Source of the DNA: a virus
IMG/VR virus record: IMGVR_UViG_3300009163_003337
Span: 18,395 to 82,394 of that record
DNA: 64,000 nt
Reading direction: 5' to 3' (one strand)
Position 1 is the first letter of the stretch. Every line of letters starts with the position of its first letter. The notes beneath the pieces are model-generated. The model ran no database searches. It was not told the DNA's origin and saw nothing but the letters and a program-made list of their open reading frames with translations. The translations under genes and the position numbers were made by a program. Below are positions 1 to 64,000 of this stretch, in pieces.

Positions 1-1
1 C

Positions 2-58
2 TTTGCAAAGCTAGCTGAATTATCGGTTGTACTGCGTGTCGTAGGATATACTAATTAA
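2..58 (+). CDS. C-terminal end of an upstream gene (partial)
   Basis: An open frame runs from the window edge to a TAA, giving 18 residues that end in VVGYTN. The next gene starts 1 nt after the stop, which fits the tight packing elsewhere. Too little is present to identify it. Confidence 0.4.
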   Translation, partial: FAKLAELSVVLRVVGYTN

Positions 59-59
59 T

Positions 60-221
60 ATGAAAGAGATAATATTTGAAGATCTAGAAGAGGTAGATTT
101 CTTAATGATTAGGAAGGTGCTTGAGGCATATAAAATAAACTTTCTAGACACATCGGCGTGCGCTCAGTTGACGTCAACTCATAAGAAAATACTAGAGATT
201 ATAAAGCAGTTAAGTGAATAA
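60..221 (+). CDS. small hypothetical protein (53 aa)
   Basis: ATG to TAA, 53 residues, beginning MKEIIFEDLEEVDFLMI. It is acidic at the N-terminus and predicted mostly helical, with a Lys-rich C-terminal helix (HKKILEIIKQL). It begins 1 nt after the preceding stop. Its own stop codon lies inside the late-promoter octamer of the next gene. No family is recognised. The codon pattern and packing make it a plausible real gene. Confidence 0.55.
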   Translation: MKEIIFEDLEEVDFLMIRKVLEAYKINFLDTSACAQLTSTHKKILEIIKQLSE

Positions 222-224
222 ATA
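217..224 (+). promoter_or_regulatory. late promoter AATAAATA
   Basis: AATAAATA followed by 5 nt and then GTG at 230. The same octamer-N5-start spacing recurs before many genes here. It supports the GTG rather than the ATG at 226, which is in another frame and soon stops. Confidence 0.6.
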
Positions 225-229
225 TATGT

Positions 230-442
230 GTGACTGCCTCAGAAAGAGCCATAGCACTCGGTGAAGAGTTTACTGAGTATATGCTTGTAGATGAGAAGCG
301 AAAAAGTATTATTATAAATATAGAGGATATTTATTTTAATATATTATACCGTGAATATAAAAGACTGGGCTTTTATATTAGACACGTAACTTATTTTAAA
401 GCAAAAAATATAATGACTTGTGTCTTCTCGGCAGATTGTTGA
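230..442 (+). CDS. small hypothetical protein (70 aa)
   Basis: The 70-residue product begins MTASERAIALGEEFTEYMLV and is otherwise unrecognised; it alternates charged and aromatic residues and has no obvious membrane segment. The GTG start is chosen because it lies exactly 5 nt after a late-promoter octamer, as for many virion genes here. It is the first of three + strand genes that precede the - strand replication block, and is probably expressed late. Function unknown. Confidence 0.6.
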   Translation: MTASERAIALGEEFTEYMLVDEKRKSIIINIEDIYFNILYREYKRLGFYIRHVTYFKAKNIMTCVFSADC

Positions 443-450
443 TATAAATA
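443..450 (+). promoter_or_regulatory. late promoter TATAAATA
   Basis: A perfect T4-type late -10 element. It abuts the ATG at 451 and lies 6 nt before the in-frame ATG at 457, so the second ATG may be the start used. Confidence 0.7.
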
Positions 451-2067
451 ATGTATATGCAGTATCCTTTGTTTAGTATTACCCCAAAGGCAATTAATGT
501 TGTATCAAAATATGCATACTGCCCTCAGTTCGATATTGTGTGGTCTTTTGACTATGCTATAAGCGGCAATGCAGTTACAGAAGCGGGATTTACAGTTTTT
601 TTAACGCAGGATGTAAATGCCGTCGGCGGCAGCGGCGGGATCGATCTTGGTTATTCAGGTATCGGTAGAGTAATTGGACAAGGCCAAAACTACACTTATC
701 TCAATAAAGGTCTCTCGGGTGGTGTTATTGCAGTAGGCTTTGATACTACAGGCTCGTTTCCTCTAAGTACAACTAGTAGCTTTATACTGGAGCCAGGAAT
801 GACACTTCGTAATGGTATTGCAGATTCAGATCGAATATTAAATAGTGTCTCTATTAGAGCTTTGTCAAGTTTTGATTATAATGTATATAAATTTAATGTG
901 TCTATTAATGAACTCGATCCAACATTTAAGATTGTAGAGAGTGATCTTAGATATAAAACGATGAGAGTTAGATTAGGTAATATAGGTAGAACCCTATATA
1001 TTGATTACCGCTATACACCAGAAGACGTATTTCGTAATATACTTACTTATGATGTGGATTTAGGCTCAACGAGTGACACTAAGTATAAAGTTGGTGCGTC
1101 TTTCGCAACACCTATCTTTACAAACAGTATAACTCGCGTTGGAAATATTTTTATTAAGAATTTTCATACTGAGGGTAGTAGTGTATCTGGTACCATTGCG
1201 GCTGCAAGTAGTGTGTTGAATTTAGATAGCATATACAATAGTAATAATACAGCTGCTCAAAATGTTGATGAAGCTGAAACTCCGGAAATAGTAAGTACTG
1301 CTATATCGACTGAAAATATGATGGATGGTATGTCTACGATCATAAATACTTTTAATTCAGCTCAAATTATAACATTACCTGCTAATTCTATAGACGGCTA
1401 TAATTTTACATATCAGCTTCTCCTTTCAAGCGTAGGAGTACAGCCATTAAATACTGTATTGACACGAGTTGGTGTCTTTGAGTATAGGGGTGATAATTTA
1501 TATCTATTTAAAGAAAATAAGTGTACATACTGGACTCTTACTGGCTTAATAAACGGTGATCAACGTGCTGCTAACAACTCTACCAGTGTTAATAAGACGC
1601 TACCAACAAGCATTTTTACAACAACCTGTGGTACAGTTATAACTTTAACTTCTACCGCACATATAATAGTGCCTCCAATAGTGCCTCCGATACTACCTGT
1701 AATAACACCTACACCGTTTATTGTTGATTGTGGTGGTGTAGTTGAATATAGTGGTGAAAAAGGTACATATGAAGTTCTAGTTAATTTAGGCACCACAAAA
1801 GGTAGAGTCTCGTTTGATTATAATGCATATAATATTCAAGACCGGTTTCGAGTTAAGTGGAATAATGATGTGGTTATTGATACAGGCTATGTAGGTTACC
1901 CCTACGAAGAAAGTCCGCCGGATCCCCATATAGTCGGGGATGGTCAAGGCAGTACATCTTTCAATAAAATATCGGCGCTACCTTCAACTGCTTTAGTTAC
2001 AGTTGATGCACCGCTAGACGGTACGGAATGGACTTTTACAATGGGTTGCCCAGTACCTATACCGTAG
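451..2067 (+). CDS. putative virion or adhesin protein with Pro-rich linker
   Basis: A 538-residue protein rich in Ser, Thr, Asn and Gly with low Lys, typical of phage surface or tail fibre proteins. A proline-rich linker near residues 408-425 (PPIVPPILPVITPTP) separates a long N-terminal beta-rich region from a C-terminal domain of about 110 residues. That domain has the pattern GRVSFDYNAY...DRFRVKW...DTGYVG, which I associate with small carbohydrate-binding or adhesin-like beta domains in phage and bacterial surface proteins. It sits directly behind a perfect late promoter. By the usual promoter spacing the true start may be the second ATG, at 457. The virion role is inferred from composition and promoter only. 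Confidence 0.6.
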   Translation: MYMQYPLFSITPKAINVVSKYAYCPQFDIVWSFDYAISGNAVTEAGFTVFLTQDVNAVGGSGGIDLGYSGIGRVIGQGQNYTYLNKGLSGGVIAVGFDTTGSFPLSTTSSFILEPGMTLRNGIADSDRILNSVSIRALSSFDYNVYKFNVSINELDPTFKIVESDLRYKTMRVRLGNIGRTLYIDYRYTPEDVFRNILTYDVDLGSTSDTKYKVGASFATPIFTNSITRVGNIFIKNFHTEGSSVSGTIAAASSVLNLDSIYNSNNTAAQNVDEAETPEIVSTAISTENMMDGMSTIINTFNSAQIITLPANSIDGYNFTYQLLLSSVGVQPLNTVLTRVGVFEYRGDNLYLFKENKCTYWTLTGLINGDQRAANNSTSVNKTLPTSIFTTTCGTVITLTSTAHIIVPPIVPPILPVITPTPFIVDCGGVVEYSGEKGTYEVLVNLGTTKGRVSFDYNAYNIQDRFRVKWNNDVVIDTGYVGYPYEESPPDPHIVGDGQGSTSFNKISALPSTALVTVDAPLDGTEWTFTMGCPVPIP

Positions 2068-2093
2068 CCGTAAGATTCGTATAATTACATCTC

Positions 2094-3086
2094 ATGATAA
2101 ATCAATCTACAGACATAAAAATTAGCCTACACGGACAGTATAAAATATCTATACAGTCTGATGATTGTATAGATTACGACTCTAACTGGTGTAATAATAC
2201 AATCTTATCAGGAGGCTTGGCGGAATTATACTCATATACATTTTTAGAAATTATGAGTCTACTAGATTTAGGAAGTAACTCAACTCTTGGTGGGTCTTCG
2301 GGTTATGGTCTATCGGGTGTAGTAAGCTCGATACTACCTTTTACTAATATCTATAATGACTTCAGGGATACCTTTATAGATAGCACCACTTCGAGAGTTT
2401 ATCACGCTTACTATACGTCGATTAAAGCGCCGTATGATATAACTGTGAGTGAGTTTGCAGTAAAACGGAAGCAAGCAGGTGTTGCTTTCGCGCGTAATGT
2501 GTTTACTGAGTCATACCAGGTGAAGAAGGGTCAACATATTAATTTTCAATATAGATTAAAGGTGAACTGGGAGTCAACCGTAGATACTAAATTACTTACA
2601 GTGAGTACAGGAACTTCATCCTTCACAGTACCTACAACATCAGCTACCTATAACATACCACATAACCGAGCTTACTATAATAATAATAAACTCGTACTTG
2701 CTAACACAGCAAATAGTATTATAGATAAATCAGCTCTGCCGCTATTTGGTGATAAATACCCCGGTGATGTATTTACTTTCGCAATTAATTCAAGTAACCA
2801 AAAATCTATTATTAACCCTATAGAGATCTCTAGAGGTCATAACGAAGGTAGAACATATAGTGTTAGTACAAGGTATAGTAATATAACGAGTCGTGCAGAT
2901 AGTGTAGCAATAAACTTTATTAATAATGCATACCTTGTTAGTGACGGTGAAATTGACATACCGTCTAATTGGTTCTATATAACTCGCTTCGCTTTTCCTA
3001 TTATAATTTATAACGAAGTAGCTGCATGTGCAGGTATAGCTACTTCAAATAAATTATCTCTCACATATAATTATACGTGGGGATAA
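2094..3086 (+). CDS. putative virion structural protein (330 aa)
   Basis: A 330-residue protein rich in Ser, Thr, Asn and Tyr, starting 26 nt after the preceding gene and probably co-transcribed with it. It shows many short beta-prone stretches (for example YHAYYTSIKAPYDITVSEFA) and ends in a Tyr-rich segment (LTYNYTWG). No signal peptide or membrane helix is seen. Its neighbour and composition suggest a tail or baseplate-associated protein. I do not recognise a named family. It converges with the - strand genes that follow. Confidence 0.55.
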   Translation: MINQSTDIKISLHGQYKISIQSDDCIDYDSNWCNNTILSGGLAELYSYTFLEIMSLLDLGSNSTLGGSSGYGLSGVVSSILPFTNIYNDFRDTFIDSTTSRVYHAYYTSIKAPYDITVSEFAVKRKQAGVAFARNVFTESYQVKKGQHINFQYRLKVNWESTVDTKLLTVSTGTSSFTVPTTSATYNIPHNRAYYNNNKLVLANTANSIIDKSALPLFGDKYPGDVFTFAINSSNQKSIINPIEISRGHNEGRTYSVSTRYSNITSRADSVAINFINNAYLVSDGEIDIPSNWFYITRFAFPIIIYNEVAACAGIATSNKLSLTYNYTWG

Positions 3087-3102
3087 ACAGCGACAGTATC
3101 AG

Positions 3103-3345
3103 TTAAATATTGCCCATCAGCGCTTCTACAGTTAAGTCATGCTTCATTGAATGAAAGCGTTCGTCAATGTACTTTTGAAACGCAAGTGGCTTAACCCACT
3201 CTATATTATCTTTACCGTATCCTAGCTCGTCACATTTATTTGAAACCTGCTCAACACCTTCAAGCAAACACACCCAGCGTGTTAACTCATCAATACCCAT
3301 ATCAACATTATTACCATTCTTAAGTTTAAATTTAAACGTTCTCAT
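3103..3345 (-). CDS. small hypothetical protein (80 aa)
   Basis: An 80-residue protein beginning MRTFKFKLKNGNNVDMGID. It looks like a small alpha/beta fold, with a basic beta-hairpin followed by helices. It lies 9 nt downstream of the membrane/zinc-ribbon gene in the same direction. Function unknown. Confidence 0.55.
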   Translation of the reverse strand: MRTFKFKLKNGNNVDMGIDELTRWVCLLEGVEQVSNKCDELGYGKDNIEWVKPLAFQKYIDERFHSMKHDLTVEALMGNI

Positions 3346-3354
3346 TATATCTTA

Positions 3355-3771
3355 TTATATCATAGTTCCCTTCTTCTTAAGAACATCAAAAGCATTCTCA
3401 AGATTTAACGGCTCAGTTAACAAGACGGTATCGAAGGTAATATTGATGCGAAACTTACTGTTACACTTTGTACACAGCACAACATTATCTGAATTAATTA
3501 GTACTGGTATTTCTGATGTTACTTGGCCACACGGACAAGTCGTCTTTATAACCTGCGTCTGTAGAAGATTGTTAAATGCTGCTTGCGCTACATCATCATC
3601 GTTATGATGATCTTGCTTTATTTTAGATATATTGAAAATAATAACTAAAAAATGAGTGGTGATTGCAGCTGCGAATCCCTGCCAGAATCCTATTATATGT
3701 TGTAAAATAAACCCTATGGAAGTACTTACTATCAATATTAGTACTAGGGATAATAGTATTTTTTTATTCAT
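3355..3771 (-). CDS. membrane protein with C-terminal zinc ribbon
   Basis: A 138-residue protein with an N-terminal hydrophobic segment (residues about 4-21) and a second one (about 28-50), so probably two membrane helices. A soluble tail follows with two Cys pairs (CPCG near residue 99 and CTKC near residue 116) that would make a zinc ribbon. Its first codons overlap the preceding - strand gene by 8 nt, so translation is likely coupled. A membrane-anchored zinc ribbon could bind a host protein or nucleic acid at the envelope. That is inference, and no family is recognised. Confidence 0.6.
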   Translation of the reverse strand: MNKKILLSLVLILIVSTSIGFILQHIIGFWQGFAAAITTHFLVIIFNISKIKQDHHNDDDVAQAAFNNLLQTQVIKTTCPCGQVTSEIPVLINSDNVVLCTKCNSKFRINITFDTVLLTEPLNLENAFDVLKKKGTMI

Positions 3772-4111
3772 ACCTCATTGTATGTGATAATTGTAATTTA
3801 TCAAGCAATTCTGGGATATCTTGTAAAATTTCATTACCAATATTATCAATAACATTTAAAATTGGTCTTGTAAGTCTTGTTTTCACCTGTGGATTTTTTT
3901 CTGCTGCAAGAACCATATTCCTAATATCTAAGAGATTTTTATAGAGTATACTAATTAATTCTTGCGACTTATCAAAGTCGAAGGGTAATACTTGAGGAGC
4001 AATATGTGTTGCTTTTTCATCCTTGAATTTTTGAATTTGACTTTGAGTGTTAAGATTGTTAATTGGATTAGGAGCTATACCTACACTATAAGGATTAGTT
4101 GCGATTGGCAT
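3764..4111 (-). CDS. hypothetical late protein (115 aa)
   Basis: A 115-residue protein with a flexible Asn/Pro-rich N-terminus (MPIATNPYSVGIAPNPINN) and a helical C-terminal half. A late-type octamer on the - strand (CATAAATA) lies 6 nt before the start, and the divergent + gene also has one, so the two appear to share a bidirectional late promoter region. The organisation suggests a virion or assembly protein. No family is recognised. Confidence 0.55.
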   Translation of the reverse strand: MPIATNPYSVGIAPNPINNLNTQSQIQKFKDEKATHIAPQVLPFDFDKSQELISILYKNLLDIRNMVLAAEKNPQVKTRLTRPILNVIDNIGNEILQDIPELLDKLQLSHTMRYE

Positions 4112-4119
4112 TATAAATA
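4112..4119 (+). promoter_or_regulatory. late-promoter octamer TATAAATA in a divergent region
   Basis: Perfect + strand octamer in the 33-bp divergent region. It lies 25 nt before the + gene at 4145, so it may be a second, more distal promoter for that gene. Confidence 0.45.
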
Positions 4120-4125
4120 TTTATG
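4118..4125 (-). promoter_or_regulatory. late promoter CATAAATA (- strand)
   Basis: The octamer read on the - strand, 6 nt before the ATG of the gene ending at 3764. A second - strand copy lies at 4140-4147. Confidence 0.55.
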
Positions 4126-4131
4126 CATTGG

Positions 4132-4139
4132 CATAAATA
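4132..4139 (+). promoter_or_regulatory. late promoter CATAAATA
   Basis: The octamer followed by exactly 5 nt and the ATG at 4145. Confidence 0.65.
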
Positions 4140-4144
4140 TATTT

Positions 4145-4582
4145 ATGACGAAGTTTGAATCAAGATTTTTGAGAGTTTTAAGTGAGCAAGATATGGACCG
4201 TCAAGCGATGGAACAGTCACTTGATCAAGGCACGGATCCTGGTAAGTTTGATGTTAGTCCTACTAATGGCAATACAGATGCTGCGTCTCAACACCTTGCT
4301 GCTGCTGCTCAAGTTACTGCACAACAGCATGCCGAGTATGTAAAGCAAATAGAAGGTTGGTTTGCTGAAGTAAGAGAAATTTATAAGTTTCTTAATGCCT
4401 CGGATGGCGCGTCTATACTATCAGTAATATCTAATGCACCGGAAAAAACAATATTAAGCGAGGCTCTTGGTGAGAAAGCGTGTAGTCTAATAGAAAGAGC
4501 TGCAAAGGAAATTAGTGCTCTTAGCACCCTGCTAGAGTCCGCTATAAGCTCAAAGACTAAGCCTGAACTTGCAGGAGTCTAA
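4145..4582 (+). CDS. putative capsid-targeted internal protein
   Basis: A 145-residue protein. The frame is open further upstream, but the ATG at 4145 is chosen because a late octamer lies exactly 5 nt before it. The N-terminus MTKFESRFLRVLSEQD has the short amphipathic peptide plus Leu-x-Glu site shared by a group of proteins here. It resembles the T4 capsid-targeting sequence cleaved by gp21. The rest is Ala/Gln-rich and probably helical (ASQHLAAAAQVTAQQ), without cysteine pairs or enzyme motifs. I infer a head-internal or prohead-core protein. It converges on the primase gene, overlapping its end by about 26 nt. Confidence 0.6.
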   Translation: MTKFESRFLRVLSEQDMDRQAMEQSLDQGTDPGKFDVSPTNGNTDAASQHLAAAAQVTAQQHAEYVKQIEGWFAEVREIYKFLNASDGASILSVISNAPEKTILSEALGEKACSLIERAAKEISALSTLLESAISSKTKPELAGV

Positions 4583-5624
4583 ATTTTTTAATCTCTGAAA
4601 GCTTAATAACCCCTTCAAGAGAATTGAAGGTGTTTTTTTGTATAAATTCTGCTGATATTTCGTCTACCTTACAATATATGGCGATATCGTTAAAGTCTTT
4701 AAATCGCTTACCGATTTTTTCAGGCCATATAAACACATTCTCACCGTTTAGTAGTAATGTCTCTGATTTCTTAAGTGAAGCATTATCAATCCACTGACTA
4801 TCAAGTACCCATATACGATCCATCCACCTTAGTGTTGTATCAACTTGTTTTTGCTGCCTTTCAGTAAACGTCGCGTTACCTCTTTCTGTAATTCCAGCTA
4901 CTGCAACACTATTTTTTGTAAAAAACGCATTAATAGGACCTTCAAAGATAAAAACACTCTTACTATCACTAGTAACCTTATCTATATTAAAGAGAGTCTT
5001 TTCAGCATTAATTCTCGAAACATATTTTGGTCGCGTCTTATTATCACTAGGTATTATTGTTCTAGATTGGTAGAATTCAATGTTACCCTGTTCACTTTTA
5101 AAAGGTAACACTAACCGATTTTTATGAACAGGATCTGTAAGTGATAGATAGAGGTTGTCAGGGCGGTTCACCGCTGTATCTAGACGTCTACCGTGAATTA
5201 ATGCTAAACAAGCGGATACAACGGGATTTGTACTGTAAAACTTAAGCTGCTGACTGTCACTCAAGTTAATAGAGTCTTTAGGTAGGGTTTCTGTCTTAGG
5301 CCTTACTAGAGGCTCATCAATAATAGGCAAAATCTCACGTTCACCAGTATAATTCTCAACTTCTGCAATAATTTCTGTATCAGTCTTACCCGATACTTCC
5401 TTAATCCACGTATAAGGCTTTCCAGACCAACCACAATTATGACAAAAGATATTGTCATTTTTTGGAATATAATAACAACGCTTTTTGTTGCCAAATGAAG
5501 AACCGCTACCCTCTCTACAAATAACACAACTTGCTTGGTAAGTATTATTAAACTTATTACGCTTAGGTCGGTGTGAATATTGAAAGAATTTTTCTACAAT
5601 ATAATCTTCTGGTAAACTAATCAT
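4557..5624 (-). CDS. 61: DNA primase (T4 gp61-like)
   Basis: A 355-residue primase that makes RNA primers for lagging-strand synthesis with the gp41 helicase. The N-terminal zinc ribbon has C33/C36 (CVIC) and C61/C64 (CHNC), followed by GWSGKPYTW, the usual DnaG/gp61 zinc-domain pattern. The C-terminal half carries a TOPRIM-type motif (VFIFEGPINAFF) with the catalytic Glu, and an acidic WVLDSQ stretch. Its length is close to T4 gp61 (342 aa). The start overlaps the end of the upstream RNase H gene by 4 nt, so the two are translationally coupled. Confidence 0.88.
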   Translation of the reverse strand: MISLPEDYIVEKFFQYSHRPKRNKFNNTYQASCVICREGSGSSFGNKKRCYYIPKNDNIFCHNCGWSGKPYTWIKEVSGKTDTEIIAEVENYTGEREILPIIDEPLVRPKTETLPKDSINLSDSQQLKFYSTNPVVSACLALIHGRRLDTAVNRPDNLYLSLTDPVHKNRLVLPFKSEQGNIEFYQSRTIIPSDNKTRPKYVSRINAEKTLFNIDKVTSDSKSVFIFEGPINAFFTKNSVAVAGITERGNATFTERQQKQVDTTLRWMDRIWVLDSQWIDNASLKKSETLLLNGENVFIWPEKIGKRFKDFNDIAIYCKVDEISAEFIQKNTFNSLEGVIKLSEIKKFRLLQVQA

Positions 5625-6496
5625 ACAAACATTGATAATAGACGACTTTTTACAAAAAACAAGTTATACCAGTCTTCTCTCTTATTAAGAATAGAATTAA
5701 TATCATGCTCTTGGCATAATTCAATAAACTGTTGAAAGTTAGGCACGCAACTCAAAACAGCTGGCATTTGATTCTGATAATACATTAATTCATCACGGTT
5801 GTCAATAGATCTATATCTATCTAAGCGAAATATCTCCAAATTGCGTGTAAATATTAACTGCTCTTCTGTCGTGAGTTTAATATTGCCGTTCAGGTACTGT
5901 TGTACTCTAACCTTACCGAATTTAGGAATACCCGATACATTATCAGATTTATCACCCGTAAGACACTTAATAGTCATGAAATTAGCTTGATCATAACCTA
6001 CAAGTGTAGTAAAGTTATCTTGATTTACTTCTGTTTTACGTATTGGATCGTAAACAGCTACCTTAGCATTAACCAACTGCAAGAAGTCCTTATCAGCAGA
6101 TACAATTATCTTAGAGCCTTCAAGCGACTCAGATAAGTATGCAATAACATCATCAGCTTCTAAACTACGTGGAAAGATAGACTGTATACCTAAGGTATAA
6201 AGAAATTCTTTAATCGTTTCATTATTTTTATGCGGCGACTCATCACTAGACCTGTTACCCTTATAATCTGTTAAAAGATCTTTACGCGTATTACGTTGAT
6301 AATCCGGCTTTTCATCCCAACATGCGATGATTTTATCTGGTTTATAAGTATTAACGTAGCTTTTAATTGCATTGAGTGTAAAGTAAATATGAAAACTATC
6401 TAGTTTAGCTTGATTTTCAGTACCTGCAACATTCTTTGCCGTCCAAAAAGTGCGGTGTATTGCATTATTCATATCCATTAGGAGAGTCTTACTCAT
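5621..6496 (-). CDS. rnh: RNase H / 5'-3' exonuclease (T4 rnh-like)
   Basis: A 291-residue flap/FEN-type nuclease that removes RNA primers from lagging-strand fragments. Acidic metal-binding motifs appear in family order: LLMDMNNAIHRTFW, IIACWDEK, SLEADDVIAYL and IIVSADKDFLQL. The helix-hairpin region is KCLTGDKSDNVSGIPKFG. T4 RNase H is 305 aa. It lies just upstream of the primase gene in one - strand operon with the clamp and gp32 genes. Confidence 0.9.
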   Translation of the reverse strand: MSKTLLMDMNNAIHRTFWTAKNVAGTENQAKLDSFHIYFTLNAIKSYVNTYKPDKIIACWDEKPDYQRNTRKDLLTDYKGNRSSDESPHKNNETIKEFLYTLGIQSIFPRSLEADDVIAYLSESLEGSKIIVSADKDFLQLVNAKVAVYDPIRKTEVNQDNFTTLVGYDQANFMTIKCLTGDKSDNVSGIPKFGKVRVQQYLNGNIKLTTEEQLIFTRNLEIFRLDRYRSIDNRDELMYYQNQMPAVLSCVPNFQQFIELCQEHDINSILNKREDWYNLFFVKSRLLSMFV

Positions 6497-6541
6497 ATAC
6501 CCATATTATCATAGTTCCTTATAAATTTAATAATAGCAATT

Positions 6542-6808
6542 CTATGCCTCGACAGATTCATTTTGTTCATACAACGCTAAACATACCTTAAACACGTCAT
6601 CTGGTACTGTCTCTACATATTTAAGTATATCATTACTTCTTGCAAGCTCATATGACTCAAAAGGTACATGCCTGTTCTTTTTTGTAGGTATAGCAAGAAA
6701 ATTATGAGTCGTAGATGTTGTTTTAACAAACAACATCATTTCACCAGCATATTGACCATGGTGTACAGCGTATACACTACCTATTGTCGGTATATCATGA
6801 TTGCTCAT
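6542..6808 (-). CDS. conserved phage hypothetical protein (88 aa)
   Basis: A small beta-rich protein starting MSNHDIPTIGSVYAVHHGQY. The motif GSVYAVHHGQYAGEMMLFV and the Pro-Phe-Glu pattern near the middle resemble a conserved small protein in the replication region of T4-like marine phages; I know of no function. The start used overlaps the upstream gene by 14 nt; an ATG 9 nt further upstream is possible. Confidence 0.55.
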   Translation of the reverse strand: MSNHDIPTIGSVYAVHHGQYAGEMMLFVKTTSTTHNFLAIPTKKNRHVPFESYELARSNDILKYVETVPDDVFKVCLALYEQNESVEA

Positions 6809-7121
6809 TAGTCTCAATTTGAGATATGCCGTGTGTAATTAAGCTAGTAATTATTACCTCCATTGACGATGTCTTAAGTGAGTAATTTCGTGGATATAAA
6901 CGACCACCATCATTAAACTCAAACATCATTTCACCCTTAAAATCCTTGTTTTCATAACATGTAATAAATAGTGAAGCATTACCTGGATCAACTAGAATTG
7001 TCCACTTTCTAGGGTCCGAATTAGCATAACACGTATTTATTTTCCAGGTGTTAATCTGGCAGTCTTTTAAGCGCTTTACAAAATACGATAGTGTTGTGAT
7101 TTTATTTTTAAGTATTCTCAT
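6795..7121 (-). CDS. conserved phage hypothetical protein (108 aa)
   Basis: A 108-residue protein with the pattern DPRKWTILVDPGNASLFITC followed by an EFNDGGR motif and a helical tail. It looks like a small alpha/beta domain, and similar proteins occur beside the clamp gene in other T4-like phages, as far as I recall. The start overlaps the stop of the sliding clamp by 4 nt, so it is probably coupled to clamp expression. No catalytic motif is seen and the function is unknown. Confidence 0.6.
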   Translation of the reverse strand: MRILKNKITTLSYFVKRLKDCQINTWKINTCYANSDPRKWTILVDPGNASLFITCYENKDFKGEMMFEFNDGGRLYPRNYSLKTSSMEVIITSLITHGISQIETNEQS

Positions 7122-7852
7122 TGTGTTAGTGATGTGATTATATACGTAAGTTTAATATCAGGTGATACTATACTAAAGCAACATATACCATGCTCAGTAT
7201 TAATACTTACATCAATAGTATTGTTTATCACATTTAAAAGTTTAATATTATCTAAGTTTAGAGGTAGCGGTAAAAGCTCAAAATCTACAATTCCAAGATC
7301 TAGGCAAAGTGCATCAGTGTTATGCCTAGCTCTGTCAGTAAGCTCTGCTTTAAGAGACTTACCGTCCGTATACAAATATAATTTATTTGTATCTGTTGCA
7401 AAAGTACTACCTTTTATAATATTTTGTAAAACCTCTTTCGTTATTTGAAAGTTAATATTATACTTAAACCCTTTAATTTTTTCAACATTAATAGATGGCT
7501 TACTAAGTAGTCCATCTTCATATAGATGATATTTAAATTTAAGACTATTACCTTCATATTGATAGTTATTTGAATTAACTATTAATTTAATATCCTTCGT
7601 ATTAATACTATCTAGAACTCTTATAAGCTTCTTAACATCTGGTATATTATTTGTAGCTGTAAAGTTAGTATCGATTGAAGATAGCTCTGCGGATAAAATA
7701 AGTGTATTATCCGCAGAGCAAGCTAAGCAAGAAATAGAGCCCCCACCTTCTTCATGAATATTTAAAATTGCTGACTCATTTACCTTTGATAAACTGTCTA
7801 AAAATTTTATAAATTCAGAACGCTTTTGTATCTTTAGTTCTCTTTGATCCAT
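7118..7852 (-). CDS. 45: sliding clamp (T4 gp45-like)
   Basis: A clamp of about 244 residues, the trimeric ring that tethers the polymerase and, in T4, activates late transcription with gp55/gp33. The order of beta strands and two similar halves fits gp45: SISCLACSADNTLILSAEL in the first half, then FQITKEVLQNIIKGSTFATD and CCFSIVSPDIKLTYIITSL in the second. T4 gp45 is 228 aa. MDQREL is taken as the start; an ATG four codons upstream also exists. Either start overlaps the end of the upstream gene. Confidence 0.82.
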   Translation of the reverse strand: MDQRELKIQKRSEFIKFLDSLSKVNESAILNIHEEGGGSISCLACSADNTLILSAELSSIDTNFTATNNIPDVKKLIRVLDSINTKDIKLIVNSNNYQYEGNSLKFKYHLYEDGLLSKPSINVEKIKGFKYNINFQITKEVLQNIIKGSTFATDTNKLYLYTDGKSLKAELTDRARHNTDALCLDLGIVDFELLPLPLNLDNIKLLNVINNTIDVSINTEHGICCFSIVSPDIKLTYIITSLTQ

Positions 7853-8231
7853 TGTATGTCTCAAGTGTAGATGCTATATTAGCTAAGTTCAAGCTTATTG
7901 ATTGTAATACCTCCAATACTTTATCACTTACAACTACTGGCTGTACTTCAGCCATATGTACAATTGGTGTAACAACTTCATCGTATACAGGTAAATCCGG
8001 TGTATTAGGTATAGGAGAGGTAGCTAATTCAGCAGATATATAAGGTTGATCATCTGCGCGTTCACGGGTTGTTGAACGTAAAACTTCACCAAACTGCTTT
8101 TCGATACCAACACTTATTGGGTTAATATTGCCAGAGTTACTCATTACCATTTGATCTGTTTGCTTGGCTAAACCATGCATAGTACCAGCAAATGCAAGAA
8201 ACGCTTGCTTTTCTGCTTCTGTCATGTGCAT
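7815..8231 (-). CDS. hypothetical protein between gp32 and gp45
   Basis: A 138-residue protein with an N-terminal helix (MTEAEKQAFLAFAGTMHGLA), a flexible Pro/Thr-rich middle and a second helix (VLEVLQSISLNLANIASTLE). Its 3' end overlaps the clamp gene start by nearly 40 nt. It starts 3 nt after the gp32 stop, so it is in the same operon. No family is recognised. The position suggests an accessory replication or late-transcription protein, but this is positional inference only. Confidence 0.5.
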   Translation of the reverse strand: MHMTEAEKQAFLAFAGTMHGLAKQTDQMVMSNSGNINPISVGIEKQFGEVLRSTTRERADDQPYISAELATSPIPNTPDLPVYDEVVTPIVHMAEVQPVVVSDKVLEVLQSISLNLANIASTLETYNGSKRTKDTKAF

Positions 8232-8234
8232 AAA

Positions 8235-9086
8235 TTATAGATCTTTTAGAAGTTCGTCGATTTCATCATCAATTGATGTATCTTGATATTGTGGCTTTTT
8301 AAATGGTGGAGCTTCTTCCTGAATAGGGCTAGCTTTAACATAAGTCTGAGCTGGTGATACAGTAGCTTCTTCTGCTGATCTACAGTAGTAATGCTCGTCA
8401 ATCATTTGCTTTAGGTCATCGTACGATTTAAGAGTAAAGACCTTTGTAAGGTCAAAAGTATTATCATAGATTTTCTTTTGCTCATCTTCACTCAAGCTAA
8501 GCTTACCTGCTGATGTAAATCTTGAAGATACATAGGTTGGAAACTCTCCTTGATTTTCACACTTAATTTTAAAATTGACTCCTGTAGAACCAAGATCAAA
8601 GATCCGCGGACCAAACTCCTCCGCATCTTCACCTTCGATGGCTTCCATGATAATCTTATGAAGCTGCTTACCGTATCGAAGAATTTTAACCTTACCGTTA
8701 TTATCAGGATTCTGCGAATCGTCTACCACATAGACATTAACGAGATACTTCTCAATACGCTTAATAACTTTAACCTTTTCTTTATCATCTTCTGAGCCTG
8801 ACCGTAAAATTTTAAATCGCTCTTCAGCGATTGGATCACGATCACCGAACGTCATCGGAGAAAGAGCTTGTACGTACTGACCCGTTGCAAACGATGGCCA
8901 ACCGTGATTATAATAGTGGAAGAATGTGTTCTTTGGATCTTTAGCGAACGGCAGCAATCTAACTGTATAGGTATGACCTGGTGAAGTCTTCATGATTTCA
9001 TTAAAGGTAGAGTTGCTATTTTCACCCTCTGTCTTAACGAGGGCGTCTTTTATGGATTGAAACATAGATGTATTGAATGTACTCAT
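8235..9086 (-). CDS. 32: single-stranded DNA-binding protein (T4 gp32-like)
   Basis: A 283-residue gp32 homolog that coats ssDNA in replication, recombination and repair. The N-terminal segment matches the cooperativity region. The core contains TVRLLPFAKDPKNTFFHYYNHGW, the aromatic OB-fold pattern of the family. The C-terminus is strongly acidic (DDEIDELLKDL), as expected for the protein-interaction tail. T4 gp32 is 301 aa. One difference is visible: the T4-type zinc Cys/His cluster is not obvious here. The neighbours (gp59-like upstream, clamp downstream) match T4 logic. Confidence 0.85.
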   Translation of the reverse strand: MSTFNTSMFQSIKDALVKTEGENSNSTFNEIMKTSPGHTYTVRLLPFAKDPKNTFFHYYNHGWPSFATGQYVQALSPMTFGDRDPIAEERFKILRSGSEDDKEKVKVIKRIEKYLVNVYVVDDSQNPDNNGKVKILRYGKQLHKIIMEAIEGEDAEEFGPRIFDLGSTGVNFKIKCENQGEFPTYVSSRFTSAGKLSLSEDEQKKIYDNTFDLTKVFTLKSYDDLKQMIDEHYYCRSAEEATVSPAQTYVKASPIQEEAPPFKKPQYQDTSIDDEIDELLKDL

Positions 9087-9123
9087 TGATTTGTTGGTTT
9101 ATATTTTATTGGCTTGTTATTTA

Positions 9124-9786
9124 TTATACGCTGGTAGTTTGACTTTGCAAGAGCTGAATTTCTATTATTTTAAGAGCTGCACTAATAACGTGCTTTAGTT
9201 TTTGTGATTGCGCAAGGATTAGACGCGTTTTATTTAGAATATCGTGAAAGTCTTTTATAAAGAAGTCGAGTAGGTCAGGCTCTACTAGCTTAAGTGTTTT
9301 ACTGCATTCTAATCCGTGGAGGATATAAAAATTTATCTTGTGATCTCGTAGGTGCTGCAATACAATTGGATTATTACCTAAATTGATTACTTTATATTGC
9401 GCTAAGGTTATATTATTTGCACGACAGTATCGAAGAATAAAAGTACAGCTTCTCTTGCAAGCGTTGATTGTATCTTCAGTATCGGGTAATGCTGTTTCTT
9501 TTTTGCGTATGTATGTTGTATAGCACGCTATTGCTTTTGATGTTTTAAAGAACTGTAGGTCAAAGTATGTCTCATCTTGATATACTTTATATGGTGCCGT
9601 AAAAAACTCTAACATGTTGACTTCGTTGTTTGAAGCAAACAAGAAGTTTAGCTTCTTAAGAGCAATGTAGTCTGCATCTGAGAGTTTGTCGAAGTTTTGA
9701 CGTAATTTAAAAGGTAACCCCTTAATAGTACGTTGAGCGATAAGAAAAGAATTGTATATTTTTTTTTCTACTTCTGTTAGAGGCAT
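9124..9786 (-). CDS. 59: probable helicase-loading protein (T4 gp59-like)
   Basis: A 220-residue, all-helical, basic protein directly upstream of gene 32, where T4 has gene 59 (217 aa). The C-terminal half contains NPIVLQHLRDHKINFYILHG, which matches my memory of a conserved gp59 pattern (Pro-x-Val...Leu...Lys-Ile...Ile). In T4, gp59 loads the gp41 helicase onto gp32-coated forks; both partners are encoded nearby. Identity rests on length, fold type, this one motif and synteny, so it is probable rather than certain. Confidence 0.58.
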   Translation of the reverse strand: MPLTEVEKKIYNSFLIAQRTIKGLPFKLRQNFDKLSDADYIALKKLNFLFASNNEVNMLEFFTAPYKVYQDETYFDLQFFKTSKAIACYTTYIRKKETALPDTEDTINACKRSCTFILRYCRANNITLAQYKVINLGNNPIVLQHLRDHKINFYILHGLECSKTLKLVEPDLLDFFIKDFHDILNKTRLILAQSQKLKHVISAALKIIEIQLLQSQTTSV

Positions 9787-10070
9787 AATTTAGCATTGTT
9801 GTTCAAATATTTAGTTATGTACTTACTTTTGGTAATAGTAGGATCATAATCTAAAAATATTTTAACTACCTCGTAATTAGATTCAACTCCTAAAATTGCT
9901 TTGAGTATATTTCTTAAGGTTTCATCCTGTAGGGCTATAATAAACACATTTTGAAACGATAGTTTCTTGCCTTTAAGTAAAGTACAGAAAGAACAAAATG
10001 AAAGTAGAATGTGTTCACTCTCTAAGTCTATTGTCCTCTGATATGGTGTCGTTATAGGTGTTAGGTACAT
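9777..10070 (-). CDS. hypothetical protein in the T4 gene 33 position
   Basis: A 97-residue protein overlapping the gp59-like start by 10 nt. In T4 the gene immediately upstream of 59 is 33, the late-transcription co-activator. The size is similar, but I see no hydrophobic/acidic clamp-binding tail (the C-terminus is KYLNNNAKLCL). Assignment as gp33 is therefore only positional. It has two predicted helices and several cysteines (CSFC) without an obvious metal partner. Confidence 0.5.
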   Translation of the reverse strand: MYLTPITTPYQRTIDLESEHILLSFCSFCTLLKGKKLSFQNVFIIALQDETLRNILKAILGVESNYEVVKIFLDYDPTITKSKYITKYLNNNAKLCL

Positions 10071-10501
10071 ATGTTTAATATCTTTGTAAAATTTAAAAAA
10101 TTAGCTGTAAATTTACCCGTTACAGATGTTGTAGTATGAGTTATAGTGTTAGCAGCACAAAAGATAGCGGCAAGCTTTAAAATGTCTATAGTGCATCTAT
10201 CTTTAATGTAAAACATTGTAAGTTCTCTTGTTAATACAGATACAATAATTACAATGTCGGCTGAATACTTTTTAAAGCCATAATCAGCTAATTCTTTATA
10301 AAAGCTATCAGCAAAGCAGCTGATGACATTGTGTGTTTTAATTTTACCTGAATAAAAGGTCGCTTGCTCAATACAATCTTTATACTTCAATAAGTATAAC
10401 TTGATATCTCTTAACTCATGAGTGTTGAAGTCTCGGTTACCGCTTCTATATGACTCTACCATGGTAGATACACTAGTATCATTAATAATATCTACGTTCA
10501 C
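10061..10501 (-). CDS. hypothetical protein (146 aa)
   Basis: A 146-residue, mostly helical protein that overlaps the next gene by 10 nt and starts 29 nt after the gp41 helicase gene. It begins MNVDIINDTSVSTMVESYRS. The C-terminal half has hydrophobic helices (DIVIIVSVLTRELTMFYI; ILKLAAIFCAANTI) that look like a helical-bundle core rather than membrane spans. Its position in the replication operon suggests an accessory replication role. No family is recognised. Confidence 0.5.
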   Translation of the reverse strand: MNVDIINDTSVSTMVESYRSGNRDFNTHELRDIKLYLLKYKDCIEQATFYSGKIKTHNVISCFADSFYKELADYGFKKYSADIVIIVSVLTRELTMFYIKDRCTIDILKLAAIFCAANTITHTTTSVTGKFTANFLNFTKILNICT

Positions 10502-10530
10502 AGTAAATATTTAACCAAATAGTAGTAAAA

Positions 10531-11850
10531 TCAACTACTTAGCGCCTGTATTGCATTATATGAACTATCAGACTCATTTATACTAAAATCCTCCTCAGAC
10601 TGCGTAATAGTTAGGGTAGAATAATCAATTCTCATAGCTTGAGTATGGCCTCTTGGACCATATCTATTCTTCATCATACCTAGTCTAATAATACCTAATT
10701 CTCTATCTTCTGCGTTCTGATAGATAGATACAATAACATCAGCTGTAGCAGCTAAACCTACACTCTCGGAGATAGTAGCTAGGTCAGGGTTATCACTACC
10801 AAATCCTTGACGATTTAGTTGTGTAGCGCTAATTATCGGACAGTTAAATATATAGGTCATAGCGCGGACCTGCTCTGTTACGTTTTTAATTCTCTCGTAT
10901 GAATTACTACCTACCGTGGAGTGTAGTAGGTTAAGGTAATCAAGCACAATAGCATCAATCTTAATGCCTTTATCTATAATCTTCTTAATAAAAGCCTTGA
11001 GTTGGTTAGGTGTGACTGTGCTAGGAGGAAACTCCTTAATAAACATATGACCTTTACCTTCTTCCTGTTGCTCTCTTATTGCTTGCTTCAGCGATTGAGC
11101 ATTAATTGCTAATTCTTTAAGAGGTATCTTACTAACGTTGGAGCATATACGACGAGCATACAGCAATTCCGACATCTCAAGAGTAATTAATAACACATTC
11201 TTACCCTGATTAACAATATTAGTAGCTATATTACCTAAAAAGATTGACTTTCCAATATTTGTCTCACCTGCAAACACATATAATGCTCGACCATTCTCTT
11301 GAAATCCTCCATTTAATGCCTCATCAAACCAACTCCAAGTACTCGGAATAGCTTTCTGTAGGCTTGTTAGATCTTCAACAATTAAATCAATATCTCTATA
11401 TAAATCAAGACCTCTATCAGTTACAAGACTAATATTGCACGATGTCTCAAATTTATTAAGTATTTCAGAGGTATCTACCGTACCTTTAGCTATATCACCC
11501 GCAACATCGAGCATAGTATAATATACAGACTTTTCCTTAATGAATCTCTCCGTATTATCATATAATTCTGACTTGTCAATATTCTTGTCAAGGTCTTTAA
11601 ATGATTCAACAAGCTGCTTAAATGATTCTCTAAACTCATCAGTAGTAAGGTAAGCTTTAACCTCAGTAAGAGTAGGAAGTTTTTCACGCCTTGTATAGAA
11701 ATCATTAATAATTTCAAATATCTTAGCAATATTTTTTGATTTAAAATACTTCGGCTTGATATAGTCTACAATTGAAGCAAGATACGTTGAGTCAGTTAAA
11801 GATCGGTAGCATAAAATTTTTTCAAAATAATCATTATCTAAATCACTCAC
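10531..11850 (-). CDS. 41: replicative DNA helicase (T4 gp41-like)
   Basis: A 439-residue DnaB-type hexameric helicase that unwinds the fork 5'-3' with the gp61 primase. The RecA-like core has a Walker A loop AGETNIGKS near residue 195, then LLITLEMSELLYARRI (the DnaB-family Glu strand), a Walker B IDAIVLDYLNLL, and a C-terminal ATQLNR with an Arg-finger region. An N-terminal helical domain precedes it. T4 gp41 is 475 aa. It heads a - strand cluster with gp59-like and gp32 genes. Confidence 0.9.
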   Translation of the reverse strand: MSDLDNDYFEKILCYRSLTDSTYLASIVDYIKPKYFKSKNIAKIFEIINDFYTRREKLPTLTEVKAYLTTDEFRESFKQLVESFKDLDKNIDKSELYDNTERFIKEKSVYYTMLDVAGDIAKGTVDTSEILNKFETSCNISLVTDRGLDLYRDIDLIVEDLTSLQKAIPSTWSWFDEALNGGFQENGRALYVFAGETNIGKSIFLGNIATNIVNQGKNVLLITLEMSELLYARRICSNVSKIPLKELAINAQSLKQAIREQQEEGKGHMFIKEFPPSTVTPNQLKAFIKKIIDKGIKIDAIVLDYLNLLHSTVGSNSYERIKNVTEQVRAMTYIFNCPIISATQLNRQGFGSDNPDLATISESVGLAATADVIVSIYQNAEDRELGIIRLGMMKNRYGPRGHTQAMRIDYSTLTITQSEEDFSINESDSSYNAIQALSS

Positions 11851-11914
11851 AAACTAATACTATAATTAAAGTTTCTATTATCAATCATTTATCCAACTCT
11901 TCTCATAATCAGTC

Positions 11915-12583
11915 TTACAGCTTACCCTTCCACTTGTTTAAAAACCACGCTTGTCCCTCTAAAAACTCCGGGGTAAATTCTCTTAGACCTGGGGAAGCGT
12001 GTGTAATCATAATATCAGATACACCTAATTTAAATCCTGCTTTATGACACTGCAAACTAAAATCTAAATCATAATGGTGAAACTTTGCTGGATTTGTTTC
12101 ATCAAATCTTACGGTTTCAAATACTCGTCGATGAATTGCTAAGAATACGCCGTCGAGTAGTACTACACGTCTTGGATAGGTTCCAAAAGCCGTCATATTT
12201 TTTTGTGTTTCCGTACCATGAGCAACAGCACCGTGTAGTTTACCACCTTCAAATCCACCTCCCATTATATGCCACAAGGCGGGCTCCTGTAATTTACATT
12301 CTGTAGTTCCAGCCACACCAACAACATCATACTCTGTATTCAATAAGCTTGGAATTTTATATATAATATCCGATTCAATGATTACATCATCATGACACAG
12401 TACGAGGTAGTCTTTCTTACCCTCGATAGCTAAATCAATTGCACGATTATAGACTTCCGGTAGTGATGAAGTATTTTTTTCTTTATATATAAATTGATTG
12501 AAGGTTGATACATTTTTATATAGGAGGGTATCTTTTCGGCTGCCTTTTGTAGCTGAGAAATATAGTGTTTTGTATTTTGACAT
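11915..12583 (-). CDS. glycosyltransferase, GT2-like
   Basis: A 222-residue GT-A type enzyme. It has YLVLCHDDVIIES, where the Asp pair would bind the metal/nucleotide-sugar, and a downstream LLDGVFLAIHRRVFE plus FHHYDLDFSLQCHKAGF, the acceptor-side HxxD pattern of a Pfam 'glycosyltransferase-like family 2' group. It lies between the helicase and an amidotransferase gene, away from the main glycan cluster. It probably transfers a sugar to a phage or host surface glycan, or to modified DNA; the target cannot be read from sequence. Confidence 0.75.
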   Translation of the reverse strand: MSKYKTLYFSATKGSRKDTLLYKNVSTFNQFIYKEKNTSSLPEVYNRAIDLAIEGKKDYLVLCHDDVIIESDIIYKIPSLLNTEYDVVGVAGTTECKLQEPALWHIMGGGFEGGKLHGAVAHGTETQKNMTAFGTYPRRVVLLDGVFLAIHRRVFETVRFDETNPAKFHHYDLDFSLQCHKAGFKLGVSDIMITHASPGLREFTPEFLEGQAWFLNKWKGKL

Positions 12584-12587
12584 AAGA

Positions 12588-13268
12588 TTATATAAATAAA
12601 AATGGCGATTTGGTCTCGAATGTATCAGCGATCTTCCACTCTTTAAATTCAGATAGTACCATAATCACCCCTTCTGGTAGTAATTTAAACCCTTCACCAC
12701 CAAGGGTAGAGATATCACCGGTGTCATTGTAATGAAGAATAGATCCCTGTCTTGCAATATAAACTTCATTAGTATCTGTATCTATTACACACAGCGCAAA
12801 GGTTCCTTCGAGTCTACCGAGAACCTTTTTAATAAGAGTATGAGCTAAGCACTCACCGTTACATTCTTCAGTAAAGTGTTGTAGTAAGTTAGGAATTACG
12901 GCGGTATCAACAGGATTTACATCCCAATCTACAAATTCTGCTACTAAACTCTTCGAATTAGTAAGTACACCATTGTGAACAACAGACCATGAAAGAGATT
13001 CAAAGGGGTGAGATGTATCATATGACCAGTAGCGGGCAGCTGATGTAGGTGCCTGGACGTGCCCTATATAGTAATCACATCTCTCATCTAACTGAATTTG
13101 GTTAAAATCGAGCGTACCTTGCTTTTTAATAACTTGCTGCTCGTTTCCATTGTAAAGACAAAGAACTCCACTAGCAAAATTACCGCGAGGTAGATTACCT
13201 TCATATAATACTTCAAATTTTGATACATTGTTAGATCCTATAATTGCGCAAATAATTAAGCTTCTCAC
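12588..13268 (-). CDS. class II glutamine amidotransferase (Ntn-type), standalone
   Basis: A 226-residue glutaminase domain that would release ammonia from glutamine. The nucleophile motif CAIIG begins at residue 7, not residue 2, if the GTG start is used. The other family motifs follow: HVQAPTSAARYW, SLSWSVVHNGVLTNS (His-Asn-Gly) and GTFALCVIDTDTNEVYIAR. There is no synthetase domain, so it must work with a partner. In dG+ phages the amidotransferase is fused to QueC, and this phage encodes a separate QueC nearby. The GTG overlaps the stop of a tiny hydrophobic ORF. An ATT directly before the Cys could instead be the start. Confidence 0.78.
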   Translation of the reverse strand: MRSLIICAIIGSNNVSKFEVLYEGNLPRGNFASGVLCLYNGNEQQVIKKQGTLDFNQIQLDERCDYYIGHVQAPTSAARYWSYDTSHPFESLSWSVVHNGVLTNSKSLVAEFVDWDVNPVDTAVIPNLLQHFTEECNGECLAHTLIKKVLGRLEGTFALCVIDTDTNEVYIARQGSILHYNDTGDISTLGGEGFKLLPEGVIMVLSEFKEWKIADTFETKSPFLFI

Positions 13269-13321
13269 TCCTCTCTTAAAAGTATTAAAATAATAAAAAC
13301 AATAATAAGAATAGCAATCAT
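13265..13321 (-). CDS. 18-residue hydrophobic micro-ORF
   Basis: ATG-TGA ORF encoding MIAILIIVFIILILLREE, a single predicted membrane helix with charged end. A purine-rich AGAGAGGAG precedes its own stop, which overlaps the GTG of the amidotransferase gene (GTGA). It could be a real micro-protein or a translation-coupling leader. There is no homology to support it. Confidence 0.35.
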   Translation of the reverse strand: MIAILIIVFIILILLREE

Positions 13322-13325
13322 AATA

Positions 13326-13643
13326 TTATAAATAATCTCTCCTCTCTTTTGGCATTCTCCAAAAAAAGTCAATTTGACCGGTTAAATTGTTTTTGGCTAG
13401 AGAGTATGTTGGATACTCAATACCATCAGGCATAAGATACCAGGATTTGCGTTCTTTCTTAACTTTTTCAATACCTAAATTTCTTAAAGTATTATATCCA
13501 AGACCTTTTATTTTAAAAAGATCATTGTTTGTACGGAAAGGCTGCATTGCTACAATGCGCTCAGCTACCTTCTTACCTATACCTGGCAGGTTACATATGC
13601 CTGTATAAGACATTTCATTAAAATCTTCCCAATTTAGTTGCAT
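13326..13643 (-). CDS. helix-hairpin-helix DNA-binding protein
   Basis: A 105-residue protein with two consecutive helix-hairpin-helix motifs, ICNLPGIGKKVAERIV (residues about 16-31) and LFKIKGLGYNTLRNLGI, the ComEA-like arrangement that binds DNA backbone without sequence preference. The basic C-terminal part (KKERKSWYL) continues into a Trp-containing tail. It diverges from a late gene with 21 bp between them. It could serve as a replication or repair accessory protein. Confidence 0.65.
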   Translation of the reverse strand: MQLNWEDFNEMSYTGICNLPGIGKKVAERIVAMQPFRTNNDLFKIKGLGYNTLRNLGIEKVKKERKSWYLMPDGIEYPTYSLAKNNLTGQIDFFWRMPKERRDYL

Positions 13644-13647
13644 CTTG

Positions 13648-13655
13648 TATAAATA
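13648..13655 (+). promoter_or_regulatory. late promoter TATAAATA
   Basis: Perfect octamer, 9 nt before the ATG at 13665. Confidence 0.65.
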
Positions 13656-13664
13656 TTATTATAC

Positions 13665-14144
13665 ATGAGTTCCTTTAGTAATCTACTTTCAAGGCTATCT
13701 TTTCTTAACGAGCAGTTTAAGCTAGGTAAGCCAGAGACAAAGGTGTTAAATCCAATAATTGCATCACTTAAGCATCCAACTATTTTGGATAAAAAGCCCG
13801 CGAATTCGTATTTAAAGAACTTGGTAAAAATTACTGCACTGTCGAGATTAGATCTAATAACGAATGAGCAATTTAGTATACTTAAAAGGAAAGCTGCATC
13901 TGTAACGTATATTACTAATAAGTTAAAAGAATTTGGGCTATATGATAAGTTATTTAAAGATGATGCCACAATAGATGAGGTCAATAATTTTGTTATTGAT
14001 AACGCTAGAATGCTTGTTGGTTTTGCTGCTAAGCAAATGCCTGGCGGTGGTTATGACTTACCTGATGAGGGTCTAGAGCCTGAAGAAATAGCGAGAGAGG
14101 TAGTGCAAGATTTGAGTCAAGATATAGATGACTATTCAGAGTAA
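13665..14144 (+). CDS. putative capsid-targeted protein, N-terminal part
   Basis: A 159-residue product ending at a TAA. The N-terminus MSSFSNLLSRLSFLNEQFKL fits the capsid-targeting-like pattern with a Leu-x-Glu site, and a late promoter precedes it. The reading frame stays open for another 200 codons immediately after this TAA without any shift. It therefore looks like the first part of one longer protein interrupted by a single stop. The C-terminal portion before the stop is acidic (DEGLEPEEIAREVVQDLSQD). No family is recognised. Confidence 0.6.
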   Translation: MSSFSNLLSRLSFLNEQFKLGKPETKVLNPIIASLKHPTILDKKPANSYLKNLVKITALSRLDLITNEQFSILKRKAASVTYITNKLKEFGLYDKLFKDDATIDEVNNFVIDNARMLVGFAAKQMPGGGYDLPDEGLEPEEIAREVVQDLSQDIDDYSE

Positions 14145-14753
14145 TTTTCAGATGCATATCAAATTGAAATTAAGTTTGCAAAGCGTACGTCAGAAATTGT
14201 TGTTACAAAGGTAGCAGAGTTGCTAAAATCTATAACATCAAACGATGATGTTATAGACATCGATGAAACAAATGGTGCTATTGATATAATTGTAGCAAAA
14301 AATACTGCATTAGATAACAGATTAGATAAAGCTGTAAAGTTAAATAATCCAACTCAAACATTTGACCAAATTGAAAGGGATATAGAGGGCTATATACACA
14401 GTAAGGCAAATATAGATGTTGTAGTTCAAGTAATGGGTCCGGACAAAGAAGCTGTATCTAATTTATCTAATAACGGTTATGAAGACGAAGAGATGTATGG
14501 TGAAGAGGAAGCTGAAGATCAAACAAATCAGGTAGGTAATTGGACAATTGAGGAGCTAGAGGGATTGGGTATAATAATGCCAAGATATACAGGTGGTAAA
14601 ACACCAATTGAAGAAAGATCAGTACTTAACTATATGTCAGAACAGAAAGTATATAATACTCCAAAGCTCGTTGTTGAATCGCAGAGCTTTAAAGACAAAT
14701 TTAAGCCAAAGACATCTAAGCAATTGGCTGAGTTAAGAAATTACGGAATGTAA
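14145..14753 (+). pseudogene. continuation of the same frame after an in-frame TAA
   Basis: The open frame begins right after the TAA at 14142-14144, in the same phase as the upstream ORF. It encodes about 202 residues (FSDAYQIEIKFAKRTSEIVV...). There is no ATG or GTG near its beginning; the first usable alternative start is a TTG at 14220, and no late promoter or ribosome site precedes it. The product is acidic with a Gly-Asp-Glu-rich middle. It is best read as the C-terminal part of the protein starting at 13665, reached by readthrough or lost through mutation or sequencing error. Confidence 0.5.
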
Positions 14754-15559
14754 CATCCTTTAGCTTCATAAATCTCATTCAGCTTTTCTTGCTGAAGATA
14801 CTCAATAGGGTCTCTAAATCCAGCCTCAATAAAGCCAGCTAATCTCAAACTACTTGAAGGGGTAGTAGCATCAGCTAAACCATCTCCACGATTAGAATAG
14901 CATGTCCATGTGTCTTTGAAGTTTACCCCAAGCTCTACACCCTGCCTTACAATATCAGCTTTCGACATGGAGAGCAGTGGAGCTCCCACGTTAATCCTAT
15001 GTTGTCTGTTAAGTGATACTAAGCTGTTTACACTATCAACAAACTCTTGACTACCATCCCAATAACCGGCTAAAGAGTCTACTTGAGCAGCACCATACCA
15101 TACTGTATCTGCTCTAAGGCTTTCTGCATAAGCACAGCAGATCGTAATAAACATCTGATTCCTAAACGGTACATATGATACAGGTTGTGCATCACCTGCG
15201 ATTTTACTAATATCAGGGTTATCAATCTCTTCATTAGTGAGAGATGAAGTAGGTGAGATATTTTTTAAATATGTTACATCTAATGTTTTATTTGTAATAA
15301 TAACATTAGGATATTTCTCTTTAATAAGTTGATATTGAACACCCATGCACTCTAATTCCCTACTATGTCTTTGACCGTAATCAAAGGATACAGTATGGAG
15401 CTCTTTTACGCCACCTGCAGCAGCGATGTGTAATAGTAACGTTGAATCCATTCCACCTGAAAATGCCAAAACAAGCTTTTCTGGTGGTTTAGGCGCTACA
15501 TAACCGATTGATTTCTCATAGTCTGTTAAAATTTCTGATATACTTTTATCTTTATTCAT
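14741..15559 (-). CDS. queC: QueC-like 7-cyano-7-deazaguanine synthase
   Basis: A 272-residue member of the QueC family, which converts CDG to preQ0 with ATP and ammonia. The PP-loop ATPase motif SGGMDS is at residues 34-39. FDYGQRHSREL and VPFRNQMF follow as expected. The C-terminal zinc site is degenerate: C220 (TWTCYS) is kept, but the segment that normally holds CGxCxSC reads ADATTPSSS. The protein may have lost zinc or work differently. Together with folE, queD and queE it outlines a preQ0 route. Its start overlaps the uvsX stop by 8 nt. Confidence 0.85.
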   Translation of the reverse strand: MNKDKSISEILTDYEKSIGYVAPKPPEKLVLAFSGGMDSTLLLHIAAAGGVKELHTVSFDYGQRHSRELECMGVQYQLIKEKYPNVIITNKTLDVTYLKNISPTSSLTNEEIDNPDISKIAGDAQPVSYVPFRNQMFITICCAYAESLRADTVWYGAAQVDSLAGYWDGSQEFVDSVNSLVSLNRQHRINVGAPLLSMSKADIVRQGVELGVNFKDTWTCYSNRGDGLADATTPSSSLRLAGFIEAGFRDPIEYLQQEKLNEIYEAKGCYIP

Positions 15560-16667
15560 TATCTTCTGTTGTAATTACTTCTTCTGGTACTTCATGTTCA
15601 TCGTTAGAGTATGACCACTCCTTTTTAATCTTTAACTCAAGCTTAGGAATAATAGTTTCTTCCCAAAGCTTTGTATCTTTGCGCCAGTTACGATAGTATC
15701 CTAGCTTAGTTCCGTCCTCTAGAGTATATGTAGCACCACCTTGAATGACGATACCGTGACCTACTGCAAGATCGAGTAACCCATAGTAACGATCAAGTCC
15801 TGTAGAGAATGATAAGAACATTTCACCTTCAAGATACTGTTTAATGAAGCGATTCTTACGAGTAAGAGCTCTAATAATAATACCAGAGTAGTTTTTTTGA
15901 CCTACAGCAAGTGTAGTATCAGTAGTCTTACCTCCGTCATCTTTTACTGGCTTTCGAGCTAGTTGAACTGTAACAGATGGAAGGTATACACACGCTTTGC
16001 CACCTGGCATATTTTTTTCAATCGATGGAAACATTGCTGTCGGGTCGTCATAAACGTGATTTGTCAGCAAAATCGTAGTCTGCGTTACAGATCCTAAGTT
16101 AGTGCATGTTTGCAGTAGGGTCTTCATTGCTCTAGCTTTTGAGCCCATATCTGAACTCGTACTCTCTTTACCCATTCGTGAATGCTCAAGTTCAGATTGA
16201 AGATTACCAAGTGAGTCGATGGCTACTATAAACTTACCTTGTAGTTTTTTTTCTTGTACTGTAGTTAAAAACTTATACAGAGCATTCCGTGTCTGCTCAA
16301 TACTAACACATGGAACATATTTGACTTTGGATACATCAAGACCGAGCCTTTCAGCACCGTCGCTGTCTACAGCATTTTCTGTGTCAAAAATAACAGGAAT
16401 AAGACCTTCCTTTTGTGCACTAGCAAGGATTTTTTGTACAAATAAAGATTTACCAGTCATACTCTCACCTGCCAGCATAACTACCCTACCTTTAGGTATA
16501 CCACCATATACGGATCCTGATATAATTGCATTAAGAACGTAGCTTCCCGTATCTATCCAACCTGAAACTCTACTTAGGGTATTATCACTCAGGTAAGTCG
16601 CAAATGGGTTAACTTCATCTATAGAGTCTAATGCCTTCTCAATATCCTTATCCTCAAATCTACTCAT
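15552..16667 (-). CDS. uvsX: UvsX RecA-like recombinase
   Basis: A 371-residue strand-exchange protein used in recombination-dependent replication. Walker A is AGESMTGKS (near residue 67). The Glu strand PVIFDTENAV, Walker B FIVAIDSLGNL and loop region GSKARAMKTLLQTC follow in RecA order, then TILLTNHVYDDP. The acidic tail (VPEEVITTEDNE) matches UvsX/RecA tails. T4 UvsX is 391 aa. Partners UvsY, UvsW, gp32 and gp46/47 are all in the window. Confidence 0.93.
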   Translation of the reverse strand: MSRFEDKDIEKALDSIDEVNPFATYLSDNTLSRVSGWIDTGSYVLNAIISGSVYGGIPKGRVVMLAGESMTGKSLFVQKILASAQKEGLIPVIFDTENAVDSDGAERLGLDVSKVKYVPCVSIEQTRNALYKFLTTVQEKKLQGKFIVAIDSLGNLQSELEHSRMGKESTSSDMGSKARAMKTLLQTCTNLGSVTQTTILLTNHVYDDPTAMFPSIEKNMPGGKACVYLPSVTVQLARKPVKDDGGKTTDTTLAVGQKNYSGIIIRALTRKNRFIKQYLEGEMFLSFSTGLDRYYGLLDLAVGHGIVIQGGATYTLEDGTKLGYYRNWRKDTKLWEETIIPKLELKIKKEWSYSNDEHEVPEEVITTEDNE

Positions 16668-16701
16668 ATCTATATATTATAGTAATAAACATACAAATCA
16701 A

Positions 16702-16709
16702 CATAAATA
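16702..16709 (+). promoter_or_regulatory. possible late promoter CATAAATA
   Basis: Octamer 44 nt before the ATG of the GIY-YIG gene, much farther than for most late genes here. Confidence 0.3.
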
Positions 16710-16753
16710 TAATTGTAGTTCACGGAATCCTACCTCCTAACTACTCTATTGTT

Positions 16754-17488
16754 ATGAAATTAAACCAACAGCATGAACCTATTTATACACCTTATTGCTA
16801 TTTAATAGGGTGGTCAAAGCAAAACAAATTTTATTACGGTGTTAGGTATTCAAGAAAACTAAACTGTATTTACGAATATGGGTGTCATCCAGATGATCTA
16901 TGGGTATCATATTTTACTTCTTCTAAATATGTTAAAGACTATAGATTAATGTATGGAGAACCTGATATTATACAAGTAAGACGTACTTTTAAAAATATTA
17001 AAAGTGCTTTATTATGGGAGTCTAGAGTTATTAAATATGTTAAATCTAAATCTAATAATAAATGGCTAAATAAAAATTGCGGAAGTGCTGTTTATTGGGA
17101 TGATGAATTAAGACAAAGAGTTACAGGTAGAGTAGGTAGTCGGAAAAATAGAACAATGCAGGAAATGCAACCAGGTTGGGTTAATCCTGTTAAAGGTAAG
17201 ACATCGAAGGAGAGGTATAAAGGTGATTGGGTATGTTATAGAAAAGGAAAGTCAATACAGGAGATATGGGGAGATGATTATATAGATCCAAGAAGTATTC
17301 CATTTATTATTATATCTCAATTTTTAGGTGAGCTTAAATTTAATAATGTAACTGACTGCATAAGATTGACAGGTTTGGATGGTATTAGTATTATCAATCT
17401 AAAACGAACCGGTGTTCGTAAAATTCGTCGCCGATTAACTACGAAGCATATTTTTACAGAGGGGGATATACTTTACTTTAAAAAATAA
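16754..17488 (+). CDS. GIY-YIG homing endonuclease
   Basis: A 244-residue protein with the GIY-YIG signature in variant form (CYLIGWSKQNKFYYGVRYSR, the two halves separated by the usual 10 residues or so) and a catalytic-type Glu downstream (SALLWESRVIKYVK). The basic C-terminal part (TSKERYKGDWVCYRKGKS, KRTGVRKIRRRL) looks like a sequence-reading DNA-binding region of free-standing Seg-type enzymes. It sits alone on the + strand between uvsX and another - strand gene, a typical insertion position. ATG 16754 is chosen; the open frame further upstream is unlike coding sequence. Confidence 0.72.
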   Translation: MKLNQQHEPIYTPYCYLIGWSKQNKFYYGVRYSRKLNCIYEYGCHPDDLWVSYFTSSKYVKDYRLMYGEPDIIQVRRTFKNIKSALLWESRVIKYVKSKSNNKWLNKNCGSAVYWDDELRQRVTGRVGSRKNRTMQEMQPGWVNPVKGKTSKERYKGDWVCYRKGKSIQEIWGDDYIDPRSIPFIIISQFLGELKFNNVTDCIRLTGLDGISIINLKRTGVRKIRRRLTTKHIFTEGDILYFKK

Positions 17489-17628
17489 AAATTCACTTTA
17501 AAAATCAATATAAAAAAGAACCTCTCTTGGTGCGCATTATTAAGAGGCGTGGGAGGTGTTGTTTAAAAAACACCCTCGAAAGTGTGCTTAAATCAGAGGC
17601 ATCGAGGGTCTGCTAAATTTATTTATTC
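17489..17628. terminator. structured convergent intergenic region
   Basis: The 140-bp gap between converging genes contains alternative stems: GGTGTT/AACACC (17555-17560 with 17569-17574) and a perfect 8-bp pair ACCCTCGA/TCGAGGGT (17572-17579 with 17602-17609) that overlaps it, plus CTCTT/AAGAG (17524-17528 with 17542-17546). This could be a bidirectional terminator or a small structured RNA. It is unusually GC-rich for this genome. Confidence 0.4.
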
Positions 17629-17976
17629 TCAGTCTTCAAAAAGTTTGATAACTTCTGCATCTCCTTGTGGAGCTTGTTGAGGTACAGGGGAATTAATGCC
17701 ATGATATTGTGTAATAATCTTGCTATCTAATTTAACACTAGTTAGCACAATAGAGGCTTTGTTGAAGGTCCAGTGATTTGCTGTTCGGGATTCAGGTGCT
17801 AGAAATTCCATAAAAATATATGGAATTGATTGAACTTGAAGTTGACCGGTTTGTTGGTTTGGCTGTACGTGTACAATTACAGGATTATCAAGTGTTAGTG
17901 TTGTCTCTGTCTGGGATACCTCAATCCCGATAACAGTACGACCGATGTGATCTACGATGGTTGTTATATTACTCAT
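17629..17976 (-). CDS. conserved hypothetical protein with LF-type acidic tail
   Basis: A 115-residue beta-rich protein beginning MSNITTIVDHIGRTVIGIEV, possibly a small Sm- or SH3-like barrel. The last residues, EVIKLFED, form a hydrophobic-acidic tail like the sliding-clamp-binding peptides of T4 proteins (compare the DNA polymerase tail here, ELSDLFSF). If that is right it could be a clamp client, for example in replication or late transcription. The function is not established. Confidence 0.55.
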   Translation of the reverse strand: MSNITTIVDHIGRTVIGIEVSQTETTLTLDNPVIVHVQPNQQTGQLQVQSIPYIFMEFLAPESRTANHWTFNKASIVLTSVKLDSKIITQYHGINSPVPQQAPQGDAEVIKLFED

Positions 17977-18001
17977 AATATGATATATTATATATTAAAA
18001 A

Positions 18002-18238
18002 TTAATTTTCAACTTTCTTTTTTGACAAAGCTTTATCTACTTCTGATTTCCAATTTAAGAGTCCACGCCTCATACTCTCAATACCAGTGTGATTATTAAT
18101 ACCAGAGCCATCATCGTTTCCCATCATAATATTAGAGATAATTTCAAGTACGCTTGTAATTCCGTTATGTTTACCACGCCAGAATGCTGGATGAGCTCTT
18201 GGTGTATTATCGTGTTCAGGTTGATCTAAATATTCCAT
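18002..18238 (-). CDS. conserved hypothetical protein (78 aa)
   Basis: A 78-residue acidic protein starting MEYLDQPEHDNTPRAHPAFW, with a helical C-terminal part (GLLNWKSEVDKALSKKK). It lies 25 nt downstream of the next - strand gene and 55 nt from a divergent late gene. No family is recognised. Confidence 0.55.
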   Translation of the reverse strand: MEYLDQPEHDNTPRAHPAFWRGKHNGITSVLEIISNIMMGNDDGSGINNHTGIESMRRGLLNWKSEVDKALSKKKVEN

Positions 18239-18280
18239 ATTAACTATAATTAGTAATATGCTTTAAAAATGCAACATATT

Positions 18281-18288
18281 AATAAATA
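18281..18288 (+). promoter_or_regulatory. late promoter AATAAATA
   Basis: Octamer with exactly 5 nt to the ATG at 18294. Confidence 0.65.
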
Positions 18289-18293
18289 ATTAT

Positions 18294-18833
18294 ATGAGAA
18301 AGCAAAGTGATTGGATTTTATTAGAGCAAGCCTATGTGCAGGTACATGAAGGTGTTGCAGGGGATATGATAATTAAAGCTGGGGCTTTTCTTGTTAAAAA
18401 ATTACAAGAAGCTGATTCAAAAATGTTTAAAGAATTACAAGAGATAGTAAGTAATAAAGATGTACAAGCTTTAGATAAAATTATGAATCAACCCCAAGTA
18501 CAGCAAGCTAAAGAGTACTTTTCACAACCAATACAAGAATCAGTTTTTGGTAATGCTGGTAAAATAATTAAAAAAATATATGGTTATTTTATGAATACTT
18601 CAAAGGGTGGAGGTGTGGCTCTGTATATTTTTGGTGCGTTAAGTTTGCTAATAGCTTTATATTTAAAAAATACGGATGATTTCGCCATACGAGCAAGTGT
18701 TGAATTTACAGATGTGCTTATTAAATTTTTTACAGCAGCGGGAATTGCTGAATTAGGTCTGGGAGGTTATAGTAGATTAGATTCTAATCATTTTGACAAC
18801 AGACCAAAAGAAAATGGAAAAGTAAAGTATTAA
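18294..18833 (+). CDS. putative capsid-targeted membrane-active protein
   Basis: A 179-residue protein whose N-terminus, MRKQSDWILLEQAYVQVHEG, fits the capsid-targeting-like group. A strong hydrophobic segment (GGGVALYIFGALSLLIALYL, residues about 103-122) would span a membrane. A second, more polar one follows (IKFFTAAGIAELGLGG). A virion-packaged protein with a membrane segment could act at genome entry. The late promoter is at the standard spacing. It converges with the DNA polymerase gene, overlapping by 4 nt. No family is recognised. Confidence 0.6.
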   Translation: MRKQSDWILLEQAYVQVHEGVAGDMIIKAGAFLVKKLQEADSKMFKELQEIVSNKDVQALDKIMNQPQVQQAKEYFSQPIQESVFGNAGKIIKKIYGYFMNTSKGGGVALYIFGALSLLIALYLKNTDDFAIRASVEFTDVLIKFFTAAGIAELGLGGYSRLDSNHFDNRPKENGKVKY

Positions 18834-20431
18834 AAGCTAAATAAATCACTTAACTCGGTCTGAACATTATCGGTTGGCTTTCTTATACGCCACTTAACCG
18901 AATCGTAAAAGCGTTCTATAGAGTTAAAAAGAATTTTTTCAAACATTAGTTCGTAGTCTATCTTAAACACTGACTTAAACTCGCTTATATATTCATTCTT
19001 AAATCCAATAGACGTAATACCATATTTATTTTGCTTTTCAACATATAAATAACGTATCTTATCACCAGAAGAAATAAGATCCGCTCTACCTCCCAGTTTT
19101 TGCATAATTAAATTATGATAGTATGCAGATTTAACGTGTATCGGCATACCTCTTACTATGCTAAACTCTCTACACAGCGGAGCGTATTTTTCATAACCCT
19201 TTATACCCATAACAAACGCAATTTCTTCCGGCTGTAGACCTTTAAATATTGCAAACGTCTCATTTAACACCTTGTTCGTTGTATTCTGAGATTGTGTTAA
19301 CATCATTGTCTCAATTATCTTCTTAGCATACGGCTTAATAGCATTAGGCATAGTCGTACGAACAACCTCTACACCAGTATACTTAAATTTATCAACCTTA
19401 ATACCTTCATCATCAAGAATATGCATAACATATCTCTTTTTCTGTAAAAATAAGGCGACATCCGCAATACACTCACGCTTGAATACAAATCTACTATCTA
19501 AAGTAAGCAATTCTTTCTTAGCCCACGTAGTAATTCCTACATTTAAATAATTCTCTAGATCATTAACAGTTTCATAAAACTTATCCGAGATAACCTCACC
19601 ATTCTTTAGAGGTACCGCTGATTTAATACATTCTAATGAAAAATAACAACTATCAGTATCAGAATACACCCAGCTTTCCTCTAATATATGTTCATCGGTT
19701 ATGTTAAAGTTTGTAGTTAAGTATTTTTGTAGTAGTTTACCTGCTTGCTTAATGACAGCTTGACCAGTTAAAGTTACTGATGATGCAATATCGTCGTCAC
19801 CAATAGGGGCTTGTTTATTTCCCATATATCCGTAACAAGAATTGCAGAGAATTTTAATAACCATCTGCTTGGTATTAAGTCGCTCTACTTCAAACTTTAA
19901 GGCACGGTATTCTGTATCAGATTCCTTTAACTTACTGAGTCTTTCCTTAACTTTAAATAATTCAGCCTTAATTACTACACGCTCACTATAGTAATGATCT
20001 AGAAACTCCGGTATAATACCTTTTTTCTTCTGAGAGAACAAAAACCCTGCTTTAGTTAATGATAATTGCTCTTTTTTAATTAATAGTTTAAGCTTATCTG
20101 TAGTAAGAGCGAAGGTTTTACCTGAAACATGATGAAGATTAATAATATCACCTGTTTTATCTATACGACCAACTTTAGTCTCCGGTGAAAGATTTAAAGC
20201 TATCATTACATTAGGGTAAAGTGAGTTTGCATCGAACGACACTACATTTTCTTTAAAACCTCTTTTCGGCTCAGCTACATAGGCACCTGGATTCTTACCC
20301 TCAGCAGCAGATCGTACAAAGGTTGATAAAATTTCACCTCGTTTTCTTGCCTTAATAGCTAATGCACCATTGATAATGGAGATTGTACCCATTGCTGATT
20401 CAAGAGTGGTTAGTCCGACATAGGCCAACAT
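18830..20431 (-). CDS. 43: DNA polymerase family B, C-terminal polymerase part
   Basis: 533 residues containing the polymerase motifs of T4 gp43: motif A SFDANSLYPNV, motif B KILCNSCYGYMGN and motif C YSDTDSCYF. The C-terminus ends ELSDLFSF, a typical clamp-binding peptide. Read back past its first Met, the frame continues as DVNLLIKLEKKLQYIFLLR, which joins exactly onto the N-terminal ORF. The two ORFs are therefore one gene separated by a one-base frameshift near 20488-20490. The native length would be about 908 residues, as in T4 (898). Confidence 0.9.
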   Translation of the reverse strand: MLAYVGLTTLESAMGTISIINGALAIKARKRGEILSTFVRSAAEGKNPGAYVAEPKRGFKENVVSFDANSLYPNVMIALNLSPETKVGRIDKTGDIINLHHVSGKTFALTTDKLKLLIKKEQLSLTKAGFLFSQKKKGIIPEFLDHYYSERVVIKAELFKVKERLSKLKESDTEYRALKFEVERLNTKQMVIKILCNSCYGYMGNKQAPIGDDDIASSVTLTGQAVIKQAGKLLQKYLTTNFNITDEHILEESWVYSDTDSCYFSLECIKSAVPLKNGEVISDKFYETVNDLENYLNVGITTWAKKELLTLDSRFVFKRECIADVALFLQKKRYVMHILDDEGIKVDKFKYTGVEVVRTTMPNAIKPYAKKIIETMMLTQSQNTTNKVLNETFAIFKGLQPEEIAFVMGIKGYEKYAPLCREFSIVRGMPIHVKSAYYHNLIMQKLGGRADLISSGDKIRYLYVEKQNKYGITSIGFKNEYISEFKSVFKIDYELMFEKILFNSIERFYDSVKWRIRKPTDNVQTELSDLFSF

Positions 20432-20472
20432 TCTTAGGAGAAATATATATTGCAGTTTTTTCTCTAGTTTGA

Positions 20473-21555
20473 TTAGTAGATTGACGTCTTAATGTTATAT
20501 TTGACGAATAGATCCCAATTTACATCAGCAAGAGTAATTATGTTAAGATCACCGTAGTCAGTCTTATGCTCACCTAGCTCTATTTCTGCTATTTCGTTAA
20601 GTTTATATGATTCACGAAGATTTAAACAAAATCGCTTGTATATATCAAGATAATCAATACAGGAGATACCACTTATGTAGTATCTTTTAACTTCACGACC
20701 GAATTTACCACGTATAAGTCTAAAATATACATTACCTACTGGTGAAAGTCTATTTACATGCTCTTGACCGAGTATTTTTTCGGTTCTATTAATAATATAA
20801 GGGAAGTCAAAACCCTCACAATGCCAACCACTTAGTATATCCGGATAGTCAGACTCAATATACTCAAGAAATTTAAGAAGTAGTGCCTTTTCATTCCTAC
20901 AGTGATGATAAATAACATTATCTTCTGTACAGGTATAAGGCGCTAACCCAAATGTATGGAACTTACAGGAGAAGTTATCATAACATGTAATAATGTTAAT
21001 TGTATGGTTTGCTTCTTCAGGATTAGGAAAGTTATTATACTTACGCTTGGTAATATATACAGAATTTTGTATTTTTACCCATATCTCCTTTTTTTCATCC
21101 CAAACCGTATGACTCTTACTAAATTTTGACAGCTCTCCTACAGTCGTAGTTGTCTCGATGTCATTTTGCTGAATTTTTACCTTATGGTTAGAGTCATAAC
21201 TAAGCGGATCATGCGTTTCTATATCTAAAAAGACTGTCTTTAGTGGATATTGCGAAAATTCAATTGTTTCATTCTCTCTCCAAAAAGTTTCAAGAAGAAA
21301 CTGCTGAGCTGTAGGCAAGTTTTCAAATAAGCGCTTATTGCCAGAGTCAGCTATAAACTTAGTTCGATCATATTGCGTATTAAAAACACGCTTTTTAAGT
21401 TTGGTTCCAAAGATAGAGGTCTTATCACCAGTAGGTGACTCTAGATAAAGAAATGGATTAAAAGAGATATCACTGGATATACGACCTCCATTTGTATCCC
21501 AGGTTAATAGCTTAACAGATTGAGTCTTGCTATTATATATTGCGTTACGGTACAC
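20473..21555 (-). CDS. 43: DNA polymerase family B, N-terminal exonuclease part
   Basis: 360 residues with the N-terminal domain and 3'-5' proofreading motifs of gp43: Exo I FLDIETHDPL and Exo II SGWHCEGFDFPYIIN. The third exonuclease motif (YNIKDV) is reached only if one base is restored. As read, the frame leaves the family pattern at NIKTSIY and stops. It starts with GTG. Polymerase, clamp and gp32 together form the replisome core. The break is discussed as a separate finding. Confidence 0.88.
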   Translation of the reverse strand: MYRNAIYNSKTQSVKLLTWDTNGGRISSDISFNPFLYLESPTGDKTSIFGTKLKKRVFNTQYDRTKFIADSGNKRLFENLPTAQQFLLETFWRENETIEFSQYPLKTVFLDIETHDPLSYDSNHKVKIQQNDIETTTTVGELSKFSKSHTVWDEKKEIWVKIQNSVYITKRKYNNFPNPEEANHTINIITCYDNFSCKFHTFGLAPYTCTEDNVIYHHCRNEKALLLKFLEYIESDYPDILSGWHCEGFDFPYIINRTEKILGQEHVNRLSPVGNVYFRLIRGKFGREVKRYYISGISCIDYLDIYKRFCLNLRESYKLNEIAEIELGEHKTDYGDLNIITLADVNWDLFVKYNIKTSIY

Positions 21556-21592
21556 GCTTTATTATAGTCGATTAATAGTACTTATCAATATA

Positions 21593-22825
21593 TTATGGGT
21601 TATATTTTCTAAGATATTTACGTTCAGGTGAACCATAGGGGGTATTGAGTGCTTCAATATGGCATCCAATATTAGCATCATGCTCTAGGAATCTCTGCTC
21701 ACCAATACTTCTATAAAAATCTACATTTCTATAATATGCAGCTCTATTTTTAATAATAGCTTCGATTTTCATTAATAGCTCTGAACCTGTATTAAATTTT
21801 AGGTCAGCAGGTGCATCTTTATATGTTTCCATATCCTGTACGAAGCACGGCAAGCCTAAAACACAAGCTTCAATAAATTTAATATCAGATTTAGAGTTAT
21901 TAAAAGAATTATCTTGCAACGGTGCTATCATTACTTGAGCTTCAAGACTTGCGATGAAGCGTGGATACTTATTAAGTGTTTGCCATGGGTGAAATTCAAG
22001 TTTTCCTTGCTGTATTAATGGAAGTAGTGGAGGAGGAAAGGATCCAACAAATACCCACTGATATTTGTCAACTGTTTGACGGACAGCATCAAGAACATGT
22101 GAGAAGTCGTCTATACCGCCATTTTTATTATCGACGTCATAATGTGCACCCGAGCCGGTATACAGTACACGTGGTTTCTTTTTATGCTTATCATAATTAT
22201 TCCATACAATTTGCCTATTAAAGATATGACCCATCCAATGATACGGTACAAAGTTTGGCACTACAGTTATTTCTTTCTTACCAGTGCGTGTTTGATATAA
22301 TTTACGCATATAATCACACGTAACTACAACTTCATCACACATATTAATTATATCTATACAGTTTTGACGTATTTCATCCGTGTCAAAGGCAAATTTAAAT
22401 TTGTTATAATTAGGTATATCTTCTCTAAATACGACATCATCAACTTCATATATTAATTTAAATCCACATTCCGCTTGAATCGATTTAAGATATGATATAA
22501 AGCTCTTTTGATCATTAGACGCCTGCCTCTGCACCTTAATACATTTAACACCCATATACCATCGTGGGTCAAAAATCATAGCAGTTTGTGATTGACTACA
22601 ACCTATACCTTCACTATTAATGTATAATTCTGGCCACAGGATGCGCCAAAACCCACATCCAGAATAGTCCGCAAGGTAGTTTATATATCTAGGTAGTGAT
22701 AATTCCGGTGGTTGTTCATGAGCCGGTAATGAAACAATATTATTCGCGTCGTGACCTATAATTCCAACATAAGGAGATACATAAGGAGATACTACTGGAG
22801 ATGGTCTTGATGGTACATTTATCAT
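21593..22825 (-). CDS. glycosyltransferase, GT-B/GT4-like
   Basis: A 410-residue protein with features of GT-B retaining enzymes: FKLIYEVDDVVF in the N-terminal domain, then VVPNFVPYHWMG, RVLYTGSGAHYD, and a C-terminal donor site DIKFIEACVLGLPCFVQD with the Glu of the E-x7-E type motif. The N-terminus carries a small tandem repeat (SPYVSPYV). It lies just beside the polymerase gene, separate from the main glycan cluster. The acceptor is unknown. Confidence 0.75.
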   Translation of the reverse strand: MINVPSRPSPVVSPYVSPYVGIIGHDANNIVSLPAHEQPPELSLPRYINYLADYSGCGFWRILWPELYINSEGIGCSQSQTAMIFDPRWYMGVKCIKVQRQASNDQKSFISYLKSIQAECGFKLIYEVDDVVFREDIPNYNKFKFAFDTDEIRQNCIDIINMCDEVVVTCDYMRKLYQTRTGKKEITVVPNFVPYHWMGHIFNRQIVWNNYDKHKKKPRVLYTGSGAHYDVDNKNGGIDDFSHVLDAVRQTVDKYQWVFVGSFPPPLLPLIQQGKLEFHPWQTLNKYPRFIASLEAQVMIAPLQDNSFNNSKSDIKFIEACVLGLPCFVQDMETYKDAPADLKFNTGSELLMKIEAIIKNRAAYYRNVDFYRSIGEQRFLEHDANIGCHIEALNTPYGSPERKYLRKYNP

Positions 22826-22885
22826 GCTACATAATTTATATAAGTTTATAAAAAAGTCAATAGATAAAATATTATATATGTTGAG

Positions 22886-24694
22886 TTAACTTGTGTGTGT
22901 AAACACACGTTTCGTTATACCATTTTCCTTTTCTAGCATTATAATGTCACCTGTAGCAAACTTATATGATTCTTTTCTATGAGAAATAACAATATTACAC
23001 TCATTGATACTCTCTACTCTTTCTTGTAAAATATTAGATACAAGTTCTATACCTCTTTCGTCAAAAGATGAATCAAATAGCTCATCATATATAGCGATAT
23101 TATAACAAACGTTGCCTTGAATACGACGTAAGTCAGAAAATGCAAAAAGACATGCAAGATCTATCGCCTTCCTTTCAGCTCCTGAGAAATTAAAATATGA
23201 ACATATCTTACCTTTATCATTTACTATTTCTTCTTCAAAGAACTCATTAAAGCAGCAGGAGGAATTAGAATCAAGCTGTTCTAAGTATAGAAATAGCTTA
23301 TTATTAAGAAGTTCAAGTAATTTATTTACAATATATGACCTGACTCCTTCTTCTGATATAATAAATTTAACTATATCTAGTTTATTTAAAACTTCTGCAG
23401 AGTCGTCAAGTACAATTTTTGCAAGTGTCTGCCGCTTTTCAATATCGGCAATAGTACCATCAAGATTAGAATTAGCTGTATTAAGCTCATTAATATCTAC
23501 AGTTAACTCTTGCTGCCAGGTCTTAAGTTTAGCTATAGTATTGGATATAGTCTGTTGCTTTTGCAGCTCAAGCTGTACATTAGCTTTTTCTTTATTAATA
23601 ATTTGTATTTTAGCTTTAGTATTAGCAAGGAGTTCCTTGTTTGCAGTATTTTCTTCTATATATTTTTTGTAGTTAGAGGCTAATAATATAATTTCAGCCT
23701 TTATAGTTGATTTTTCTGCGCTTATTACGGTCATATCATGCTCATCTATAGATTTTAAGCATACCGGACACTTAGATAGGCTGGTGCCTATTAGGCCATA
23801 TTGCTCCTTTTTAGAATTAATCTCTAGTTTTGAATGTGTACTTTTTTCTAGAACCTCTACTATTTTATTTTCTAGGGTTACTATTGTCGCTTGAAGCTGG
23901 TCGTATTGATTATCTAAATGTACAGAGCATATATTAGCTTGAACATTTAGTAGATCATTCTCAAGCTGCTGAATTTCACCTAAGTTATTTTTAAATCGCT
24001 CAGTATATAAATCGATCTTGTCAATACGCTTTTTATTTTGATATTGTTGCTGCTCTGTATAGCTTGAGAGTGATGTACTAATTTCTTCATATTTTGCTGC
24101 ATTAATATCATTATTTCTTTTAATCTCGTTATATTCAGCTCTAACTGTAGCTGTCATCCGACCAAAAATCTCCATACCGAAAATATCCTCAATAAACCGT
24201 CGTTTATCTACCTTGCTTTTTGCCATAAATGGAGTTGCGTTATTTACAGTCATGATAACACAGTTTTGAAAGATAGCTGGAGATGCACTCAACACCTCAC
24301 ATATATATTTTGTTGTATTTTGTAAACTATCACGCGTTTTATCTACTCCATCTTTATATATGTAAACCTTAGTAGGTGATAGTGTACGTATTATCTTAAA
24401 ACAGTTATTACCACGAGGAGAATTAACATTAAAATCAAGTTCTACGTGTGTCTTACCACCTGTAATATTATTAACTATAAGTTCTTTTTTAATTTCACGT
24501 AATGTCTCACCAAAAATAGCGAAGTATAGACCGTCAGCTATAGTACTCTTACCTACAGCATTCTTCCTCTCAGGCTTATCAATATTTCTACCTGTTAATA
24601 TATGCAAACCTGGTTTAAACTCTATAACAACGGGTTCCTCCCCAACTGATAAAAAGTTTTGAATAGCGAGTTTATTAAAATTTACTACTTTCAT
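22886..24694 (-). CDS. 46: recombination endonuclease subunit gp46 (SbcC/Rad50-like)
   Basis: About 602 residues, the ATPase subunit of the gp46/gp47 nuclease that resects DNA ends for recombination. A Walker A loop (NAVGKST) lies near residue 50. Long coiled-coil arms flank a zinc hook CPVC (near residue 311). A C-terminal signature and Walker B (NIAIYDELFDSSFDERG) follow. T4 gp46 is 560 aa. MKVVNFNKLAIQNFLSVG is taken as the start, overlapping the gp47 stop by 4 nt. An ATG three codons upstream is also possible. Confidence 0.92.
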   Translation of the reverse strand: MKVVNFNKLAIQNFLSVGEEPVVIEFKPGLHILTGRNIDKPERKNAVGKSTIADGLYFAIFGETLREIKKELIVNNITGGKTHVELDFNVNSPRGNNCFKIIRTLSPTKVYIYKDGVDKTRDSLQNTTKYICEVLSASPAIFQNCVIMTVNNATPFMAKSKVDKRRFIEDIFGMEIFGRMTATVRAEYNEIKRNNDINAAKYEEISTSLSSYTEQQQYQNKKRIDKIDLYTERFKNNLGEIQQLENDLLNVQANICSVHLDNQYDQLQATIVTLENKIVEVLEKSTHSKLEINSKKEQYGLIGTSLSKCPVCLKSIDEHDMTVISAEKSTIKAEIILLASNYKKYIEENTANKELLANTKAKIQIINKEKANVQLELQKQQTISNTIAKLKTWQQELTVDINELNTANSNLDGTIADIEKRQTLAKIVLDDSAEVLNKLDIVKFIISEEGVRSYIVNKLLELLNNKLFLYLEQLDSNSSCCFNEFFEEEIVNDKGKICSYFNFSGAERKAIDLACLFAFSDLRRIQGNVCYNIAIYDELFDSSFDERGIELVSNILQERVESINECNIVISHRKESYKFATGDIIMLEKENGITKRVFTHTS

Positions 24695-25740
24695 AATGTG
24701 CACCTATTAAAGAGATCTAGTGTGTATTCAAGTACACTTTCTGATTTCGTTGTGTTTAGTAACTTGACGAAATCTATTATTGACTGCTGGATATCAACAC
24801 TGGAAAGATTACGCTCTGCAGATGCATCAAGCATCTTACTTTGAATGTCGTAGTCAAATTGTAGACTATAGGGATTTAATTGATTTAATTTAAGAGACAA
24901 TATTTTCTGATCTTCTTTTGATATATTACAGTCTATCTTTAACCTAATTATATTATTATGAATAAGAAGCCGGATATCCTCAGTTATTGTTTCGCTTAAA
25001 GCAAGCTCTTTAAGCGATATCTTTACATGACGGGGTGATATAGTGTTAGGAAAAAATTCAAGATTGAGCTTATTAATATCAAGTATATAATAACCTTTCT
25101 CATTACCTAAATCACCTAAATCCATTTCAAATGGATTACCTACATAAAGTATACTACCGACACTATACTTTTTTTCACTTCTTAGATGAAAATGACCTGA
25201 AATAATACATGAACTTTTTTGTAAAAGATCTGTTATTTTTATACCTTCCTCACACATCTTGTATGAGTTCATTTTAAAAGTTTCAATTTCAAAATGACCT
25301 ATGACTATATCACTATTTGGTATGTTATTAATATCAGTATTCCAGGGGCATAGGCATATGCTCTTACCGAATGCATTTAATGTAGTAACACTATCATATA
25401 TAGTGACATTTCGCCTGTGTTTAAAAATAGATAAAGAATTAACGTCAGTTCTATATTTGTAATATACATCATGATTACCTGTAATAGCTATTACGTTAAA
25501 TTCTTGAAATATATCTAAGATATCGGCTGATACCTGTAAGGTATTTACAGATATTTCACTTCTATTGTGGTGCCAATCACCGCAAAATATTACATCCTTT
25601 ATTTTTTTTTGCCTGAACTCACCTGCAATCCATGTCGCCCATTCAATAGCGGTCTTATGCCAACTAGCGCTGTTAGAGTGTATACCTAGATGTAGATCTG
25701 AAATGATACCTACTTTAGGAGTCTTTATATCAATACTCAT
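24691..25740 (-). CDS. 47: recombination endonuclease subunit gp47 (Mre11/SbcD-like)
   Basis: About 349 residues, the metallophosphoesterase nuclease partner of gp46. The metal-ligand motifs are in order: ISDLHLG, CGDWHHNRSE, GNHDVYY and SGHFHLR. T4 gp47 is 339 aa. MSIDIKTPKVG is the likely start; Met codons one and six positions upstream are also in frame and overlap the sigma-factor gene more. The cluster order uvsW-55-47-46 resembles T4. Confidence 0.92.
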   Translation of the reverse strand: MSIDIKTPKVGIISDLHLGIHSNSASWHKTAIEWATWIAGEFRQKKIKDVIFCGDWHHNRSEISVNTLQVSADILDIFQEFNVIAITGNHDVYYKYRTDVNSLSIFKHRRNVTIYDSVTTLNAFGKSICLCPWNTDINNIPNSDIVIGHFEIETFKMNSYKMCEEGIKITDLLQKSSCIISGHFHLRSEKKYSVGSILYVGNPFEMDLGDLGNEKGYYILDINKLNLEFFPNTISPRHVKISLKELALSETITEDIRLLIHNNIIRLKIDCNISKEDQKILSLKLNQLNPYSLQFDYDIQSKMLDASAERNLSSVDIQQSIIDFVKLLNTTKSESVLEYTLDLFNRCTL

Positions 25741-26161
25741 CATCACTATTTTCGTCATCTAACGGCTTAACGTAGATAAACCCACTATGCTGTGAGGAGT
25801 CTGACATAATGTCACAATATACCTTCTCCCGATATTTTTTTTCTGCTTCGTGATGACGATTTTCCTTTTTAATTCTATTAATGAAGGCATTAAAAGCAAT
25901 TGTTGTAAAATAGGCAAACGGATTAGATTCTGTTTCAAATTTATATTTTTTACGGGATAGCGCTGAGTACATCTTAATAAGAGCATCTCCTATCATGTCA
26001 TCCTTATAGGTGTAGTTAATAAAATTACTACTAAAGCTTAAGCCGTGAGCAATTTTTTTAACATTTTCCGCTAGATCATCTGTTAGTATATCAGATGTAT
26101 AGAAGCGGTGTAGTGATTCCTTAAATTCTTTCGGACTTATATAATAGTCGGCCTTAGACAT
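25730..26161 (-). CDS. 55: late-transcription sigma factor (T4 gp55-like)
   Basis: A 143-residue small sigma factor that directs host RNA polymerase to late promoters of the NATAAATA type. The sigma-70 region 2-like core is visible (SFSSNFINYTYKDDMIGDAL and NPFAYFTTIAFNAFINRIKKE). It is shorter than T4 gp55 (185 aa). The C-terminus is acidic (LDDENSDDEY) but lacks the hydrophobic pair of a T4-type sliding-clamp-binding tail. The late octamers found throughout the window are its expected targets. It overlaps the gp47 gene. Confidence 0.85.
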   Translation of the reverse strand: MSKADYYISPKEFKESLHRFYTSDILTDDLAENVKKIAHGLSFSSNFINYTYKDDMIGDALIKMYSALSRKKYKFETESNPFAYFTTIAFNAFINRIKKENRHHEAEKKYREKVYCDIMSDSSQHSGFIYVKPLDDENSDDEY

Positions 26162-26191
26162 ACCTTTATAATATACTATTAGTTTAAAATT

Positions 26192-27643
26192 TCAAGCAAT
26201 TTTTATTGGCTTAACACTATAATTAATTTGCTCCTGTTTATAAATTTCCTTGCGCATGTTACCGTGCTGCTGACTATAAAAAAACATATCATATAGATCT
26301 AATATTAATAGTTTATCCTTACTTTCGTGTAGTCTTAGTCCTCGACCTATTGATTGTACGGTTCTAATAAAAGACTTACCTCCAGCTGCAAATATAATAG
26401 TGTGTATATTCTTAATATTTACACCTGTAGAAAAAATAGCACTAATTGCAACGCATACAATATTTTTACTATTTTCCATAATTTGTTTTATCTTTTCTCT
26501 CTCATCTACACATACACTACCACGTATAAAGTAGATTTGCTTTTCTTTACACGTAGTTTGCAACAAATTATATATATTTTCACCGTGCTTGATATGATTA
26601 ACTAGTATGAGGATGTTGTTGTCTATACCAACGCATAACTTTGATATTACTTCATTACGACGAATACTATCTGCTAAAAATTCAAGCTCATTTCTATACT
26701 TATTTTGTGTTAATGTAGGTATCTTCTGTGATCCATGGTCCAATTGCAACATCTTAACTTCCACATTCGTTAGGTATTTTTCCTGTCTGAGCTCGTAACT
26801 ACTCTTTTCATATAGAACTGGACCAAATTTACCTGTTATATACCAACTATTAAACTTGCAGGGCGGTAAGGTACCAGTAAAGCCAAAGCGATTAGGTGTT
26901 TTAATCTTATTAATCACCTTGCTTATCTTATTATCAGGTTTAATACGATGAACCTCATCAACAATTAGTAAATCAACATACTTTACCCAGTCATTATTTG
27001 CAAATTGTGATAGAAGTATGCTCATATTACATATAACAATATTACAATTTGTATCAGGCACATTAGAACCTGTCCAGTAAGTCATACTATAGCTTATACC
27101 GTATAATTTAAACTCATTATATGTTTGTGATACAAGAGCCAAGTCTGGTACTATCATTAAACATTTAAAAGTTTCTTTATTATTACAATTTCTATAGTAA
27201 TTCTCTATTATTGCTGCGGTTATTAACGTTTTACCAGCTCCTGTACCTAATATGCAGGTTCCCCACCCGTTATCTACTGCCTTTTTAACGACATCAACCT
27301 GATAATTACGCAAACTTAGGTTAAGATCTGTATATAATTTATATGACCTACTTAAATTTAGCCGATTTTTAAGATTTTCAGAAATATTTACTGTATCTAG
27401 TATTTGATTTTGTATTAAGTACTGTCTAATCTCCCAATATAAGCCGAGATCACACATTCCTAGGGGTGTTATTACGTATTTACGTGTAGATATCTTAACA
27501 CTGCTTAATTTAAAGCGTTTTTGTATAAATTTAGCATCTGTATTAGCTATACTAAAGTATTCTCGTAAAGAACTATAGATTGCAGCGTCTTCACATGTAA
27601 TACTAAGTTTATTAGTGGTCTTAATATAGTCAAAAGTAATCAT
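26192..27643 (-). CDS. uvsW: UvsW helicase
   Basis: A 483-residue superfamily 2 DNA/RNA helicase that unwinds R-loops and branched DNA in T4 late replication. The motifs are in order: Walker A GTGAGKTL, DEVHRIKP (DEAH-like box II), FGFTGTLPP (motif III), and VQSIGRGLRLHE (motif VI with Arg finger). T4 UvsW is 503 aa. It stands between the sigma factor and uvsY genes, and fits the recombination set of uvsX, uvsY and 46/47. Confidence 0.92.
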   Translation of the reverse strand: MITFDYIKTTNKLSITCEDAAIYSSLREYFSIANTDAKFIQKRFKLSSVKISTRKYVITPLGMCDLGLYWEIRQYLIQNQILDTVNISENLKNRLNLSRSYKLYTDLNLSLRNYQVDVVKKAVDNGWGTCILGTGAGKTLITAAIIENYYRNCNNKETFKCLMIVPDLALVSQTYNEFKLYGISYSMTYWTGSNVPDTNCNIVICNMSILLSQFANNDWVKYVDLLIVDEVHRIKPDNKISKVINKIKTPNRFGFTGTLPPCKFNSWYITGKFGPVLYEKSSYELRQEKYLTNVEVKMLQLDHGSQKIPTLTQNKYRNELEFLADSIRRNEVISKLCVGIDNNILILVNHIKHGENIYNLLQTTCKEKQIYFIRGSVCVDEREKIKQIMENSKNIVCVAISAIFSTGVNIKNIHTIIFAAGGKSFIRTVQSIGRGLRLHESKDKLLILDLYDMFFYSQQHGNMRKEIYKQEQINYSVKPIKIA

Positions 27644-27666
27644 ATGAGTAATATATTGTTAATTTA

Positions 27667-28062
27667 TTACATAGTCTCCATAGCCATTATCTTAATGATA
27701 TTAGCTATATCAAATCCCATACTACTCATAATCTTTTCAACCTTTTCTAAGTACTCAATAGCAAACTCACAGTCTGTTATTTCAACTATAATTTTTTGAA
27801 TCTCTTCAGTTGTTTCAGCAGCTAAATCTGCCGTTTGTTGTGTGATTCTTACCGGTGCTTCAGTAATAATTCGAGATGCAATAGATATCTTAAGAGATTT
27901 CTTATGTTTAACTAGTCTATTAAGCTTTATCTTTAGATCTATTAGTCTGGCTGCCCAGTAATGTTTACGTGATGGCAATTTGAGTTGTACATCTTTAATA
28001 TTAAAGTCGTTTATTATAAGATCTTTCTCGATCTCTAACCGGTACTGTTCAATCAAATTCAC
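27667..28062 (-). CDS. uvsY: UvsY recombination mediator
   Basis: A 131-residue helical, basic protein. Length (T4 UvsY 137 aa), a central Lys-rich helix (LNRLVKHKKSLKISIASRI), a C-terminal helix (CEFAIEYLEKVEKIMSSMGF) and placement next to uvsW support UvsY. UvsY loads UvsX onto gp32-coated ssDNA. It is divergent from the + late gene run, with only 25 bp between. Confidence 0.72.
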   Translation of the reverse strand: MNLIEQYRLEIEKDLIINDFNIKDVQLKLPSRKHYWAARLIDLKIKLNRLVKHKKSLKISIASRIITEAPVRITQQTADLAAETTEEIQKIIVEITDCEFAIEYLEKVEKIMSSMGFDIANIIKIMAMETM

Positions 28063-28070
28063 ATTATCAT

Positions 28071-28078
28071 TATAAATA
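28071..28078 (+). promoter_or_regulatory. late promoter TATAAATA
   Basis: Perfect octamer 9 nt before the ATG at 28088. Confidence 0.65.
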
Positions 28079-28087
28079 TAATTATCT

Positions 28088-28342
28088 ATGAAATCAACTG
28101 TAACTTTTAAAGAATATTTTGAGATTTATGTTGAAGAAATGACGGTCGGTGGTGTTATGGGTGGAAGTACAGGAGGATTCAGTCCTAGTAATCCAACTAG
28201 CTCTGACTTTTATGCACCAGGTGATGCTCGTATAGCCACACCTGATCAATATATATGTACGAGAGCAGGAGCTATAAAACGCAATAAAAAAAGAGCTAAG
28301 AAAAGAGCTAAGAGAAAAACTAAGCATAATATTAAAAAATAA
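28088..28342 (+). CDS. putative capsid-targeted basic internal protein
   Basis: An 84-residue protein with a capsid-targeting-like N-terminus (MKSTVTFKEYFEIYVEEM, possible cut after Val-Glu-Glu). A Gly/Ser-rich middle follows (VGGVMGGSTGGF), then a very basic C-terminus (KKRAKKRAKRKTKHNIKK) that would bind DNA. T4-like marine phages have similar small Gly-rich basic proteins. The stop TAA overlaps the next ATG by one base. It is likely packaged with the genome. Confidence 0.65.
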   Translation: MKSTVTFKEYFEIYVEEMTVGGVMGGSTGGFSPSNPTSSDFYAPGDARIATPDQYICTRAGAIKRNKKRAKKRAKRKTKHNIKK

Positions 28343-28770
28343 TGAACTTAGGTCACTGGATTACCTCATTAGATACTACCGACGATGTTATACCGTACGG
28401 ATTTATATATAAGATTACATGTTTAATTAATTCTAGATCATATATCGGTAAAAAACAGTGTAAAACTATATTAAAACGTAGACCACTTAAAGGCAAACGT
28501 AATAAACGTCATGAAGAGCGTGAGACCGACTGGAAAATATACACTTCTTCATCGAGAGAACTTAATGAAGATATAGTGACATACGGTATGGAAAAATTTG
28601 TCTTTGAAATATTGCGTTTTTGTAATTCAAAATTTGAAATGTCATACTTTGAAGCTAAACTTCAATTTGAAGAGGAGGTCCTCTTAAGAGATGACTTTTA
28701 TAATGGCATTATTAACTTACGAATTGGTAGACCGAAAAACGCAAATGACTATAGAACACAGGATACCTAG
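28342..28770 (+). CDS. GIY-YIG-like endonuclease, conserved phage type
   Basis: A 142-residue protein with YGFIYKITCLINSRSYIGKK, a clear GIY-YIG core. A basic Lys/Arg stretch follows (PLKGKRNKRHEERETDW), then a helical part with a Glu-rich end (FEAKLQFEEEVLLRDDFYNG). Similar proteins are frequent in T4-like phages, usually annotated as putative Seg-type homing endonucleases, though their role is uncertain. It overlaps the preceding stop by one base and the following gene by 26 nt, so it is embedded in the late cluster. Confidence 0.72.
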   Translation: MNLGHWITSLDTTDDVIPYGFIYKITCLINSRSYIGKKQCKTILKRRPLKGKRNKRHEERETDWKIYTSSSRELNEDIVTYGMEKFVFEILRFCNSKFEMSYFEAKLQFEEEVLLRDDFYNGIINLRIGRPKNANDYRTQDT

Positions 28771-29269
28771 GTATGAACTTAAATTATTAAATTTTGATTT
28801 CATTCTTAAAGAGACTTTTAGCAAATTTAATAGTGACATAACCCTATATGGTATTAGTAACAATTTCGCAAAGAAGGATACTCAAAAATTTTTCGTAAAT
28901 GCACTAATTATTACTATTTGTGAGCGGATGAAGACAGGTAAAATAGCCTTATATATTAACAGTGACACATTATATTTAAATAATAATGAAAGAGATATAA
29001 TTCTTAATATTTCCCTTAAAACTATTAGAAAATTACCTTTTCAATTTATAATTAGTAATATACCAGTTGATTTTTTCGTTGAAGAGATACATAATAATGT
29101 TGTTGAGTCGGTGGTGATGCTCGAAACGCAACTGAATTACACTCGTAATTATGATACTCTTGAATATTCACTTAGAGATCTAGTTAAATTCCTTAAGACT
29201 CACAAGTTAAGCTATCTTTATGAAGTGTATTTTAAGCAATTAACCAATAAAATCCTGATAGTTAAATAA
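28745..29269 (+). CDS. hypothetical protein (174 aa)
   Basis: Begins MTIEHRIPRYELKLLNFDFI and overlaps the previous gene by 26 nt. Longer in-frame starts exist, but only in sequence already coding for the GIY-YIG gene. Two Asn-rich beta-prone segments (ALYINSDTLYLNNNERD) alternate with helices. There are no cysteines forming metal sites and no membrane helix. No family is recognised. Its stop lies within the late octamer of the next gene. Confidence 0.5.
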   Translation: MTIEHRIPRYELKLLNFDFILKETFSKFNSDITLYGISNNFAKKDTQKFFVNALIITICERMKTGKIALYINSDTLYLNNNERDIILNISLKTIRKLPFQFIISNIPVDFFVEEIHNNVVESVVMLETQLNYTRNYDTLEYSLRDLVKFLKTHKLSYLYEVYFKQLTNKILIVK

Positions 29270-29272
29270 ATA
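29265..29272 (+). promoter_or_regulatory. late promoter AATAAATA
   Basis: Octamer overlapping the upstream stop codon, exactly 5 nt before the ATG at 29278. Confidence 0.65.
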
Positions 29273-29277
29273 TAAAC

Positions 29278-29661
29278 ATGAGTAAATTTCTTAATTTAGT
29301 GGAGAGTAATCTACCTCCACAAGATCTTGATAAGAATAGAGAGGTTTTACGAGACTTACAGCAGCTTTTAAGTAAATCAGGCATAACGTCTTCACTAAAA
29401 ACTTTTAAGGATGTTGTAGTTATTACCGTAAATAATAAGGTTGTTGAGTTAGAGCTTAAACATATCTCACAATCTACAGAAGAAGAGGCAGAAGATCAGA
29501 CGGCTAAAATGATAGCAGCAGTTGCTGGTTTACCAGACCAAGGTATGAAAGGATTCATTCCGGGTACGACGTCAAACAAGCTTGCACAAGCCAAAAAAAC
29601 AATGGCTGATGCAGTCGGAATAATGGCTAATAAATTTAGAGATGCAGCAAACGCGAAATAA
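29278..29661 (+). CDS. putative capsid-targeted protein (127 aa)
   Basis: A 127-residue protein with N-terminus MSKFLNLVESNLPPQDL, matching the group pattern (Leu-Val-Glu near residue 9). The rest is predicted as a small alpha/beta domain plus an acidic Glu-rich helix (STEEEAEDQTAKM) and an Ala-rich C-terminal helix. The late promoter is at standard spacing. It is probably a head-internal or core protein. No family is recognised. Confidence 0.6.
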   Translation: MSKFLNLVESNLPPQDLDKNREVLRDLQQLLSKSGITSSLKTFKDVVVITVNNKVVELELKHISQSTEEEAEDQTAKMIAAVAGLPDQGMKGFIPGTTSNKLAQAKKTMADAVGIMANKFRDAANAK

Positions 29662-29664
29662 ATA
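29657..29664 (+). promoter_or_regulatory. possible late promoter AATAAATA abutting the start codon
   Basis: The octamer overlaps the upstream stop and ends directly at the ATG (0 nt), which is closer than usual, so its use as a promoter is doubtful. Confidence 0.35.
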
Positions 29665-30420
29665 ATGAATAATTTAAATAAATTATTTGAAAAGTATTAT
29701 AGAATACTTAACGAACAAGAGCCGCAAGAAGGAGATATACCTACAGCAACAGGTGATCAACAACAAGCAGTTGATACACCTGTTGATCAAGATAATCAAC
29801 AACCACCGGAGCCAGAAATTATAGTCACTCCAGGTGAGAAATATATTATAAATATTTTAATAAGTGCTTTTTGCTTTGACAAATCGAAGCTTACCAAGCC
29901 GCAATTAATAGAGGTTCGTAATTTAACTAGTAAAATTAATGACCTAAAGGGAAGTTCAATCGCTACCTCAATAGATCTAATTAAGCAGATTTTAAAATTA
30001 CAACCAAATACCGTTGTTAGGGAATTTAAAACACTTAATTTAATTAAACGTTATATACTAATAATTGATCAATCACTTGATGCTACAGATCTCAATAACT
30101 CACAACCTACTAATACAGTAGATCAACCTCTTAAAAATTTTAATAATAGACCTGAAGTGGGGGAATTGGAATTATCTAGACTTTGGCCGCAATATAGTGA
30201 TTTAATAATATCAGCAATAGAACACATACCGACAGTTAGCGATTTTTTAATATTAAGGCCAAGTATTAATAAGTTTATTGAAGAAGATCCAATAGAATTA
30301 GTTACTGTAATTAAAGACCTTCTAACATTCCGTAGCAGTGAGGTAACCGATAAACGAGACAAGTTGCCTGACCCGGATATTGATTCTCCTACCTCAGATC
30401 TGCCTTTAGATTCTCTATAA
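29665..30420 (+). CDS. putative capsid-targeted protein (251 aa)
   Basis: A 251-residue protein starting MNNLNKLFEKYYRILNEQEP, which fits the capsid-targeting pattern with a Leu-Asn-Glu site. An acidic, Gln/Pro-rich linker follows, then a helical domain of about 150 residues (EKYIINILISAFCFDKSKL; TLNLIKRYILIIDQSLDATD). The C-terminus is acidic with several Asp-Pro pairs. No catalytic motif is visible. It is probably a head-internal or core protein, co-transcribed with the preceding gene. Confidence 0.6.
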   Translation: MNNLNKLFEKYYRILNEQEPQEGDIPTATGDQQQAVDTPVDQDNQQPPEPEIIVTPGEKYIINILISAFCFDKSKLTKPQLIEVRNLTSKINDLKGSSIATSIDLIKQILKLQPNTVVREFKTLNLIKRYILIIDQSLDATDLNNSQPTNTVDQPLKNFNNRPEVGELELSRLWPQYSDLIISAIEHIPTVSDFLILRPSINKFIEEDPIELVTVIKDLLTFRSSEVTDKRDKLPDPDIDSPTSDLPLDSL

Positions 30421-30421
30421 T

Positions 30422-30509
30422 ATGCCTAATCGTAAATTAACAACTATTTATAGCAGCTTTAGACACATCGCAAACAGATATTGAAAACGAAATAGCTAAG
30501 TATGATTAA
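30422..30509 (+). pseudogene. tiny ORF interrupted by a frameshift (about 28 aa)
   Basis: Frame 1 reads MPNRKLTTIY and then continues poorly. Omitting one base near 30452 gives AALDTSQTDIENEIAKYD and a TAA that overlaps the next start (ATGATTAA), the same overlap as between the genes at 32983 and 33467. The fused peptide looks like a compact small protein. It may be real, broken, or chance. Confidence 0.35.
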
Positions 30510-31305
30510 TTTTAAAGAATATTACCGTGTTATAGTCGAAGGAGGAAATATATTTACTGTAGATCCTACAGTACGTATTCAATTAGCATATATTAAACCA
30601 ACAGTTGATATGCTTTCAAATATTGTTAATATTAAAAATCTTGATAACTGTTTGTTGGGTAGTACTGGAAAAAGAGAGTCCTCAGGTGATTTAGATATAG
30701 CAATTGACAGTAAAAAATATACTAAAGATGAAATAACAAACTTATTAATTAAGTGGTGTGAAGATCCAGAGCGTAATTTTGTACCTAAATATTATATTGC
30801 TAGAGCCGGGGATAGTAAAAGTTGGCTCCGAGCATCTGGAGATCAGCTACACTTTAGAACACCTATAGTAGGTTTAGATGGTCAGTTTGTACAAACAGAC
30901 TTCATGTTTGTACAAGATATTAAATGGGCTAAATTTGTATTAGCTAATGATGAAGCAAGTCCTTATAACGGTAAACACAGAGGTGTAATATTATCAACTC
31001 TTGCTAAGAATATTAACTGTAAGTGGAGTGGTTTAAAGAGTATAACAAATAGAACATCAGGAGCGGTTGTTGAGGGTTCAAATCCAGATAGAGTTGCTCA
31101 AATACTACTAGGCGATAAGAATGCTAAGAAAGGTAACCTTAAGACAATTCCAAACATCCTATCATTTCTATATAAAAAATATAATGATGTAGAGGTAGTT
31201 TTAAACATATTAGTTGCCGCGCGACAGATAATACTTAAAGACGGTTTAGATATAGCTACATTACTACCACAGCAAAAATTAAAAGCAAAGGTAGAAAATG
31301 ATTAA
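30502..31305 (+). CDS. capsid-targeted nucleotidyltransferase (Pol beta superfamily)
   Basis: A 267-residue protein with N-terminus MINFKEYYRVIVEGG, near-identical in style to the next gene's. The nucleotidyltransferase core is LLGSTGKRESSGDLDIAID (G-S...D-x-D, two catalytic Asp) with the third acidic residue in QTDFMFV. C-terminal helices follow, as in tRNA-nucleotidyltransferase or MNT-type enzymes. The substrate could be nucleic acid or a host protein. I infer virion packaging from the N-terminal peptide and position. It overlaps the next gene by 8 nt. Confidence 0.72.
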   Translation: MINFKEYYRVIVEGGNIFTVDPTVRIQLAYIKPTVDMLSNIVNIKNLDNCLLGSTGKRESSGDLDIAIDSKKYTKDEITNLLIKWCEDPERNFVPKYYIARAGDSKSWLRASGDQLHFRTPIVGLDGQFVQTDFMFVQDIKWAKFVLANDEASPYNGKHRGVILSTLAKNINCKWSGLKSITNRTSGAVVEGSNPDRVAQILLGDKNAKKGNLKTIPNILSFLYKKYNDVEVVLNILVAARQIILKDGLDIATLLPQQKLKAKVEND

Positions 31306-31840
31306 CTTTAAACAATTTTTCGAACAGCTACAAAATGTAGAGACAATAGCTGTCTTACCAGGAGGTTTTAAACCACCTACAAAAGGACATTTTTTAGCAT
31401 TAGAAAATATTTTACAAGATGCTAATAAGGGAGTTATTTTTATAGGTAAGAGTCCTCGTGACGGTATAGATCAAGAAATGTCATATCAAATATGGTCTAT
31501 TTACAAACCCTATCTTTCAAAGCCTGTTGAAATTGTTAAGAGTGATGTTACACCTGTTAAATCTACCTATGATCTTGCTACTGAACATACTAACGTTAAT
31601 ATAATTGTTGGAGCAGGCTCAAAAGATAACGATATAATGAGATATAATTATTTTATTAAAAATACGGAGAAATATCCTCATGTTGTTGTGACTCCTATTA
31701 ACATTCAAGGAGGTAATATTAGTGGAACTAAAGTTAGAGATATGATACTTTCGAAAGATCCTAATGTAGTTAATTATTTTGTGCCAGACAATATTAAGGA
31801 AACAGATAGAGAAAGAATTAAGAATATACTTAATATATAA
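31298..31840 (+). CDS. capsid-targeted NMN-adenylyltransferase-like enzyme
   Basis: A 180-residue member of the cytidylyl/adenylyltransferase family. It has the dinucleotide site VLPGGFKPPTKGHFLALEN (the His-x-x-His motif in T-K-G-H form) and the second motif ISGTKVRDMI near residue 142. These are the usual marks of NadM/NadR-type NMN adenylyltransferases that make NAD. The N-terminus MINFKQFFEQLQ is an added peptide before the catalytic domain, of the capsid-targeting-like type. A packaged NAD-related enzyme could affect NAD-based defence, which is inference. Confidence 0.75.
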   Translation: MINFKQFFEQLQNVETIAVLPGGFKPPTKGHFLALENILQDANKGVIFIGKSPRDGIDQEMSYQIWSIYKPYLSKPVEIVKSDVTPVKSTYDLATEHTNVNIIVGAGSKDNDIMRYNYFIKNTEKYPHVVVTPINIQGGNISGTKVRDMILSKDPNVVNYFVPDNIKETDRERIKNILNI

Positions 31841-31843
31841 ATA
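31836..31843 (+). promoter_or_regulatory. late promoter TATAAATA
   Basis: Perfect octamer across the upstream stop codon, 11 nt before the ATG at 31855. Confidence 0.55.
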
Positions 31844-31854
31844 TTATATTAGCA

Positions 31855-32964
31855 ATGCATAATAAACAACTATCAAATATTTATAGTAAAGGAGTCCTTG
31901 GTAATTTCATCAAGAAACCTCTATATCTACGCGTTTTAGGTGAAGCAGACGAAAAAATTAAAAAGTATAGTAAGCGTGAATTAGCGATAATTATTGCAGC
32001 TAAAGATCCAAATTTAACTGTAGGTTCTTGCAGTAAAGATACACGGGTTCAGCCAAAAGGTCCATATGATGTAACTAAATTTATTCAGACATTAGAAGAT
32101 GCTAAACTATCAATTGTTAAGATAGTTAAGCCGGGTGAGGATGGATCTACTTCTAGTCTACTTCGTACATATATTGTACAAGACGAAAACGAAAATGAAT
32201 ATCCCGTTGTATTAGGCAAGGGTAAAGGTTTTGGTACAAGGGATGAAAATTTTGTTCTAGATAATTTAAAGGAACAAATAAAATCTCTATTAATACAAGA
32301 TGATACTGATTACATTACTATTGAGATAAATGGTGAGAGTCAAAAAGTTGACGGTATTGAAACTACCCCAAAAACCCCAAAGAGTGATTTTAATTTTACT
32401 TACAAAGGTAAACCAGTATTATTTATCTCACATAAAGCAGGTAAAAAAGCCTCTGACTACCAGCAATACGGAGGAATGACATGTAAAGCAGGTAAGGATA
32501 TATGTCAACATGAAGAGATAGAGGATTTTGTTGATCAGATTAAAGAGAGATATGCAGACGGTATGCCTCCTGGTAAGTCTTTATGGAAGAGGATTAGAGA
32601 TCCTAAGCTTAAAAAACTTTCTCTTTTTGGTCCGGATTACGGTGAAAAATACGGAGAAGATAATGTTAATGGCTTGTATCAAGGTAATATAAAAATTGTT
32701 CCAGCTGATAATGATACATATAAACTTGAAGCACATCATATTATATACAATGACGATATACCAGATGGAGAATACGAGCCAGTATTATACGCAAGATATA
32801 GTGGATCAAGAGGCGGTAATCACGGAATTAAAGATTTAAGAACTGCAATTTTACCAATAGCAAAAATATCTAAAAATACACAAGATGTTAAATTAAACAA
32901 GGCTAATATTAATGCATTAGATAATACCGAGTCTAAAATAGAGGACTTATTGTTAAATAACTAG
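31855..32964 (+). CDS. capsid-targeted probable PD-(D/E)xK nuclease-like protein
   Basis: A 369-residue protein. The N-terminus continues as LYLRVLGEADEKIKKYSK, with a Leu-Gly-Glu site inside a longer leader than in its neighbours. The middle has a Glu (GTRDENFVLDNLKEQI), then KSDFNFTYKGKPVLFISHKAGK: the order E...D...(I/V)xxK fits the PD-(D/E)xK nuclease fold. QQYGGMTCKAG follows, as in proteins I have seen in other phages. A Cys/His site (CKAGKDICQHEE) lies downstream. A nuclease role is inferred, not proven. Confidence 0.6.
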   Translation: MHNKQLSNIYSKGVLGNFIKKPLYLRVLGEADEKIKKYSKRELAIIIAAKDPNLTVGSCSKDTRVQPKGPYDVTKFIQTLEDAKLSIVKIVKPGEDGSTSSLLRTYIVQDENENEYPVVLGKGKGFGTRDENFVLDNLKEQIKSLLIQDDTDYITIEINGESQKVDGIETTPKTPKSDFNFTYKGKPVLFISHKAGKKASDYQQYGGMTCKAGKDICQHEEIEDFVDQIKERYADGMPPGKSLWKRIRDPKLKKLSLFGPDYGEKYGEDNVNGLYQGNIKIVPADNDTYKLEAHHIIYNDDIPDGEYEPVLYARYSGSRGGNHGIKDLRTAILPIAKISKNTQDVKLNKANINALDNTESKIEDLLLNN

Positions 32965-32969
32965 AATAG

Positions 32970-32977
32970 CATAAATA
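32970..32977 (+). promoter_or_regulatory. late promoter CATAAATA
   Basis: Octamer with exactly 5 nt to the ATG at 32983. Confidence 0.65.
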
Positions 32978-32982
32978 GTATT

Positions 32983-33474
32983 ATGCTAAAACGTAGAGAT
33001 CAAAATTTGTTATCAGAAGCTTACGGTCAAGTAGGTGGCTGTGATCTAAGTGCTCCGAGCTTAATGGGTAAGCCTGTTATGATAACAATGGATATGCCAG
33101 GCACAGAGGTATATAATAGTCATGATCATAACCATGATCACGAGCACAATAGTGAAGAGCAGGATCCAAGCGAAATAGAAATGGCATTATCTGAGCTACA
33201 TAAGCTTGCAGAATATGCGCCAAAGTTAAAGGAGATCGTTGAGGATCTACCTTCTCTCGAAGGTTGGGTATCCTCGAAAATAACAAAAGCATCGGACTAT
33301 ATTTCATCTGTTTATCACTGGCTTGAGTACCAGCAACACGAAGGTTGCGGAGAACATAGTCAAGAAATGTTCAATACAGGTAGTGAAGACTCAGGCTGTG
33401 AATATGCGAAGCAAGGGTGTGAGTGTGGAGGATGTAGTGATTGTGGAGGATGTAGTGATTGTACCTATGATTAA
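32983..33474 (+). CDS. capsid-targeted Cys/His-rich protein
   Basis: A 163-residue protein with N-terminus MLKRRDQNLLSEAYGQVGG (Leu-Leu-Ser-Glu site). A His/Asp/Asn-rich stretch follows (HDHNHDHEHN), then an acidic helical domain containing SKITKASDYISSVYHWLEYQ. The Cys-rich tail ends GCECGGCSDCGGCSDC. The tail and the His stretch probably bind metal. The tail is encoded by a duplicated 18-bp unit. Similar helical domains are known in marine T4-like phages; the Cys-rich tail looks like an addition. It overlaps the next start by 8 nt. Confidence 0.65.
   Translation: MLKRRDQNLLSEAYGQVGGCDLSAPSLMGKPVMITMDMPGTEVYNSHDHNHDHEHNSEEQDPSEIEMALSELHKLAEYAPKLKEIVEDLPSLEGWVSSKITKASDYISSVYHWLEYQQHEGCGEHSQEMFNTGSEDSGCEYAKQGCECGGCSDCGGCSDCTYD
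33424..33459 (+). repeat. two tandem 18-bp repeats encoding a Cys-Gly-Gly-Cys-Ser-Asp unit
   Basis: Two identical 18-bp copies (33424-33441 and 33442-33459) encode repeated CGGCSD units in the tail of the Cys-rich protein, a recent in-frame duplication. Confidence 0.85.
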
Positions 33475-33901
33475 TTTTAAAAATTTTTTCGAAAAGACGG
33501 TTATAGGTCTCATTGAGGTAATGAGTATCGAGGGTATCGGGTCTATTAAAGTTAAAATAGATTCAGGTAACGGAGCCTATAATGTAATACACGGTGATGA
33601 TCTCACTATACAAGGTTCAAAAGTTTCTTTTACTACTATTAATGGAAAACGACTAATAAAGGATGTAGAGGATACTATAAGCATTAATGTAGGAGCTGGT
33701 CATACAGAAGAACGCCCAGTGGTTAAATTTAGAGTTAAATTTGCCGGTACAGAATTTGAAAATATACCTTTTAGTATAGGTAACAGAGAAGCTAATGAAT
33801 ATAAAGTCCTTGTTGGTAAGGATTTTATTAAGCAGCTTGATGCTTTAATTGATGTAAATTCAAACAATATTGCGAATAATCAAATTGAAGTTAAATATTA
33901 A
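33467..33901 (+). CDS. capsid-targeted retropepsin-like aspartic protease
   Basis: A 144-residue protein starting MINFKNFFEKTVIGLIEVM. The frame is open further upstream, but this Met is chosen because the same MINFK leader opens two neighbours and the ATGATTAA overlap matches. The domain has VKIDSGNGAYNVIHG, an Asp-Ser-Gly catalytic motif, and VLVGKDFI, the downstream hydrophobic-Gly strand of retropepsins. The fold and length fit the clan AA family of small single-domain proteases, which act as dimers. A packaged protease next to other packaged enzymes could process them or act in the host. Confidence 0.66.
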   Translation: MINFKNFFEKTVIGLIEVMSIEGIGSIKVKIDSGNGAYNVIHGDDLTIQGSKVSFTTINGKRLIKDVEDTISINVGAGHTEERPVVKFRVKFAGTEFENIPFSIGNREANEYKVLVGKDFIKQLDALIDVNSNNIANNQIEVKY

Positions 33902-34428
33902 TACCAATTAGGTTGCTCTCTTGTTGTCCAGGTAGCAAATTCTTTATCGTTTATAATATAGGAGCGATATTGATCGATAACACTTAATTGATTAAAATTA
34001 GGTAATTTACGACAATTACAATCTACACCAATAGCTACAGCATATGGTGTAAGCTCGGTTTGTGTTGTAATGATATTATGTATATTGTCCTTACACCACT
34101 TAATAAACGTTTTAGTAAAGTGCTCATTAGAATTAGGCCAGCGATACATTCGCTCATTAAACATTTCAAGCGTATGATCAGTCAACCATTCAAAATTAGC
34201 TTTTGTTTCTCTTGTCCAAATAGAGCACTGATGCTTAGCATAGCCTTTACCAGCCTTTCTTGGTTTACCGGATTGCGTTCTAGGTGTAGATGGGTGATCT
34301 AACAATTCTTGCGGAAATGCATGCGCTAACATAATAGCTCCTTCAATTTGCATTTTAGATTTTACATGCTGATCACAAAGATCCCGTGCTGCTAACACGG
34401 GATCATCGTTAGTTACAAAAATATTCAT
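33898..34428 (-). CDS. conserved phage protein, possible DNA glycosylase-like
   Basis: A 176-residue protein beginning MNIFVTNDDPVLAARDLCDQ, with conserved-looking blocks HVKSKMQIEGAIMLAHAF, HQCSIWTRETKANFEWL and FIKWCKDNIHNI. Marine T4-like phages carry relatives usually annotated as pyrimidine-dimer glycosylase-like or hypothetical; the function is not established. It sits between the protease and FolE on the opposite strand, beside the 7-deazaguanine genes, which raises the possibility of a DNA-base role. That link is positional only. Confidence 0.55.
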   Translation of the reverse strand: MNIFVTNDDPVLAARDLCDQHVKSKMQIEGAIMLAHAFPQELLDHPSTPRTQSGKPRKAGKGYAKHQCSIWTRETKANFEWLTDHTLEMFNERMYRWPNSNEHFTKTFIKWCKDNIHNIITTQTELTPYAVAIGVDCNCRKLPNFNQLSVIDQYRSYIINDKEFATWTTREQPNWY

Positions 34429-34450
34429 AACTCATAATATGTAAGTTCCT

Positions 34451-35119
34451 TTACTTTGTAGAAGCCATATCGATAAACTTATAAAGCTCGGTACGAGTCT
34501 TTTCATCGGTAAGAAAATCACCTGTAAGTTTAGATGTAATCATAAAACAACCATCATGTCTTACTCCTCTATTACACGCGCATGTATGTTGAGCTTTAAG
34601 AACTACAGCCACACCTAGATTACCTTCACAAGCTATATTGACAGCATCAGCAATTTGTTTTGTTAACATTTCTTGGATTTGAGGTCTACGAGCATAAAAC
34701 TCAACAATACGATTGAGCTTACTAAGACCGATAACCTTACCATCTAGACTCGGAATATATGCAAGATGAGCAACACCAGTAAAGGCTAAATGATGATGTG
34801 AACAAAGAGACTTTACAGGAATATTACACTGTGCAACAATCCCATCATAACCATCATTAGGAAATGCAGTTACATCAGGTTGACTATCATAACAACCGGT
34901 CGCAATATCATTAACGAATGCCTTAGCGACACGCATAGGGGTATTATCTGAATTAGGATCATTCCGCCAATCAAACCCAAGTGCATCCATATATTTTTCA
35001 TATGCTTTTGCTGCACGCTTAATAATAGCTTGCTTTTCTCTTTCTGTTCTTGGAGCGTTACCATTAGCATATGGTAATTTAACTAGGTCACCAATCTCAA
35101 CGTGTTCTAAATCTTCCAT
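34451..35119 (-). CDS. folE: GTP cyclohydrolase I (FolE)
   Basis: A 222-residue FolE, which converts GTP to dihydroneopterin triphosphate, the first step toward preQ0. The zinc and catalytic residues are intact: [20 protein letters not shown] (Cys and His ligands), and [13 protein letters not shown] with the second Cys ligand. The [20 protein letters not shown] segment is the usual family block. T4-like phages with preQ0 pathways often carry folE together with queD and queE, as here. It is divergent from a late gene with a 49-bp gap. Confidence 0.93.
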
Positions 35120-35155
35120 ATTAATGATTATAAATCATAATTTATCGATTTCAAC

Positions 35156-35163
35156 TATAAATA
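35156..35163 (+). promoter_or_regulatory. late promoter TATAAATA
   Basis: Perfect octamer with exactly 5 nt to the ATG at 35169. It supports that start over the upstream in-frame Met. Confidence 0.68.
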
Positions 35164-35168
35164 CTAAT

Positions 35169-35789
35169 ATGCGTAAGCTTTCACAAAGAGAATTATTAGA
35201 AGAAAAATGGGGCGACTATTTTAGAGGTTTTGGTAAAGCTGCTGCAAGAAAAGCTCTTGCAGCAACTAAGGGTATAATTAGAACTATTTCACCTACAGGC
35301 GCTAAAATTCTAAGTTCTGCTGCTGATGCTGTTGGCGCAACAGCTGCTAATATTCTTGGATCAAGTCCAAAAAACGCGTTAGAAACGTTTTTAAAAAGAC
35401 CAGAAAACCAACACTTATTTAAGACATATGAAATAATTAAAGAAACAAATTTACCAAACGGTGATAGATCCATAGAACTCACAGGTGAATTTATTCATCC
35501 ACAAACATTTGCTATATCAAATATTACAACAAATATTGTATTTCGTCGTGTTGATAGTGGAGGAATTAGTCCAGAGAAATGGAAGTGTATAAGTAAATTT
35601 AATAACCAAACCGGGCAATTTAGTATAGAATCAACCCCACCAGCTACAGCACCTGCTACGACAGCGACACCTACGACTGCTACGCCACCACCAGCTACGA
35701 CAGCAGCTAACGGAAGACAACTAAGCCAGACTCCAAGTGCAATAAGAAGTAGAAATGCTAGAGCAGCAGCAAGAGCAGCAGCACCTTAG
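35169..35789 (+). CDS. putative capsid-targeted protein, Ala/Thr/Pro-rich tail
   Basis: A 206-residue protein starting MRKLSQRELLEEKWGDYFRG, with a Leu-Leu-Glu-Glu site. A helical basic segment follows (AAARKALAATKGIIR), then a beta-rich domain with YEIIKETNLPNGDRSIELTG. The C-terminus is a disordered Ala/Thr/Pro-rich tail (PATTATPTTATPPPATT) ending in an Arg/Ala-rich stretch. The late promoter is at the standard spacing. I infer a head-internal protein. No family is recognised. Confidence 0.6.
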   Translation: MRKLSQRELLEEKWGDYFRGFGKAAARKALAATKGIIRTISPTGAKILSSAADAVGATAANILGSSPKNALETFLKRPENQHLFKTYEIIKETNLPNGDRSIELTGEFIHPQTFAISNITTNIVFRRVDSGGISPEKWKCISKFNNQTGQFSIESTPPATAPATTATPTTATPPPATTAANGRQLSQTPSAIRSRNARAAARAAAP

Positions 35790-35841
35790 TATGTTATTTA
35801 GCGACTTGCTTTTTAATATTATATTACTATAATGAATATAT

Positions 35842-36501
35842 ATGAAGAAAGTATTTCAATCAGCAAAAGTAATCGAGTTGGGTTCATGTGCATTTAGACA
35901 ATGGCGCGCCACTAGTCATTGTAGATTTCTACACGGATATCAGCTTAAAGCAAAATTGTGGTTTGGTTGTTCTGAGTTAGACAATAAAGGTTGGGTAGTT
36001 GACTTCGGTAGTCTTAAAGCTCTTAAAGATGAACTTAAGAGTATCTATGATCATACTACTACCGTTGCTCTTGATGATCCAGAACTTGAAACTTTTAAAA
36101 AGCTACACGAAAGCGGTATAATTCAGCTATATATTGTTAAGAAGGGAGTCGGCGTTGAACGCACGGCAGAATATGTTTTTGAAATTGCTCAAAAACACAT
36201 TGAATCTATCACAAATGGTCGCTGCTGGGTAGATAAGGTAGAAGTCTTTGAACATGATGAAAACTCTGCTATTTTTAGTAGTTTTGATCATATACCTGCT
36301 CATAAATCAGGATTTACAGGAGTAGTCAATACCGGTGTAATAGATGAAGCAGTAACACAAACAATTAACACATCTAATATAGCCCCGGTTAGCTTTACAT
36401 GTGCTCCACCAGTTGGATTTACTGGCGCAGCACATGTAGGCTCAGGTAGCGTATCAAGCGGAATGGGTAATCCGTTCGCTGGTACTAGTTGGGGTGCTTA
36501 A
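35842..36501 (+). CDS. queD: QueD-like 6-carboxytetrahydropterin synthase with C-terminal extension
   Basis: A 219-residue protein with the PTPS/QueD pattern. SHCRFLHGYQLKAKLWF holds the catalytic-type C27 and H31. VVDFGSLKALKDELKSIYDHTT is the family block, and VERTAEYVFEIAQ the C-terminal one. The zinc site is altered: HGH reads HGY, and the usual early His of the FxAAH motif is replaced by FRQWR, though H26 could compensate. About 70 extra Gly/Ser-rich residues follow the domain. It makes CPH4 for preQ0 synthesis. It overlaps the PhoH gene end by 4 nt. Confidence 0.82.
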   Translation: MKKVFQSAKVIELGSCAFRQWRATSHCRFLHGYQLKAKLWFGCSELDNKGWVVDFGSLKALKDELKSIYDHTTTVALDDPELETFKKLHESGIIQLYIVKKGVGVERTAEYVFEIAQKHIESITNGRCWVDKVEVFEHDENSAIFSSFDHIPAHKSGFTGVVNTGVIDEAVTQTINTSNIAPVSFTCAPPVGFTGAAHVGSGSVSSGMGNPFAGTSWGA

Positions 36502-37247
36502 CGCTGTTTTGCTTCTAACACCTTAACAATAAACTTAAGAATCTTACTTCTAACAATTTCAGATTCTCCAAATTCGAATGCGTGGATTCTATGATCCACG
36601 CATTCTTCTGTATTAAAACGATCATACACTTCTTTAAAACCAGATTGGTTTCCAATATCACTCTGATTTAAATCGCCACATATTACATATTTAGTGTTTT
36701 TACCAAAGCGAGTTAATATTGTTACAAGCTCACTTAAAGATAAGTTTTGCGCTTCATCTACGATAACTAATGCATCATTAAAGGTTAAGCCACGTACAAA
36801 GTTAACAGGTACAGCACGAATAATCTCATTAGACTTGAGATTATTACACGTACTAGAATCTGTAATTTCTGTTATTTTCTCTATTAATGGCATTGCATAC
36901 GGAGAAAATTTATCATCAATCTCTCCTGGTAGAGCACCAATACTGCGGGATGCAGATTCAATAACAGATCGAATGTAAATAATACTTGATATTTTCTTCT
37001 CCTTAAGCAATTCAAGACCTGCTAATACAGCAATATATGACTTAGCGGATCCAGCTGGACCTGCTACAAAAGCCATATTTGTTTCATCAGCTTTTATACT
37101 ATTATAAAATTGCTGGTGATTAGTGTTGAAGTGGAAAGGTTTCTTGATTTTAAAATCAAGTATCCAGTTTTTTTGAAAAGAAGCCTCAATTTCTGATACT
37201 TCCTCCAAACCAGCAGACTTGCGCTTGCGCGCCACTTTACGGGTCAT
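36498..37247 (-). CDS. phoH: PhoH-like ATPase
   Basis: A 249-residue P-loop NTPase of the PhoH family, common in marine phages. Walker A is VAGPAGSAKS (near residue 61). Walker B is ALVIVDEAQNLS and TKYVICGDLNQSDIG is the sensor region. GFKEVYDRF is the typical C-terminal block. The function in phages is uncertain (RNA/DNA helicase-like). The N-terminus is basic and has no targeting peptide. It converges with queD and diverges from the homing endonuclease. Confidence 0.88.
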   Translation of the reverse strand: MTRKVARKRKSAGLEEVSEIEASFQKNWILDFKIKKPFHFNTNHQQFYNSIKADETNMAFVAGPAGSAKSYIAVLAGLELLKEKKISSIIYIRSVIESASRSIGALPGEIDDKFSPYAMPLIEKITEITDSSTCNNLKSNEIIRAVPVNFVRGLTFNDALVIVDEAQNLSLSELVTILTRFGKNTKYVICGDLNQSDIGNQSGFKEVYDRFNTEECVDHRIHAFEFGESEIVRSKILKFIVKVLEAKQR

Positions 37248-37338
37248 GTTAATATTATTTAATCAAAACACTTGAAATATTATACTGTTATATAATAATA
37301 CTACTGTTCCTTTTATACAATAGAAGGTTGCTCGATTG

Positions 37339-37346
37339 TATAAATA
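37339..37346 (+). promoter_or_regulatory. late promoter TATAAATA
   Basis: Perfect octamer with exactly 5 nt to the ATG at 37352. Confidence 0.65.
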
Positions 37347-37351
37347 TTTAC

Positions 37352-38158
37352 ATGATTAAAATGTGTGAACTATATCTTGAGATTGTCAATCTCATTAATA
37401 ATGGATTATCTACTACAAAGATAGCTAAAATTATAGGTAAAAGCAATCCAACAGTACTAAAGATTGTAAGGCAGAATGATAACGAGAGTGTAATTTCTAA
37501 GCTACAATTAAATAATAACTATAGTCGAGCTGCTGGATTTCGCGCTTCAAGTGGTCATGCGAGAGGTAAAACATACGAAGAAATTTATGGAGATAAAGCT
37601 GACATAATGAGGGAAAAGCGTCGCATGTGGCTGACGACAAACAATATAAGACCTTTAGGTAATACATACGAGGAAATGTTTGGAAAAGAATTAGCAAGCC
37701 TTTTAAAACTAAAAAGAAGTGAATGGCTTAAAGGTAATAACATAAGACCTGAGGGTGCTACATATGAGGAAATGTATGGAGAGGAAATTGCTGAACGGCT
37801 TCGTAAAAAAAGAAGTGTGTGGATGAAGGAGAATCATGTATATGTTAGAGGGTTTGTTAGTAGGCTTAGCAAGCCGCAAGCTCAATTATATGATATTATT
37901 AAGGAAACTTTTGAAGATGCTGAAATTGAGTATCCTGTTAAAGTGGATACAGGTAGATATATTTGGTTAGACATTGCTATCCCTAGTAAAATGATCAACG
38001 TAGAGTATGACGGATTGTATTGGCACAATAAAGAGGAGGATGAAAAACGAGATAAGTTTTTAAGAAGTCGTGGTTGGAATGTGTATAGGATTCAATCATT
38101 TAAAAATTTAACAGAGTCGGAGTTGAAAACTGAATTTAATAATCTACAATTAATTTAA
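37352..38158 (+). CDS. Vsr-like (EDxHD-type) homing endonuclease
   Basis: A 268-residue protein. The N-terminal helix-turn-helix-like part (GLSTTKIAKIIGKSNPTVLK) is followed by three repeats of a NUMOD-like motif (TYEEIYGD, TYEEMFGK, TYEEMYGE, spaced by about 35 residues). The C-terminal Vsr/DUF559-type nuclease domain has KPQAQLYDIIKETF, WLDIAIPSKMINVEYDGLYW and DKFLRSRGWNVYRI. ATG 37352 is chosen over a TTG further upstream because it follows a late promoter by 5 nt. It lies between phoH and queE, a typical homing insertion site. Confidence 0.75.
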   Translation: MIKMCELYLEIVNLINNGLSTTKIAKIIGKSNPTVLKIVRQNDNESVISKLQLNNNYSRAAGFRASSGHARGKTYEEIYGDKADIMREKRRMWLTTNNIRPLGNTYEEMFGKELASLLKLKRSEWLKGNNIRPEGATYEEMYGEEIAERLRKKRSVWMKENHVYVRGFVSRLSKPQAQLYDIIKETFEDAEIEYPVKVDTGRYIWLDIAIPSKMINVEYDGLYWHNKEEDEKRDKFLRSRGWNVYRIQSFKNLTESELKTEFNNLQLI

Positions 38159-38160
38159 TT

Positions 38161-38922
38161 ATGAGTATCGATTGTGATAAAGAAACGATGTTTTTGTCGA
38201 ATGATTTCGTGTTTTTTACTATAGAAGGAGAGGGAGCGTTTGTTGGAAAGCCTTCGGTCTTTATGAGATTAGCAAGCTGCAACTTAACGTGTTCAGCATT
38301 TATTTCTGAAGACTCTCCACATGGCTGTGATTCATATGTTTCATGGTCGGTAAAGAATAAGATGACGTTTAATGAAATCTTTAAGCTATTTGAAGATGGA
38401 GGACATATAGCTCATTTAAAAGCTGGTGCTATCTTAAAATTAACTGGTGGTGAACCGCTTGTTTCAGGTAAGCAGCTCATTAAGTTTATCGAGGCGCTGG
38501 TTGCAAAGTATGATTTCTTACCGCAGATAGACTTTGAGACTAACGCTACTATTATGCCGGATGAACGCTGGGTCACAGAATTTAAAGCTACCTTTACAAC
38601 ATCACCTAAATTAACAACAAACGGTGATCCCGAAGAGAAAACATACAAGCCCGCAGTATTAAAGTGGCATCGTGAACACGGCTCTGGCTTTAAGTTTGTT
38701 ATAACTCGATCTGAAGATATAGATGAAATTTGGCGTAAATATGTTGATGATTATAACGGTATTAATGTACCGCTAAAACGTATATGGTTTATGCCTTGCT
38801 GTGGATCTAGAAAAGAACACGTAGAAAATGCACCTGCAGTAGTTGAGTATGCTAAGTCTATGCATGTTAACTTTAGTCCAAGGCTACATCTATTAATCTG
38901 GGATAAAGCATTATCGGTATAA
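38161..38922 (+). CDS. queE: QueE-like radical SAM 7-carboxy-7-deazaguanine synthase
   Basis: A 253-residue protein with FFTIEGEGAFVGKPSVFMRL, the QueE signature, followed by a variant cluster motif C40-x3-C44-x11-C56 (ASCNLTC...HGC) instead of the common spacing. KLTGGEPLVSGKQLIKFIEAL holds the conserved SAM-binding Gly motif (GGEPL). It converts CPH4 to CDG. It starts 2 nt after the homing endonuclease stop, so expression may depend on it or on readthrough from upstream. Confidence 0.88.
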   Translation: MSIDCDKETMFLSNDFVFFTIEGEGAFVGKPSVFMRLASCNLTCSAFISEDSPHGCDSYVSWSVKNKMTFNEIFKLFEDGGHIAHLKAGAILKLTGGEPLVSGKQLIKFIEALVAKYDFLPQIDFETNATIMPDERWVTEFKATFTTSPKLTTNGDPEEKTYKPAVLKWHREHGSGFKFVITRSEDIDEIWRKYVDDYNGINVPLKRIWFMPCCGSRKEHVENAPAVVEYAKSMHVNFSPRLHLLIWDKALSV

Positions 38923-38977
38923 GATATACATGATTATTAATTGATTTTTAAATATTTATATATAAATTAACATTAAC

Positions 38978-39712
38978 ATGAGAATCTCTATATCAGGAAC
39001 AGCCTGCACAGGTAAATCCACACTAATAAAAAATATTTTAGCTGTATGGCCTAATTATAGAACTCCAGATAAAACATATAGAGATATAATTGTAGAAGAA
39101 AACCTACCTCATTCTACCGTAACATCTGTAGATACCCAATGGAGAATTCTCAATAGTATGATTGATCAGCTTCAAACTGTTGAAAAGAGTGATAACATTA
39201 TTTTCGATAGATGCCCTCTTGATAATCTAGTATATACACTGTGGGCATATGACAATAATTTAAAAGGATTTACGGAAGAGTTTGTAGCAAATTCAATTAA
39301 ACTAACAAAAGAATCGTTAAGACATATAGACTTAATTCTCATGTTGCGTTATGATCCTGTTATTAAAATTATTAATGATGGTGTAAGAGATGTAAACATC
39401 AAATTTATTAAAGAAATAGATGATATCTTTGACTCACTATATATACAGTATAGAGAAAATTACGAAGCGGATGTATTTTTTCCAAAGGATGATTCTCCCG
39501 GTATAATAGTATTACCTACGAATCCTCAGCGACGAATTGATACTATAGCTGACTATATTGCTCCAGACGGAGGAATGTATAGTGAAGATACCTCTATATT
39601 TAATCCGTCTAATTTAGATCAACTTGAAGAACTGGTTAAACAGCAAAAATCAGCAGCAGATAGTGAGAGAGCAGAAAAAGAACTCTTCAAAAAGTTTGGA
39701 GTTAAGCAGTAA
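38978..39712 (+). CDS. P-loop nucleotide kinase / NadR-type ATPase
   Basis: A 244-residue protein with Walker A GTACTGKST near the N-terminus and IIFDRCPLDNLVYTLW, the Asp-Arg-Cys-Pro kinase pattern of NadR/AAA-28-type kinases. LILMLRYDPVIKI and IDDIFDSLYIQY follow as the lid and core. Similar T4-like phage proteins are annotated as AAA or deoxynucleoside kinase-like. The C-terminal extension (about 50 residues) is Lys/Glu-rich. An 8-nt TATAAATT-like box lies 9 nt before the ATG, a weak promoter candidate. Confidence 0.68.
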   Translation: MRISISGTACTGKSTLIKNILAVWPNYRTPDKTYRDIIVEENLPHSTVTSVDTQWRILNSMIDQLQTVEKSDNIIFDRCPLDNLVYTLWAYDNNLKGFTEEFVANSIKLTKESLRHIDLILMLRYDPVIKIINDGVRDVNIKFIKEIDDIFDSLYIQYRENYEADVFFPKDDSPGIIVLPTNPQRRIDTIADYIAPDGGMYSEDTSIFNPSNLDQLEELVKQQKSAADSERAEKELFKKFGVKQ

Positions 39713-41023
39713 TTAAAATAACAAAAAGTTTCCTGACGTACCGTAGGAATGTCTATCACTATCAGCTGGCCATGTCATATATTCTTGATAATTATTAGCA
39801 TATGTCATACTGACTAGCTGTATATAATGATTACCAGGTTTAATCGTCTGATGATATGAGTTTGCAGCACTACCAGAGAGACATGTTTCTGATATTGTGA
39901 TCCCAGGTGTTTTAATTCTCATTGCTGATACCATTGGAGATGCTGCATCAAGTGAATAAGCAAAATACCAACACACAGCCGACAAAGCGGTATGTACAGA
40001 AGATATGTCTATAGTACAAGGTTCACGGTTAATAAAATTAACACGATTACCTAGACCACCAAATGGTTCGAGTGGACCATTACTAATTGCAGTAGCACCA
40101 GCGGGTGTACTACGCCAGGTGTTAAGTCCTCCACTACCAACCTTTCCCTTCTCTAATATACCAAAGGTAATTGGTACCTGATTATAAGCATTCCATAGAT
40201 AAAACGTGGGTTCACTACCACTAAGCCTGGTGGTAAAACCGTAACTAAACTTCGATTCGCCTGGTGCGACTGTCTTAATACATCCTATTAATCTCCTACT
40301 GTAATCAACAGGGTTAACAATAAACCCATCAAGATACTTTGTTGAAGCAGTAAAATCTATATCTTGTACAGGTGTTGGTTGATTGAATGTATTTAAGCTT
40401 AATACCTGCAAACTATTCCATGGAGTAAAGCTAACTACAAATTCATCGTTAACAACACTCAAATATATATCATATACCGCATCAGCGACCGTTAGATCAG
40501 TAGATAGCTTGACAGCTATTGTGGAGTTAATTTGATGTGCGACCCATCTCGATGATACCGTATTATAGAGAGCTACAGTATCTCCACGATACGGGTGAAT
40601 ATACAGAGTGTTAGCATCTGATCCGGATAAATCCATTGTAGGTACAGCCATTGTTGGATGTAATGATAGTCTAATATTTGCTAAAGGTGGGAGTGACGCT
40701 CCTGCCACTCTAAAAGTCTCAGCTATCTCTGAGTATAGTGCAGCACATAAGGATTGTATTTTTGTCTCTAAATTGGAATTTTTAACTTCTGCGTTATAAA
40801 ACTGTGCTGATAGTGTAGTAATATTTGTTTGATTTATACTAATATTCAAACTATGATCTGCTGCAAACGATGTATTTGCCGGTTCAAGAATAAAATTATC
40901 AACGTTAATAATTGATGTTTCTGTAGACGTTTCAACTATTAAGAGATCACCGCTTGTAATATAAGTTATTTCCGGGAGCTCCTTTATGTTTAAATACGTA
41001 TTTTTACCGTCTGTACATGCCAT
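39713..41023 (-). CDS. putative tail fibre or other virion protein
   Basis: A 436-residue protein rich in Ser, Thr, Asn and Gly without enzyme motifs or cysteine clusters. The N-terminal segment TDGKNTYLNIKELPEITYIT and a short coiled helix (NLETKIQSLCAALYSEIAET) are followed by a long beta-rich region. This looks like a tail fibre or spike with an N-terminal attachment part. A late octamer lies 5 nt before the start on the - strand. It stands alone between + strand genes and directly adjoins the glycan cluster. Confidence 0.58.
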   Translation of the reverse strand: MACTDGKNTYLNIKELPEITYITSGDLLIVETSTETSIINVDNFILEPANTSFAADHSLNISINQTNITTLSAQFYNAEVKNSNLETKIQSLCAALYSEIAETFRVAGASLPPLANIRLSLHPTMAVPTMDLSGSDANTLYIHPYRGDTVALYNTVSSRWVAHQINSTIAVKLSTDLTVADAVYDIYLSVVNDEFVVSFTPWNSLQVLSLNTFNQPTPVQDIDFTASTKYLDGFIVNPVDYSRRLIGCIKTVAPGESKFSYGFTTRLSGSEPTFYLWNAYNQVPITFGILEKGKVGSGGLNTWRSTPAGATAISNGPLEPFGGLGNRVNFINREPCTIDISSVHTALSAVCWYFAYSLDAASPMVSAMRIKTPGITISETCLSGSAANSYHQTIKPGNHYIQLVSMTYANNYQEYMTWPADSDRHSYGTSGNFLLF

Positions 41024-41028
41024 ATATG

Positions 41029-41036
41029 TATTTATT
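41029..41036 (-). promoter_or_regulatory. late promoter AATAAATA (- strand)
   Basis: Octamer on the - strand with exactly 5 nt to the ATG of the fibre-like gene ending at 39713. Confidence 0.62.
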
Positions 41037-41077
41037 ACAGTTGATCTTTTATTAGAGGGTATATAATTAACAATGTA

Positions 41078-41941
41078 ATGGGTGACGAGAAATATAAAGT
41101 AGGTGTAGGCATTATAACGTGTAATCGGCCTGAATATTTGTATAACTTGTTAAATAGTATTAGACCATCGTGTGCTGTTGATGAGCTTGTAATAGTTAAC
41201 GATGGTGGAAATATTCCAGGACCTAGTTTTACATCTACCTGTCCTGTTACCTATCTCAGGAACGTAACTAATTTAGGAGTAGGCAAATCAAAAAACAGAG
41301 CTATTCAGCGTCTTTTAGATGAAAAGTGTGATTATATCTTCATTATCGAAGATGATACAATTGTGCTAGATCTTGAAATATTCGACAAATATATTGAAGC
41401 AAGTAAAGAAACAGGTATACAGCACTTTAATTTTGGACCTGGTACACCATTTAATAGAAAGCAAACGATTACTAATTATGATCTACATAATAGACATTTG
41501 TTAGATAATGAATCTAAACCTAATCCTAAGGTTACTATTGAATATCCTAATGATGTTAAGATTGATCTATATGAACACGTAGCAGGAGTATTTAGCTTTT
41601 TTACAAAAGAGATACTACAAAGTGTAGGCTTACACGATGATAGATTTTATAATGCGTGGGAACATGTTGACCATACATTTAGGATAATAAAGGCTGAAGG
41701 TCATCCACCGTTTTGGTGGTTTGCTGATATACACGATAGTGTAAAATATTTGAGTATACCATCCGATTCTATTGATAGGAGCACGACATCGAACAATCAA
41801 GAAGAATGGTTTAAAAATATAAACGCTGGAAGAGAGATATATCATAATATACACGGCTTTTATCCAAATATGTGTCCGCATACTAGTAAAGAAGATGTTA
41901 TTAAAACTCTTAAAAGTATAAAATCTAAATGGACGATCTAA
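41078..41941 (+). CDS. glycosyltransferase GT2-like
   Basis: A 287-residue GT-A enzyme. VGVGIITCNRPEYLYNLLNS and ELVIVNDGG are the usual N-terminal block; FIIEDDTIV is the metal-binding Asp pair. A C-terminal acceptor-side HDDRFYNAWEHVDHTF (His and Glu-x-x-Asp) closes the domain. It is the first gene of a large + strand glycan cluster and overlaps the next gene by 13 nt, so it is co-transcribed and coupled. Confidence 0.82.
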   Translation: MGDEKYKVGVGIITCNRPEYLYNLLNSIRPSCAVDELVIVNDGGNIPGPSFTSTCPVTYLRNVTNLGVGKSKNRAIQRLLDEKCDYIFIIEDDTIVLDLEIFDKYIEASKETGIQHFNFGPGTPFNRKQTITNYDLHNRHLLDNESKPNPKVTIEYPNDVKIDLYEHVAGVFSFFTKEILQSVGLHDDRFYNAWEHVDHTFRIIKAEGHPPFWWFADIHDSVKYLSIPSDSIDRSTTSNNQEEWFKNINAGREIYHNIHGFYPNMCPHTSKEDVIKTLKSIKSKWTI

Positions 41942-42678
41942 CTTTAATTACCTGTTCTTATAATACACCTGATATAACACTAACAATGTTAAAGTCATGG
42001 ATGTATATTCATAATAGAACGCAGCGACTTATTATTGTTGACAACTCAACAAATAGTGATACACGAGGCTTGCTATACGATCACAAAGTTCCATACACAA
42101 CACACCCAGGAATGAGTCACGGTGATGGGGTTAATGAGGCTTTAAAGTTATGTAAAACAAAATATGCTTTACTTGTTGACACTGATGTTATATTCTTAAA
42201 AGATCACAGTTCTATTTTTCAGCAATTCAAGGATATGGATTTGTCTATTATGGGTAAGGTAGAAGGTGACCGAGGCGGTAAATCTATCTATAATAGAGTC
42301 AATCCATGGCATTGCTTTATTGATGTAGAAAAAATTAAACAACATAATATTACTTTCTTTGACGAGGAAAGAATGAAAGACAGTTTTAAGACTGATAAGA
42401 TATATGATATTGGATCTACATTTTTAGAAGATATTAAAAAGCATAACCTTAAAATTGGTAATGTAGATCTTTCAACTAGTTACTATATACACTTAGAGGG
42501 TATGAGTTGGTATAAAAATAAATTTGATGGTACTAAAGAAGATACAGGTATTGACTTTGGCGGTACACACAACAACCCTGCCTATGTAAGTGCTTATGAA
42601 CAAAAACACCAAGCTTTTCAAAACATAAAACAGCAATACGAGGGTGTTAAAATCTCAGATAAATTTATATATGAGTGA
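41929..42678 (+). CDS. glycosyltransferase GT2-like
   Basis: A 249-residue protein with LTLITCSYNTPDITLTMLKS and RLIIVDNSTNSD typical of GT2, then YALLVDTDVIFL, the Asp-x-Asp donor/metal site. The length and motif order fit small GT-A enzymes. The C-terminal region contains a Trp-rich segment (EGMSWYKNKF). It overlaps the preceding gene by 13 nt and the next start by 8 nt. Confidence 0.78.
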   Translation: MDDLTLITCSYNTPDITLTMLKSWMYIHNRTQRLIIVDNSTNSDTRGLLYDHKVPYTTHPGMSHGDGVNEALKLCKTKYALLVDTDVIFLKDHSSIFQQFKDMDLSIMGKVEGDRGGKSIYNRVNPWHCFIDVEKIKQHNITFFDEERMKDSFKTDKIYDIGSTFLEDIKKHNLKIGNVDLSTSYYIHLEGMSWYKNKFDGTKEDTGIDFGGTHNNPAYVSAYEQKHQAFQNIKQQYEGVKISDKFIYE

Positions 42679-43474
42679 TATAACTTTTATTATACATCTA
42701 CGTAAGGATACTGAGGAACGTGCTAAAAATGTAGATATAGTTATTGAATACTATAAAAATATACTACCTACTTGTAAATTTATAGTTATTGAAGACGATA
42801 AAATACAAAATTTTAAATACTTAAAAGTTGATACAAGGATTCAATATATTCATTTTTATAATGAAGGTCAACATAACAAATGTAAAGGTTACAATATTGG
42901 GTTAAATAGTTGTGAAACTACTATTATGTGTTTTCTTGATATTGACTGTATTGTAAGTAAGCAGAATATTGAAAAAGCCATTAACACGCTTGAGAATACA
43001 GACGGTTTATGTATAGGTTATAATGGTACTGCTATATATTTTAACTATACAGTTAAAGATAGGATAACTGATGCTACAGAATCTTTATATGACTTTTTAG
43101 AAACATTTGTTGATACTGTTAATATACGTACTGGTTATGCAAATGAGTTTTATCATGTTGCTAACACAAGAGCTGTAGGTGGTATGTTATTAGGCTACAA
43201 CCATATTTTTAAAAATATTGGAGGGTTTAATCCTAACTTTAAAGGCTGGGGATACGAAGATAATGAAATAATAGTTCGTGCAAGAAAATTAAAAATACCT
43301 ATCTACTCTATCAACACCCCCAAACCATTTTTATTTCACCTACCGCACATTAGTGATGAAAATAAAAATAAAGAAGATACACATGCGTCATATAGACTTA
43401 ATGAGCAAGAGTATTTAAAAATAACTAGATTTAGTTTAGAGCAGACGTTAGAATATATAAAATCTTGGAAATAA
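42671..43474 (+). CDS. glycosyltransferase with galactosyltransferase-like C-domain
   Basis: A 267-residue enzyme starting MSDITFIIHLRKDTEERAKN; an ATG 27 nt upstream is in frame but the nearer one fits the spacing. MCFLDIDCIVS is the Asp-x-Asp site. GGMLLGYNHIFKNIGGFNPNFKGWGYEDNEII matches the GT7-type C-terminal domain (Gly-Trp-Gly-x-Glu-Asp). The sugar is unknown. It overlaps the preceding stop and is followed 1 nt later by the fucosyltransferase-like gene. Confidence 0.78.
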   Translation: MSDITFIIHLRKDTEERAKNVDIVIEYYKNILPTCKFIVIEDDKIQNFKYLKVDTRIQYIHFYNEGQHNKCKGYNIGLNSCETTIMCFLDIDCIVSKQNIEKAINTLENTDGLCIGYNGTAIYFNYTVKDRITDATESLYDFLETFVDTVNIRTGYANEFYHVANTRAVGGMLLGYNHIFKNIGGFNPNFKGWGYEDNEIIVRARKLKIPIYSINTPKPFLFHLPHISDENKNKEDTHASYRLNEQEYLKITRFSLEQTLEYIKSWK

Positions 43475-43475
43475 T

Positions 43476-44327
43476 ATGATTACAACTTTAAAAGGAATAG
43501 GCATGCCGTTTAATTATGAACACTCTTCGTGTTCAGATTTAATACCGAAAGACTTTAAATGGTCTCCCTGGTACGGTGATTATAATGTATATATTGATCA
43601 TGGTATGAAGAACCGAACACCAGATCTAAGTATAGATAAAGAAAGGCGGTTTGGATGGGTATGCGAATCTAAATTCGTAATTCCTGATGTATATAACTGG
43701 TTAGTTAAGAATCACGAAATTTTATTTGATAAGTATTTTTATAAAATTTTTACGTGTGAGCAAGAATTATTAAGTTTAAATAATAATTTTGTATATGCTT
43801 ATTCAGGAAGTAATTATCCATGGATCAAGAAAGAATTGTGGATGGTTTATCCGAAATCAAAATTATGTTCTATGTTTTGTTCACATAAAATTATAACAGA
43901 TGAGCATGTATATAGGCATAAAGTAGCAAGGTATGCAATGTCAAAAAATATAGATGTTTATGGTGGTATAGTATCAACACCGCGCTCACATCTAGCTTTA
44001 TGGGATACTAAAATTGACGGTATACGAGATTATATGTTTCATATAGTAGTTGAAAACGGTGTTACGGAGAATTATTTTACTGAAAAATTTACTGACTCCA
44101 TAGCAGCAGGTGCGATACCCGTTTATAGAGGATCATCAAAAGTTTTAGAGATATTTGATCCTAACGGTATTATTGTACTCGAACCAGGCAAAGAAGAAGA
44201 AATTATTAACAGCCTAACACCTGAACTATATAATACGAAGTTACAATTTGTACAAAAAAATCTAGACATTCTAAGAACACTAAAAACGTCAGATGATTAT
44301 TTGTTTGATTGTATTAAAGCATTATGA
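43476..44327 (+). CDS. fucosyltransferase-like glycosyltransferase (GT10)
   Basis: A 283-residue protein. The C-terminal donor-binding segment FHIVVENGVTENYFTEKFTD followed by AAGAIPVYRGSSKVLEIF is the alpha-1,3-fucosyltransferase (GT10) motif. FGWVCESKFVIP is at the N-terminal side. It likely adds fucose or a similar deoxysugar from a GDP donor to a surface glycan. It overlaps the next gene by 4 nt (ATGA). Confidence 0.8.
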   Translation: MITTLKGIGMPFNYEHSSCSDLIPKDFKWSPWYGDYNVYIDHGMKNRTPDLSIDKERRFGWVCESKFVIPDVYNWLVKNHEILFDKYFYKIFTCEQELLSLNNNFVYAYSGSNYPWIKKELWMVYPKSKLCSMFCSHKIITDEHVYRHKVARYAMSKNIDVYGGIVSTPRSHLALWDTKIDGIRDYMFHIVVENGVTENYFTEKFTDSIAAGAIPVYRGSSKVLEIFDPNGIIVLEPGKEEEIINSLTPELYNTKLQFVQKNLDILRTLKTSDDYLFDCIKAL

Positions 44328-44893
44328 AGACATTATTTACTACATTTTATTACGATTATAATGATACTATGTATTATAAAAAATCTGCTGAAGCTCTCAA
44401 ACAAACAATTGAAAAGTTAGGCGGTCAAATATTAGTACATGCACCTAAGCTTAATGGTACGTATAATGATAACTGCTTACTTAAACCATCAATTATTCTC
44501 GAGACACTTAAAACACAAAAGTGTAATATTATTTGGATAGATGCAGATTGTATAGTTAATAGTTTACCTACTGAAATGGATAATATTAATTATGATATGG
44601 CAGCTATAACGAGAATACATGATATGAAGACACCTCACAGTGCGTTAATATTTTTTAAATATAGTGATGAAGTAATCTCGTTCGTTAATGACTGGATGTT
44701 AAAATGTAATGAGAAGCAGCAAGAAGCTAAAGATGGTAAATATAAAGGAGGTGATCATCATTTATTAATTGAGACGTTACGTGAACGTAAGGATATAAAA
44801 TGTGCAATGTTACAACCAACTGTAGCCTGCTCTGTAAATAAAAATGTAAAGGTGTTTATTAATATAAGCCCGGGTGGTCAACAGGGATTTTAA
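44324..44893 (+). CDS. nucleotide-diphospho-sugar transferase-like
   Basis: A 189-residue short protein with NIIWIDADCIVNS, an Asp-x-Asp motif of GT-A enzymes that act like GT77 or similar. It lacks much of a C-terminal acceptor domain. HHLLIETLRERKDIKC is the usual downstream helix. It may act with a neighbour or on a small acceptor. It is tightly packed between genes, overlapping the GT10 stop and lying 1 nt from the next start. Confidence 0.65.
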   Translation: MKTLFTTFYYDYNDTMYYKKSAEALKQTIEKLGGQILVHAPKLNGTYNDNCLLKPSIILETLKTQKCNIIWIDADCIVNSLPTEMDNINYDMAAITRIHDMKTPHSALIFFKYSDEVISFVNDWMLKCNEKQQEAKDGKYKGGDHHLLIETLRERKDIKCAMLQPTVACSVNKNVKVFINISPGGQQGF

Positions 44894-44894
44894 T

Positions 44895-45689
44895 ATGAGT
44901 GAGTTAACCATAACACATAACTCTGGCTTTTTTTCATGCTGCTCGGTTAGATTATATGATATTATAAATTTTTTTAACACACAAAAACGTCTACCGTCAA
45001 CGATAAATTCAAGCTTTCAATTTGCTTCGTACAAAATTAATCCATACGACCCTAACGAAGATTTAAATTCATTACTATTTAAAGGTACGCAATCCAATAA
45101 TATTGAGTATGTTGAAGAGATTGATTATCATCACAATCACCAATTTACAGTATACAATCAACTCGATCTTAAAAATATAACACCATTCATTTATAAGTAT
45201 TTTAGCCTGAGTGACGATATTGAAAAGTATAATAAAAAATTAGAAGAAAAATATAATATAGAATACGATAATACGGTTTCAGTCTTTTATCGTGGTAACG
45301 ATAAATCAACCGAGACAGGAATTGCATCCTATACAGAATTCTTTAATAAGTGTCAGCAAATTTACGAAAAGAATAACCAAATTAGATTTCTTATTCAAAC
45401 TGATGAAGTAGAATTTAGAGATGAATTTCAACAAAATTTCAAACATTCGTTTTTCTTTCAAGAGATGCCTTGTATAAGAAGTAATAAAAATATAGCTTTA
45501 CAACATATAATAAGCCCCGACCAAAGACATAAGTTTGCTCAGAGAATTTTAAGCTCAACAAGCATTGTATCTAAGTGTAATCACCTCGTTACACATTCAG
45601 GTAACTGTGGCATATGGGCTGTTCTCTTGAGAGGTAACACAGTTAATGTTCATCAATACTTAATGCATCCTGATCAAGGGTGGGTGTAA
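44895..45689 (+). CDS. putative glycosyltransferase (fucosyltransferase-like fold)
   Basis: A 264-residue protein starting MSELTITHNSGFFSCCSVRL; an ATG 21 nt upstream overlaps the previous gene, so the nearer one is preferred. SVFYRGNDKSTETGIAS looks like the Arg-Gly donor-phosphate block of GT11/GT23-like enzymes. RFLIQTDEVEFRDEF and VTHSGNCGIWAVLLRG form the C-terminal GT-B type pattern. The assignment is by motif style only. Confidence 0.58.
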   Translation: MSELTITHNSGFFSCCSVRLYDIINFFNTQKRLPSTINSSFQFASYKINPYDPNEDLNSLLFKGTQSNNIEYVEEIDYHHNHQFTVYNQLDLKNITPFIYKYFSLSDDIEKYNKKLEEKYNIEYDNTVSVFYRGNDKSTETGIASYTEFFNKCQQIYEKNNQIRFLIQTDEVEFRDEFQQNFKHSFFFQEMPCIRSNKNIALQHIISPDQRHKFAQRILSSTSIVSKCNHLVTHSGNCGIWAVLLRGNTVNVHQYLMHPDQGWV

Positions 45690-45690
45690 T

Positions 45691-46923
45691 ATGTTATATA
45701 TTATTAAAGACATACACTCTATAGAGTCAAAAGTTAATTTTCTTCCTATAGATGATAATGGTAGAGAGGTTAATATATACACTCTTAATTCTGTAGTATT
45801 TACTGGTTCTAATTTATACTATCCCAATATATTAGCATATTCTAAAGATACTACGCAGCTGTATGCACCTATAAATGAACAGATAATGTCGTTAAAGAGT
45901 ATTAAAACTACATCAACGATTGAATATACAGATCGAAATATACCGTTATATGACGAAGAGCCTTGCTTCTTTTTTGTATATAATACAGACAACTATTACC
46001 ATTTTGTATATGACACATTACCGTATCTAATATCGTACTTACACTTACGTAAAACGGAGCCTAGGTTAAAACTATTAATGAATTATCCTAATAGTGTTAG
46101 GACTACACAGTACAATTTTGTTACTGAATTACTTGAGATACTCAATATTAATTCTGATGACATTAAAGTAGTTCGTGATGATACTGTTTACAAAACCCTC
46201 TATATTTCAGACTCCTATACACACGGTATTGATTCTAACTTACCACCTAGATACGAAGTATACAAGCTATATAATACTATTACTGAGCAAGTACTACAAA
46301 ACAATAATAGTACAGGTATTATTAGTAATATATATGTATCGAGAAGGAGCTGGTTACATGGTAATTTATCCAATATAGGAACGGATTACACAACGAGACG
46401 GCGGTTAGTAAACGAAGATGAATTAATAAACTATCTACAAAAGAATAAGTATCAAGAAGTATTTACCGAAACTCTTACTACTATAGAAAAAATATTTTTA
46501 TTCGCTAACGCACGTTACGTTGTTGGCGCTATAGGCGGAGGATTATGTAATGTATTATATTCCAATAATAAATGTAATCTTATATCTCTAAATTCACCAG
46601 GGTTTCTCGATATTAACAAACGGTTTGAGTATTCTTTTAAGCTAGTTAACTACATACCGTTTAATAATACTTACCATGAAAGTAATGATGAATTTAAATT
46701 ATTTATGAGAGTATCAGTAGAAGATATTGTCGGTGAGATTGTTGCTATTGATAGTAATACTGTTACAATATCATATACAAAATCTGCTGTTGCAGGGTGG
46801 AATAAAAGTATCCAGTATGATACAATTACAGTACGCAAACAAGATGTTAAAAAAATAGATGAAGGATTAAACTCACCGTGGTGTATTAATATGAATAAGT
46901 TTAAGGAGATAAAGATATGTTAA
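45691..46923 (+). CDS. glycosyltransferase family 61-like (DUF563)
   Basis: A 410-residue protein with NIYVSRRSWLHGNLSNIG, LTTIEKIFLFANARYVVGAI and GGGLCNVLYSNNKCNLISLN, which is the GT61/DUF563 C-terminal arrangement of Arg block, E...F and Gly-rich loop. Family members make capsular and wall polysaccharides. The N-terminal half carries the acceptor side, with a block around YDTLPYLISYLHLR. Adjacent genes overlap, so it belongs to the same operon. Confidence 0.72.
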   Translation: MLYIIKDIHSIESKVNFLPIDDNGREVNIYTLNSVVFTGSNLYYPNILAYSKDTTQLYAPINEQIMSLKSIKTTSTIEYTDRNIPLYDEEPCFFFVYNTDNYYHFVYDTLPYLISYLHLRKTEPRLKLLMNYPNSVRTTQYNFVTELLEILNINSDDIKVVRDDTVYKTLYISDSYTHGIDSNLPPRYEVYKLYNTITEQVLQNNNSTGIISNIYVSRRSWLHGNLSNIGTDYTTRRRLVNEDELINYLQKNKYQEVFTETLTTIEKIFLFANARYVVGAIGGGLCNVLYSNNKCNLISLNSPGFLDINKRFEYSFKLVNYIPFNNTYHESNDEFKLFMRVSVEDIVGEIVAIDSNTVTISYTKSAVAGWNKSIQYDTITVRKQDVKKIDEGLNSPWCINMNKFKEIKIC

Positions 46924-47723
46924 ATTTTACAGTCTATAGTCATACAGACTACCTAGATATTCTCGAAATACAGACAGATCATATCTGTAATGGTGGTAAA
47001 CATACATTGTTTATTAACGAATCAACTCGTGATATAAATTATATTACTAAACATTATGATAGGGTTATATTATATAGTGATAATGACACATACGCATCGA
47101 GGCTATTGAGCTGTCTATTGAAAATTGACGATAACTATATACTCTTAACACACGATATAGATATTGTTGTTCATATGCATGAAGATTGTATATTGAAAAT
47201 AAGCAAATTAGCTCAGCAACATAATTGGGATCGTATTGACTTAAAATATGTTCCCATTAATAAAAATAGTATTTTAGCAGATGTATCATCCGACAACTCT
47301 ATAACATGGTGTAACGCAGCTACAGATAAACTTTATAATGGTAGATTGTATCTTGTTAAGCAGATAGATCCTGATAACTATATATACAACGTAAATCCAT
47401 CTATTTGGAAGAGGGAGACTCTAATACAAATACTAAGTACATTTAAGGATAAGACATACAGATCTATAGAGGGAATTGATGTTCAGCATTTTTGTAAACA
47501 ATATAATGTATACAAACTATTCTCGGGTAATGTTAAAGAATGCGGTTACTTTCAATGCGTTAGTGAATACGTATACCTTCATATAACACACGGTGGTAAG
47601 TTGATAATTCCAAATGACAAATTAACTACTGAATATGGTCAGTCGTATAAAGATGTCTCAGACAAGTACGATTATATAGTAAAAAAATATAACATAGCAA
47701 AATCAGATAAATGGAAAATATAG
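46917..47723 (+). CDS. putative glycosyltransferase (268 aa)
   Basis: A 268-residue protein with ILLTHDIDIVVHMHEDC, a likely GT-A Asp-x-Asp type site. NVNPSIWKRETLIQILSTF is a plausible acceptor-side block. A good Shine-Dalgarno sequence (AAGGAG) lies 8 nt before the ATG, which is rare in this window. It overlaps the preceding gene by 7 nt and the next by 13 nt. The family is not certain. Confidence 0.55.
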   Translation: MLNFTVYSHTDYLDILEIQTDHICNGGKHTLFINESTRDINYITKHYDRVILYSDNDTYASRLLSCLLKIDDNYILLTHDIDIVVHMHEDCILKISKLAQQHNWDRIDLKYVPINKNSILADVSSDNSITWCNAATDKLYNGRLYLVKQIDPDNYIYNVNPSIWKRETLIQILSTFKDKTYRSIEGIDVQHFCKQYNVYKLFSGNVKECGYFQCVSEYVYLHITHGGKLIIPNDKLTTEYGQSYKDVSDKYDYIVKKYNIAKSDKWKI

Positions 47724-48475
47724 ATGTAAATGATAAGATAGTCTTTATTATAGCTCACAAATATATTAGAGGACATGCGACGTATTTAAAATATTACACC
47801 GATAATATTAAAAAATATTATCCTCATGCATTAACTATAGTTGTTGATAATAACTCTAATCACGTTGATGAAATCTTTCAAACGCTCGAACAGAGTGACC
47901 GACTTGTATTGCTAACTAATAATATTGACTGTAAATTTGAAATAGGTGCATATCGTGTAGGTATGAGATATTTGATAGATAATAATATTTTAGATGACTA
48001 CAAATATATTGCATGTACGCAAGATACTTTTGTACTTAAAAATAAGTATGATTTCAACATCCTTAACACTCAAAATACGACAGCGTGTACTATTAATTCT
48101 TTTCATCAAGATGGTCTATTTCAACACGCCTCAAATGCAATTTTAGCTCAATTAGGTCTAGATAATAATCTAGATAAAATTACCTTTTGCTGGTGCAATA
48201 GCTTTATCATAGCTACTACTAAAGTTCATCAGTTAATGGGTTACTTTGAACAGCTAACCATACAGCGGAGCGTGGAGCGTGAAGTATCAGAAAGATATTT
48301 AGCAAGAATATTATGGGAATTAAACGATTATACTAATACAGATATTGATGGTAATATAAGCAACCTTGATCAGCATTATAATTGCCATACTGTAGATATT
48401 GTAAATGCTACAACACCTACTTATTTTGTAAAAAGAGCTCATCAAAGAACTGAAAATACACCTGATCAATGGTAG
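47711..48475 (+). CDS. glycosyltransferase, rhamnosyltransferase-like GT-A
   Basis: A 254-residue protein. KIVFIIAHKYIRGHATYLK and ALTIVVDNNSNHVDEIFQTL are the GT-A N-terminal block. EIGAYRVGMRYLIDNN has the Glu-x-Gly-Ala-Tyr pattern of wall and O-antigen rhamnosyltransferase-like enzymes. YIACTQDTFVL is the likely donor-site Asp. It overlaps both neighbours by a few nt. Confidence 0.6.
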   Translation: MENIDVNDKIVFIIAHKYIRGHATYLKYYTDNIKKYYPHALTIVVDNNSNHVDEIFQTLEQSDRLVLLTNNIDCKFEIGAYRVGMRYLIDNNILDDYKYIACTQDTFVLKNKYDFNILNTQNTTACTINSFHQDGLFQHASNAILAQLGLDNNLDKITFCWCNSFIIATTKVHQLMGYFEQLTIQRSVEREVSERYLARILWELNDYTNTDIDGNISNLDQHYNCHTVDIVNATTPTYFVKRAHQRTENTPDQW

Positions 48476-49365
48476 TTGAGCAAGTTAATAAATCCTTTAT
48501 ATTACACGATTACAATTATAATACTTTAATACAAGAATATTATAATTATAGTGTTAATTTACTTAAAGCGTGGCTAGCTACAAATAATATTTCTATTAAT
48601 ATTATAATAGGTAATTATAATCATAATTTCAACAATACAAATAAAACAATAAAAATTGACATACAGTGTGAGCATACTCTGGTCAAAACAGGTGGTCGGT
48701 CTGTACAACAATTAATATATGGAAATGTACCATGCGATAATGGAACATATCTAATACGTGTAGATAATTTTAATTACTATAACAGTCTTGATTATATTAT
48801 TGAGTATAGTTTACCTAATTTGTATAATCTGTCAACAAATGATATGTTTAGAGAATATCTAGACAAAAACATATACATATCACCATTACTCTTTGCGCCT
48901 AGTTTTATAGCTCAGGGTAGAAAAAACATTATTACGATGTTTACTGATAATTCAAACCAAAGAAGATCGGAGATATTAAATCACCTAAAACAGCTTAGGG
49001 TGGAATACACATCAATAAGTAATTGTTATACAAATAACTGTCTTTATGATGTATACAAAAATGCAAAAGTATTAGTAAATGTTCATCAAACCGATCATCA
49101 TCACACTTTTGAGGAATTAAGAGTACTACCAGCACTGCTTAGCGGTGTTATTGTAGTTAGTGAAGAAGTACCTTTAAAGGAAAAAATACCTTACAGTGAA
49201 TACATTGTATGGTCTAGTTACGATAATATCGCACAAACTGTTAAAGATGTTTCAGATAACTACGAGTACTATTTCGATAAAATCTTCTCAGACACGAAAC
49301 TTAAAGAGATTATCAAAGGTATGCAGGATTTAAATTTAAAGTGTTTTGATAAATTAATACAATGA
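48469..49365 (+). CDS. putative glycosyltransferase, GT-B type
   Basis: A 298-residue protein. The C-terminal part has LYDVYKNAKVLVNVHQTD and TFEELRVLPALLSGVIVVSE, a Glu-type donor site of GT-B retaining enzymes (F-E-E-L-R...P-A-L-L-S-G). KNIITMFTDNSNQRRSEIL may be the inter-domain part. The N-terminal half is Asn/Tyr-rich and unusually AT-rich (NYNHNFNNTNKTIK). The assignment relies on the C-terminal pattern. Confidence 0.6.
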   Translation: MVVEQVNKSFILHDYNYNTLIQEYYNYSVNLLKAWLATNNISINIIIGNYNHNFNNTNKTIKIDIQCEHTLVKTGGRSVQQLIYGNVPCDNGTYLIRVDNFNYYNSLDYIIEYSLPNLYNLSTNDMFREYLDKNIYISPLLFAPSFIAQGRKNIITMFTDNSNQRRSEILNHLKQLRVEYTSISNCYTNNCLYDVYKNAKVLVNVHQTDHHHTFEELRVLPALLSGVIVVSEEVPLKEKIPYSEYIVWSSYDNIAQTVKDVSDNYEYYFDKIFSDTKLKEIIKGMQDLNLKCFDKLIQ

Positions 49366-50831
49366 AAGTCGCACTTTTAATTGCAGGTTATCTTAGAAGT
49401 TATACTATCAATGTAGAGTATATAAAGGAGAGTTTACTTAAAAAATATAGTAAGGTAGATGTTTACTTGCATCTAACTAAAGACGAAAATAGTCAGGATA
49501 AATATTTTAATCTAATTGAAGAGGAGAAAGATATTAAGCAAATAAGTGATATACTATCACCGGTATCAGTTATAATAGAATCAAATTTTCTATATACAAA
49601 TGATAAGATAGCGAATAATACAATTAATCATTGGGCTAAGTTATACAAATTAAATACGCTTAAGTTTATAAACGAGAAAACAACCGGTAAAGATTATGAT
49701 CTCGTAATTAGGTATAGACCAGATGTTTCTTTTAATAATCTCGATTTCCTTGATGACTGTAATAAAATAATTACCATTCCGTGTGATAGTAAAATAGATA
49801 GTAGTAAGCTGCTAACCCCTAAGGACCCATACTTATGCGATGCGTTTGCCTACGGTCCTTCAGGAGCCATGGATCAGTACTTTAATATATTTGAAAATAT
49901 TAAACATTTAATATCTGCTCATGGAAATATTTCAGAGACACTCTTATATCGATATCTAAACAATAAAGGTATACATTATAATCTTAAGGATATAGAATAT
50001 TCTTTCATTTTATCAAAGTGTAATACTATAGCTATTTGTGGTGACTCAGGCGCTGGTAAAAGCGTCTTAAGTGATATACTAAAAAATCTATTCTGTAATT
50101 CTGTTATACTTGAAGGCGACAGATATCATAAATGGGAAAGATCAGATGATAGCTGGAAGACCGTAACACATTTAAACCCTACTGCAAATCACATAACTAA
50201 AATGCAGAGTGATGTGTTTAACTTAAAAATGGGTAATACTATATACCAAGTAGATTACGACCATAATACTGGTAAGTTTACTTCTTCACAACCTATTAGT
50301 TCATCAGACAATTTAATCGTCTGTGGCTTGCACAGTTTGTATAATAATCAAGGTGCGTTATATGATTTAAAAATTTTTATGGATACTGAACGTACCCTTA
50401 AAACTAAATGGAAAGTTAAGAGAGATGTAAGTACAAGAGGGTATACCGCTCAGCAAGTTTTAAGTTCAATTGCTAAACGCGAGGAAGATTATTATACTCA
50501 TATACTACCACAAAAAAAATATGCTGATGTTATAATCAGATTTTTCTCTTATGATACTATTTTAGTTGATGATTTAAGTAAAGAGGAACCTGTTAGTTTA
50601 GAACTTTTAGTTGACAGAAAATATAATATAGATAATATATTAGAAGCGTTTAATAAAGTAAGATTAGAATATGAATTAGAAGCAGTAGGTAAGTTTTATA
50701 AATTTACATTCAAGGAATATCAATCGGTAGATTTTATTTTTAACAAAAATATACCCTTAACTAATTCTTATTATGATTATATTTCGTTTATTATCTTAAA
50801 CTTGCCATTACCAATAGTGAATTTAAAATAA
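49362..50831 (+). CDS. glycosyltransferase-like domain fused to P-loop uridine-kinase-like domain
   Basis: A 489-residue two-domain protein. Residues 1-215 begin VALLIAGYLRSYTINVEYI and contain DYDLVIRYRPDVSF, the Arg-Pro-Asp pattern of a glycan-modifying domain. Residues from about 220 hold a kinase with Walker A GDSGAGKS (227-234), VILEGDRYHKWE, NLIVCGLHSLY and KVKRDVSTRGYTAQQ, which resemble phosphoribulokinase/uridine kinase proteins. The fusion would link a phosphorylated or UDP-linked intermediate to transfer. It is unusual for a phage. Confidence 0.68.
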   Translation: MKVALLIAGYLRSYTINVEYIKESLLKKYSKVDVYLHLTKDENSQDKYFNLIEEEKDIKQISDILSPVSVIIESNFLYTNDKIANNTINHWAKLYKLNTLKFINEKTTGKDYDLVIRYRPDVSFNNLDFLDDCNKIITIPCDSKIDSSKLLTPKDPYLCDAFAYGPSGAMDQYFNIFENIKHLISAHGNISETLLYRYLNNKGIHYNLKDIEYSFILSKCNTIAICGDSGAGKSVLSDILKNLFCNSVILEGDRYHKWERSDDSWKTVTHLNPTANHITKMQSDVFNLKMGNTIYQVDYDHNTGKFTSSQPISSSDNLIVCGLHSLYNNQGALYDLKIFMDTERTLKTKWKVKRDVSTRGYTAQQVLSSIAKREEDYYTHILPQKKYADVIIRFFSYDTILVDDLSKEEPVSLELLVDRKYNIDNILEAFNKVRLEYELEAVGKFYKFTFKEYQSVDFIFNKNIPLTNSYYDYISFIILNLPLPIVNLK

Positions 50832-50839
50832 TAGAGACC

Positions 50840-51133
50840 ATGAAAATTATCTATGTTGATATAGACGAAACAATCTGCACAAGCCCGCCTAGCAGAAAAT
50901 ATACTGAAGCAATTCCAATAAAGGAAAATATTGAAAAAATTAATAAGCTATACGATAGAGGTAATACTATTGTTTACTGGACATCAAGAGGTAGTCGCAA
51001 ACAAATAGACTGGTACGAATTAACAAAAACACAGCTAGAGGAATGGGGTGCAAAATACAATGAATTGAGAGTAGATAAGCCATATTACGATCGCTTTATA
51101 GATGACAAAACACTAAGAATAGAAGAAGTATGA
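50840..51133 (+). CDS. HAD-family phosphatase, capsule-type
   Basis: A 97-residue HAD-like protein with the nucleophile motif YVDIDETIC (Asp-x-Asp-x-Thr), TIVYWTSRGSRKQ (motif II Thr/Ser) and YYDRFIDDKTL (motif IV Asp pair). It matches small capsule-biosynthesis phosphatases found next to nucleotidyltransferases in glycan loci. It overlaps the next gene by 4 nt. Confidence 0.75.
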   Translation: MKIIYVDIDETICTSPPSRKYTEAIPIKENIEKINKLYDRGNTIVYWTSRGSRKQIDWYELTKTQLEEWGAKYNELRVDKPYYDRFIDDKTLRIEEV

Positions 51134-51573
51134 ATATTATATCACATAGAGGAAATATAATAGGGCCCGTTTCATCGAAGGAGAATCGCCCTTCATATAT
51201 AGACTGCGCTTTACAGCTTGGATATGACGTTGAAGTAGATGTTAGATTTTTAGATAATAGGTTCTGGCTCGGTCATGATACACCAGATTACGAAGTATCT
51301 TATACATGGATTAACTTACGTAAAGAAAAGTTATGGTTTCATTGCAAAAATATTGAAGCAGCTCACGAGTTAAAAAAACTTAATAACACAAAGTATTTTT
51401 GTCATACTGCTGATTCCTATATTATCACTAGTTCTGGGCATTTATGGGTCCACGATTTAACAGCGACGCTTAATACTAATTGCATAATTCCACTACTCAC
51501 AGAGTCTGACATGCGTGAATTTAAGTATATTAACTACGTTTACGGTGTCTGTACTGACTATGTTAAAGCATGA
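51130..51573 (+). CDS. GDPD/PLC-like protein, short
   Basis: A 147-residue protein with SHRGNIIGP (His-Arg-Gly) and DVEVDVRFLDNRFWLGHD, the metal-ligand pattern of glycerophosphodiester phosphodiesterases. WFHCKNIEAAHEL follows. It is shorter than full GDPD enzymes (usually 230+ aa), so it may act only on a small substrate or be reduced. Similar short proteins occur in capsule loci. It overlaps neighbours by 4 nt on both sides. Confidence 0.68.
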   Translation: MNIISHRGNIIGPVSSKENRPSYIDCALQLGYDVEVDVRFLDNRFWLGHDTPDYEVSYTWINLRKEKLWFHCKNIEAAHELKKLNNTKYFCHTADSYIITSSGHLWVHDLTATLNTNCIIPLLTESDMREFKYINYVYGVCTDYVKA

Positions 51574-52547
51574 GTAATAACACAATAGATTATATTGAGT
51601 TGCCACCACATAGTAACGCTTTCTTTTTTATTAATTGGCGTTGTGTAAGTGAGGGTTACGGGTGTTTAGGTGTTACAGAAAGCTATGATGTAATACAACA
51701 TTCTAATGATTGGTCATACTTAATAGGTGATGGTAATTACCGTGATGCGGGACCGATTTTAAATCATATTAAACAAAATAATCAACATGTAGAATTTATT
51801 GATGAAGATATTATACCGTTTATAACCGCTTTTCCAGCATCTATTCATGGCTACGCAGGTGTACTTAGTATACTAACAGATTATATTAATCACCTTAATG
51901 CGTATGAAGGTAAAACAATTGCATTGTATCAAGGGGCTCAAAAAGGTATACACGATATTATCAAATACTTTCAACAAATTGACGTCATAAAGACAAAAAT
52001 TATATTTCTTGAGCATGATGTAATTTACAAATTTCGTAGTATTACTATAATACCTAATACTCTACATAGTTATTTTGAGAGTATAACGATACGTGATAGT
52101 ATATCAAAAATCTTACAGCAGTACGTATTTGATTATACCCTTTCAAATGAATATAATATTAGCGATGATGTAAGAGATATAGCTATTTTAAAACATCACG
52201 GATCTTCTATATCTTCTTCTATGGGAGCGATTAGTATTGATACAGCACGCAACTTCTGTAATAATCATAATTTAAAATTAATTGAACCTGTCGAGCTTAA
52301 TGAGATTCAACTAATCAAAATGATTAGTAGTTGTGAGAAATTGATATGTTCGTGGGGAACTACATTCATGAAGAATTTCATTTACATATCAGATAAGTGT
52401 AAAGAAGTAATTGTTTTTATTGTAGGTTCAGAGTTTACCGGTGAATATAATCATCTTGTTAATAATGGAAAAATTATTAATCAATTTAAGAATGCTAAAT
52501 TTACATATCAGATAGTAGATGCTGAATTGACGAACGCTACTTATTAA
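51570..52547 (+). CDS. putative glycosyltransferase (325 aa)
   Basis: A 325-residue protein without a clear family match. The C-terminal region has IKMISSCEKLICSWGTTFMK and CKEVIVFIVGSEF, which resembles the C-terminal block of GT61-like enzymes. The N-terminus starts MSNNTIDYIELPPHSNAFFF. It ends the + strand run and converges on the methyltransferase. Probable role in the same glycan pathway. Confidence 0.5.
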   Translation: MSNNTIDYIELPPHSNAFFFINWRCVSEGYGCLGVTESYDVIQHSNDWSYLIGDGNYRDAGPILNHIKQNNQHVEFIDEDIIPFITAFPASIHGYAGVLSILTDYINHLNAYEGKTIALYQGAQKGIHDIIKYFQQIDVIKTKIIFLEHDVIYKFRSITIIPNTLHSYFESITIRDSISKILQQYVFDYTLSNEYNISDDVRDIAILKHHGSSISSSMGAISIDTARNFCNNHNLKLIEPVELNEIQLIKMISSCEKLICSWGTTFMKNFIYISDKCKEVIVFIVGSEFTGEYNHLVNNGKIINQFKNAKFTYQIVDAELTNATY

Positions 52548-52554
52548 TAATAAA

Positions 52555-53199
52555 TTAATCCTTATATATAAATGTCGCAATTTCGTAAAACTCTGGTGAA
52601 GGTACAACTTTATTAATTAATTCAAAGTTTAAATTATATTTCTCACAAATCTCACGATGTGCACGACCTTCACCCATATCATACTGTTGATCTTTTGATA
52701 AACCTGCTTGTCGCCAGCCGCCCCAGTCATCATACACTACTATAGTACCGTTGACGAGTAATTTACGCTTAACAATAAATTCAAGAGCTTCAATAGTAGA
52801 AGTATATATATCACAGTCAATATGCAATAGACCAACTTTTTTATCACCAAACTCTTCTGCAATATTATCTGTTAGCGTATCACAGAACCAACCATCCACA
52901 ATTCTTATTTCAGGCTTGTTAAGAAGCTCGGGGTTAATAGTACCATTTGTACTAAAATCTCCTGGTCCCCACACTTTATGACTTAGAGTATCAGTCGGCT
53001 CGGATGGTAATCCTTGAAATGAATCGAATCCATAAAAAGAAGATTGTATATCAAATTCTTTATATAGCTCATAATATTCAAGCATAGATGCTCCATGACA
53101 TGTACCAAATTCTAAGTATAATTTATTTTTTAAAAAATTAACATTGCTTTGAACAACATCACGACGTTGATTATGTATGACAGATAAATCTAGACTCAT
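52555..53199 (-). CDS. TylF/MycF-type O-methyltransferase
   Basis: A 214-residue SAM-dependent methyltransferase. YLEFGTCHGASMLEYY is the SAM-binding Gly loop. SSFYGFDSFQGLPSE and VGLLHIDCDIYTSTIEALEF (Asp-x-Asp metal and SAM contacts) follow, then GTIVVYDDWGGWRQ. This family methylates sugar hydroxyls in macrolides and glycans. It is the only - strand gene in the cluster, which suggests separate control. A late-like box near its start is imperfect (AGTAAATA). Confidence 0.8.
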   Translation of the reverse strand: MSLDLSVIHNQRRDVVQSNVNFLKNKLYLEFGTCHGASMLEYYELYKEFDIQSSFYGFDSFQGLPSEPTDTLSHKVWGPGDFSTNGTINPELLNKPEIRIVDGWFCDTLTDNIAEEFGDKKVGLLHIDCDIYTSTIEALEFIVKRKLLVNGTIVVYDDWGGWRQAGLSKDQQYDMGEGRAHREICEKYNLNFELINKVVPSPEFYEIATFIYKD

Positions 53200-53259
53200 G
53201 TATTTACTTATACTACTTTTAGTTGATTTATACCCTAATTTAGATTATTATTGTAAAAG

Positions 53260-54447
53260 ATGCTAAGAAATATTCAACTAGTAATACCTATGTCAGGTAT
53301 AGGTAAGCGTTTTATTGAAGCAGGTTACGCCGATCCAAAGCCGCTCATACAAATTAATGATAAACCAATTATTGACTATGTAGTAAATTTATTTCCTAAT
53401 GTTAATAGTATTTTATTTATATGTAATGAAGAGCATATTAAAAATAATGATATTGAATTTAAATTGCGTAATATTGTACCTGACTGTATAATTGTAACCG
53501 TATCTACTGATAATCGAAAAGGACCTGTCGACGCTGTGTATCAAGCAAGAGAGTATATTGATGATACAGCTGAGATTATTGTAAGCTATTGTGATTATGG
53601 CACTGTTTGGGATTTTGAGAAATTTTTATCTACAGTAAAAAACCATGATGGTATGATACCGTGCTATACAGGATTTCATCCACATATGCTCGGAAGCGAT
53701 AATTATGCTTTCTGTAAAGAAGAGAACAAATTACTAATTCAGATTAAAGAAAAAGAGACATTTACTACAAATAAAATGAATGAGTATTCATCTAATGGTA
53801 CCTATTACTTTAAGAGTGGAAATATACTTAAAAAATATTTTAAAGAAGCAATGGATACAGGGCTAAGCTTAAACGGTGAATACTATGTAAGTTTAGTTTA
53901 TAATTTGCTTGTACGAGATAATCTTAAGGTAGGTATTTTTGAAATTGAAAAAATGCTACAATGGGGTACGCCGTATGATTTAGAAGTATTTCAATCATGG
54001 CTCAAATATTTTAAAGAAAGAGATATTAAACAGAAAAAGGCTATAAACCCTACTGAGACTGTATTAGTTTTGCCTATGGCAGGTCGAGGTAGTCGATTTT
54101 CAGAACAAAATTACGAAAAACCAAAACCATTACTAGATGTTGATGGTTCACCTATGGTTGTACAGGCTGTTAACTGCCTACCAAAATGTTCTTCATCTGT
54201 ATTTATTTGTCTAAAAGATCACCTTAACGAGTATAATTTGAGAGAAGAATTACATAACAATTTTACAAATACATCTATTATTGAAATTAGCGAGACAACT
54301 TCAGGTCAAGCGTGTACGTGTGAAATAGGTATCGGTGAAGCTAATATAGATAGTAATACACCGATTCAAATCTCAGCGTGCGATAATGGTGTAACGTATG
54401 ATGAAGCAGCATATCAGCAACTAGTAGATGATAAAACAGTTATGTAA
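53260..54447 (+). CDS. tandem sugar nucleotidyltransferase, domain 1 and start of domain 2
   Basis: Two similar nucleotidyltransferase domains. The first has VIPMSGIGKRFIEAGYADPK (Gly-x-Gly-x-Arg) and LLIQIKEKETFTTNKMNEYS with QWGTPYDLEVFQSWLKYF. The second starts near residue 267 (VLVLPMAGRGSRFSEQNYEK) and would continue to a matching CWGTPDDYRTY. As read, the frame ends at KTVM, but shifting one base at about 54442-54445 restores VIVWSFRNNQTSKVNPNMYS. This is one gene with a one-base break, and the downstream ORF is its end. Confidence 0.78.
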   Translation: MLRNIQLVIPMSGIGKRFIEAGYADPKPLIQINDKPIIDYVVNLFPNVNSILFICNEEHIKNNDIEFKLRNIVPDCIIVTVSTDNRKGPVDAVYQAREYIDDTAEIIVSYCDYGTVWDFEKFLSTVKNHDGMIPCYTGFHPHMLGSDNYAFCKEENKLLIQIKEKETFTTNKMNEYSSNGTYYFKSGNILKKYFKEAMDTGLSLNGEYYVSLVYNLLVRDNLKVGIFEIEKMLQWGTPYDLEVFQSWLKYFKERDIKQKKAINPTETVLVLPMAGRGSRFSEQNYEKPKPLLDVDGSPMVVQAVNCLPKCSSSVFICLKDHLNEYNLREELHNNFTNTSIIEISETTSGQACTCEIGIGEANIDSNTPIQISACDNGVTYDEAAYQQLVDDKTVM

Positions 54448-54494
54448 TTGTATGGTCATTTAGAAATAATCAGACAAGTAAAGTTAATCCGAAT

Positions 54495-54839
54495 ATGTAT
54501 TCGTGGTTGCAAGTTGATGAATTTAATAATATAACGAATGTATCATGTAAGAAGTTTGTAGGTAAAGACCCTCTTACAACGCATGCTATCATCGGTACTA
54601 TGTTTTTTAGGAAAGCAAAATACTTTTCTCATGGACTGCTTAAAAACTACAATGAAGATATCACAACCAACGGTGAGTATTACGTTGATGATGTAATTAA
54701 TCAATGTATTAAAGTAGGTCTTAATGTAAAAGTTTTTGAGGTATCTAACTATATTTGTTGGGGTACACCAGATGATTATCGAACATATAACTACTGGAAA
54801 GAATACTTTGAGAGTACTCTTGATAATTCTAATCAATAA
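54495..54839 (+). CDS. tandem sugar nucleotidyltransferase, end of domain 2
   Basis: 114 residues, MYSWLQVDEFNNITNVSCKK onward, including YNEDITTNGEYYVDDVINQ and NYICWGTPDDYRTYNYWKEY. These are parallel to the end of domain 1 upstream, so the two domains arose by duplication. Read back past its first Met, the frame joins the upstream ORF after a one-base shift, so it is not an independent gene. Confidence 0.7.
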   Translation: MYSWLQVDEFNNITNVSCKKFVGKDPLTTHAIIGTMFFRKAKYFSHGLLKNYNEDITTNGEYYVDDVINQCIKVGLNVKVFEVSNYICWGTPDDYRTYNYWKEYFESTLDNSNQ

Positions 54840-54853
54840 CATATAATATCAAT

Positions 54854-55435
54854 ATGATTATTGAACATCCTATCTATAACGGTGACTTGATTCACTCTCG
54901 ATTTGCTTATCGCTTCTTTAATAAAGAAGTATCTCCATACGGTAACATTGTTGCATTTCGTGCGCCTATGTTTGTTAGTGATAATTTGATCGATCTTGAA
55001 GATTCACTAACTAAAGACTATATCTTTAGTGACGATGCTGTTAATTTCTGCTGGGAGATTCCTAATTTGTGTCCTATTGGTGCTGTAGCGTTTCAACGCT
55101 TGCTCAATACTGCTATTGCTAATATTCTATCCCGTATTATTCAAAAGCCTATTCAGATGAAAGGTGACGATCTTATGGTGCATGATACATTTCTTGGCTC
55201 TGATAAGACTGAGCGTAGGGTAGGTAAGGTAAGTGTATCAATTACCTACTCGAAAGACAATGTAGCTATTGGTCATACGGGTATTAATATTAAGGCCGGT
55301 AGTAAAGCACCAGGCTTTGCATATAGCTCAAACCTTAACGAAGATGAGATTCAAGCCTTTATCGAGCATGTGGTTAATTACTTTAATAGTGAAATTAAAG
55401 ATATCCAAATTGCAACTAGTAAGATCATTGTATGA
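54854..55435 (+). CDS. DUF366-like conserved protein
   Basis: A 193-residue protein with blocks DLIHSRFAYRFFNKEVSPYG, NFCWEIPNLCPIGAVAFQRL, MKGDDLMVHDTF and VSITYSKDNVAIGHTGINI. I recognise this as the DUF366-type family found in archaea and T4-like marine phages; no function is established that I can state. It overlaps the next gene by 4 nt and is co-transcribed with replication genes downstream. Confidence 0.65.
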   Translation: MIIEHPIYNGDLIHSRFAYRFFNKEVSPYGNIVAFRAPMFVSDNLIDLEDSLTKDYIFSDDAVNFCWEIPNLCPIGAVAFQRLLNTAIANILSRIIQKPIQMKGDDLMVHDTFLGSDKTERRVGKVSVSITYSKDNVAIGHTGINIKAGSKAPGFAYSSNLNEDEIQAFIEHVVNYFNSEIKDIQIATSKIIV

Positions 55436-55809
55436 ATTTCTTCGATTTACTAAGAAAGTTAATTTTTAGTAGAAAGACTATTGCCGAAGATCTCGACAGT
55501 GAAGGTCTTCAGCAATTTACTCCCTATATGGTAAATAGATGGCTTTCGTTTTATGACGCTAGTCAAGCAGTGTTTGTAAACGAGACACTAAATCGTTTTA
55601 CCGGTCTACTAGATGATAAGAGTGAGATGTATAAGCTGTATTATAATCTAATACCAATACAAAAATTTAAGAAAATATCTTACGTAAAAAAGAAGAAAGA
55701 AACGGAGGAAAAGGAAGATACAAATATTCCTATTATTGCTCGCAACCAAATGATATCACAACGCGAGGTAAAACTATACCTTGACTTACACAATACAAAG
55801 CATAACTAA
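55432..55809 (+). CDS. 62: clamp loader small subunit (T4 gp62-like)
   Basis: A 125-residue helical protein starting MNFFDLLRKLIFSRKTIAED, with YMVNRWLSFYDASQAVFVNE and DDKSEMYKLYYNLIPIQKFK. These match the pattern (Pro-x-x-(M/L)-V-N-R-x-L-S) I know from T4-like gp62 subunits. It is shorter than T4 gp62 (187 aa). In T4 it acts with gp44 to load the sliding clamp. No gp44 is seen in the window. It overlaps the DUF366-like gene by 4 nt and lies 5 nt before the gp31-like gene. Confidence 0.68.
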   Translation: MNFFDLLRKLIFSRKTIAEDLDSEGLQQFTPYMVNRWLSFYDASQAVFVNETLNRFTGLLDDKSEMYKLYYNLIPIQKFKKISYVKKKKETEEKEDTNIPIIARNQMISQREVKLYLDLHNTKHN

Positions 55810-55814
55810 ATAAT

Positions 55815-56237
55815 ATGGCATCAAGAAGTATCGATACACTTGCACCGATGAAAAGTCTAATAGACCTTTCATCTCATTCCGATGGAGATTTTGGATTAGA
55901 AGACTTAGAGTTAAGTTTTATTTTTGCAGATATTCTACTTGTAGAATATATTGATCTATCGGATGACAAAGATGGTCTTATGCGTAACGGAATATATATT
56001 CCTACAAACGCACAGACAAAGGCCTGGAGAAAGGCTAAAGTAATTTTAGTAGGTCCACATGCACAATATACTAAAGTAGGTGATATCGTTGTGTTTCCTA
56101 ATAACCTCGGTGTGACAATAGCTAACATGGCTATTAAAGATCATGGCATTATTAAAAATGGTGTATTTTTGAATGAAGATAGAGTATTTGGAATTTGTAA
56201 ACCAAAAGAAAATGAAAGTATCACAATCAACGCTTGA
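55815..56237 (+). CDS. 31: co-chaperonin (T4 gp31 / GroES-like)
   Basis: A 140-residue GroES-fold protein that in T4 replaces host GroES to fold the major head protein. DILLVEYIDLSDDKDGLMRN, GIYIPTNAQTKAWRKAKVIL, VGPHAQYTKVGDIVVFPNN and EDRVFGICKP give the beta-barrel pattern, and a mobile-loop region sits around residues 45-55. It is longer than T4 gp31 (111 aa), because of an N-terminal segment of about 30 residues. It overlaps the next gene by 26 nt. Confidence 0.78.
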   Translation: MASRSIDTLAPMKSLIDLSSHSDGDFGLEDLELSFIFADILLVEYIDLSDDKDGLMRNGIYIPTNAQTKAWRKAKVILVGPHAQYTKVGDIVVFPNNLGVTIANMAIKDHGIIKNGVFLNEDRVFGICKPKENESITINA

Positions 56238-56589
56238 GCAACTTCTTTTAGATAACGTCCTCGATATACGGTTTACTAGACGTATACAAACAAAGGATAA
56301 ATCACCATCGCGAAGGATGATATGCACTAAGTCATACGACCTACTTAAAACAACAAACGGTAGAGTTATCTTAAATTACGTACCTCCTAAAACAGCTGCT
56401 CATATAAACGAAGCTAGAGCTAATGTATGTGTCGTGTTTGATATATTAATGCAGGACTATCGGACAATATCATTAGATAATGTAGAAGTGTTGAGAGAAA
56501 TGCCTGCAGACGATACCTTCTGGAAAATATTTAACGATGAAATATATCCTATGTCCACAGAGGGAAAGATACAATTTATGAACTCATGA
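56212..56589 (+). CDS. conserved phage hypothetical protein (125 aa)
   Basis: A 125-residue protein starting MKVSQSTLEQLLLDNVLDIR; longer in-frame starts would overlap the gp31-like gene even more. Blocks FTRRIQTKDKSPSRRMICTK and LKTTNGRVILNYVPPK resemble a small conserved phage family (possibly DUF2693-type), and MQDYRTISLDNVEVLREMPA follows. The function is unknown. It is followed with 4 nt overlap by another conserved small gene. Confidence 0.55.
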   Translation: MKVSQSTLEQLLLDNVLDIRFTRRIQTKDKSPSRRMICTKSYDLLKTTNGRVILNYVPPKTAAHINEARANVCVVFDILMQDYRTISLDNVEVLREMPADDTFWKIFNDEIYPMSTEGKIQFMNS

Positions 56590-56933
56590 GTTTTGATTAC
56601 TACACCAGCATCCTGCAGCATTTCTTACAATCAACCGTTGTAATTAAATGTGAACATAAAACTCTACGTCGTGGTAAAATAACACTTTTTAATACAAAGC
56701 AATACTTTATTAAAATACATATAGAGTTAGAAAATAAAGATATTAAGATTCTCGAGCTTCCATATCCATATAGTATGGAGTACAACAAAGCGGCAAATAG
56801 CTGCATGTTAGATTATAGGTTAAGTGCGATGTGTAGCAATATTCTACCAGTTATGATGATGCTTAAAAAATGCAGTACTTCAACTGCATATAAAACGTAT
56901 AATAATACTGTTACTATAACGTCGATTAATTAA
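56586..56933 (+). CDS. hypothetical protein (115 aa), Sm-like possible
   Basis: A 115-residue protein starting MSFDYYTSILQHFLQSTVVI, with basic strands (KCEHKTLRRGKITLFNTKQY) and a hydrophobic core (YFIKIHIELENKDIKILELP). It could be a small beta-barrel. There is no catalytic motif. It overlaps the previous gene by 4 nt and precedes the helicase gene by 24 nt, so it is in the same transcription unit. Confidence 0.5.
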   Translation: MSFDYYTSILQHFLQSTVVIKCEHKTLRRGKITLFNTKQYFIKIHIELENKDIKILELPYPYSMEYNKAANSCMLDYRLSAMCSNILPVMMMLKKCSTSTAYKTYNNTVTITSIN

Positions 56934-56957
56934 GAAACTAATATATAATTAGTTAAT

Positions 56958-58595
56958 ATGAGACTTCTTGATAGCTTTCCTAGCAACTTTAAACCGAATA
57001 AATCGCAAGTAGATCTTATAACAAGCATTGAGACAGCATTTGACGAAGGATTTAAGTTTGTTGTATGTAGTGCGCCAACTGGTTCGGGTAAATCGTTTAT
57101 TTCGAAAACTCTAGGCAATACGTCTAATCCGCCTACAGATATGTTTAAGGACTTAGTAAACTCTTACCGAATCTTTAAGCAAAACAATCTCGGCGGTTAT
57201 CAAGATGAAGAAGATGCAAATATGCAGGAACCGTTTGGAGCATTCGCACTAACGATAACTAAAGCATTGCAAGATCAATATAAAGAGCTGTTTGATGATG
57301 TTGATGTTTTAAAAGGTAAATCAAACTATCAATGTACCTACGATACAAACTTTACTGTAGAGAATGCACCGTGTGTTCATATTAAGTCTTTGAAAGAAAG
57401 TTGCTGTAAGCAGAACAGCTGCACTTATTACGCTGCAAAGAATAAAGCTATACTATCTACATTTGCAACATTAAACTATAATATGTTTTTTGCTCTACCT
57501 GATCATGTTAAGCGGAAGCAATATCTTATATGTGATGAAGCTTCTGAACTTGAAGATCAACTCGTAAAAGAGTTCTCGTGTAACATTAACTTTGAGATAC
57601 TTAAAAAAGCATCAGTTATAGTTAGACCTTTTCCAAGTGATGATAATTATGGTCATGTAGGTCGCTGGATTAATATGCTATGTCAAGATGTGGCTGAGCA
57701 AATAGAGGAAATCCGCGATATACTTACAAAGAGGCTCTCAAAACTTACGCCAGTCGTGCAAGGCGAGAAGAAGAATGAATTAAGTCTCTTACTCAATTTA
57801 CATAGTAAGTTAAGAATGATTATCGATACCTGGCATGATAGTGAGTATCTCTTTGAGCGTACCCCAAAAGGCATTAATTTAACTCCTCTTAAAGTTGATC
57901 AGCTCGCTAGCCATCTCTTTAAATGTGCTGACAGAGTAATACTAATGTCAGCTACAATAATAGACCCTTATAATTTTTGCAAGACATTAGGTATCGATAG
58001 TTATAAGTACATAGAGGCTGATTCTACGTTTGATCCTAAAAAAGCACCTATATATGTGAATACTAAAGTAAAGCTTAACTATAGTAACTTAAATACTAAC
58101 TTACCTATAATTGTTAGTCAAATTAAAAAAATATGTAACCACCATGAACATGAAAAAGGCCTTATTCATACACAAACTAACACCATCACCAAGTATTTAC
58201 AGGATAATATTACTGATGATCGTATGCTGTTTAGAGAGCCTGGCATACGTAATGAAGAACTTCTCGAAAAGCATTATAGTAGTAATAAGCCGACAGTTAT
58301 GGCTTCACCCTCTATGTCGCATGGTGTAGATTTAAAAGATGATCTCGCGAGATTTCAAATTATTATTAAAGCGCCTTATCTACCTACTAATGATAAAAGG
58401 GTAAGCCGAATGATGAAGCTTGATAGTAGCTGGTATATGAATAAAATGCTTAGTTCTTTTATTCAATCATGCGGTCGCGGCATTAGATCAGGTAAGGATC
58501 ATTGTGTAACCTATATTCTTGATGCTGCTATCGTAGAGTGTATAGTTAAGAATAAAAATAAAATTCCTAAGTATTTTCTAGATAGGTTTGTATAA
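56958..58595 (+). CDS. DinG/XPD-type helicase with Fe-S cysteines
   Basis: A 545-residue superfamily 2 helicase. Walker A is SAPTGSGKSFISK (near residue 46). The DEAH-like box is CDEASELEDQL. An Fe-S-type Cys cluster lies between about residues 130 and 160 (CTYDTNFTVENAPCVHIKSL...CCKQNSCTYY). Motif VI is SCGRGIRSGKDHC. It probably unwinds branched DNA in repair, like DinG/XPD. Similar genes are frequent in marine T4-like phages. Confidence 0.82.
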   Translation: MRLLDSFPSNFKPNKSQVDLITSIETAFDEGFKFVVCSAPTGSGKSFISKTLGNTSNPPTDMFKDLVNSYRIFKQNNLGGYQDEEDANMQEPFGAFALTITKALQDQYKELFDDVDVLKGKSNYQCTYDTNFTVENAPCVHIKSLKESCCKQNSCTYYAAKNKAILSTFATLNYNMFFALPDHVKRKQYLICDEASELEDQLVKEFSCNINFEILKKASVIVRPFPSDDNYGHVGRWINMLCQDVAEQIEEIRDILTKRLSKLTPVVQGEKKNELSLLLNLHSKLRMIIDTWHDSEYLFERTPKGINLTPLKVDQLASHLFKCADRVILMSATIIDPYNFCKTLGIDSYKYIEADSTFDPKKAPIYVNTKVKLNYSNLNTNLPIIVSQIKKICNHHEHEKGLIHTQTNTITKYLQDNITDDRMLFREPGIRNEELLEKHYSSNKPTVMASPSMSHGVDLKDDLARFQIIIKAPYLPTNDKRVSRMMKLDSSWYMNKMLSSFIQSCGRGIRSGKDHCVTYILDAAIVECIVKNKNKIPKYFLDRFV

Positions 58596-58651
58596 GTTGA
58601 ATATTTTCTGTAGTCTTATATTTATGCTTAAATATATAAAGTAATTAATAT

Positions 58652-59758
58652 ATGAAGCAATATACCTACCAATGGGAGATTCATACTCTACTAACCCAAT
58701 TTATTTGTGCATTTGATGATATCGTCATCAAACGATATGATAAAGATAAAAAAGCACTCGAGAGTATAGGTGTTAGATATGTTCTTGCTCCTAAGCAGCG
58801 CGTAATGTATGACATAGTAAATAAAGCGCAGAACTTAACACTACCAGTAGTTGCTATTAACGTTACAAGTATTTCGAGAGATAATACGCGAATATTTAAC
58901 AAACATGATAGTATATATAACTCAGGTGGTGAGAAAAATACTGACATTAAAACACCTACACCTATTAATATAGAGGTTAGTATGTCTATTCTTGCAAGAT
59001 ATATGCAAGATATGGATCAAATTCTATCAAACTTTGTGCCTTATAGTAATCCATATATTATACTAGCATGGAATGAGCCGACCAATATAGATACACAGGT
59101 AAATGAAATACGATCTGAGGTTTTATGGGGAGGAAATATAAGTCTAACTGAACCAACTGATGTAACTTATACAGATAAGTTTAGAATTATAGCTGATACC
59201 TCATTTACAATTAAAGGCTGGCTCTTTAAGAATGTAAATGACATCTCTAAGCGCATTTATTTTATTGATGCAAATCTTGTTAATACTGATAGACGAAATA
59301 TACCATTATTAGAAGATATAGATAGCATATATAATAATCTTACCTCATACAGTAGTACAGTAACTATAAGCTTATCCGCAATTCCTAAAATAGAAAACAT
59401 ATTCTATAATACAGGCGGAAAGCTTCAACATATTATATCTAACTTTACATTAAATAAACAGCTATCTAATACCAATAATTTTGTAATACATGGGCATAAC
59501 TTTAAAGAAACTCTAAATATATTGTTAAGCTCAAGTAGTAATATTACAAATAATGTAGTCAAACTATCCTCTACATATACCGGGGCAGTGTCAGGATATG
59601 CCGTTAGTTCCAATAACTATACCATTCTATCTGATAATATAATATCAGTAAGCTTACCCACACTCACAGGTTCAGGCTCATTTAATTTTATAGTCAGTAA
59701 TGAAGCAGGCTGGACCACATCTTATACAACAAATAGCTTTAAATTTATTAACCCGTGA
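58652..59758 (+). CDS. 15: tail sheath stabilizer-like protein (T4 gp15-like)
   Basis: A 368-residue protein with the pattern YQWEIHTLLTQFICAFDDIV, IVIKRYDKD, GVRYVLAPKQRV, SMSILARYMQDMDQILSNFV, and SFTIKGWLFKNV near the middle. This resembles T4 gp15 (272 aa), which closes the tail tube end and joins the neck. Its C-terminal 130 residues are extra, Ser/Thr-rich and Ig-like. It is immediately upstream of the portal gene, as expected for a tail-terminator/neck gene. Confidence 0.66.
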   Translation: MKQYTYQWEIHTLLTQFICAFDDIVIKRYDKDKKALESIGVRYVLAPKQRVMYDIVNKAQNLTLPVVAINVTSISRDNTRIFNKHDSIYNSGGEKNTDIKTPTPINIEVSMSILARYMQDMDQILSNFVPYSNPYIILAWNEPTNIDTQVNEIRSEVLWGGNISLTEPTDVTYTDKFRIIADTSFTIKGWLFKNVNDISKRIYFIDANLVNTDRRNIPLLEDIDSIYNNLTSYSSTVTISLSAIPKIENIFYNTGGKLQHIISNFTLNKQLSNTNNFVIHGHNFKETLNILLSSSSNITNNVVKLSSTYTGAVSGYAVSSNNYTILSDNIISVSLPTLTGSGSFNFIVSNEAGWTTSYTTNSFKFINP

Positions 59759-59765
59759 ATAAATA
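59758..59765 (+). promoter_or_regulatory. late promoter AATAAATA
   Basis: Octamer just past the upstream stop, 8 nt before the portal ATG at 59774. Confidence 0.55.
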
Positions 59766-59773
59766 GATGTTAG

Positions 59774-61576
59774 ATGCCTGATACTAGTTCAAATCAAAAT
59801 AAAAATTATACAGGAGACGATGGTAGAGCATCTACTTTTGGGCGAAGCTTAGCTGCCTTTATTCAGAATAAGCTTCCATATGCCAATATAATTGATACTA
59901 AGAATAATAACCTTAATCCTAAATATGGAACCTTTGCTGATGCAGGATTAAGAAGAACAGAGGCACTAGCTAAAAATTCTGTCGCTCTCTCAAACGATTT
60001 TAATAATTTACCTCTAGGCTCAATGGGTAAAGATACATCATTTGGTGATGTAATGTATGCCAACATCCAAGAAAACAAAGGTGGTAGAATAAGAGATTAT
60101 AGAGTAATAGCGGCATATTCAGAAGTAGCAGATGCACTAGATGAGCTTTGCGATGAAGCTATTAATACAGATGAAAACGGGGAAGAAGTTACTATTAAGT
60201 TTCGCAATGTAGATCTAAGCGCATCAGATAAAGAGCAGGTTGAAGAAGAGTTTTCTAAATTTATTACTTATTTTGACCTTAAAACAAAAGGCTGGCAATA
60301 TTTCAGGCAGCTACTCGTTGAGGGAGAGGTATTTTTTGAGCTTATTATACATAAAGACTACATTAGTGAAGGTGTCTTAGGTGCAATAAATTTACCCGTA
60401 GAGTTAATAGACCCTGTATATAACAATATACAGAATATGATGGTTAAGGGGTTTATCTATAGAAAGCCTGTCTTTGATATTAAGCATCCTGAAAAGCAAG
60501 ATAAAGTAGAGCATATACCACTTGATCAAAATCAAGTTATATACGTTAATTCAGGAGTAATGAATGAATCTAAAACAATCATATTACCATTTCTCGAAAA
60601 CGCGAGAAGAGCCTATCGTCAGCTATCTTTAATTGAAGATGCTATTGTCATTTATAGACTCGTACGAGCTCCAGAAAGACTTGTATTCAACGTTGATGTA
60701 GGTAATATGCCTGCACCAAAACAAGAGGCCTATATTAAGAAGCTAATTGCTAACTACTGGTCGAGTAAGACATTTGATATTGATCAAACTGATGTAGTTA
60801 AAAAATTCAATCCACAATCTATGCTAGATGCCTTCTGGTTTCCAAAAAGACAAGGTTCAGACGGCTCATCTGTAACTCAACTACCAGGTGGTGCAAATTT
60901 AGGCGAGCTAACCGATCTAATGTATTTCATTAAGAAGTTATATAGATCATTAAAAGTGTCAACCTCAAGACTCGACTCAGCCGATACCTTTAAAGATGGA
61001 TCCGAAATGTTAAGAGAAGAGCTTAAGATGGCTAGGTTCATTATAAGACAGCAACAACGATTTGCAGCGGGTATTAAACGTGGATTTATAACACACCTAC
61101 AACTCAAAGGATTTTGGGATAAGCTTGAATTTACTGATAATAATATAGAGGTTAAGTTTAATGTACCTACAAACTTTTACGAGATGCGGGAAGGTCAGCG
61201 ACTTGAGCAAAAATCCGCTAACTTTACAAATATAGCAACGAACGAGTTTGTGTCAAAAACTTTTGCGCAGAAAAAGTATTTGGGTTGGAAAGATAAGGAT
61301 GTACTTGCAAATAGAGAATTTCTACGTAAGGATGCAGAGCTAACATGGGAGCTTGGACAGATTACAACACTCGGCCCGGCATGGAGAGATCAACTAATTG
61401 CAGCTGATGTAGGTGGTGGGGAAGTATCACCTGAATTACCCGGTGGTCAAGCTGCAGGTATACCACCTGCGTTCGGTGGAGGTCCTGCAGATGCAGGTAT
61501 TACTCCTTCATCAGAACCTGCTAGCGGTACGCCTGAACCGATTAATACTGAAGGACCACCTAATACAGCTACATAA
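59774..61576 (+). CDS. 20: portal protein (T4 gp20-like)
   Basis: A 600-residue portal vertex protein that forms the DNA entry channel of the head. NYTGDDGRASTFGRSLAAFI, RDYRVIAAYSEVADALDELC, DEAINTDENGEEVTIKFRNV, WQYFRQLLVEGEVFFELIIH and GANLGELTDLMYFIKKLYRS are typical gp20 blocks in order. T4 gp20 is 524 aa. The extra length is mostly a Gly/Pro-rich C-terminus. The order gp15-like, portal, neck, gp4-like, gp21 is consistent with a head module. Confidence 0.93.
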   Translation: MPDTSSNQNKNYTGDDGRASTFGRSLAAFIQNKLPYANIIDTKNNNLNPKYGTFADAGLRRTEALAKNSVALSNDFNNLPLGSMGKDTSFGDVMYANIQENKGGRIRDYRVIAAYSEVADALDELCDEAINTDENGEEVTIKFRNVDLSASDKEQVEEEFSKFITYFDLKTKGWQYFRQLLVEGEVFFELIIHKDYISEGVLGAINLPVELIDPVYNNIQNMMVKGFIYRKPVFDIKHPEKQDKVEHIPLDQNQVIYVNSGVMNESKTIILPFLENARRAYRQLSLIEDAIVIYRLVRAPERLVFNVDVGNMPAPKQEAYIKKLIANYWSSKTFDIDQTDVVKKFNPQSMLDAFWFPKRQGSDGSSVTQLPGGANLGELTDLMYFIKKLYRSLKVSTSRLDSADTFKDGSEMLREELKMARFIIRQQQRFAAGIKRGFITHLQLKGFWDKLEFTDNNIEVKFNVPTNFYEMREGQRLEQKSANFTNIATNEFVSKTFAQKKYLGWKDKDVLANREFLRKDAELTWELGQITTLGPAWRDQLIAADVGGGEVSPELPGGQAAGIPPAFGGGPADAGITPSSEPASGTPEPINTEGPPNTAT

Positions 61577-61578
61577 TG

Positions 61579-61586
61579 TATAAATA
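61579..61586 (+). promoter_or_regulatory. late promoter TATAAATA
   Basis: Perfect octamer with exactly 5 nt to the ATG at 61592. Confidence 0.68.
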
Positions 61587-61591
61587 GTTAT

Positions 61592-62737
61592 ATGTCTTTA
61601 GCTTGTGAAGTTTTACCTGTCTCAGCATTTCAATCTACAAATCTTAGCAATAAGATTGAAACATTTACAAATTTAGGTGATAGAATAAAAAGATCTCTTG
61701 GATACCCGCTAATAACTCTTGAGATACATCAAGATCAACTCTTTCAAAATATTCAAATAGCGTGTGAGTATTTTTCTAAATTCGCAGGATTTACTACAGA
61801 ATATTTAATATTTAGCTCACAGCTATATGAGCATAATAAAGGAATTAGACTAGATCATTTATTTACTCTTACAAAAGCAGGCCTAACAGATGCACAAAAG
61901 ATAGCTAATGCACCGGTATGGTCAGGCTCCGACTTTACAGTGGATACGCCTAGTACAGTATATATTTCTACTTCCACAATACCATCAAGCGGGTTCGTAA
62001 ACTCTGCAAGCTTATCTTCTACCTTTAGCGAAGGTATACAAGAGTTTGAGATAATTGATTCTGCGCTATATACTGCAATTACAACACATAATAGCAGCCT
62101 ATCTAGTTTGTTCAGACAGTCAGTTTCGAAGTCTGTTGCCTTACAATCCACAAAATCAACTGCAAATCAATACTCAAATGTTTTTGATTATGATATAATG
62201 GATTATAGAAAGGTAGTTGAAGTAGTTGAGTTTGAGGAAGGTTCAAATCAAGGTATTAACTCTCTATTTACTCTTGAACAAACTCTTGCGCAGCAGACAT
62301 ACTTTAGCTATGCAATGGGTAACTATGGATTTGATCTAATATCGTGGTATTCGATGAAAGAGTGGATGGATATGAGGGAAAAGGTACTTGCTACAAGGCG
62401 GGATCTGAAATTTGACCCAAGGACACAATATTTACAAATGTATCCACAGCCAGGTACAAGTAAGTTTTATGGTGTAATATCTTGTTATTTAGAACGACCT
62501 TTGCGCGACTTAATAAAGGAGCAATGGGTATATGAATATGCATTAGCTCTAACAATGATTGTTATTGGTAGAGTACGAGGCAAATTCGGTGGAGTATCTT
62601 TACTTGGAGGTGGTACTCTAAATGCAGATATATTATCTGAAGGTACTGCTAAAAAGAAAGAATTAGAGGATCTATTAATAAATGGGGCATCTGCGGGGTA
62701 CGGAGATGCTTACCCTGCCATGTTTTTTGTAGGGTAG
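61592..62737 (+). CDS. neck/virion structural protein
   Basis: A 381-residue protein with blocks FDLISWYSMKEWMDMREKVL, RDLKFDPRTQYLQMYPQPGT, LERPLRDLIKEQWVYEYALA and GRVRGKFGGVSLLGGGTLN. I associate these with a T4-like neck protein family (possibly gp13-like), often annotated simply as a virion structural protein. An N-terminal segment resembles a helical neck domain. It follows the portal gene by 15 nt behind its own late promoter. The name is a family inference. Confidence 0.66.
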   Translation: MSLACEVLPVSAFQSTNLSNKIETFTNLGDRIKRSLGYPLITLEIHQDQLFQNIQIACEYFSKFAGFTTEYLIFSSQLYEHNKGIRLDHLFTLTKAGLTDAQKIANAPVWSGSDFTVDTPSTVYISTSTIPSSGFVNSASLSSTFSEGIQEFEIIDSALYTAITTHNSSLSSLFRQSVSKSVALQSTKSTANQYSNVFDYDIMDYRKVVEVVEFEEGSNQGINSLFTLEQTLAQQTYFSYAMGNYGFDLISWYSMKEWMDMREKVLATRRDLKFDPRTQYLQMYPQPGTSKFYGVISCYLERPLRDLIKEQWVYEYALALTMIVIGRVRGKFGGVSLLGGGTLNADILSEGTAKKKELEDLLINGASAGYGDAYPAMFFVG

Positions 62738-62744
62738 GATCTCT

Positions 62745-63179
62745 ATGAACTCAAAGTATAGACAAGGCATATTCAGGCCTATAAATGTAGAGAAATTTAT
62801 AGGTACAAAAGCTATATATAGATCTGGTTTAGAGTTAAAATTTATGAGATTTTGCGATAGCAACATAAACGTTATACGCTGGGGGTCAGAAAATATTATT
62901 GTACCATATATAAGTCCTTTAGACGGAAAGGTTCATAGATACTTTGTTGATAATTATGTTGTAATAAAAGAAGGGTTAAATATAACTAGATATTTAATTG
63001 AAATTAAGCCGTCGAGTCAATTAAAGATACCTGCTACGAAATATAAAAAGAAGGAACACCTTATATATGAGCAATCAATGTACGTGGTAAATCAAGCAAA
63101 GTGGGCAGCGGCTGCCGCTTATGCTTTAAAAAATAACTGTATCTTTAAAATTATAACAGAAAAGGAGCTCAATAACTAA
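62745..63179 (+). CDS. 4: head completion protein (T4 gp4-like), nuclease fold
   Basis: A 144-residue protein with RSGLELKFMRFCDSNINVIR, WGSENIIVPYISPLDGKVHR, YFVDNYVVI, YLIEIKPSSQ and MYVVNQAKWAAAAAYALKNN. This matches T4 gp4 (gp50/65, 150 aa), which protects or seals DNA ends during head completion. The Glu...Asp...Glu-x-Lys order fits a TnsA/PD-(D/E)xK nuclease fold. It begins 7 nt after the neck gene and has no late promoter of its own. Confidence 0.84.
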   Translation: MNSKYRQGIFRPINVEKFIGTKAIYRSGLELKFMRFCDSNINVIRWGSENIIVPYISPLDGKVHRYFVDNYVVIKEGLNITRYLIEIKPSSQLKIPATKYKKKEHLIYEQSMYVVNQAKWAAAAAYALKNNCIFKIITEKELNN

Positions 63180-63197
63180 GGTTTTAATAGCAATAGA

Positions 63198-63205
63198 TAT
63201 AAATA
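63198..63205 (+). promoter_or_regulatory. late promoter TATAAATA
   Basis: Perfect octamer with exactly 5 nt to the ATG at 63211. Confidence 0.68.
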
Positions 63206-63210
63206 CATAT

Positions 63211-63876
63211 ATGGCATTAAAGCTTAACCTATTAGTAGAGAGACCGGCATTAGGAGATCAGTTTGAATATGTTGTAGAGGAGTCAAATAGAAATGCACCT
63301 TCAACTTTATTTATAAAGGGTCCATACATGATGGCAGAAGATGTTAATAAGAATAAGCGATTATATCCTATTGATGAACTACGAAAGGAAGTGAGTCGGT
63401 ATAATGAAGAGATGATTATACCGGGTAGAGCAATGGGTGAGCTTAATCACCCTACTACAGCTGATGTCGACCTCGAGCGCGCTTGTCATATAGTTACTGA
63501 GTTGTATGAAGATAATAATATCTTTTACGGTAAGTCTAAAGTACTCTCTACACCTTGCGGGTTAATCGTAAGATCACTTGTTAATGATGGTGTTAAGGTA
63601 GGCATGTCGTCAAGAGCTCTAGGTACTCTAGAGGAGGGATCATCGCATAATATTGTAAGAAACCTTAAGCTGGTTGCTGTTGATTGTGTAGCAGACCCAT
63701 CTTTTCCTAAGGCATTTGTTAATGGTATACTTGAATCCAAACAGTGGGTTGTTGCTACTAATGGTAAATACGAAGAGGTTTATGAACATTTTGAAAGATC
63801 AATTTCCAAACTCCCAAAAAGAAATGTGGAGATTTTCTTGAGAGAACAAATCCTAAAATTTATACAATCTATATAA
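63211..63876 (+). CDS. 21: prohead core protease (T4 gp21-like)
   Basis: A 221-residue serine protease that cleaves prohead core and targeting peptides. Catalytic-site blocks are GRAMGELNHPTTADVDLERA (His) and VKVGMSSRALGTL (Ser), with AVDCVADPSFPKAF as the C-terminal block. T4 gp21 is 212 aa. Its presence makes the capsid-targeting-like peptides on other proteins here meaningful: their Leu/Ile/Val-x-Glu sites fit the family's cleavage preference. Confidence 0.92.
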   Translation: MALKLNLLVERPALGDQFEYVVEESNRNAPSTLFIKGPYMMAEDVNKNKRLYPIDELRKEVSRYNEEMIIPGRAMGELNHPTTADVDLERACHIVTELYEDNNIFYGKSKVLSTPCGLIVRSLVNDGVKVGMSSRALGTLEEGSSHNIVRNLKLVAVDCVADPSFPKAFVNGILESKQWVVATNGKYEEVYEHFERSISKLPKRNVEIFLREQILKFIQSI

Positions 63877-63879
63877 ATA
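63872..63879 (+). promoter_or_regulatory. late promoter TATAAATA
   Basis: Perfect octamer overlapping the stop of the protease gene, with exactly 5 nt to the ATG at 63885. Confidence 0.68.
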
Positions 63880-63884
63880 ATAAT

Positions 63885-64000
63885 ATGGCAGCAAAACGAG
63901 CTAAAAAAGATTACGATAAAGATGGTAAGGTAGAATCATCTAGTGACGAATACATGGGTGCAAAACGCAGAGCAATTAAAAAAGCTAGAGGTATGAAAAA
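63885..64000 (+). CDS. prohead core-like basic protein (partial, runs off the window)
   Basis: An open frame starting MAAKRAKKDYDKDGKVESSS, still open at the window end. It has an EF-hand-like DYDKDGKVES and many Lys/Arg residues. T4-like phages have small core or vertex proteins at this position (gp67/gp68 region), so a head core role is likely. The 5-nt promoter spacing decides this ATG. Confidence 0.6.
   Translation, partial: MAAKRAKKDYDKDGKVESSSDEYMGAKRRAIKKARGMK

Follow-up and report, generated by a model that had tools for sequence, protein, structure and literature searches.

The 64,000-nt window, meaning the whole stretch of DNA analysed, encodes a series of proteins that begin with short N-terminal leaders ending in Glu, together with a gp21-type prohead protease (Table 1). 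The earlier note had listed twelve such N-termini, and all 12 reading frames were present with the starts that it gave. The starts at 4145, 33467, and 35169 are internal ATGs inside longer ORFs; they were backed by homologs (4145 and 33467) and by same-place genes in relatives (35169). Eleven relatives were searched, five of which were compared as whole genomes. Gene starts in genomes G000–G006 came from our own caller, which placed some wrongly, and three were corrected by hand in G000. The order of the cassette was conserved in G001–G004 and in L085.

Table 1. Leader-bearing genes (carriers) and the prohead protease gene in the window. A slash marks the end of the leader.
Position	Strand	Product	Leader	Remarks
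4145–4582	+	Carrier, 145 aa, no function assigned	MTKFESRFLRVLSE/Q	Leader kept in 5/5 family members
13665–14144	+	Weak carrier	SSFSNLLSRLSFLNE/Q (leader end)	TATAAATA 17 nt upstream
18294–18833	+	Weak carrier	MRKQSDWILLEQAYVQVHE/G	Hydrophobic segment by eye; NATAAATA 13 nt upstream
28088–28342	+	Carrier, 84 aa, basic tail (by eye)	MKSTVTFKEYFEIYVEE/M	TATAAATA 17 nt upstream
29278–29661	+	Carrier	MSKFLNLVE/S	Leader kept in 5/5; NATAAATA 13 nt upstream
29665–30420	+	Carrier	MNNLNKLFEKYYRILNE/Q	Leader kept in 4/4; NATAAATA 8 nt upstream
30502–31305	+	Pol X-like nucleotidyltransferase	MINFKEYYRVIVE/GGN	Predicted cleavage after residue 13; follows T4 rule
31298–31840	+	NMNAT-like adenylyl/cytidylyltransferase	MINFKQFFE/Q	Follows T4 rule; phrog_395
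31855–32964	+	Type II restriction-enzyme-like nuclease	...LYLRVLGE/A (30 aa)	PADLOC REase_II; TATAAATA 19 nt upstream
32983–33474	+	Carrier	LLSE/AYGQV type	Leader kept in 6/6; NATAAATA 13 nt upstream
33467–33901	+	RimB/RloA-like retropepsin-type protease	MINFKNFFE/K	PF05618; follows T4 rule; leader kept in 6/6
35169–35789	+	Carrier	MRKLSQRELLEE/K	TATAAATA 13 nt upstream
63211–63876	+	gp21-type prohead protease (Peptidase S77)		PF03420, phrog_207; TATAAATA 13 nt upstream

The late-promoter motif NATAAATA lay 8–40 nt upstream of 9/12 carriers compared with 8/65 other genes (P=2.4e-5), and gene 4145 had it at both 33 nt (TATAAATA, at 4112) and 13 nt upstream. The gp21 homolog proposed at 63211 proved real (PF03420, E 9.5e-31; phrog_207, 2.3e-54) and is presumed to be the enzyme that removes the leaders.

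Two carriers are less clear than the others. Gene 13665 probably represents the 5' part of a gene that an in-frame stop has interrupted, with the remainder at 14220–14753; comparable leaders in G001 (LLTE/G) and G002 (LLNE/A) were of low significance (E 0.01 and worse). A search of five relatives at E<=1e-3 returned no homolog of 18294, which falls under a loose AYxxV-type pattern.

Predicted functions of the carriers

The enzyme identities suggested by the earlier note (nucleotidyltransferase, NMNAT-like enzyme, nuclease, and aspartic protease) held up through family or model matches. Carriers 4145, 28088, 29278, 29665, and 35169 had neither a Pfam match above cut-off nor a PHROG match; below cut-off, 29278 matched LAGLIDADG_3 (E 3e-4) and 32983 matched Phage_capsid (E 0.0025). 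A defence library run on 10 of the 12 carriers gave nothing for seven, REase_II for 31855, PDC-M08B for 33467 (E 2e-4), and a very weak match for 35169 (E 0.043).

The 30502 product resembles Pol X nucleotidyltransferases, as judged from a structural model of its homolog in L085, which aligned with the Pol beta family at Z 8.4–8.8 over residues 17–213 (Pol beta/lambda/mu/X rows, rmsd 3.2–3.9), although Z values of 7–8 are often obtained for models that match nothing clearly. The best Foldseek hit had E 0.011, a PDB sequence search returned nothing relevant, and an omptin match (E 0.005) was under cut-off. G53 S54, D63, D65, and D133, the positions that would form a GS...DxD...D active site, were invariant in six sequences. 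In relatives, the nucleotidyltransferase occurs fused to an RNA-ligase-like domain.

The 31298 product appears to be NMNAT-like by sequence. It matched phrog_395 cytidyltransferase (4.6e-06), also the best PHROG for four cyanophage cytidylyltransferases, whereas NMNAT models (1.9e-4 and 3.3e-4) were far under cut-off; the best NCBIfam NMNAT/NaMNAT score was 21.0 bits against a cut-off of 150, and a PDB sequence search found nothing beyond weak adenylyltransferase matches (E 0.057 and 0.15). No cyanophage match was found by tblastn, and hhalign indicated a remote relation to the cyanophage enzymes (P 3.5e-4, probability 37%).

The 31855 product resembles a type II restriction-enzyme nuclease in its match to PADLOC REase_II (2.1e-10), and it belongs to a family without assigned function (phrog_13937, 6.4e-55). 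The fold search gave no clear PDB match, MspI aligning weakly (Z 5.7 over 126–334). From the best 80 of 385 relatives, 37 were inspected and 24 were aligned with the window protein, the starts of most rows being set by hand; E131, D178, S192-H193-K194, and Q204, candidates for PD-(D/E)xK-like residues, were invariant in these 25 sequences. For the 33467 protease, PF05618 (RimB-like, putative ATP-dependent zinc protease) scored 34.1 bits (3.1e-08) against a curated cut-off of 27, NCBIfam RloA3 (2.4e-08) and RimB (7.3e-04) were each under their own cut-offs, and the PDB sequence search gave 9g58 (E 6.7e-5).

The leader motif across the proteome

Of the Leu/Ile/Val-x-Glu type of site described in the earlier note, the L/I-x-E form was visible by eye in most carriers, but the generic motif was not above chance. 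Among all 90 gene families found in at least three of six genomes, a conserved N-terminal [LIVMF]xE occurred in 18 (20%), compared with 13–21% in other 18-residue stretches, showing no enrichment. These 18 families included carriers 4145, 29278, 29665, 30502, 32983, and 33467 plus gp21, gp22, and gp23; carriers 28088, 31298, and 31855 fell outside.

The targeting residues of T4 IPIII are the aromatics at positions 4 and 7. A stricter T4 rule, requiring aromatics at these positions (from T4 IPIII mutagenesis) followed by Glu, with a Glu range of 9–14 that we chose after viewing the window leaders, was followed by 21/829 N-termini against 2.8 expected (maximum of 9 in 2000 permutations), or 10 genes or families when homologs were counted once; a separate tally gave 11, two of them homologous to each other. 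In this record, 3/88 proteins followed it (30502, 31298, and 33467; P=0.0023), and the other nine of the 12 carriers did not do so exactly. A comparison of N-termini for a shared motif, as the earlier note had proposed, gave enrichment of the T4-type leader, with bare L/I-x-E at background.

For the remaining carriers, support came from conservation of each protein's own leader: 4145, 29278, 29665, and 32983 (counts in Table 1), 28088 (like leaders in homologs from four relatives, G002, G003, G004, and G006), 31855, and 35169, whose same-place genes in five relatives start SQ/TQ..[LI][LI]xE (six genes at one place). The pattern EAYxx[VIL], seen at the 32983 N-terminus, occurred at 12 N-termini in six genomes versus 0.34 expected.

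When seven leaders (from T4 internal proteins and MS-detected S-CREM2 proteins) were used to train a scoring matrix, it ranked 31298 first and 33467 second of 88, neither being significant singly (E 0.28 and 0.40); at threshold 3, 16 N-termini were observed over 829 compared with 4.7 expected. T4 ipI starts MKTFKEF, and ipII and ipIII start MKTYQEFIAE. Three unrelated window enzymes have near-identical MINFK leaders (MINFKEY, MINFKQF, and MINFKNF), and the P3 residue of 31298 and 33467 is F (F-x-E), unlike the L/I of T4 gp21.

The leader as a portable module

Pairs with and without the leader were found in three families (nucleotidyltransferase, nuclease, and DUF6267), and the leader behaves, at the sequence level, as a module portable between unrelated proteins. 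The DUF6267 domain begins at residue 21 where a leader is present (G001), and in S-CAM9 it begins at residue 4. In the nuclease family, a T4-type leader was present or absent at one junction; six of seven leaderless rows had no in-frame ATG farther upstream, L272 having one. Several nucleases with a leader also contain an inner Met that could be the start.

Leaderless nucleotidyltransferase homologs of three isolates (Phosso, PA5oct, and immuto) start M-GGN or M-SGN, exactly at the scissile bond predicted for the IVE/GGN of the window protein. Among the best 80 of 216 relatives, 52 remained after duplicates were dropped (first 80 residues from GGN on); Glu preceded GGN in 51 of these 52 environmental homologs, with P3 residues L (32), I (14), V (3), A (1), and F (1). 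It was also retained behind 415–735 open codons in L187, L189, and L208. The E/GGN junction might instead serve the structure or catalysis of the nucleotidyltransferase and not be a cleavage site, in keeping with its near-invariance, which extends to proteins with just 5 residues before GGN. We regard this as improbable: the initiator Met replaces Glu in the three isolates and L207, and Glu is therefore dispensable where the protein starts there.

Leader presence did not contrast with presence of an S77 protease (15/20 records S77-positive), because all three leaderless isolates also have one; absence of the leader is therefore not explained by a missing protease. The five S77-negative records are environmental contigs of 41–90 kb, possibly fragments. 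The PA5oct nucleotidyltransferase lacks the leader, yet its record gives it as an MS-detected structural protein, and the leader is therefore not the only route.

Leaders and virion proteomics in related phages

We compared leaders with the virion MS list of S-CREM2 given in PMC10665884. The test covered ORFs at 1–42 kb and 116–145 kb and left out undetected ORFs <60 aa and four structural ORFs. Of the 28 non-structural or unknown proteins detected by MS, 13 are encoded in these two regions and 15 lie outside them. The strict T4 rule was followed by 4/13 detected versus 1/89 undetected proteins (P=0.0008), and LxE was present in 9/13 versus 19/89 (P=0.0009). The rule-positive detected proteins included a cytidylyltransferase remotely related to 31298. 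Virion proteins 156, 174, and 176 had neither signature; ORF156 is a nucleotidyltransferase not recognisably related to 30502 (hhalign probability 2%). The S-CREM2 authors could not rule out contamination.

The T4-GC190 cytidylyltransferase was detected in S-SM1 virions (PMC3037559). The P-SSM2 and S-SM2 enzymes start MKSFSQFLTE and MKSFFQFLSE, and the leader Glu was invariant in six cyanophage members. The NMNAT-like protein of S-CREM1 starts MKRYTNFLSE; only 14 virion proteins were found for that phage, and the accessible part of the report does not name it among them.

Interpretation

The best explanation, to which we assign a probability of roughly three in four, is a T4-like phage with late-made, CTS-targeted, protease-cut internal head enzymes that enter the next host with the DNA. 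The phage would produce the set late in infection; a 9–30 residue N-terminal CTS-type leader would bring each protein into the prohead core; the S77 protease would cleave after the Glu at the leader's end; and the mature proteins would remain with the DNA and go alongside it into the next cell. Because the enzymes are tagged with the T4 head-entry peptide, they are probably shipped inside the particle with the DNA. We infer packaging, cleavage, ejection, and action in this phage itself. The packaged enzyme set with T4-type targeting, as the earlier note had it, agrees with the sequences and with published virion proteomics of related phages, and delivery into the host is suggested by analogy with T4. 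A role against host defence, which the earlier note raised as a possibility, is conjectural. Support for CTS-type packaging is good for about ten carriers and weak for 13665 and 18294. The cargo (Pol X-like nucleotidyltransferase, restriction-enzyme-like nuclease, NMNAT-like adenylyltransferase, and RimB-like protease) looks like a nucleic-acid-processing and NAD kit; our best guess is that it would act in the first minutes, in nucleic-acid repair, end-processing, and NAD supply.

The leader proteins could instead be prohead scaffold or core parts (cf. T4 gp67, gp68, and IPIII in head shape), processed but not delivered as enzymes. Five carriers have no family match, and the relatives' core protein and gp22 bear similar sites; nevertheless, four or more carriers are members of enzyme families, and the nucleotidyltransferase and nuclease keep active-site-like residues, so that we consider this reading unlikely. 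It is improbable that the peptides are ordinary conserved termini with a chance Glu on late intracellular enzymes: generic LxE was indeed at background, but gain or loss of the leader at one fixed junction in unrelated families, enrichment of the T4 rule, and association of leaders with virion MS detection argue against it.

If cyanophages, Pelagibacter and Methylophilales phages, and this environmental clade all label enzymes with this peptide, injected effectors would be readable from genomes. The published question of whether metabolic enzymes in cyanophage virions are cargo or contaminants would gain a testable answer. More tentatively, and at less than even odds, T4-like phages beyond the enterobacterial group may share a conserved kit for nucleic-acid repair and NAD that is delivered by way of the CTS. 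The prohead protease would trim its Pol X-like nucleotidyltransferase to a free Gly-Gly-Asn N-terminus required for activity (a capsid-licensed enzyme), and on this reading the leader rule would predict delivered effectors across marine T4-like phages from sequence. With the E/GGN rule, whether the prohead protease activates a packaged enzyme can be tested directly.

Comparison with known systems

CTS packaging is textbook knowledge for T4, whose known cargo is small. T4 IPI, IPII, IPIII, and Alt (CTS-targeted, gp21-cleaved, and ejected) likewise have a short leader, a terminal Glu, an S77 protease in the genome, unrelated cargo behind similar leaders and, in the strict cases, aromatics at positions 4 and 7. 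The putative cargo set here is different and larger; the SQRELLEE, LLSEAY, and FESRFLRVLSE leaders are only loosely alike, and F stands at P3 twice.

The earlier note knew of no description of this combination. Virion-associated cyanophage cytidylyltransferases have been published, and their authors proposed virion carriage; in the available text, neither report names a targeting peptide (PMC3037559, PMC10665884). The S-SM1 and S-CREM2 enzymes share the broad phrog_395 family and a similar leader (S-CREM2, MKNFSSFLTE/A), although the sequences are remote and the other cargo lists differ. A search for papers on leaders of marine phages, judged by title or abstract start and with most subscription journals outside its reach, found none. 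In the giant phages phiKZ and SPN3US, head proteins are likewise cleaved behind the Glu of a short motif and many are ejected, whereas several of their propeptides exceed 100 residues and the phiKZ motif is S/A-x-E (PMC5694885, PMC9026906).

Leaders shared by unrelated proteins

An earlier note proposed that twelve proteins of the window (carriers, designated by start coordinate) share a T4-type N-terminal leader, or capsid-targeting sequence (CTS). Its criterion, put to the test as a conserved [LIVMF]xE near the N-terminus, was found in 18 of 90 families from six related genomes (this record and five relatives) vs 13–21% elsewhere; being at background level, it was too loose. According to the account of T4 IPIII in PMC9026906, targeting involves residues 4 and 7, and processing is governed by residues 8 and 10. 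A T4-derived rule (aromatic residues at 4 and 7 and Glu at 9–14, the Glu range having been chosen after the window leaders had been seen) matched 21 of the 829 pooled N-termini vs 2.8 expected (maximum of 9 in 2000 permutations). Its rate was 2.5% at the true position and 0.30% at other offsets, and the matches collapsed to 10 genes or families once homologs were counted singly.

In this record, the rule matched 3 of 88 N-termini: those of the nucleotidyltransferase (NTase) 30502, the NMNAT-like 31298, and the RimB-like protease 33467. These proteins are unrelated, yet their leaders are near-identical (MINFKEY, MINFKQF, and MINFKNF) and resemble the T4 ipI N-terminus MKTFKEF. MRKLSQRELLEE is another leader. 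EAYxx[VIL] occurred at 12 N-termini in the six genomes vs 0.34 expected, and L-x-EAY/ESY starts might represent a second leader class.

We consider it probable, at roughly three in four (0.76), that the carriers are packaged; this figure is held down slightly by the remote kinship of 31298 to enzymes detected by mass spectrometry (MS) and by some ambiguous nuclease starts. Four carriers of the proposed twelve were graded strong and six good, the other two being weak.

Coordinates of carriers and other features (window positions unless a locus is named; (-), opposite strand; "13 nt", late-promoter motif beginning exactly 13 nt ahead of the start codon)
Position	Feature	N-terminus or leader	Remark
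4145	carrier		good; 13 nt
12588-13268(-)	amidotransferase-like		
13665-14144 and 14220-14753	carrier, apparently split gene		weak
14741-15559(-)	putative QueC		
18294	carrier		weak; 13 nt
28088	carrier		good
28342-28770	SegE-type GIY-YIG homing endonuclease		PF19835, E 2.7e-27; in cassette, directly behind 28088
29278	carrier		good; 13 nt
29665	carrier		good
30502	carrier, NTase	MINFKEYYRVIVE	strong
31298	carrier, NMNAT-like	MINFKQFFE	strong
31855	carrier, nuclease		strong
32983	carrier		good; 13 nt
33467	carrier, RimB-like protease		strong
34451-35119(-)	putative FolE		
35169	carrier		good; 13 nt
35842-36501	QueD		
38161-38922	putative QueE		
41078-54839	long series of glycosyltransferase-like and nucleotide-sugar-like genes; methyltransferase-like gene on opposite strand		by eye
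61592			13 nt
63211	gp21-type S77 prohead protease		13 nt
L095-L096 (G001 17625-21124)	five genes of differing length	L-x-EAY/ESY	
L102:4644-5852 (G001)	listed with phrog_455		
L135:2029-3414 (Pelagibacter phage Mosig)	fusion protein of a RimK-type ATP-grasp ligase and a RimB-like protease domain	MQVQPFKNYLEE↓A	leader-like start
L142:12129-12719 (HTVC008M)	HAD-type nucleotidase-like	...LHLVQEQ before YCDMD	by eye
L143:11278-11790 (Melnitz-2)	HAD-type nucleotidase-like	...SINEEE before YCDMD	by eye

Leaders and virion proteomes of cyanophages

For Synechococcus phage S-CREM2, whose virion proteome is published, the authors suggested virion carriage and left contamination possible (PMC10665884). 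In two genome stretches (1–42 kb and 116–145 kb), we compared 13 MS-detected non-structural or unknown proteins with 89 undetected ones (at least 60 aa). A strict rule requiring F/Y at position 4, F/Y/L at position 7, and E within positions 9–14 matched 4/13 detected vs 1/89 undetected proteins (P=0.0008), the same rule with F/Y only at 7 matched 3/13 vs 0/89 (P=0.0017), and LxE matched 9/13 vs 19/89 (P=0.0009). Carriers in S-CREM2 were a SAM hydrolase with the leader MKDFDSFLEE, an APH-like kinase with MKRFDAFLTEE, a cytidylyltransferase with MKNFSSFLTEADE, and ORF155; ORF13 begins with MKDLHSFLTE, and a Cas9-like protein contains RFASFMAEAA at residues 18–27. The MS-detected ORF156, an NTase (NTP_transf_2, E 3.4e-4, marginally above cut-off) with no recognisable kinship to 30502, is leaderless, as are virion proteins 174 and 176.

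The T4-GC190 cytidylyltransferase group was found in S-SM1 virions, as reported in PMC3037559. Cytidylyltransferases of P-SSM2 and S-SM2 begin with MKSFSQFLTE and MKSFFQFLSE, and the leader Glu is invariant across six cyanophage members. Carrier 31298 is a remote relative of these enzymes. It had no cyanophage match by tblastn; PHROG 395 was the best PHROG for it and for them, and an hhalign match between the two spanned 156 columns, at a P of 3.5e-4 and a probability of 37%. The HAD-type proteins of HTVC008M and Melnitz-2, extended N-terminally of YCDMD, are possible further cargo.

The leader as a module

Leaderless NTase homologs start with MGGN (Sinorhizobium phage Phosso and Flavobacterium phage immuto) or MSGN (Pseudomonas phage PA5oct); in 30502, the leader precedes GGN. 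Among environmental homologs (80 of 216 from a profile search, 52 distinct), Glu lies immediately ahead of GGN or a variant in 51/52, and P3, the third residue before the predicted cleavage bond, is L, I, V, A, or F; in L207, Met replaces the Glu. This Glu is kept with five preceding residues (MNLIE↓GGN; the arrow marks the predicted scissile bond) and with 415–735 open codons upstream. Because it is kept where residues precede GGN and dispensable where the protein begins there, the pattern points to proteolytic cleavage and to a function for GGN as a free N-terminus.

Across 25 aligned members of the nuclease family, the T4-like leaders that some of them carry include MKTFKGFITE, MLSFKTYITE, MKSFKQFLIQE, MLNLKSFKEFLLE, and MKTFKHFFE, and seven members begin with M-A-N-L-S or similar at the leader junction, 6/7 without an upstream ATG. 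Starts are ambiguous in L252, L255, L275, L276, and L280, which have Met at or just past the junction, the start scorer placing the starts of L252, L275, and L276 at this inner Met; L244, L246, L247, L259, and L292 bear leaders and have no such Met. The DUF6267 domain begins at residue 21 in the related genome G001, after MKSFKLYFEHYLELLEEGKA, and at residue 4 in S-CAM9. In the NTase, nuclease, and DUF6267 families, the leader behaves as a module.

Cargo enzymes

The enzyme guesses of the earlier note held: the aspartic protease 33467 matched PF05618 above cut-off (RimB-like), and the nuclease 31855 matched a PADLOC type II REase model (2.1e-10), with E131, D178, and S192-H-K194 invariant in the family. 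Carrier 31298 falls in the cytidylyltransferase family and is NMNAT-like, but scores were far under NMNAT cut-offs.

For the NTase 30502, a model was made of the homolog L085 (about 73% identity in the shared part; mean pLDDT of 73). Residues ~17–213 resembled Pol beta, lambda, mu, and PolX (Z 8.4–8.8), residues 297–533 T4 RNA ligase 2 (Z 9.0), and residues 298–455 T4 DNA ligase (Z 8.7), all only modestly above the level that the tool describes as common. Many homologs are longer (about 562–567 aa), and 30502 is without their ligase-like part; one homolog scored 24.5 bits for RNA_ligase vs a cut-off of 27. A 907-aa immuto protein, a tblastn match of 31298 whose N-terminus aligns weakly with the NTase, would link the two enzymes.

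Late-promoter motif and gene order

NATAAATA is described as a late-promoter motif in S-PM2, similar to the TATAAATA of T4 (PMC2984593). It was present 8–40 nt upstream of 9/12 carriers vs 8/65 other window genes (P=2.4e-5); the carriers without it, 30502, 31298, and 33467, are all internal to the cassette (the block of carrier genes around them). It began exactly 13 nt ahead of the start codon in 76 cases in the six genomes, including those in the table, the runner-up being 14 nt (22 cases). If NATAAATA is a T4-type late promoter element, placed as in T4 relative to the transcription start, transcription would start at the ATG and the late mRNAs would be leaderless.

Cassette order is the same in G001–G004 and L085, except that in G001 and G002 DUF6267 occupies the NTase position. 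In S-CAM9, a nuclease homolog, a DUF6267 protein, and a cytidylyltransferase are adjacent; DUF6267 matched 465 phage records and cytidylyltransferase 532, counted separately and irrespective of adjacency. The first half of phrog_455 matches DUF6267 and the second half cytidylyltransferases, so these neighbours may occur fused in one protein.

Head genes and proposed route of the cargo

The window spans bases 18395–82394 of a record totalling 82394 bases and encodes a T4-type portal with 28–33% identity to the listed cyanophage and Vibrio phage portals. The claimed gp21 homolog is present as the final gene of the record; because the record stops there, relatives retrieved via gp21 served for reading the genes of scaffold and capsid. 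Putative cleavage sites, assigned by eye from T4 likeness, were of the ILSE/VLTE type at gp22 N-termini and [I/L/M/V]-x-E↓[A/T/G/S] at the T4 gp23 cut region in 12 of the 16 gp23 N-termini listed, those of L020, L041, L048, and L053 deviating.

The carriers would be synthesised late, brought into the prohead core by the CTS, cleaved by gp21, and ejected together with the DNA, and might then act in nucleic-acid end-processing or repair and NAD-related chemistry as infection begins. Ejection is somewhat favoured, and counter-defence is unlikely to be the main role. T4 already provides the targeting principle, and cyanophages provide known cases of cytidylyltransferases in virions; the leader joining the two, the E↓GGN rule, and the whole set were not found in the literature covered, which left out most subscription journals.

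Other window genes

The gene at 13665 is apparently split by an in-frame stop, both halves being in the same frame; it seems whole in G002 (503 aa) and G001 (561 aa), with a weak first-half match. The amidotransferase-like, putative QueC, FolE, and QueE, and QueD genes read like a preQ0/7-deazaguanine DNA-modification set, QueD matching phrog_2389 (E 1.4e-35) and the remaining genes being assigned by eye.
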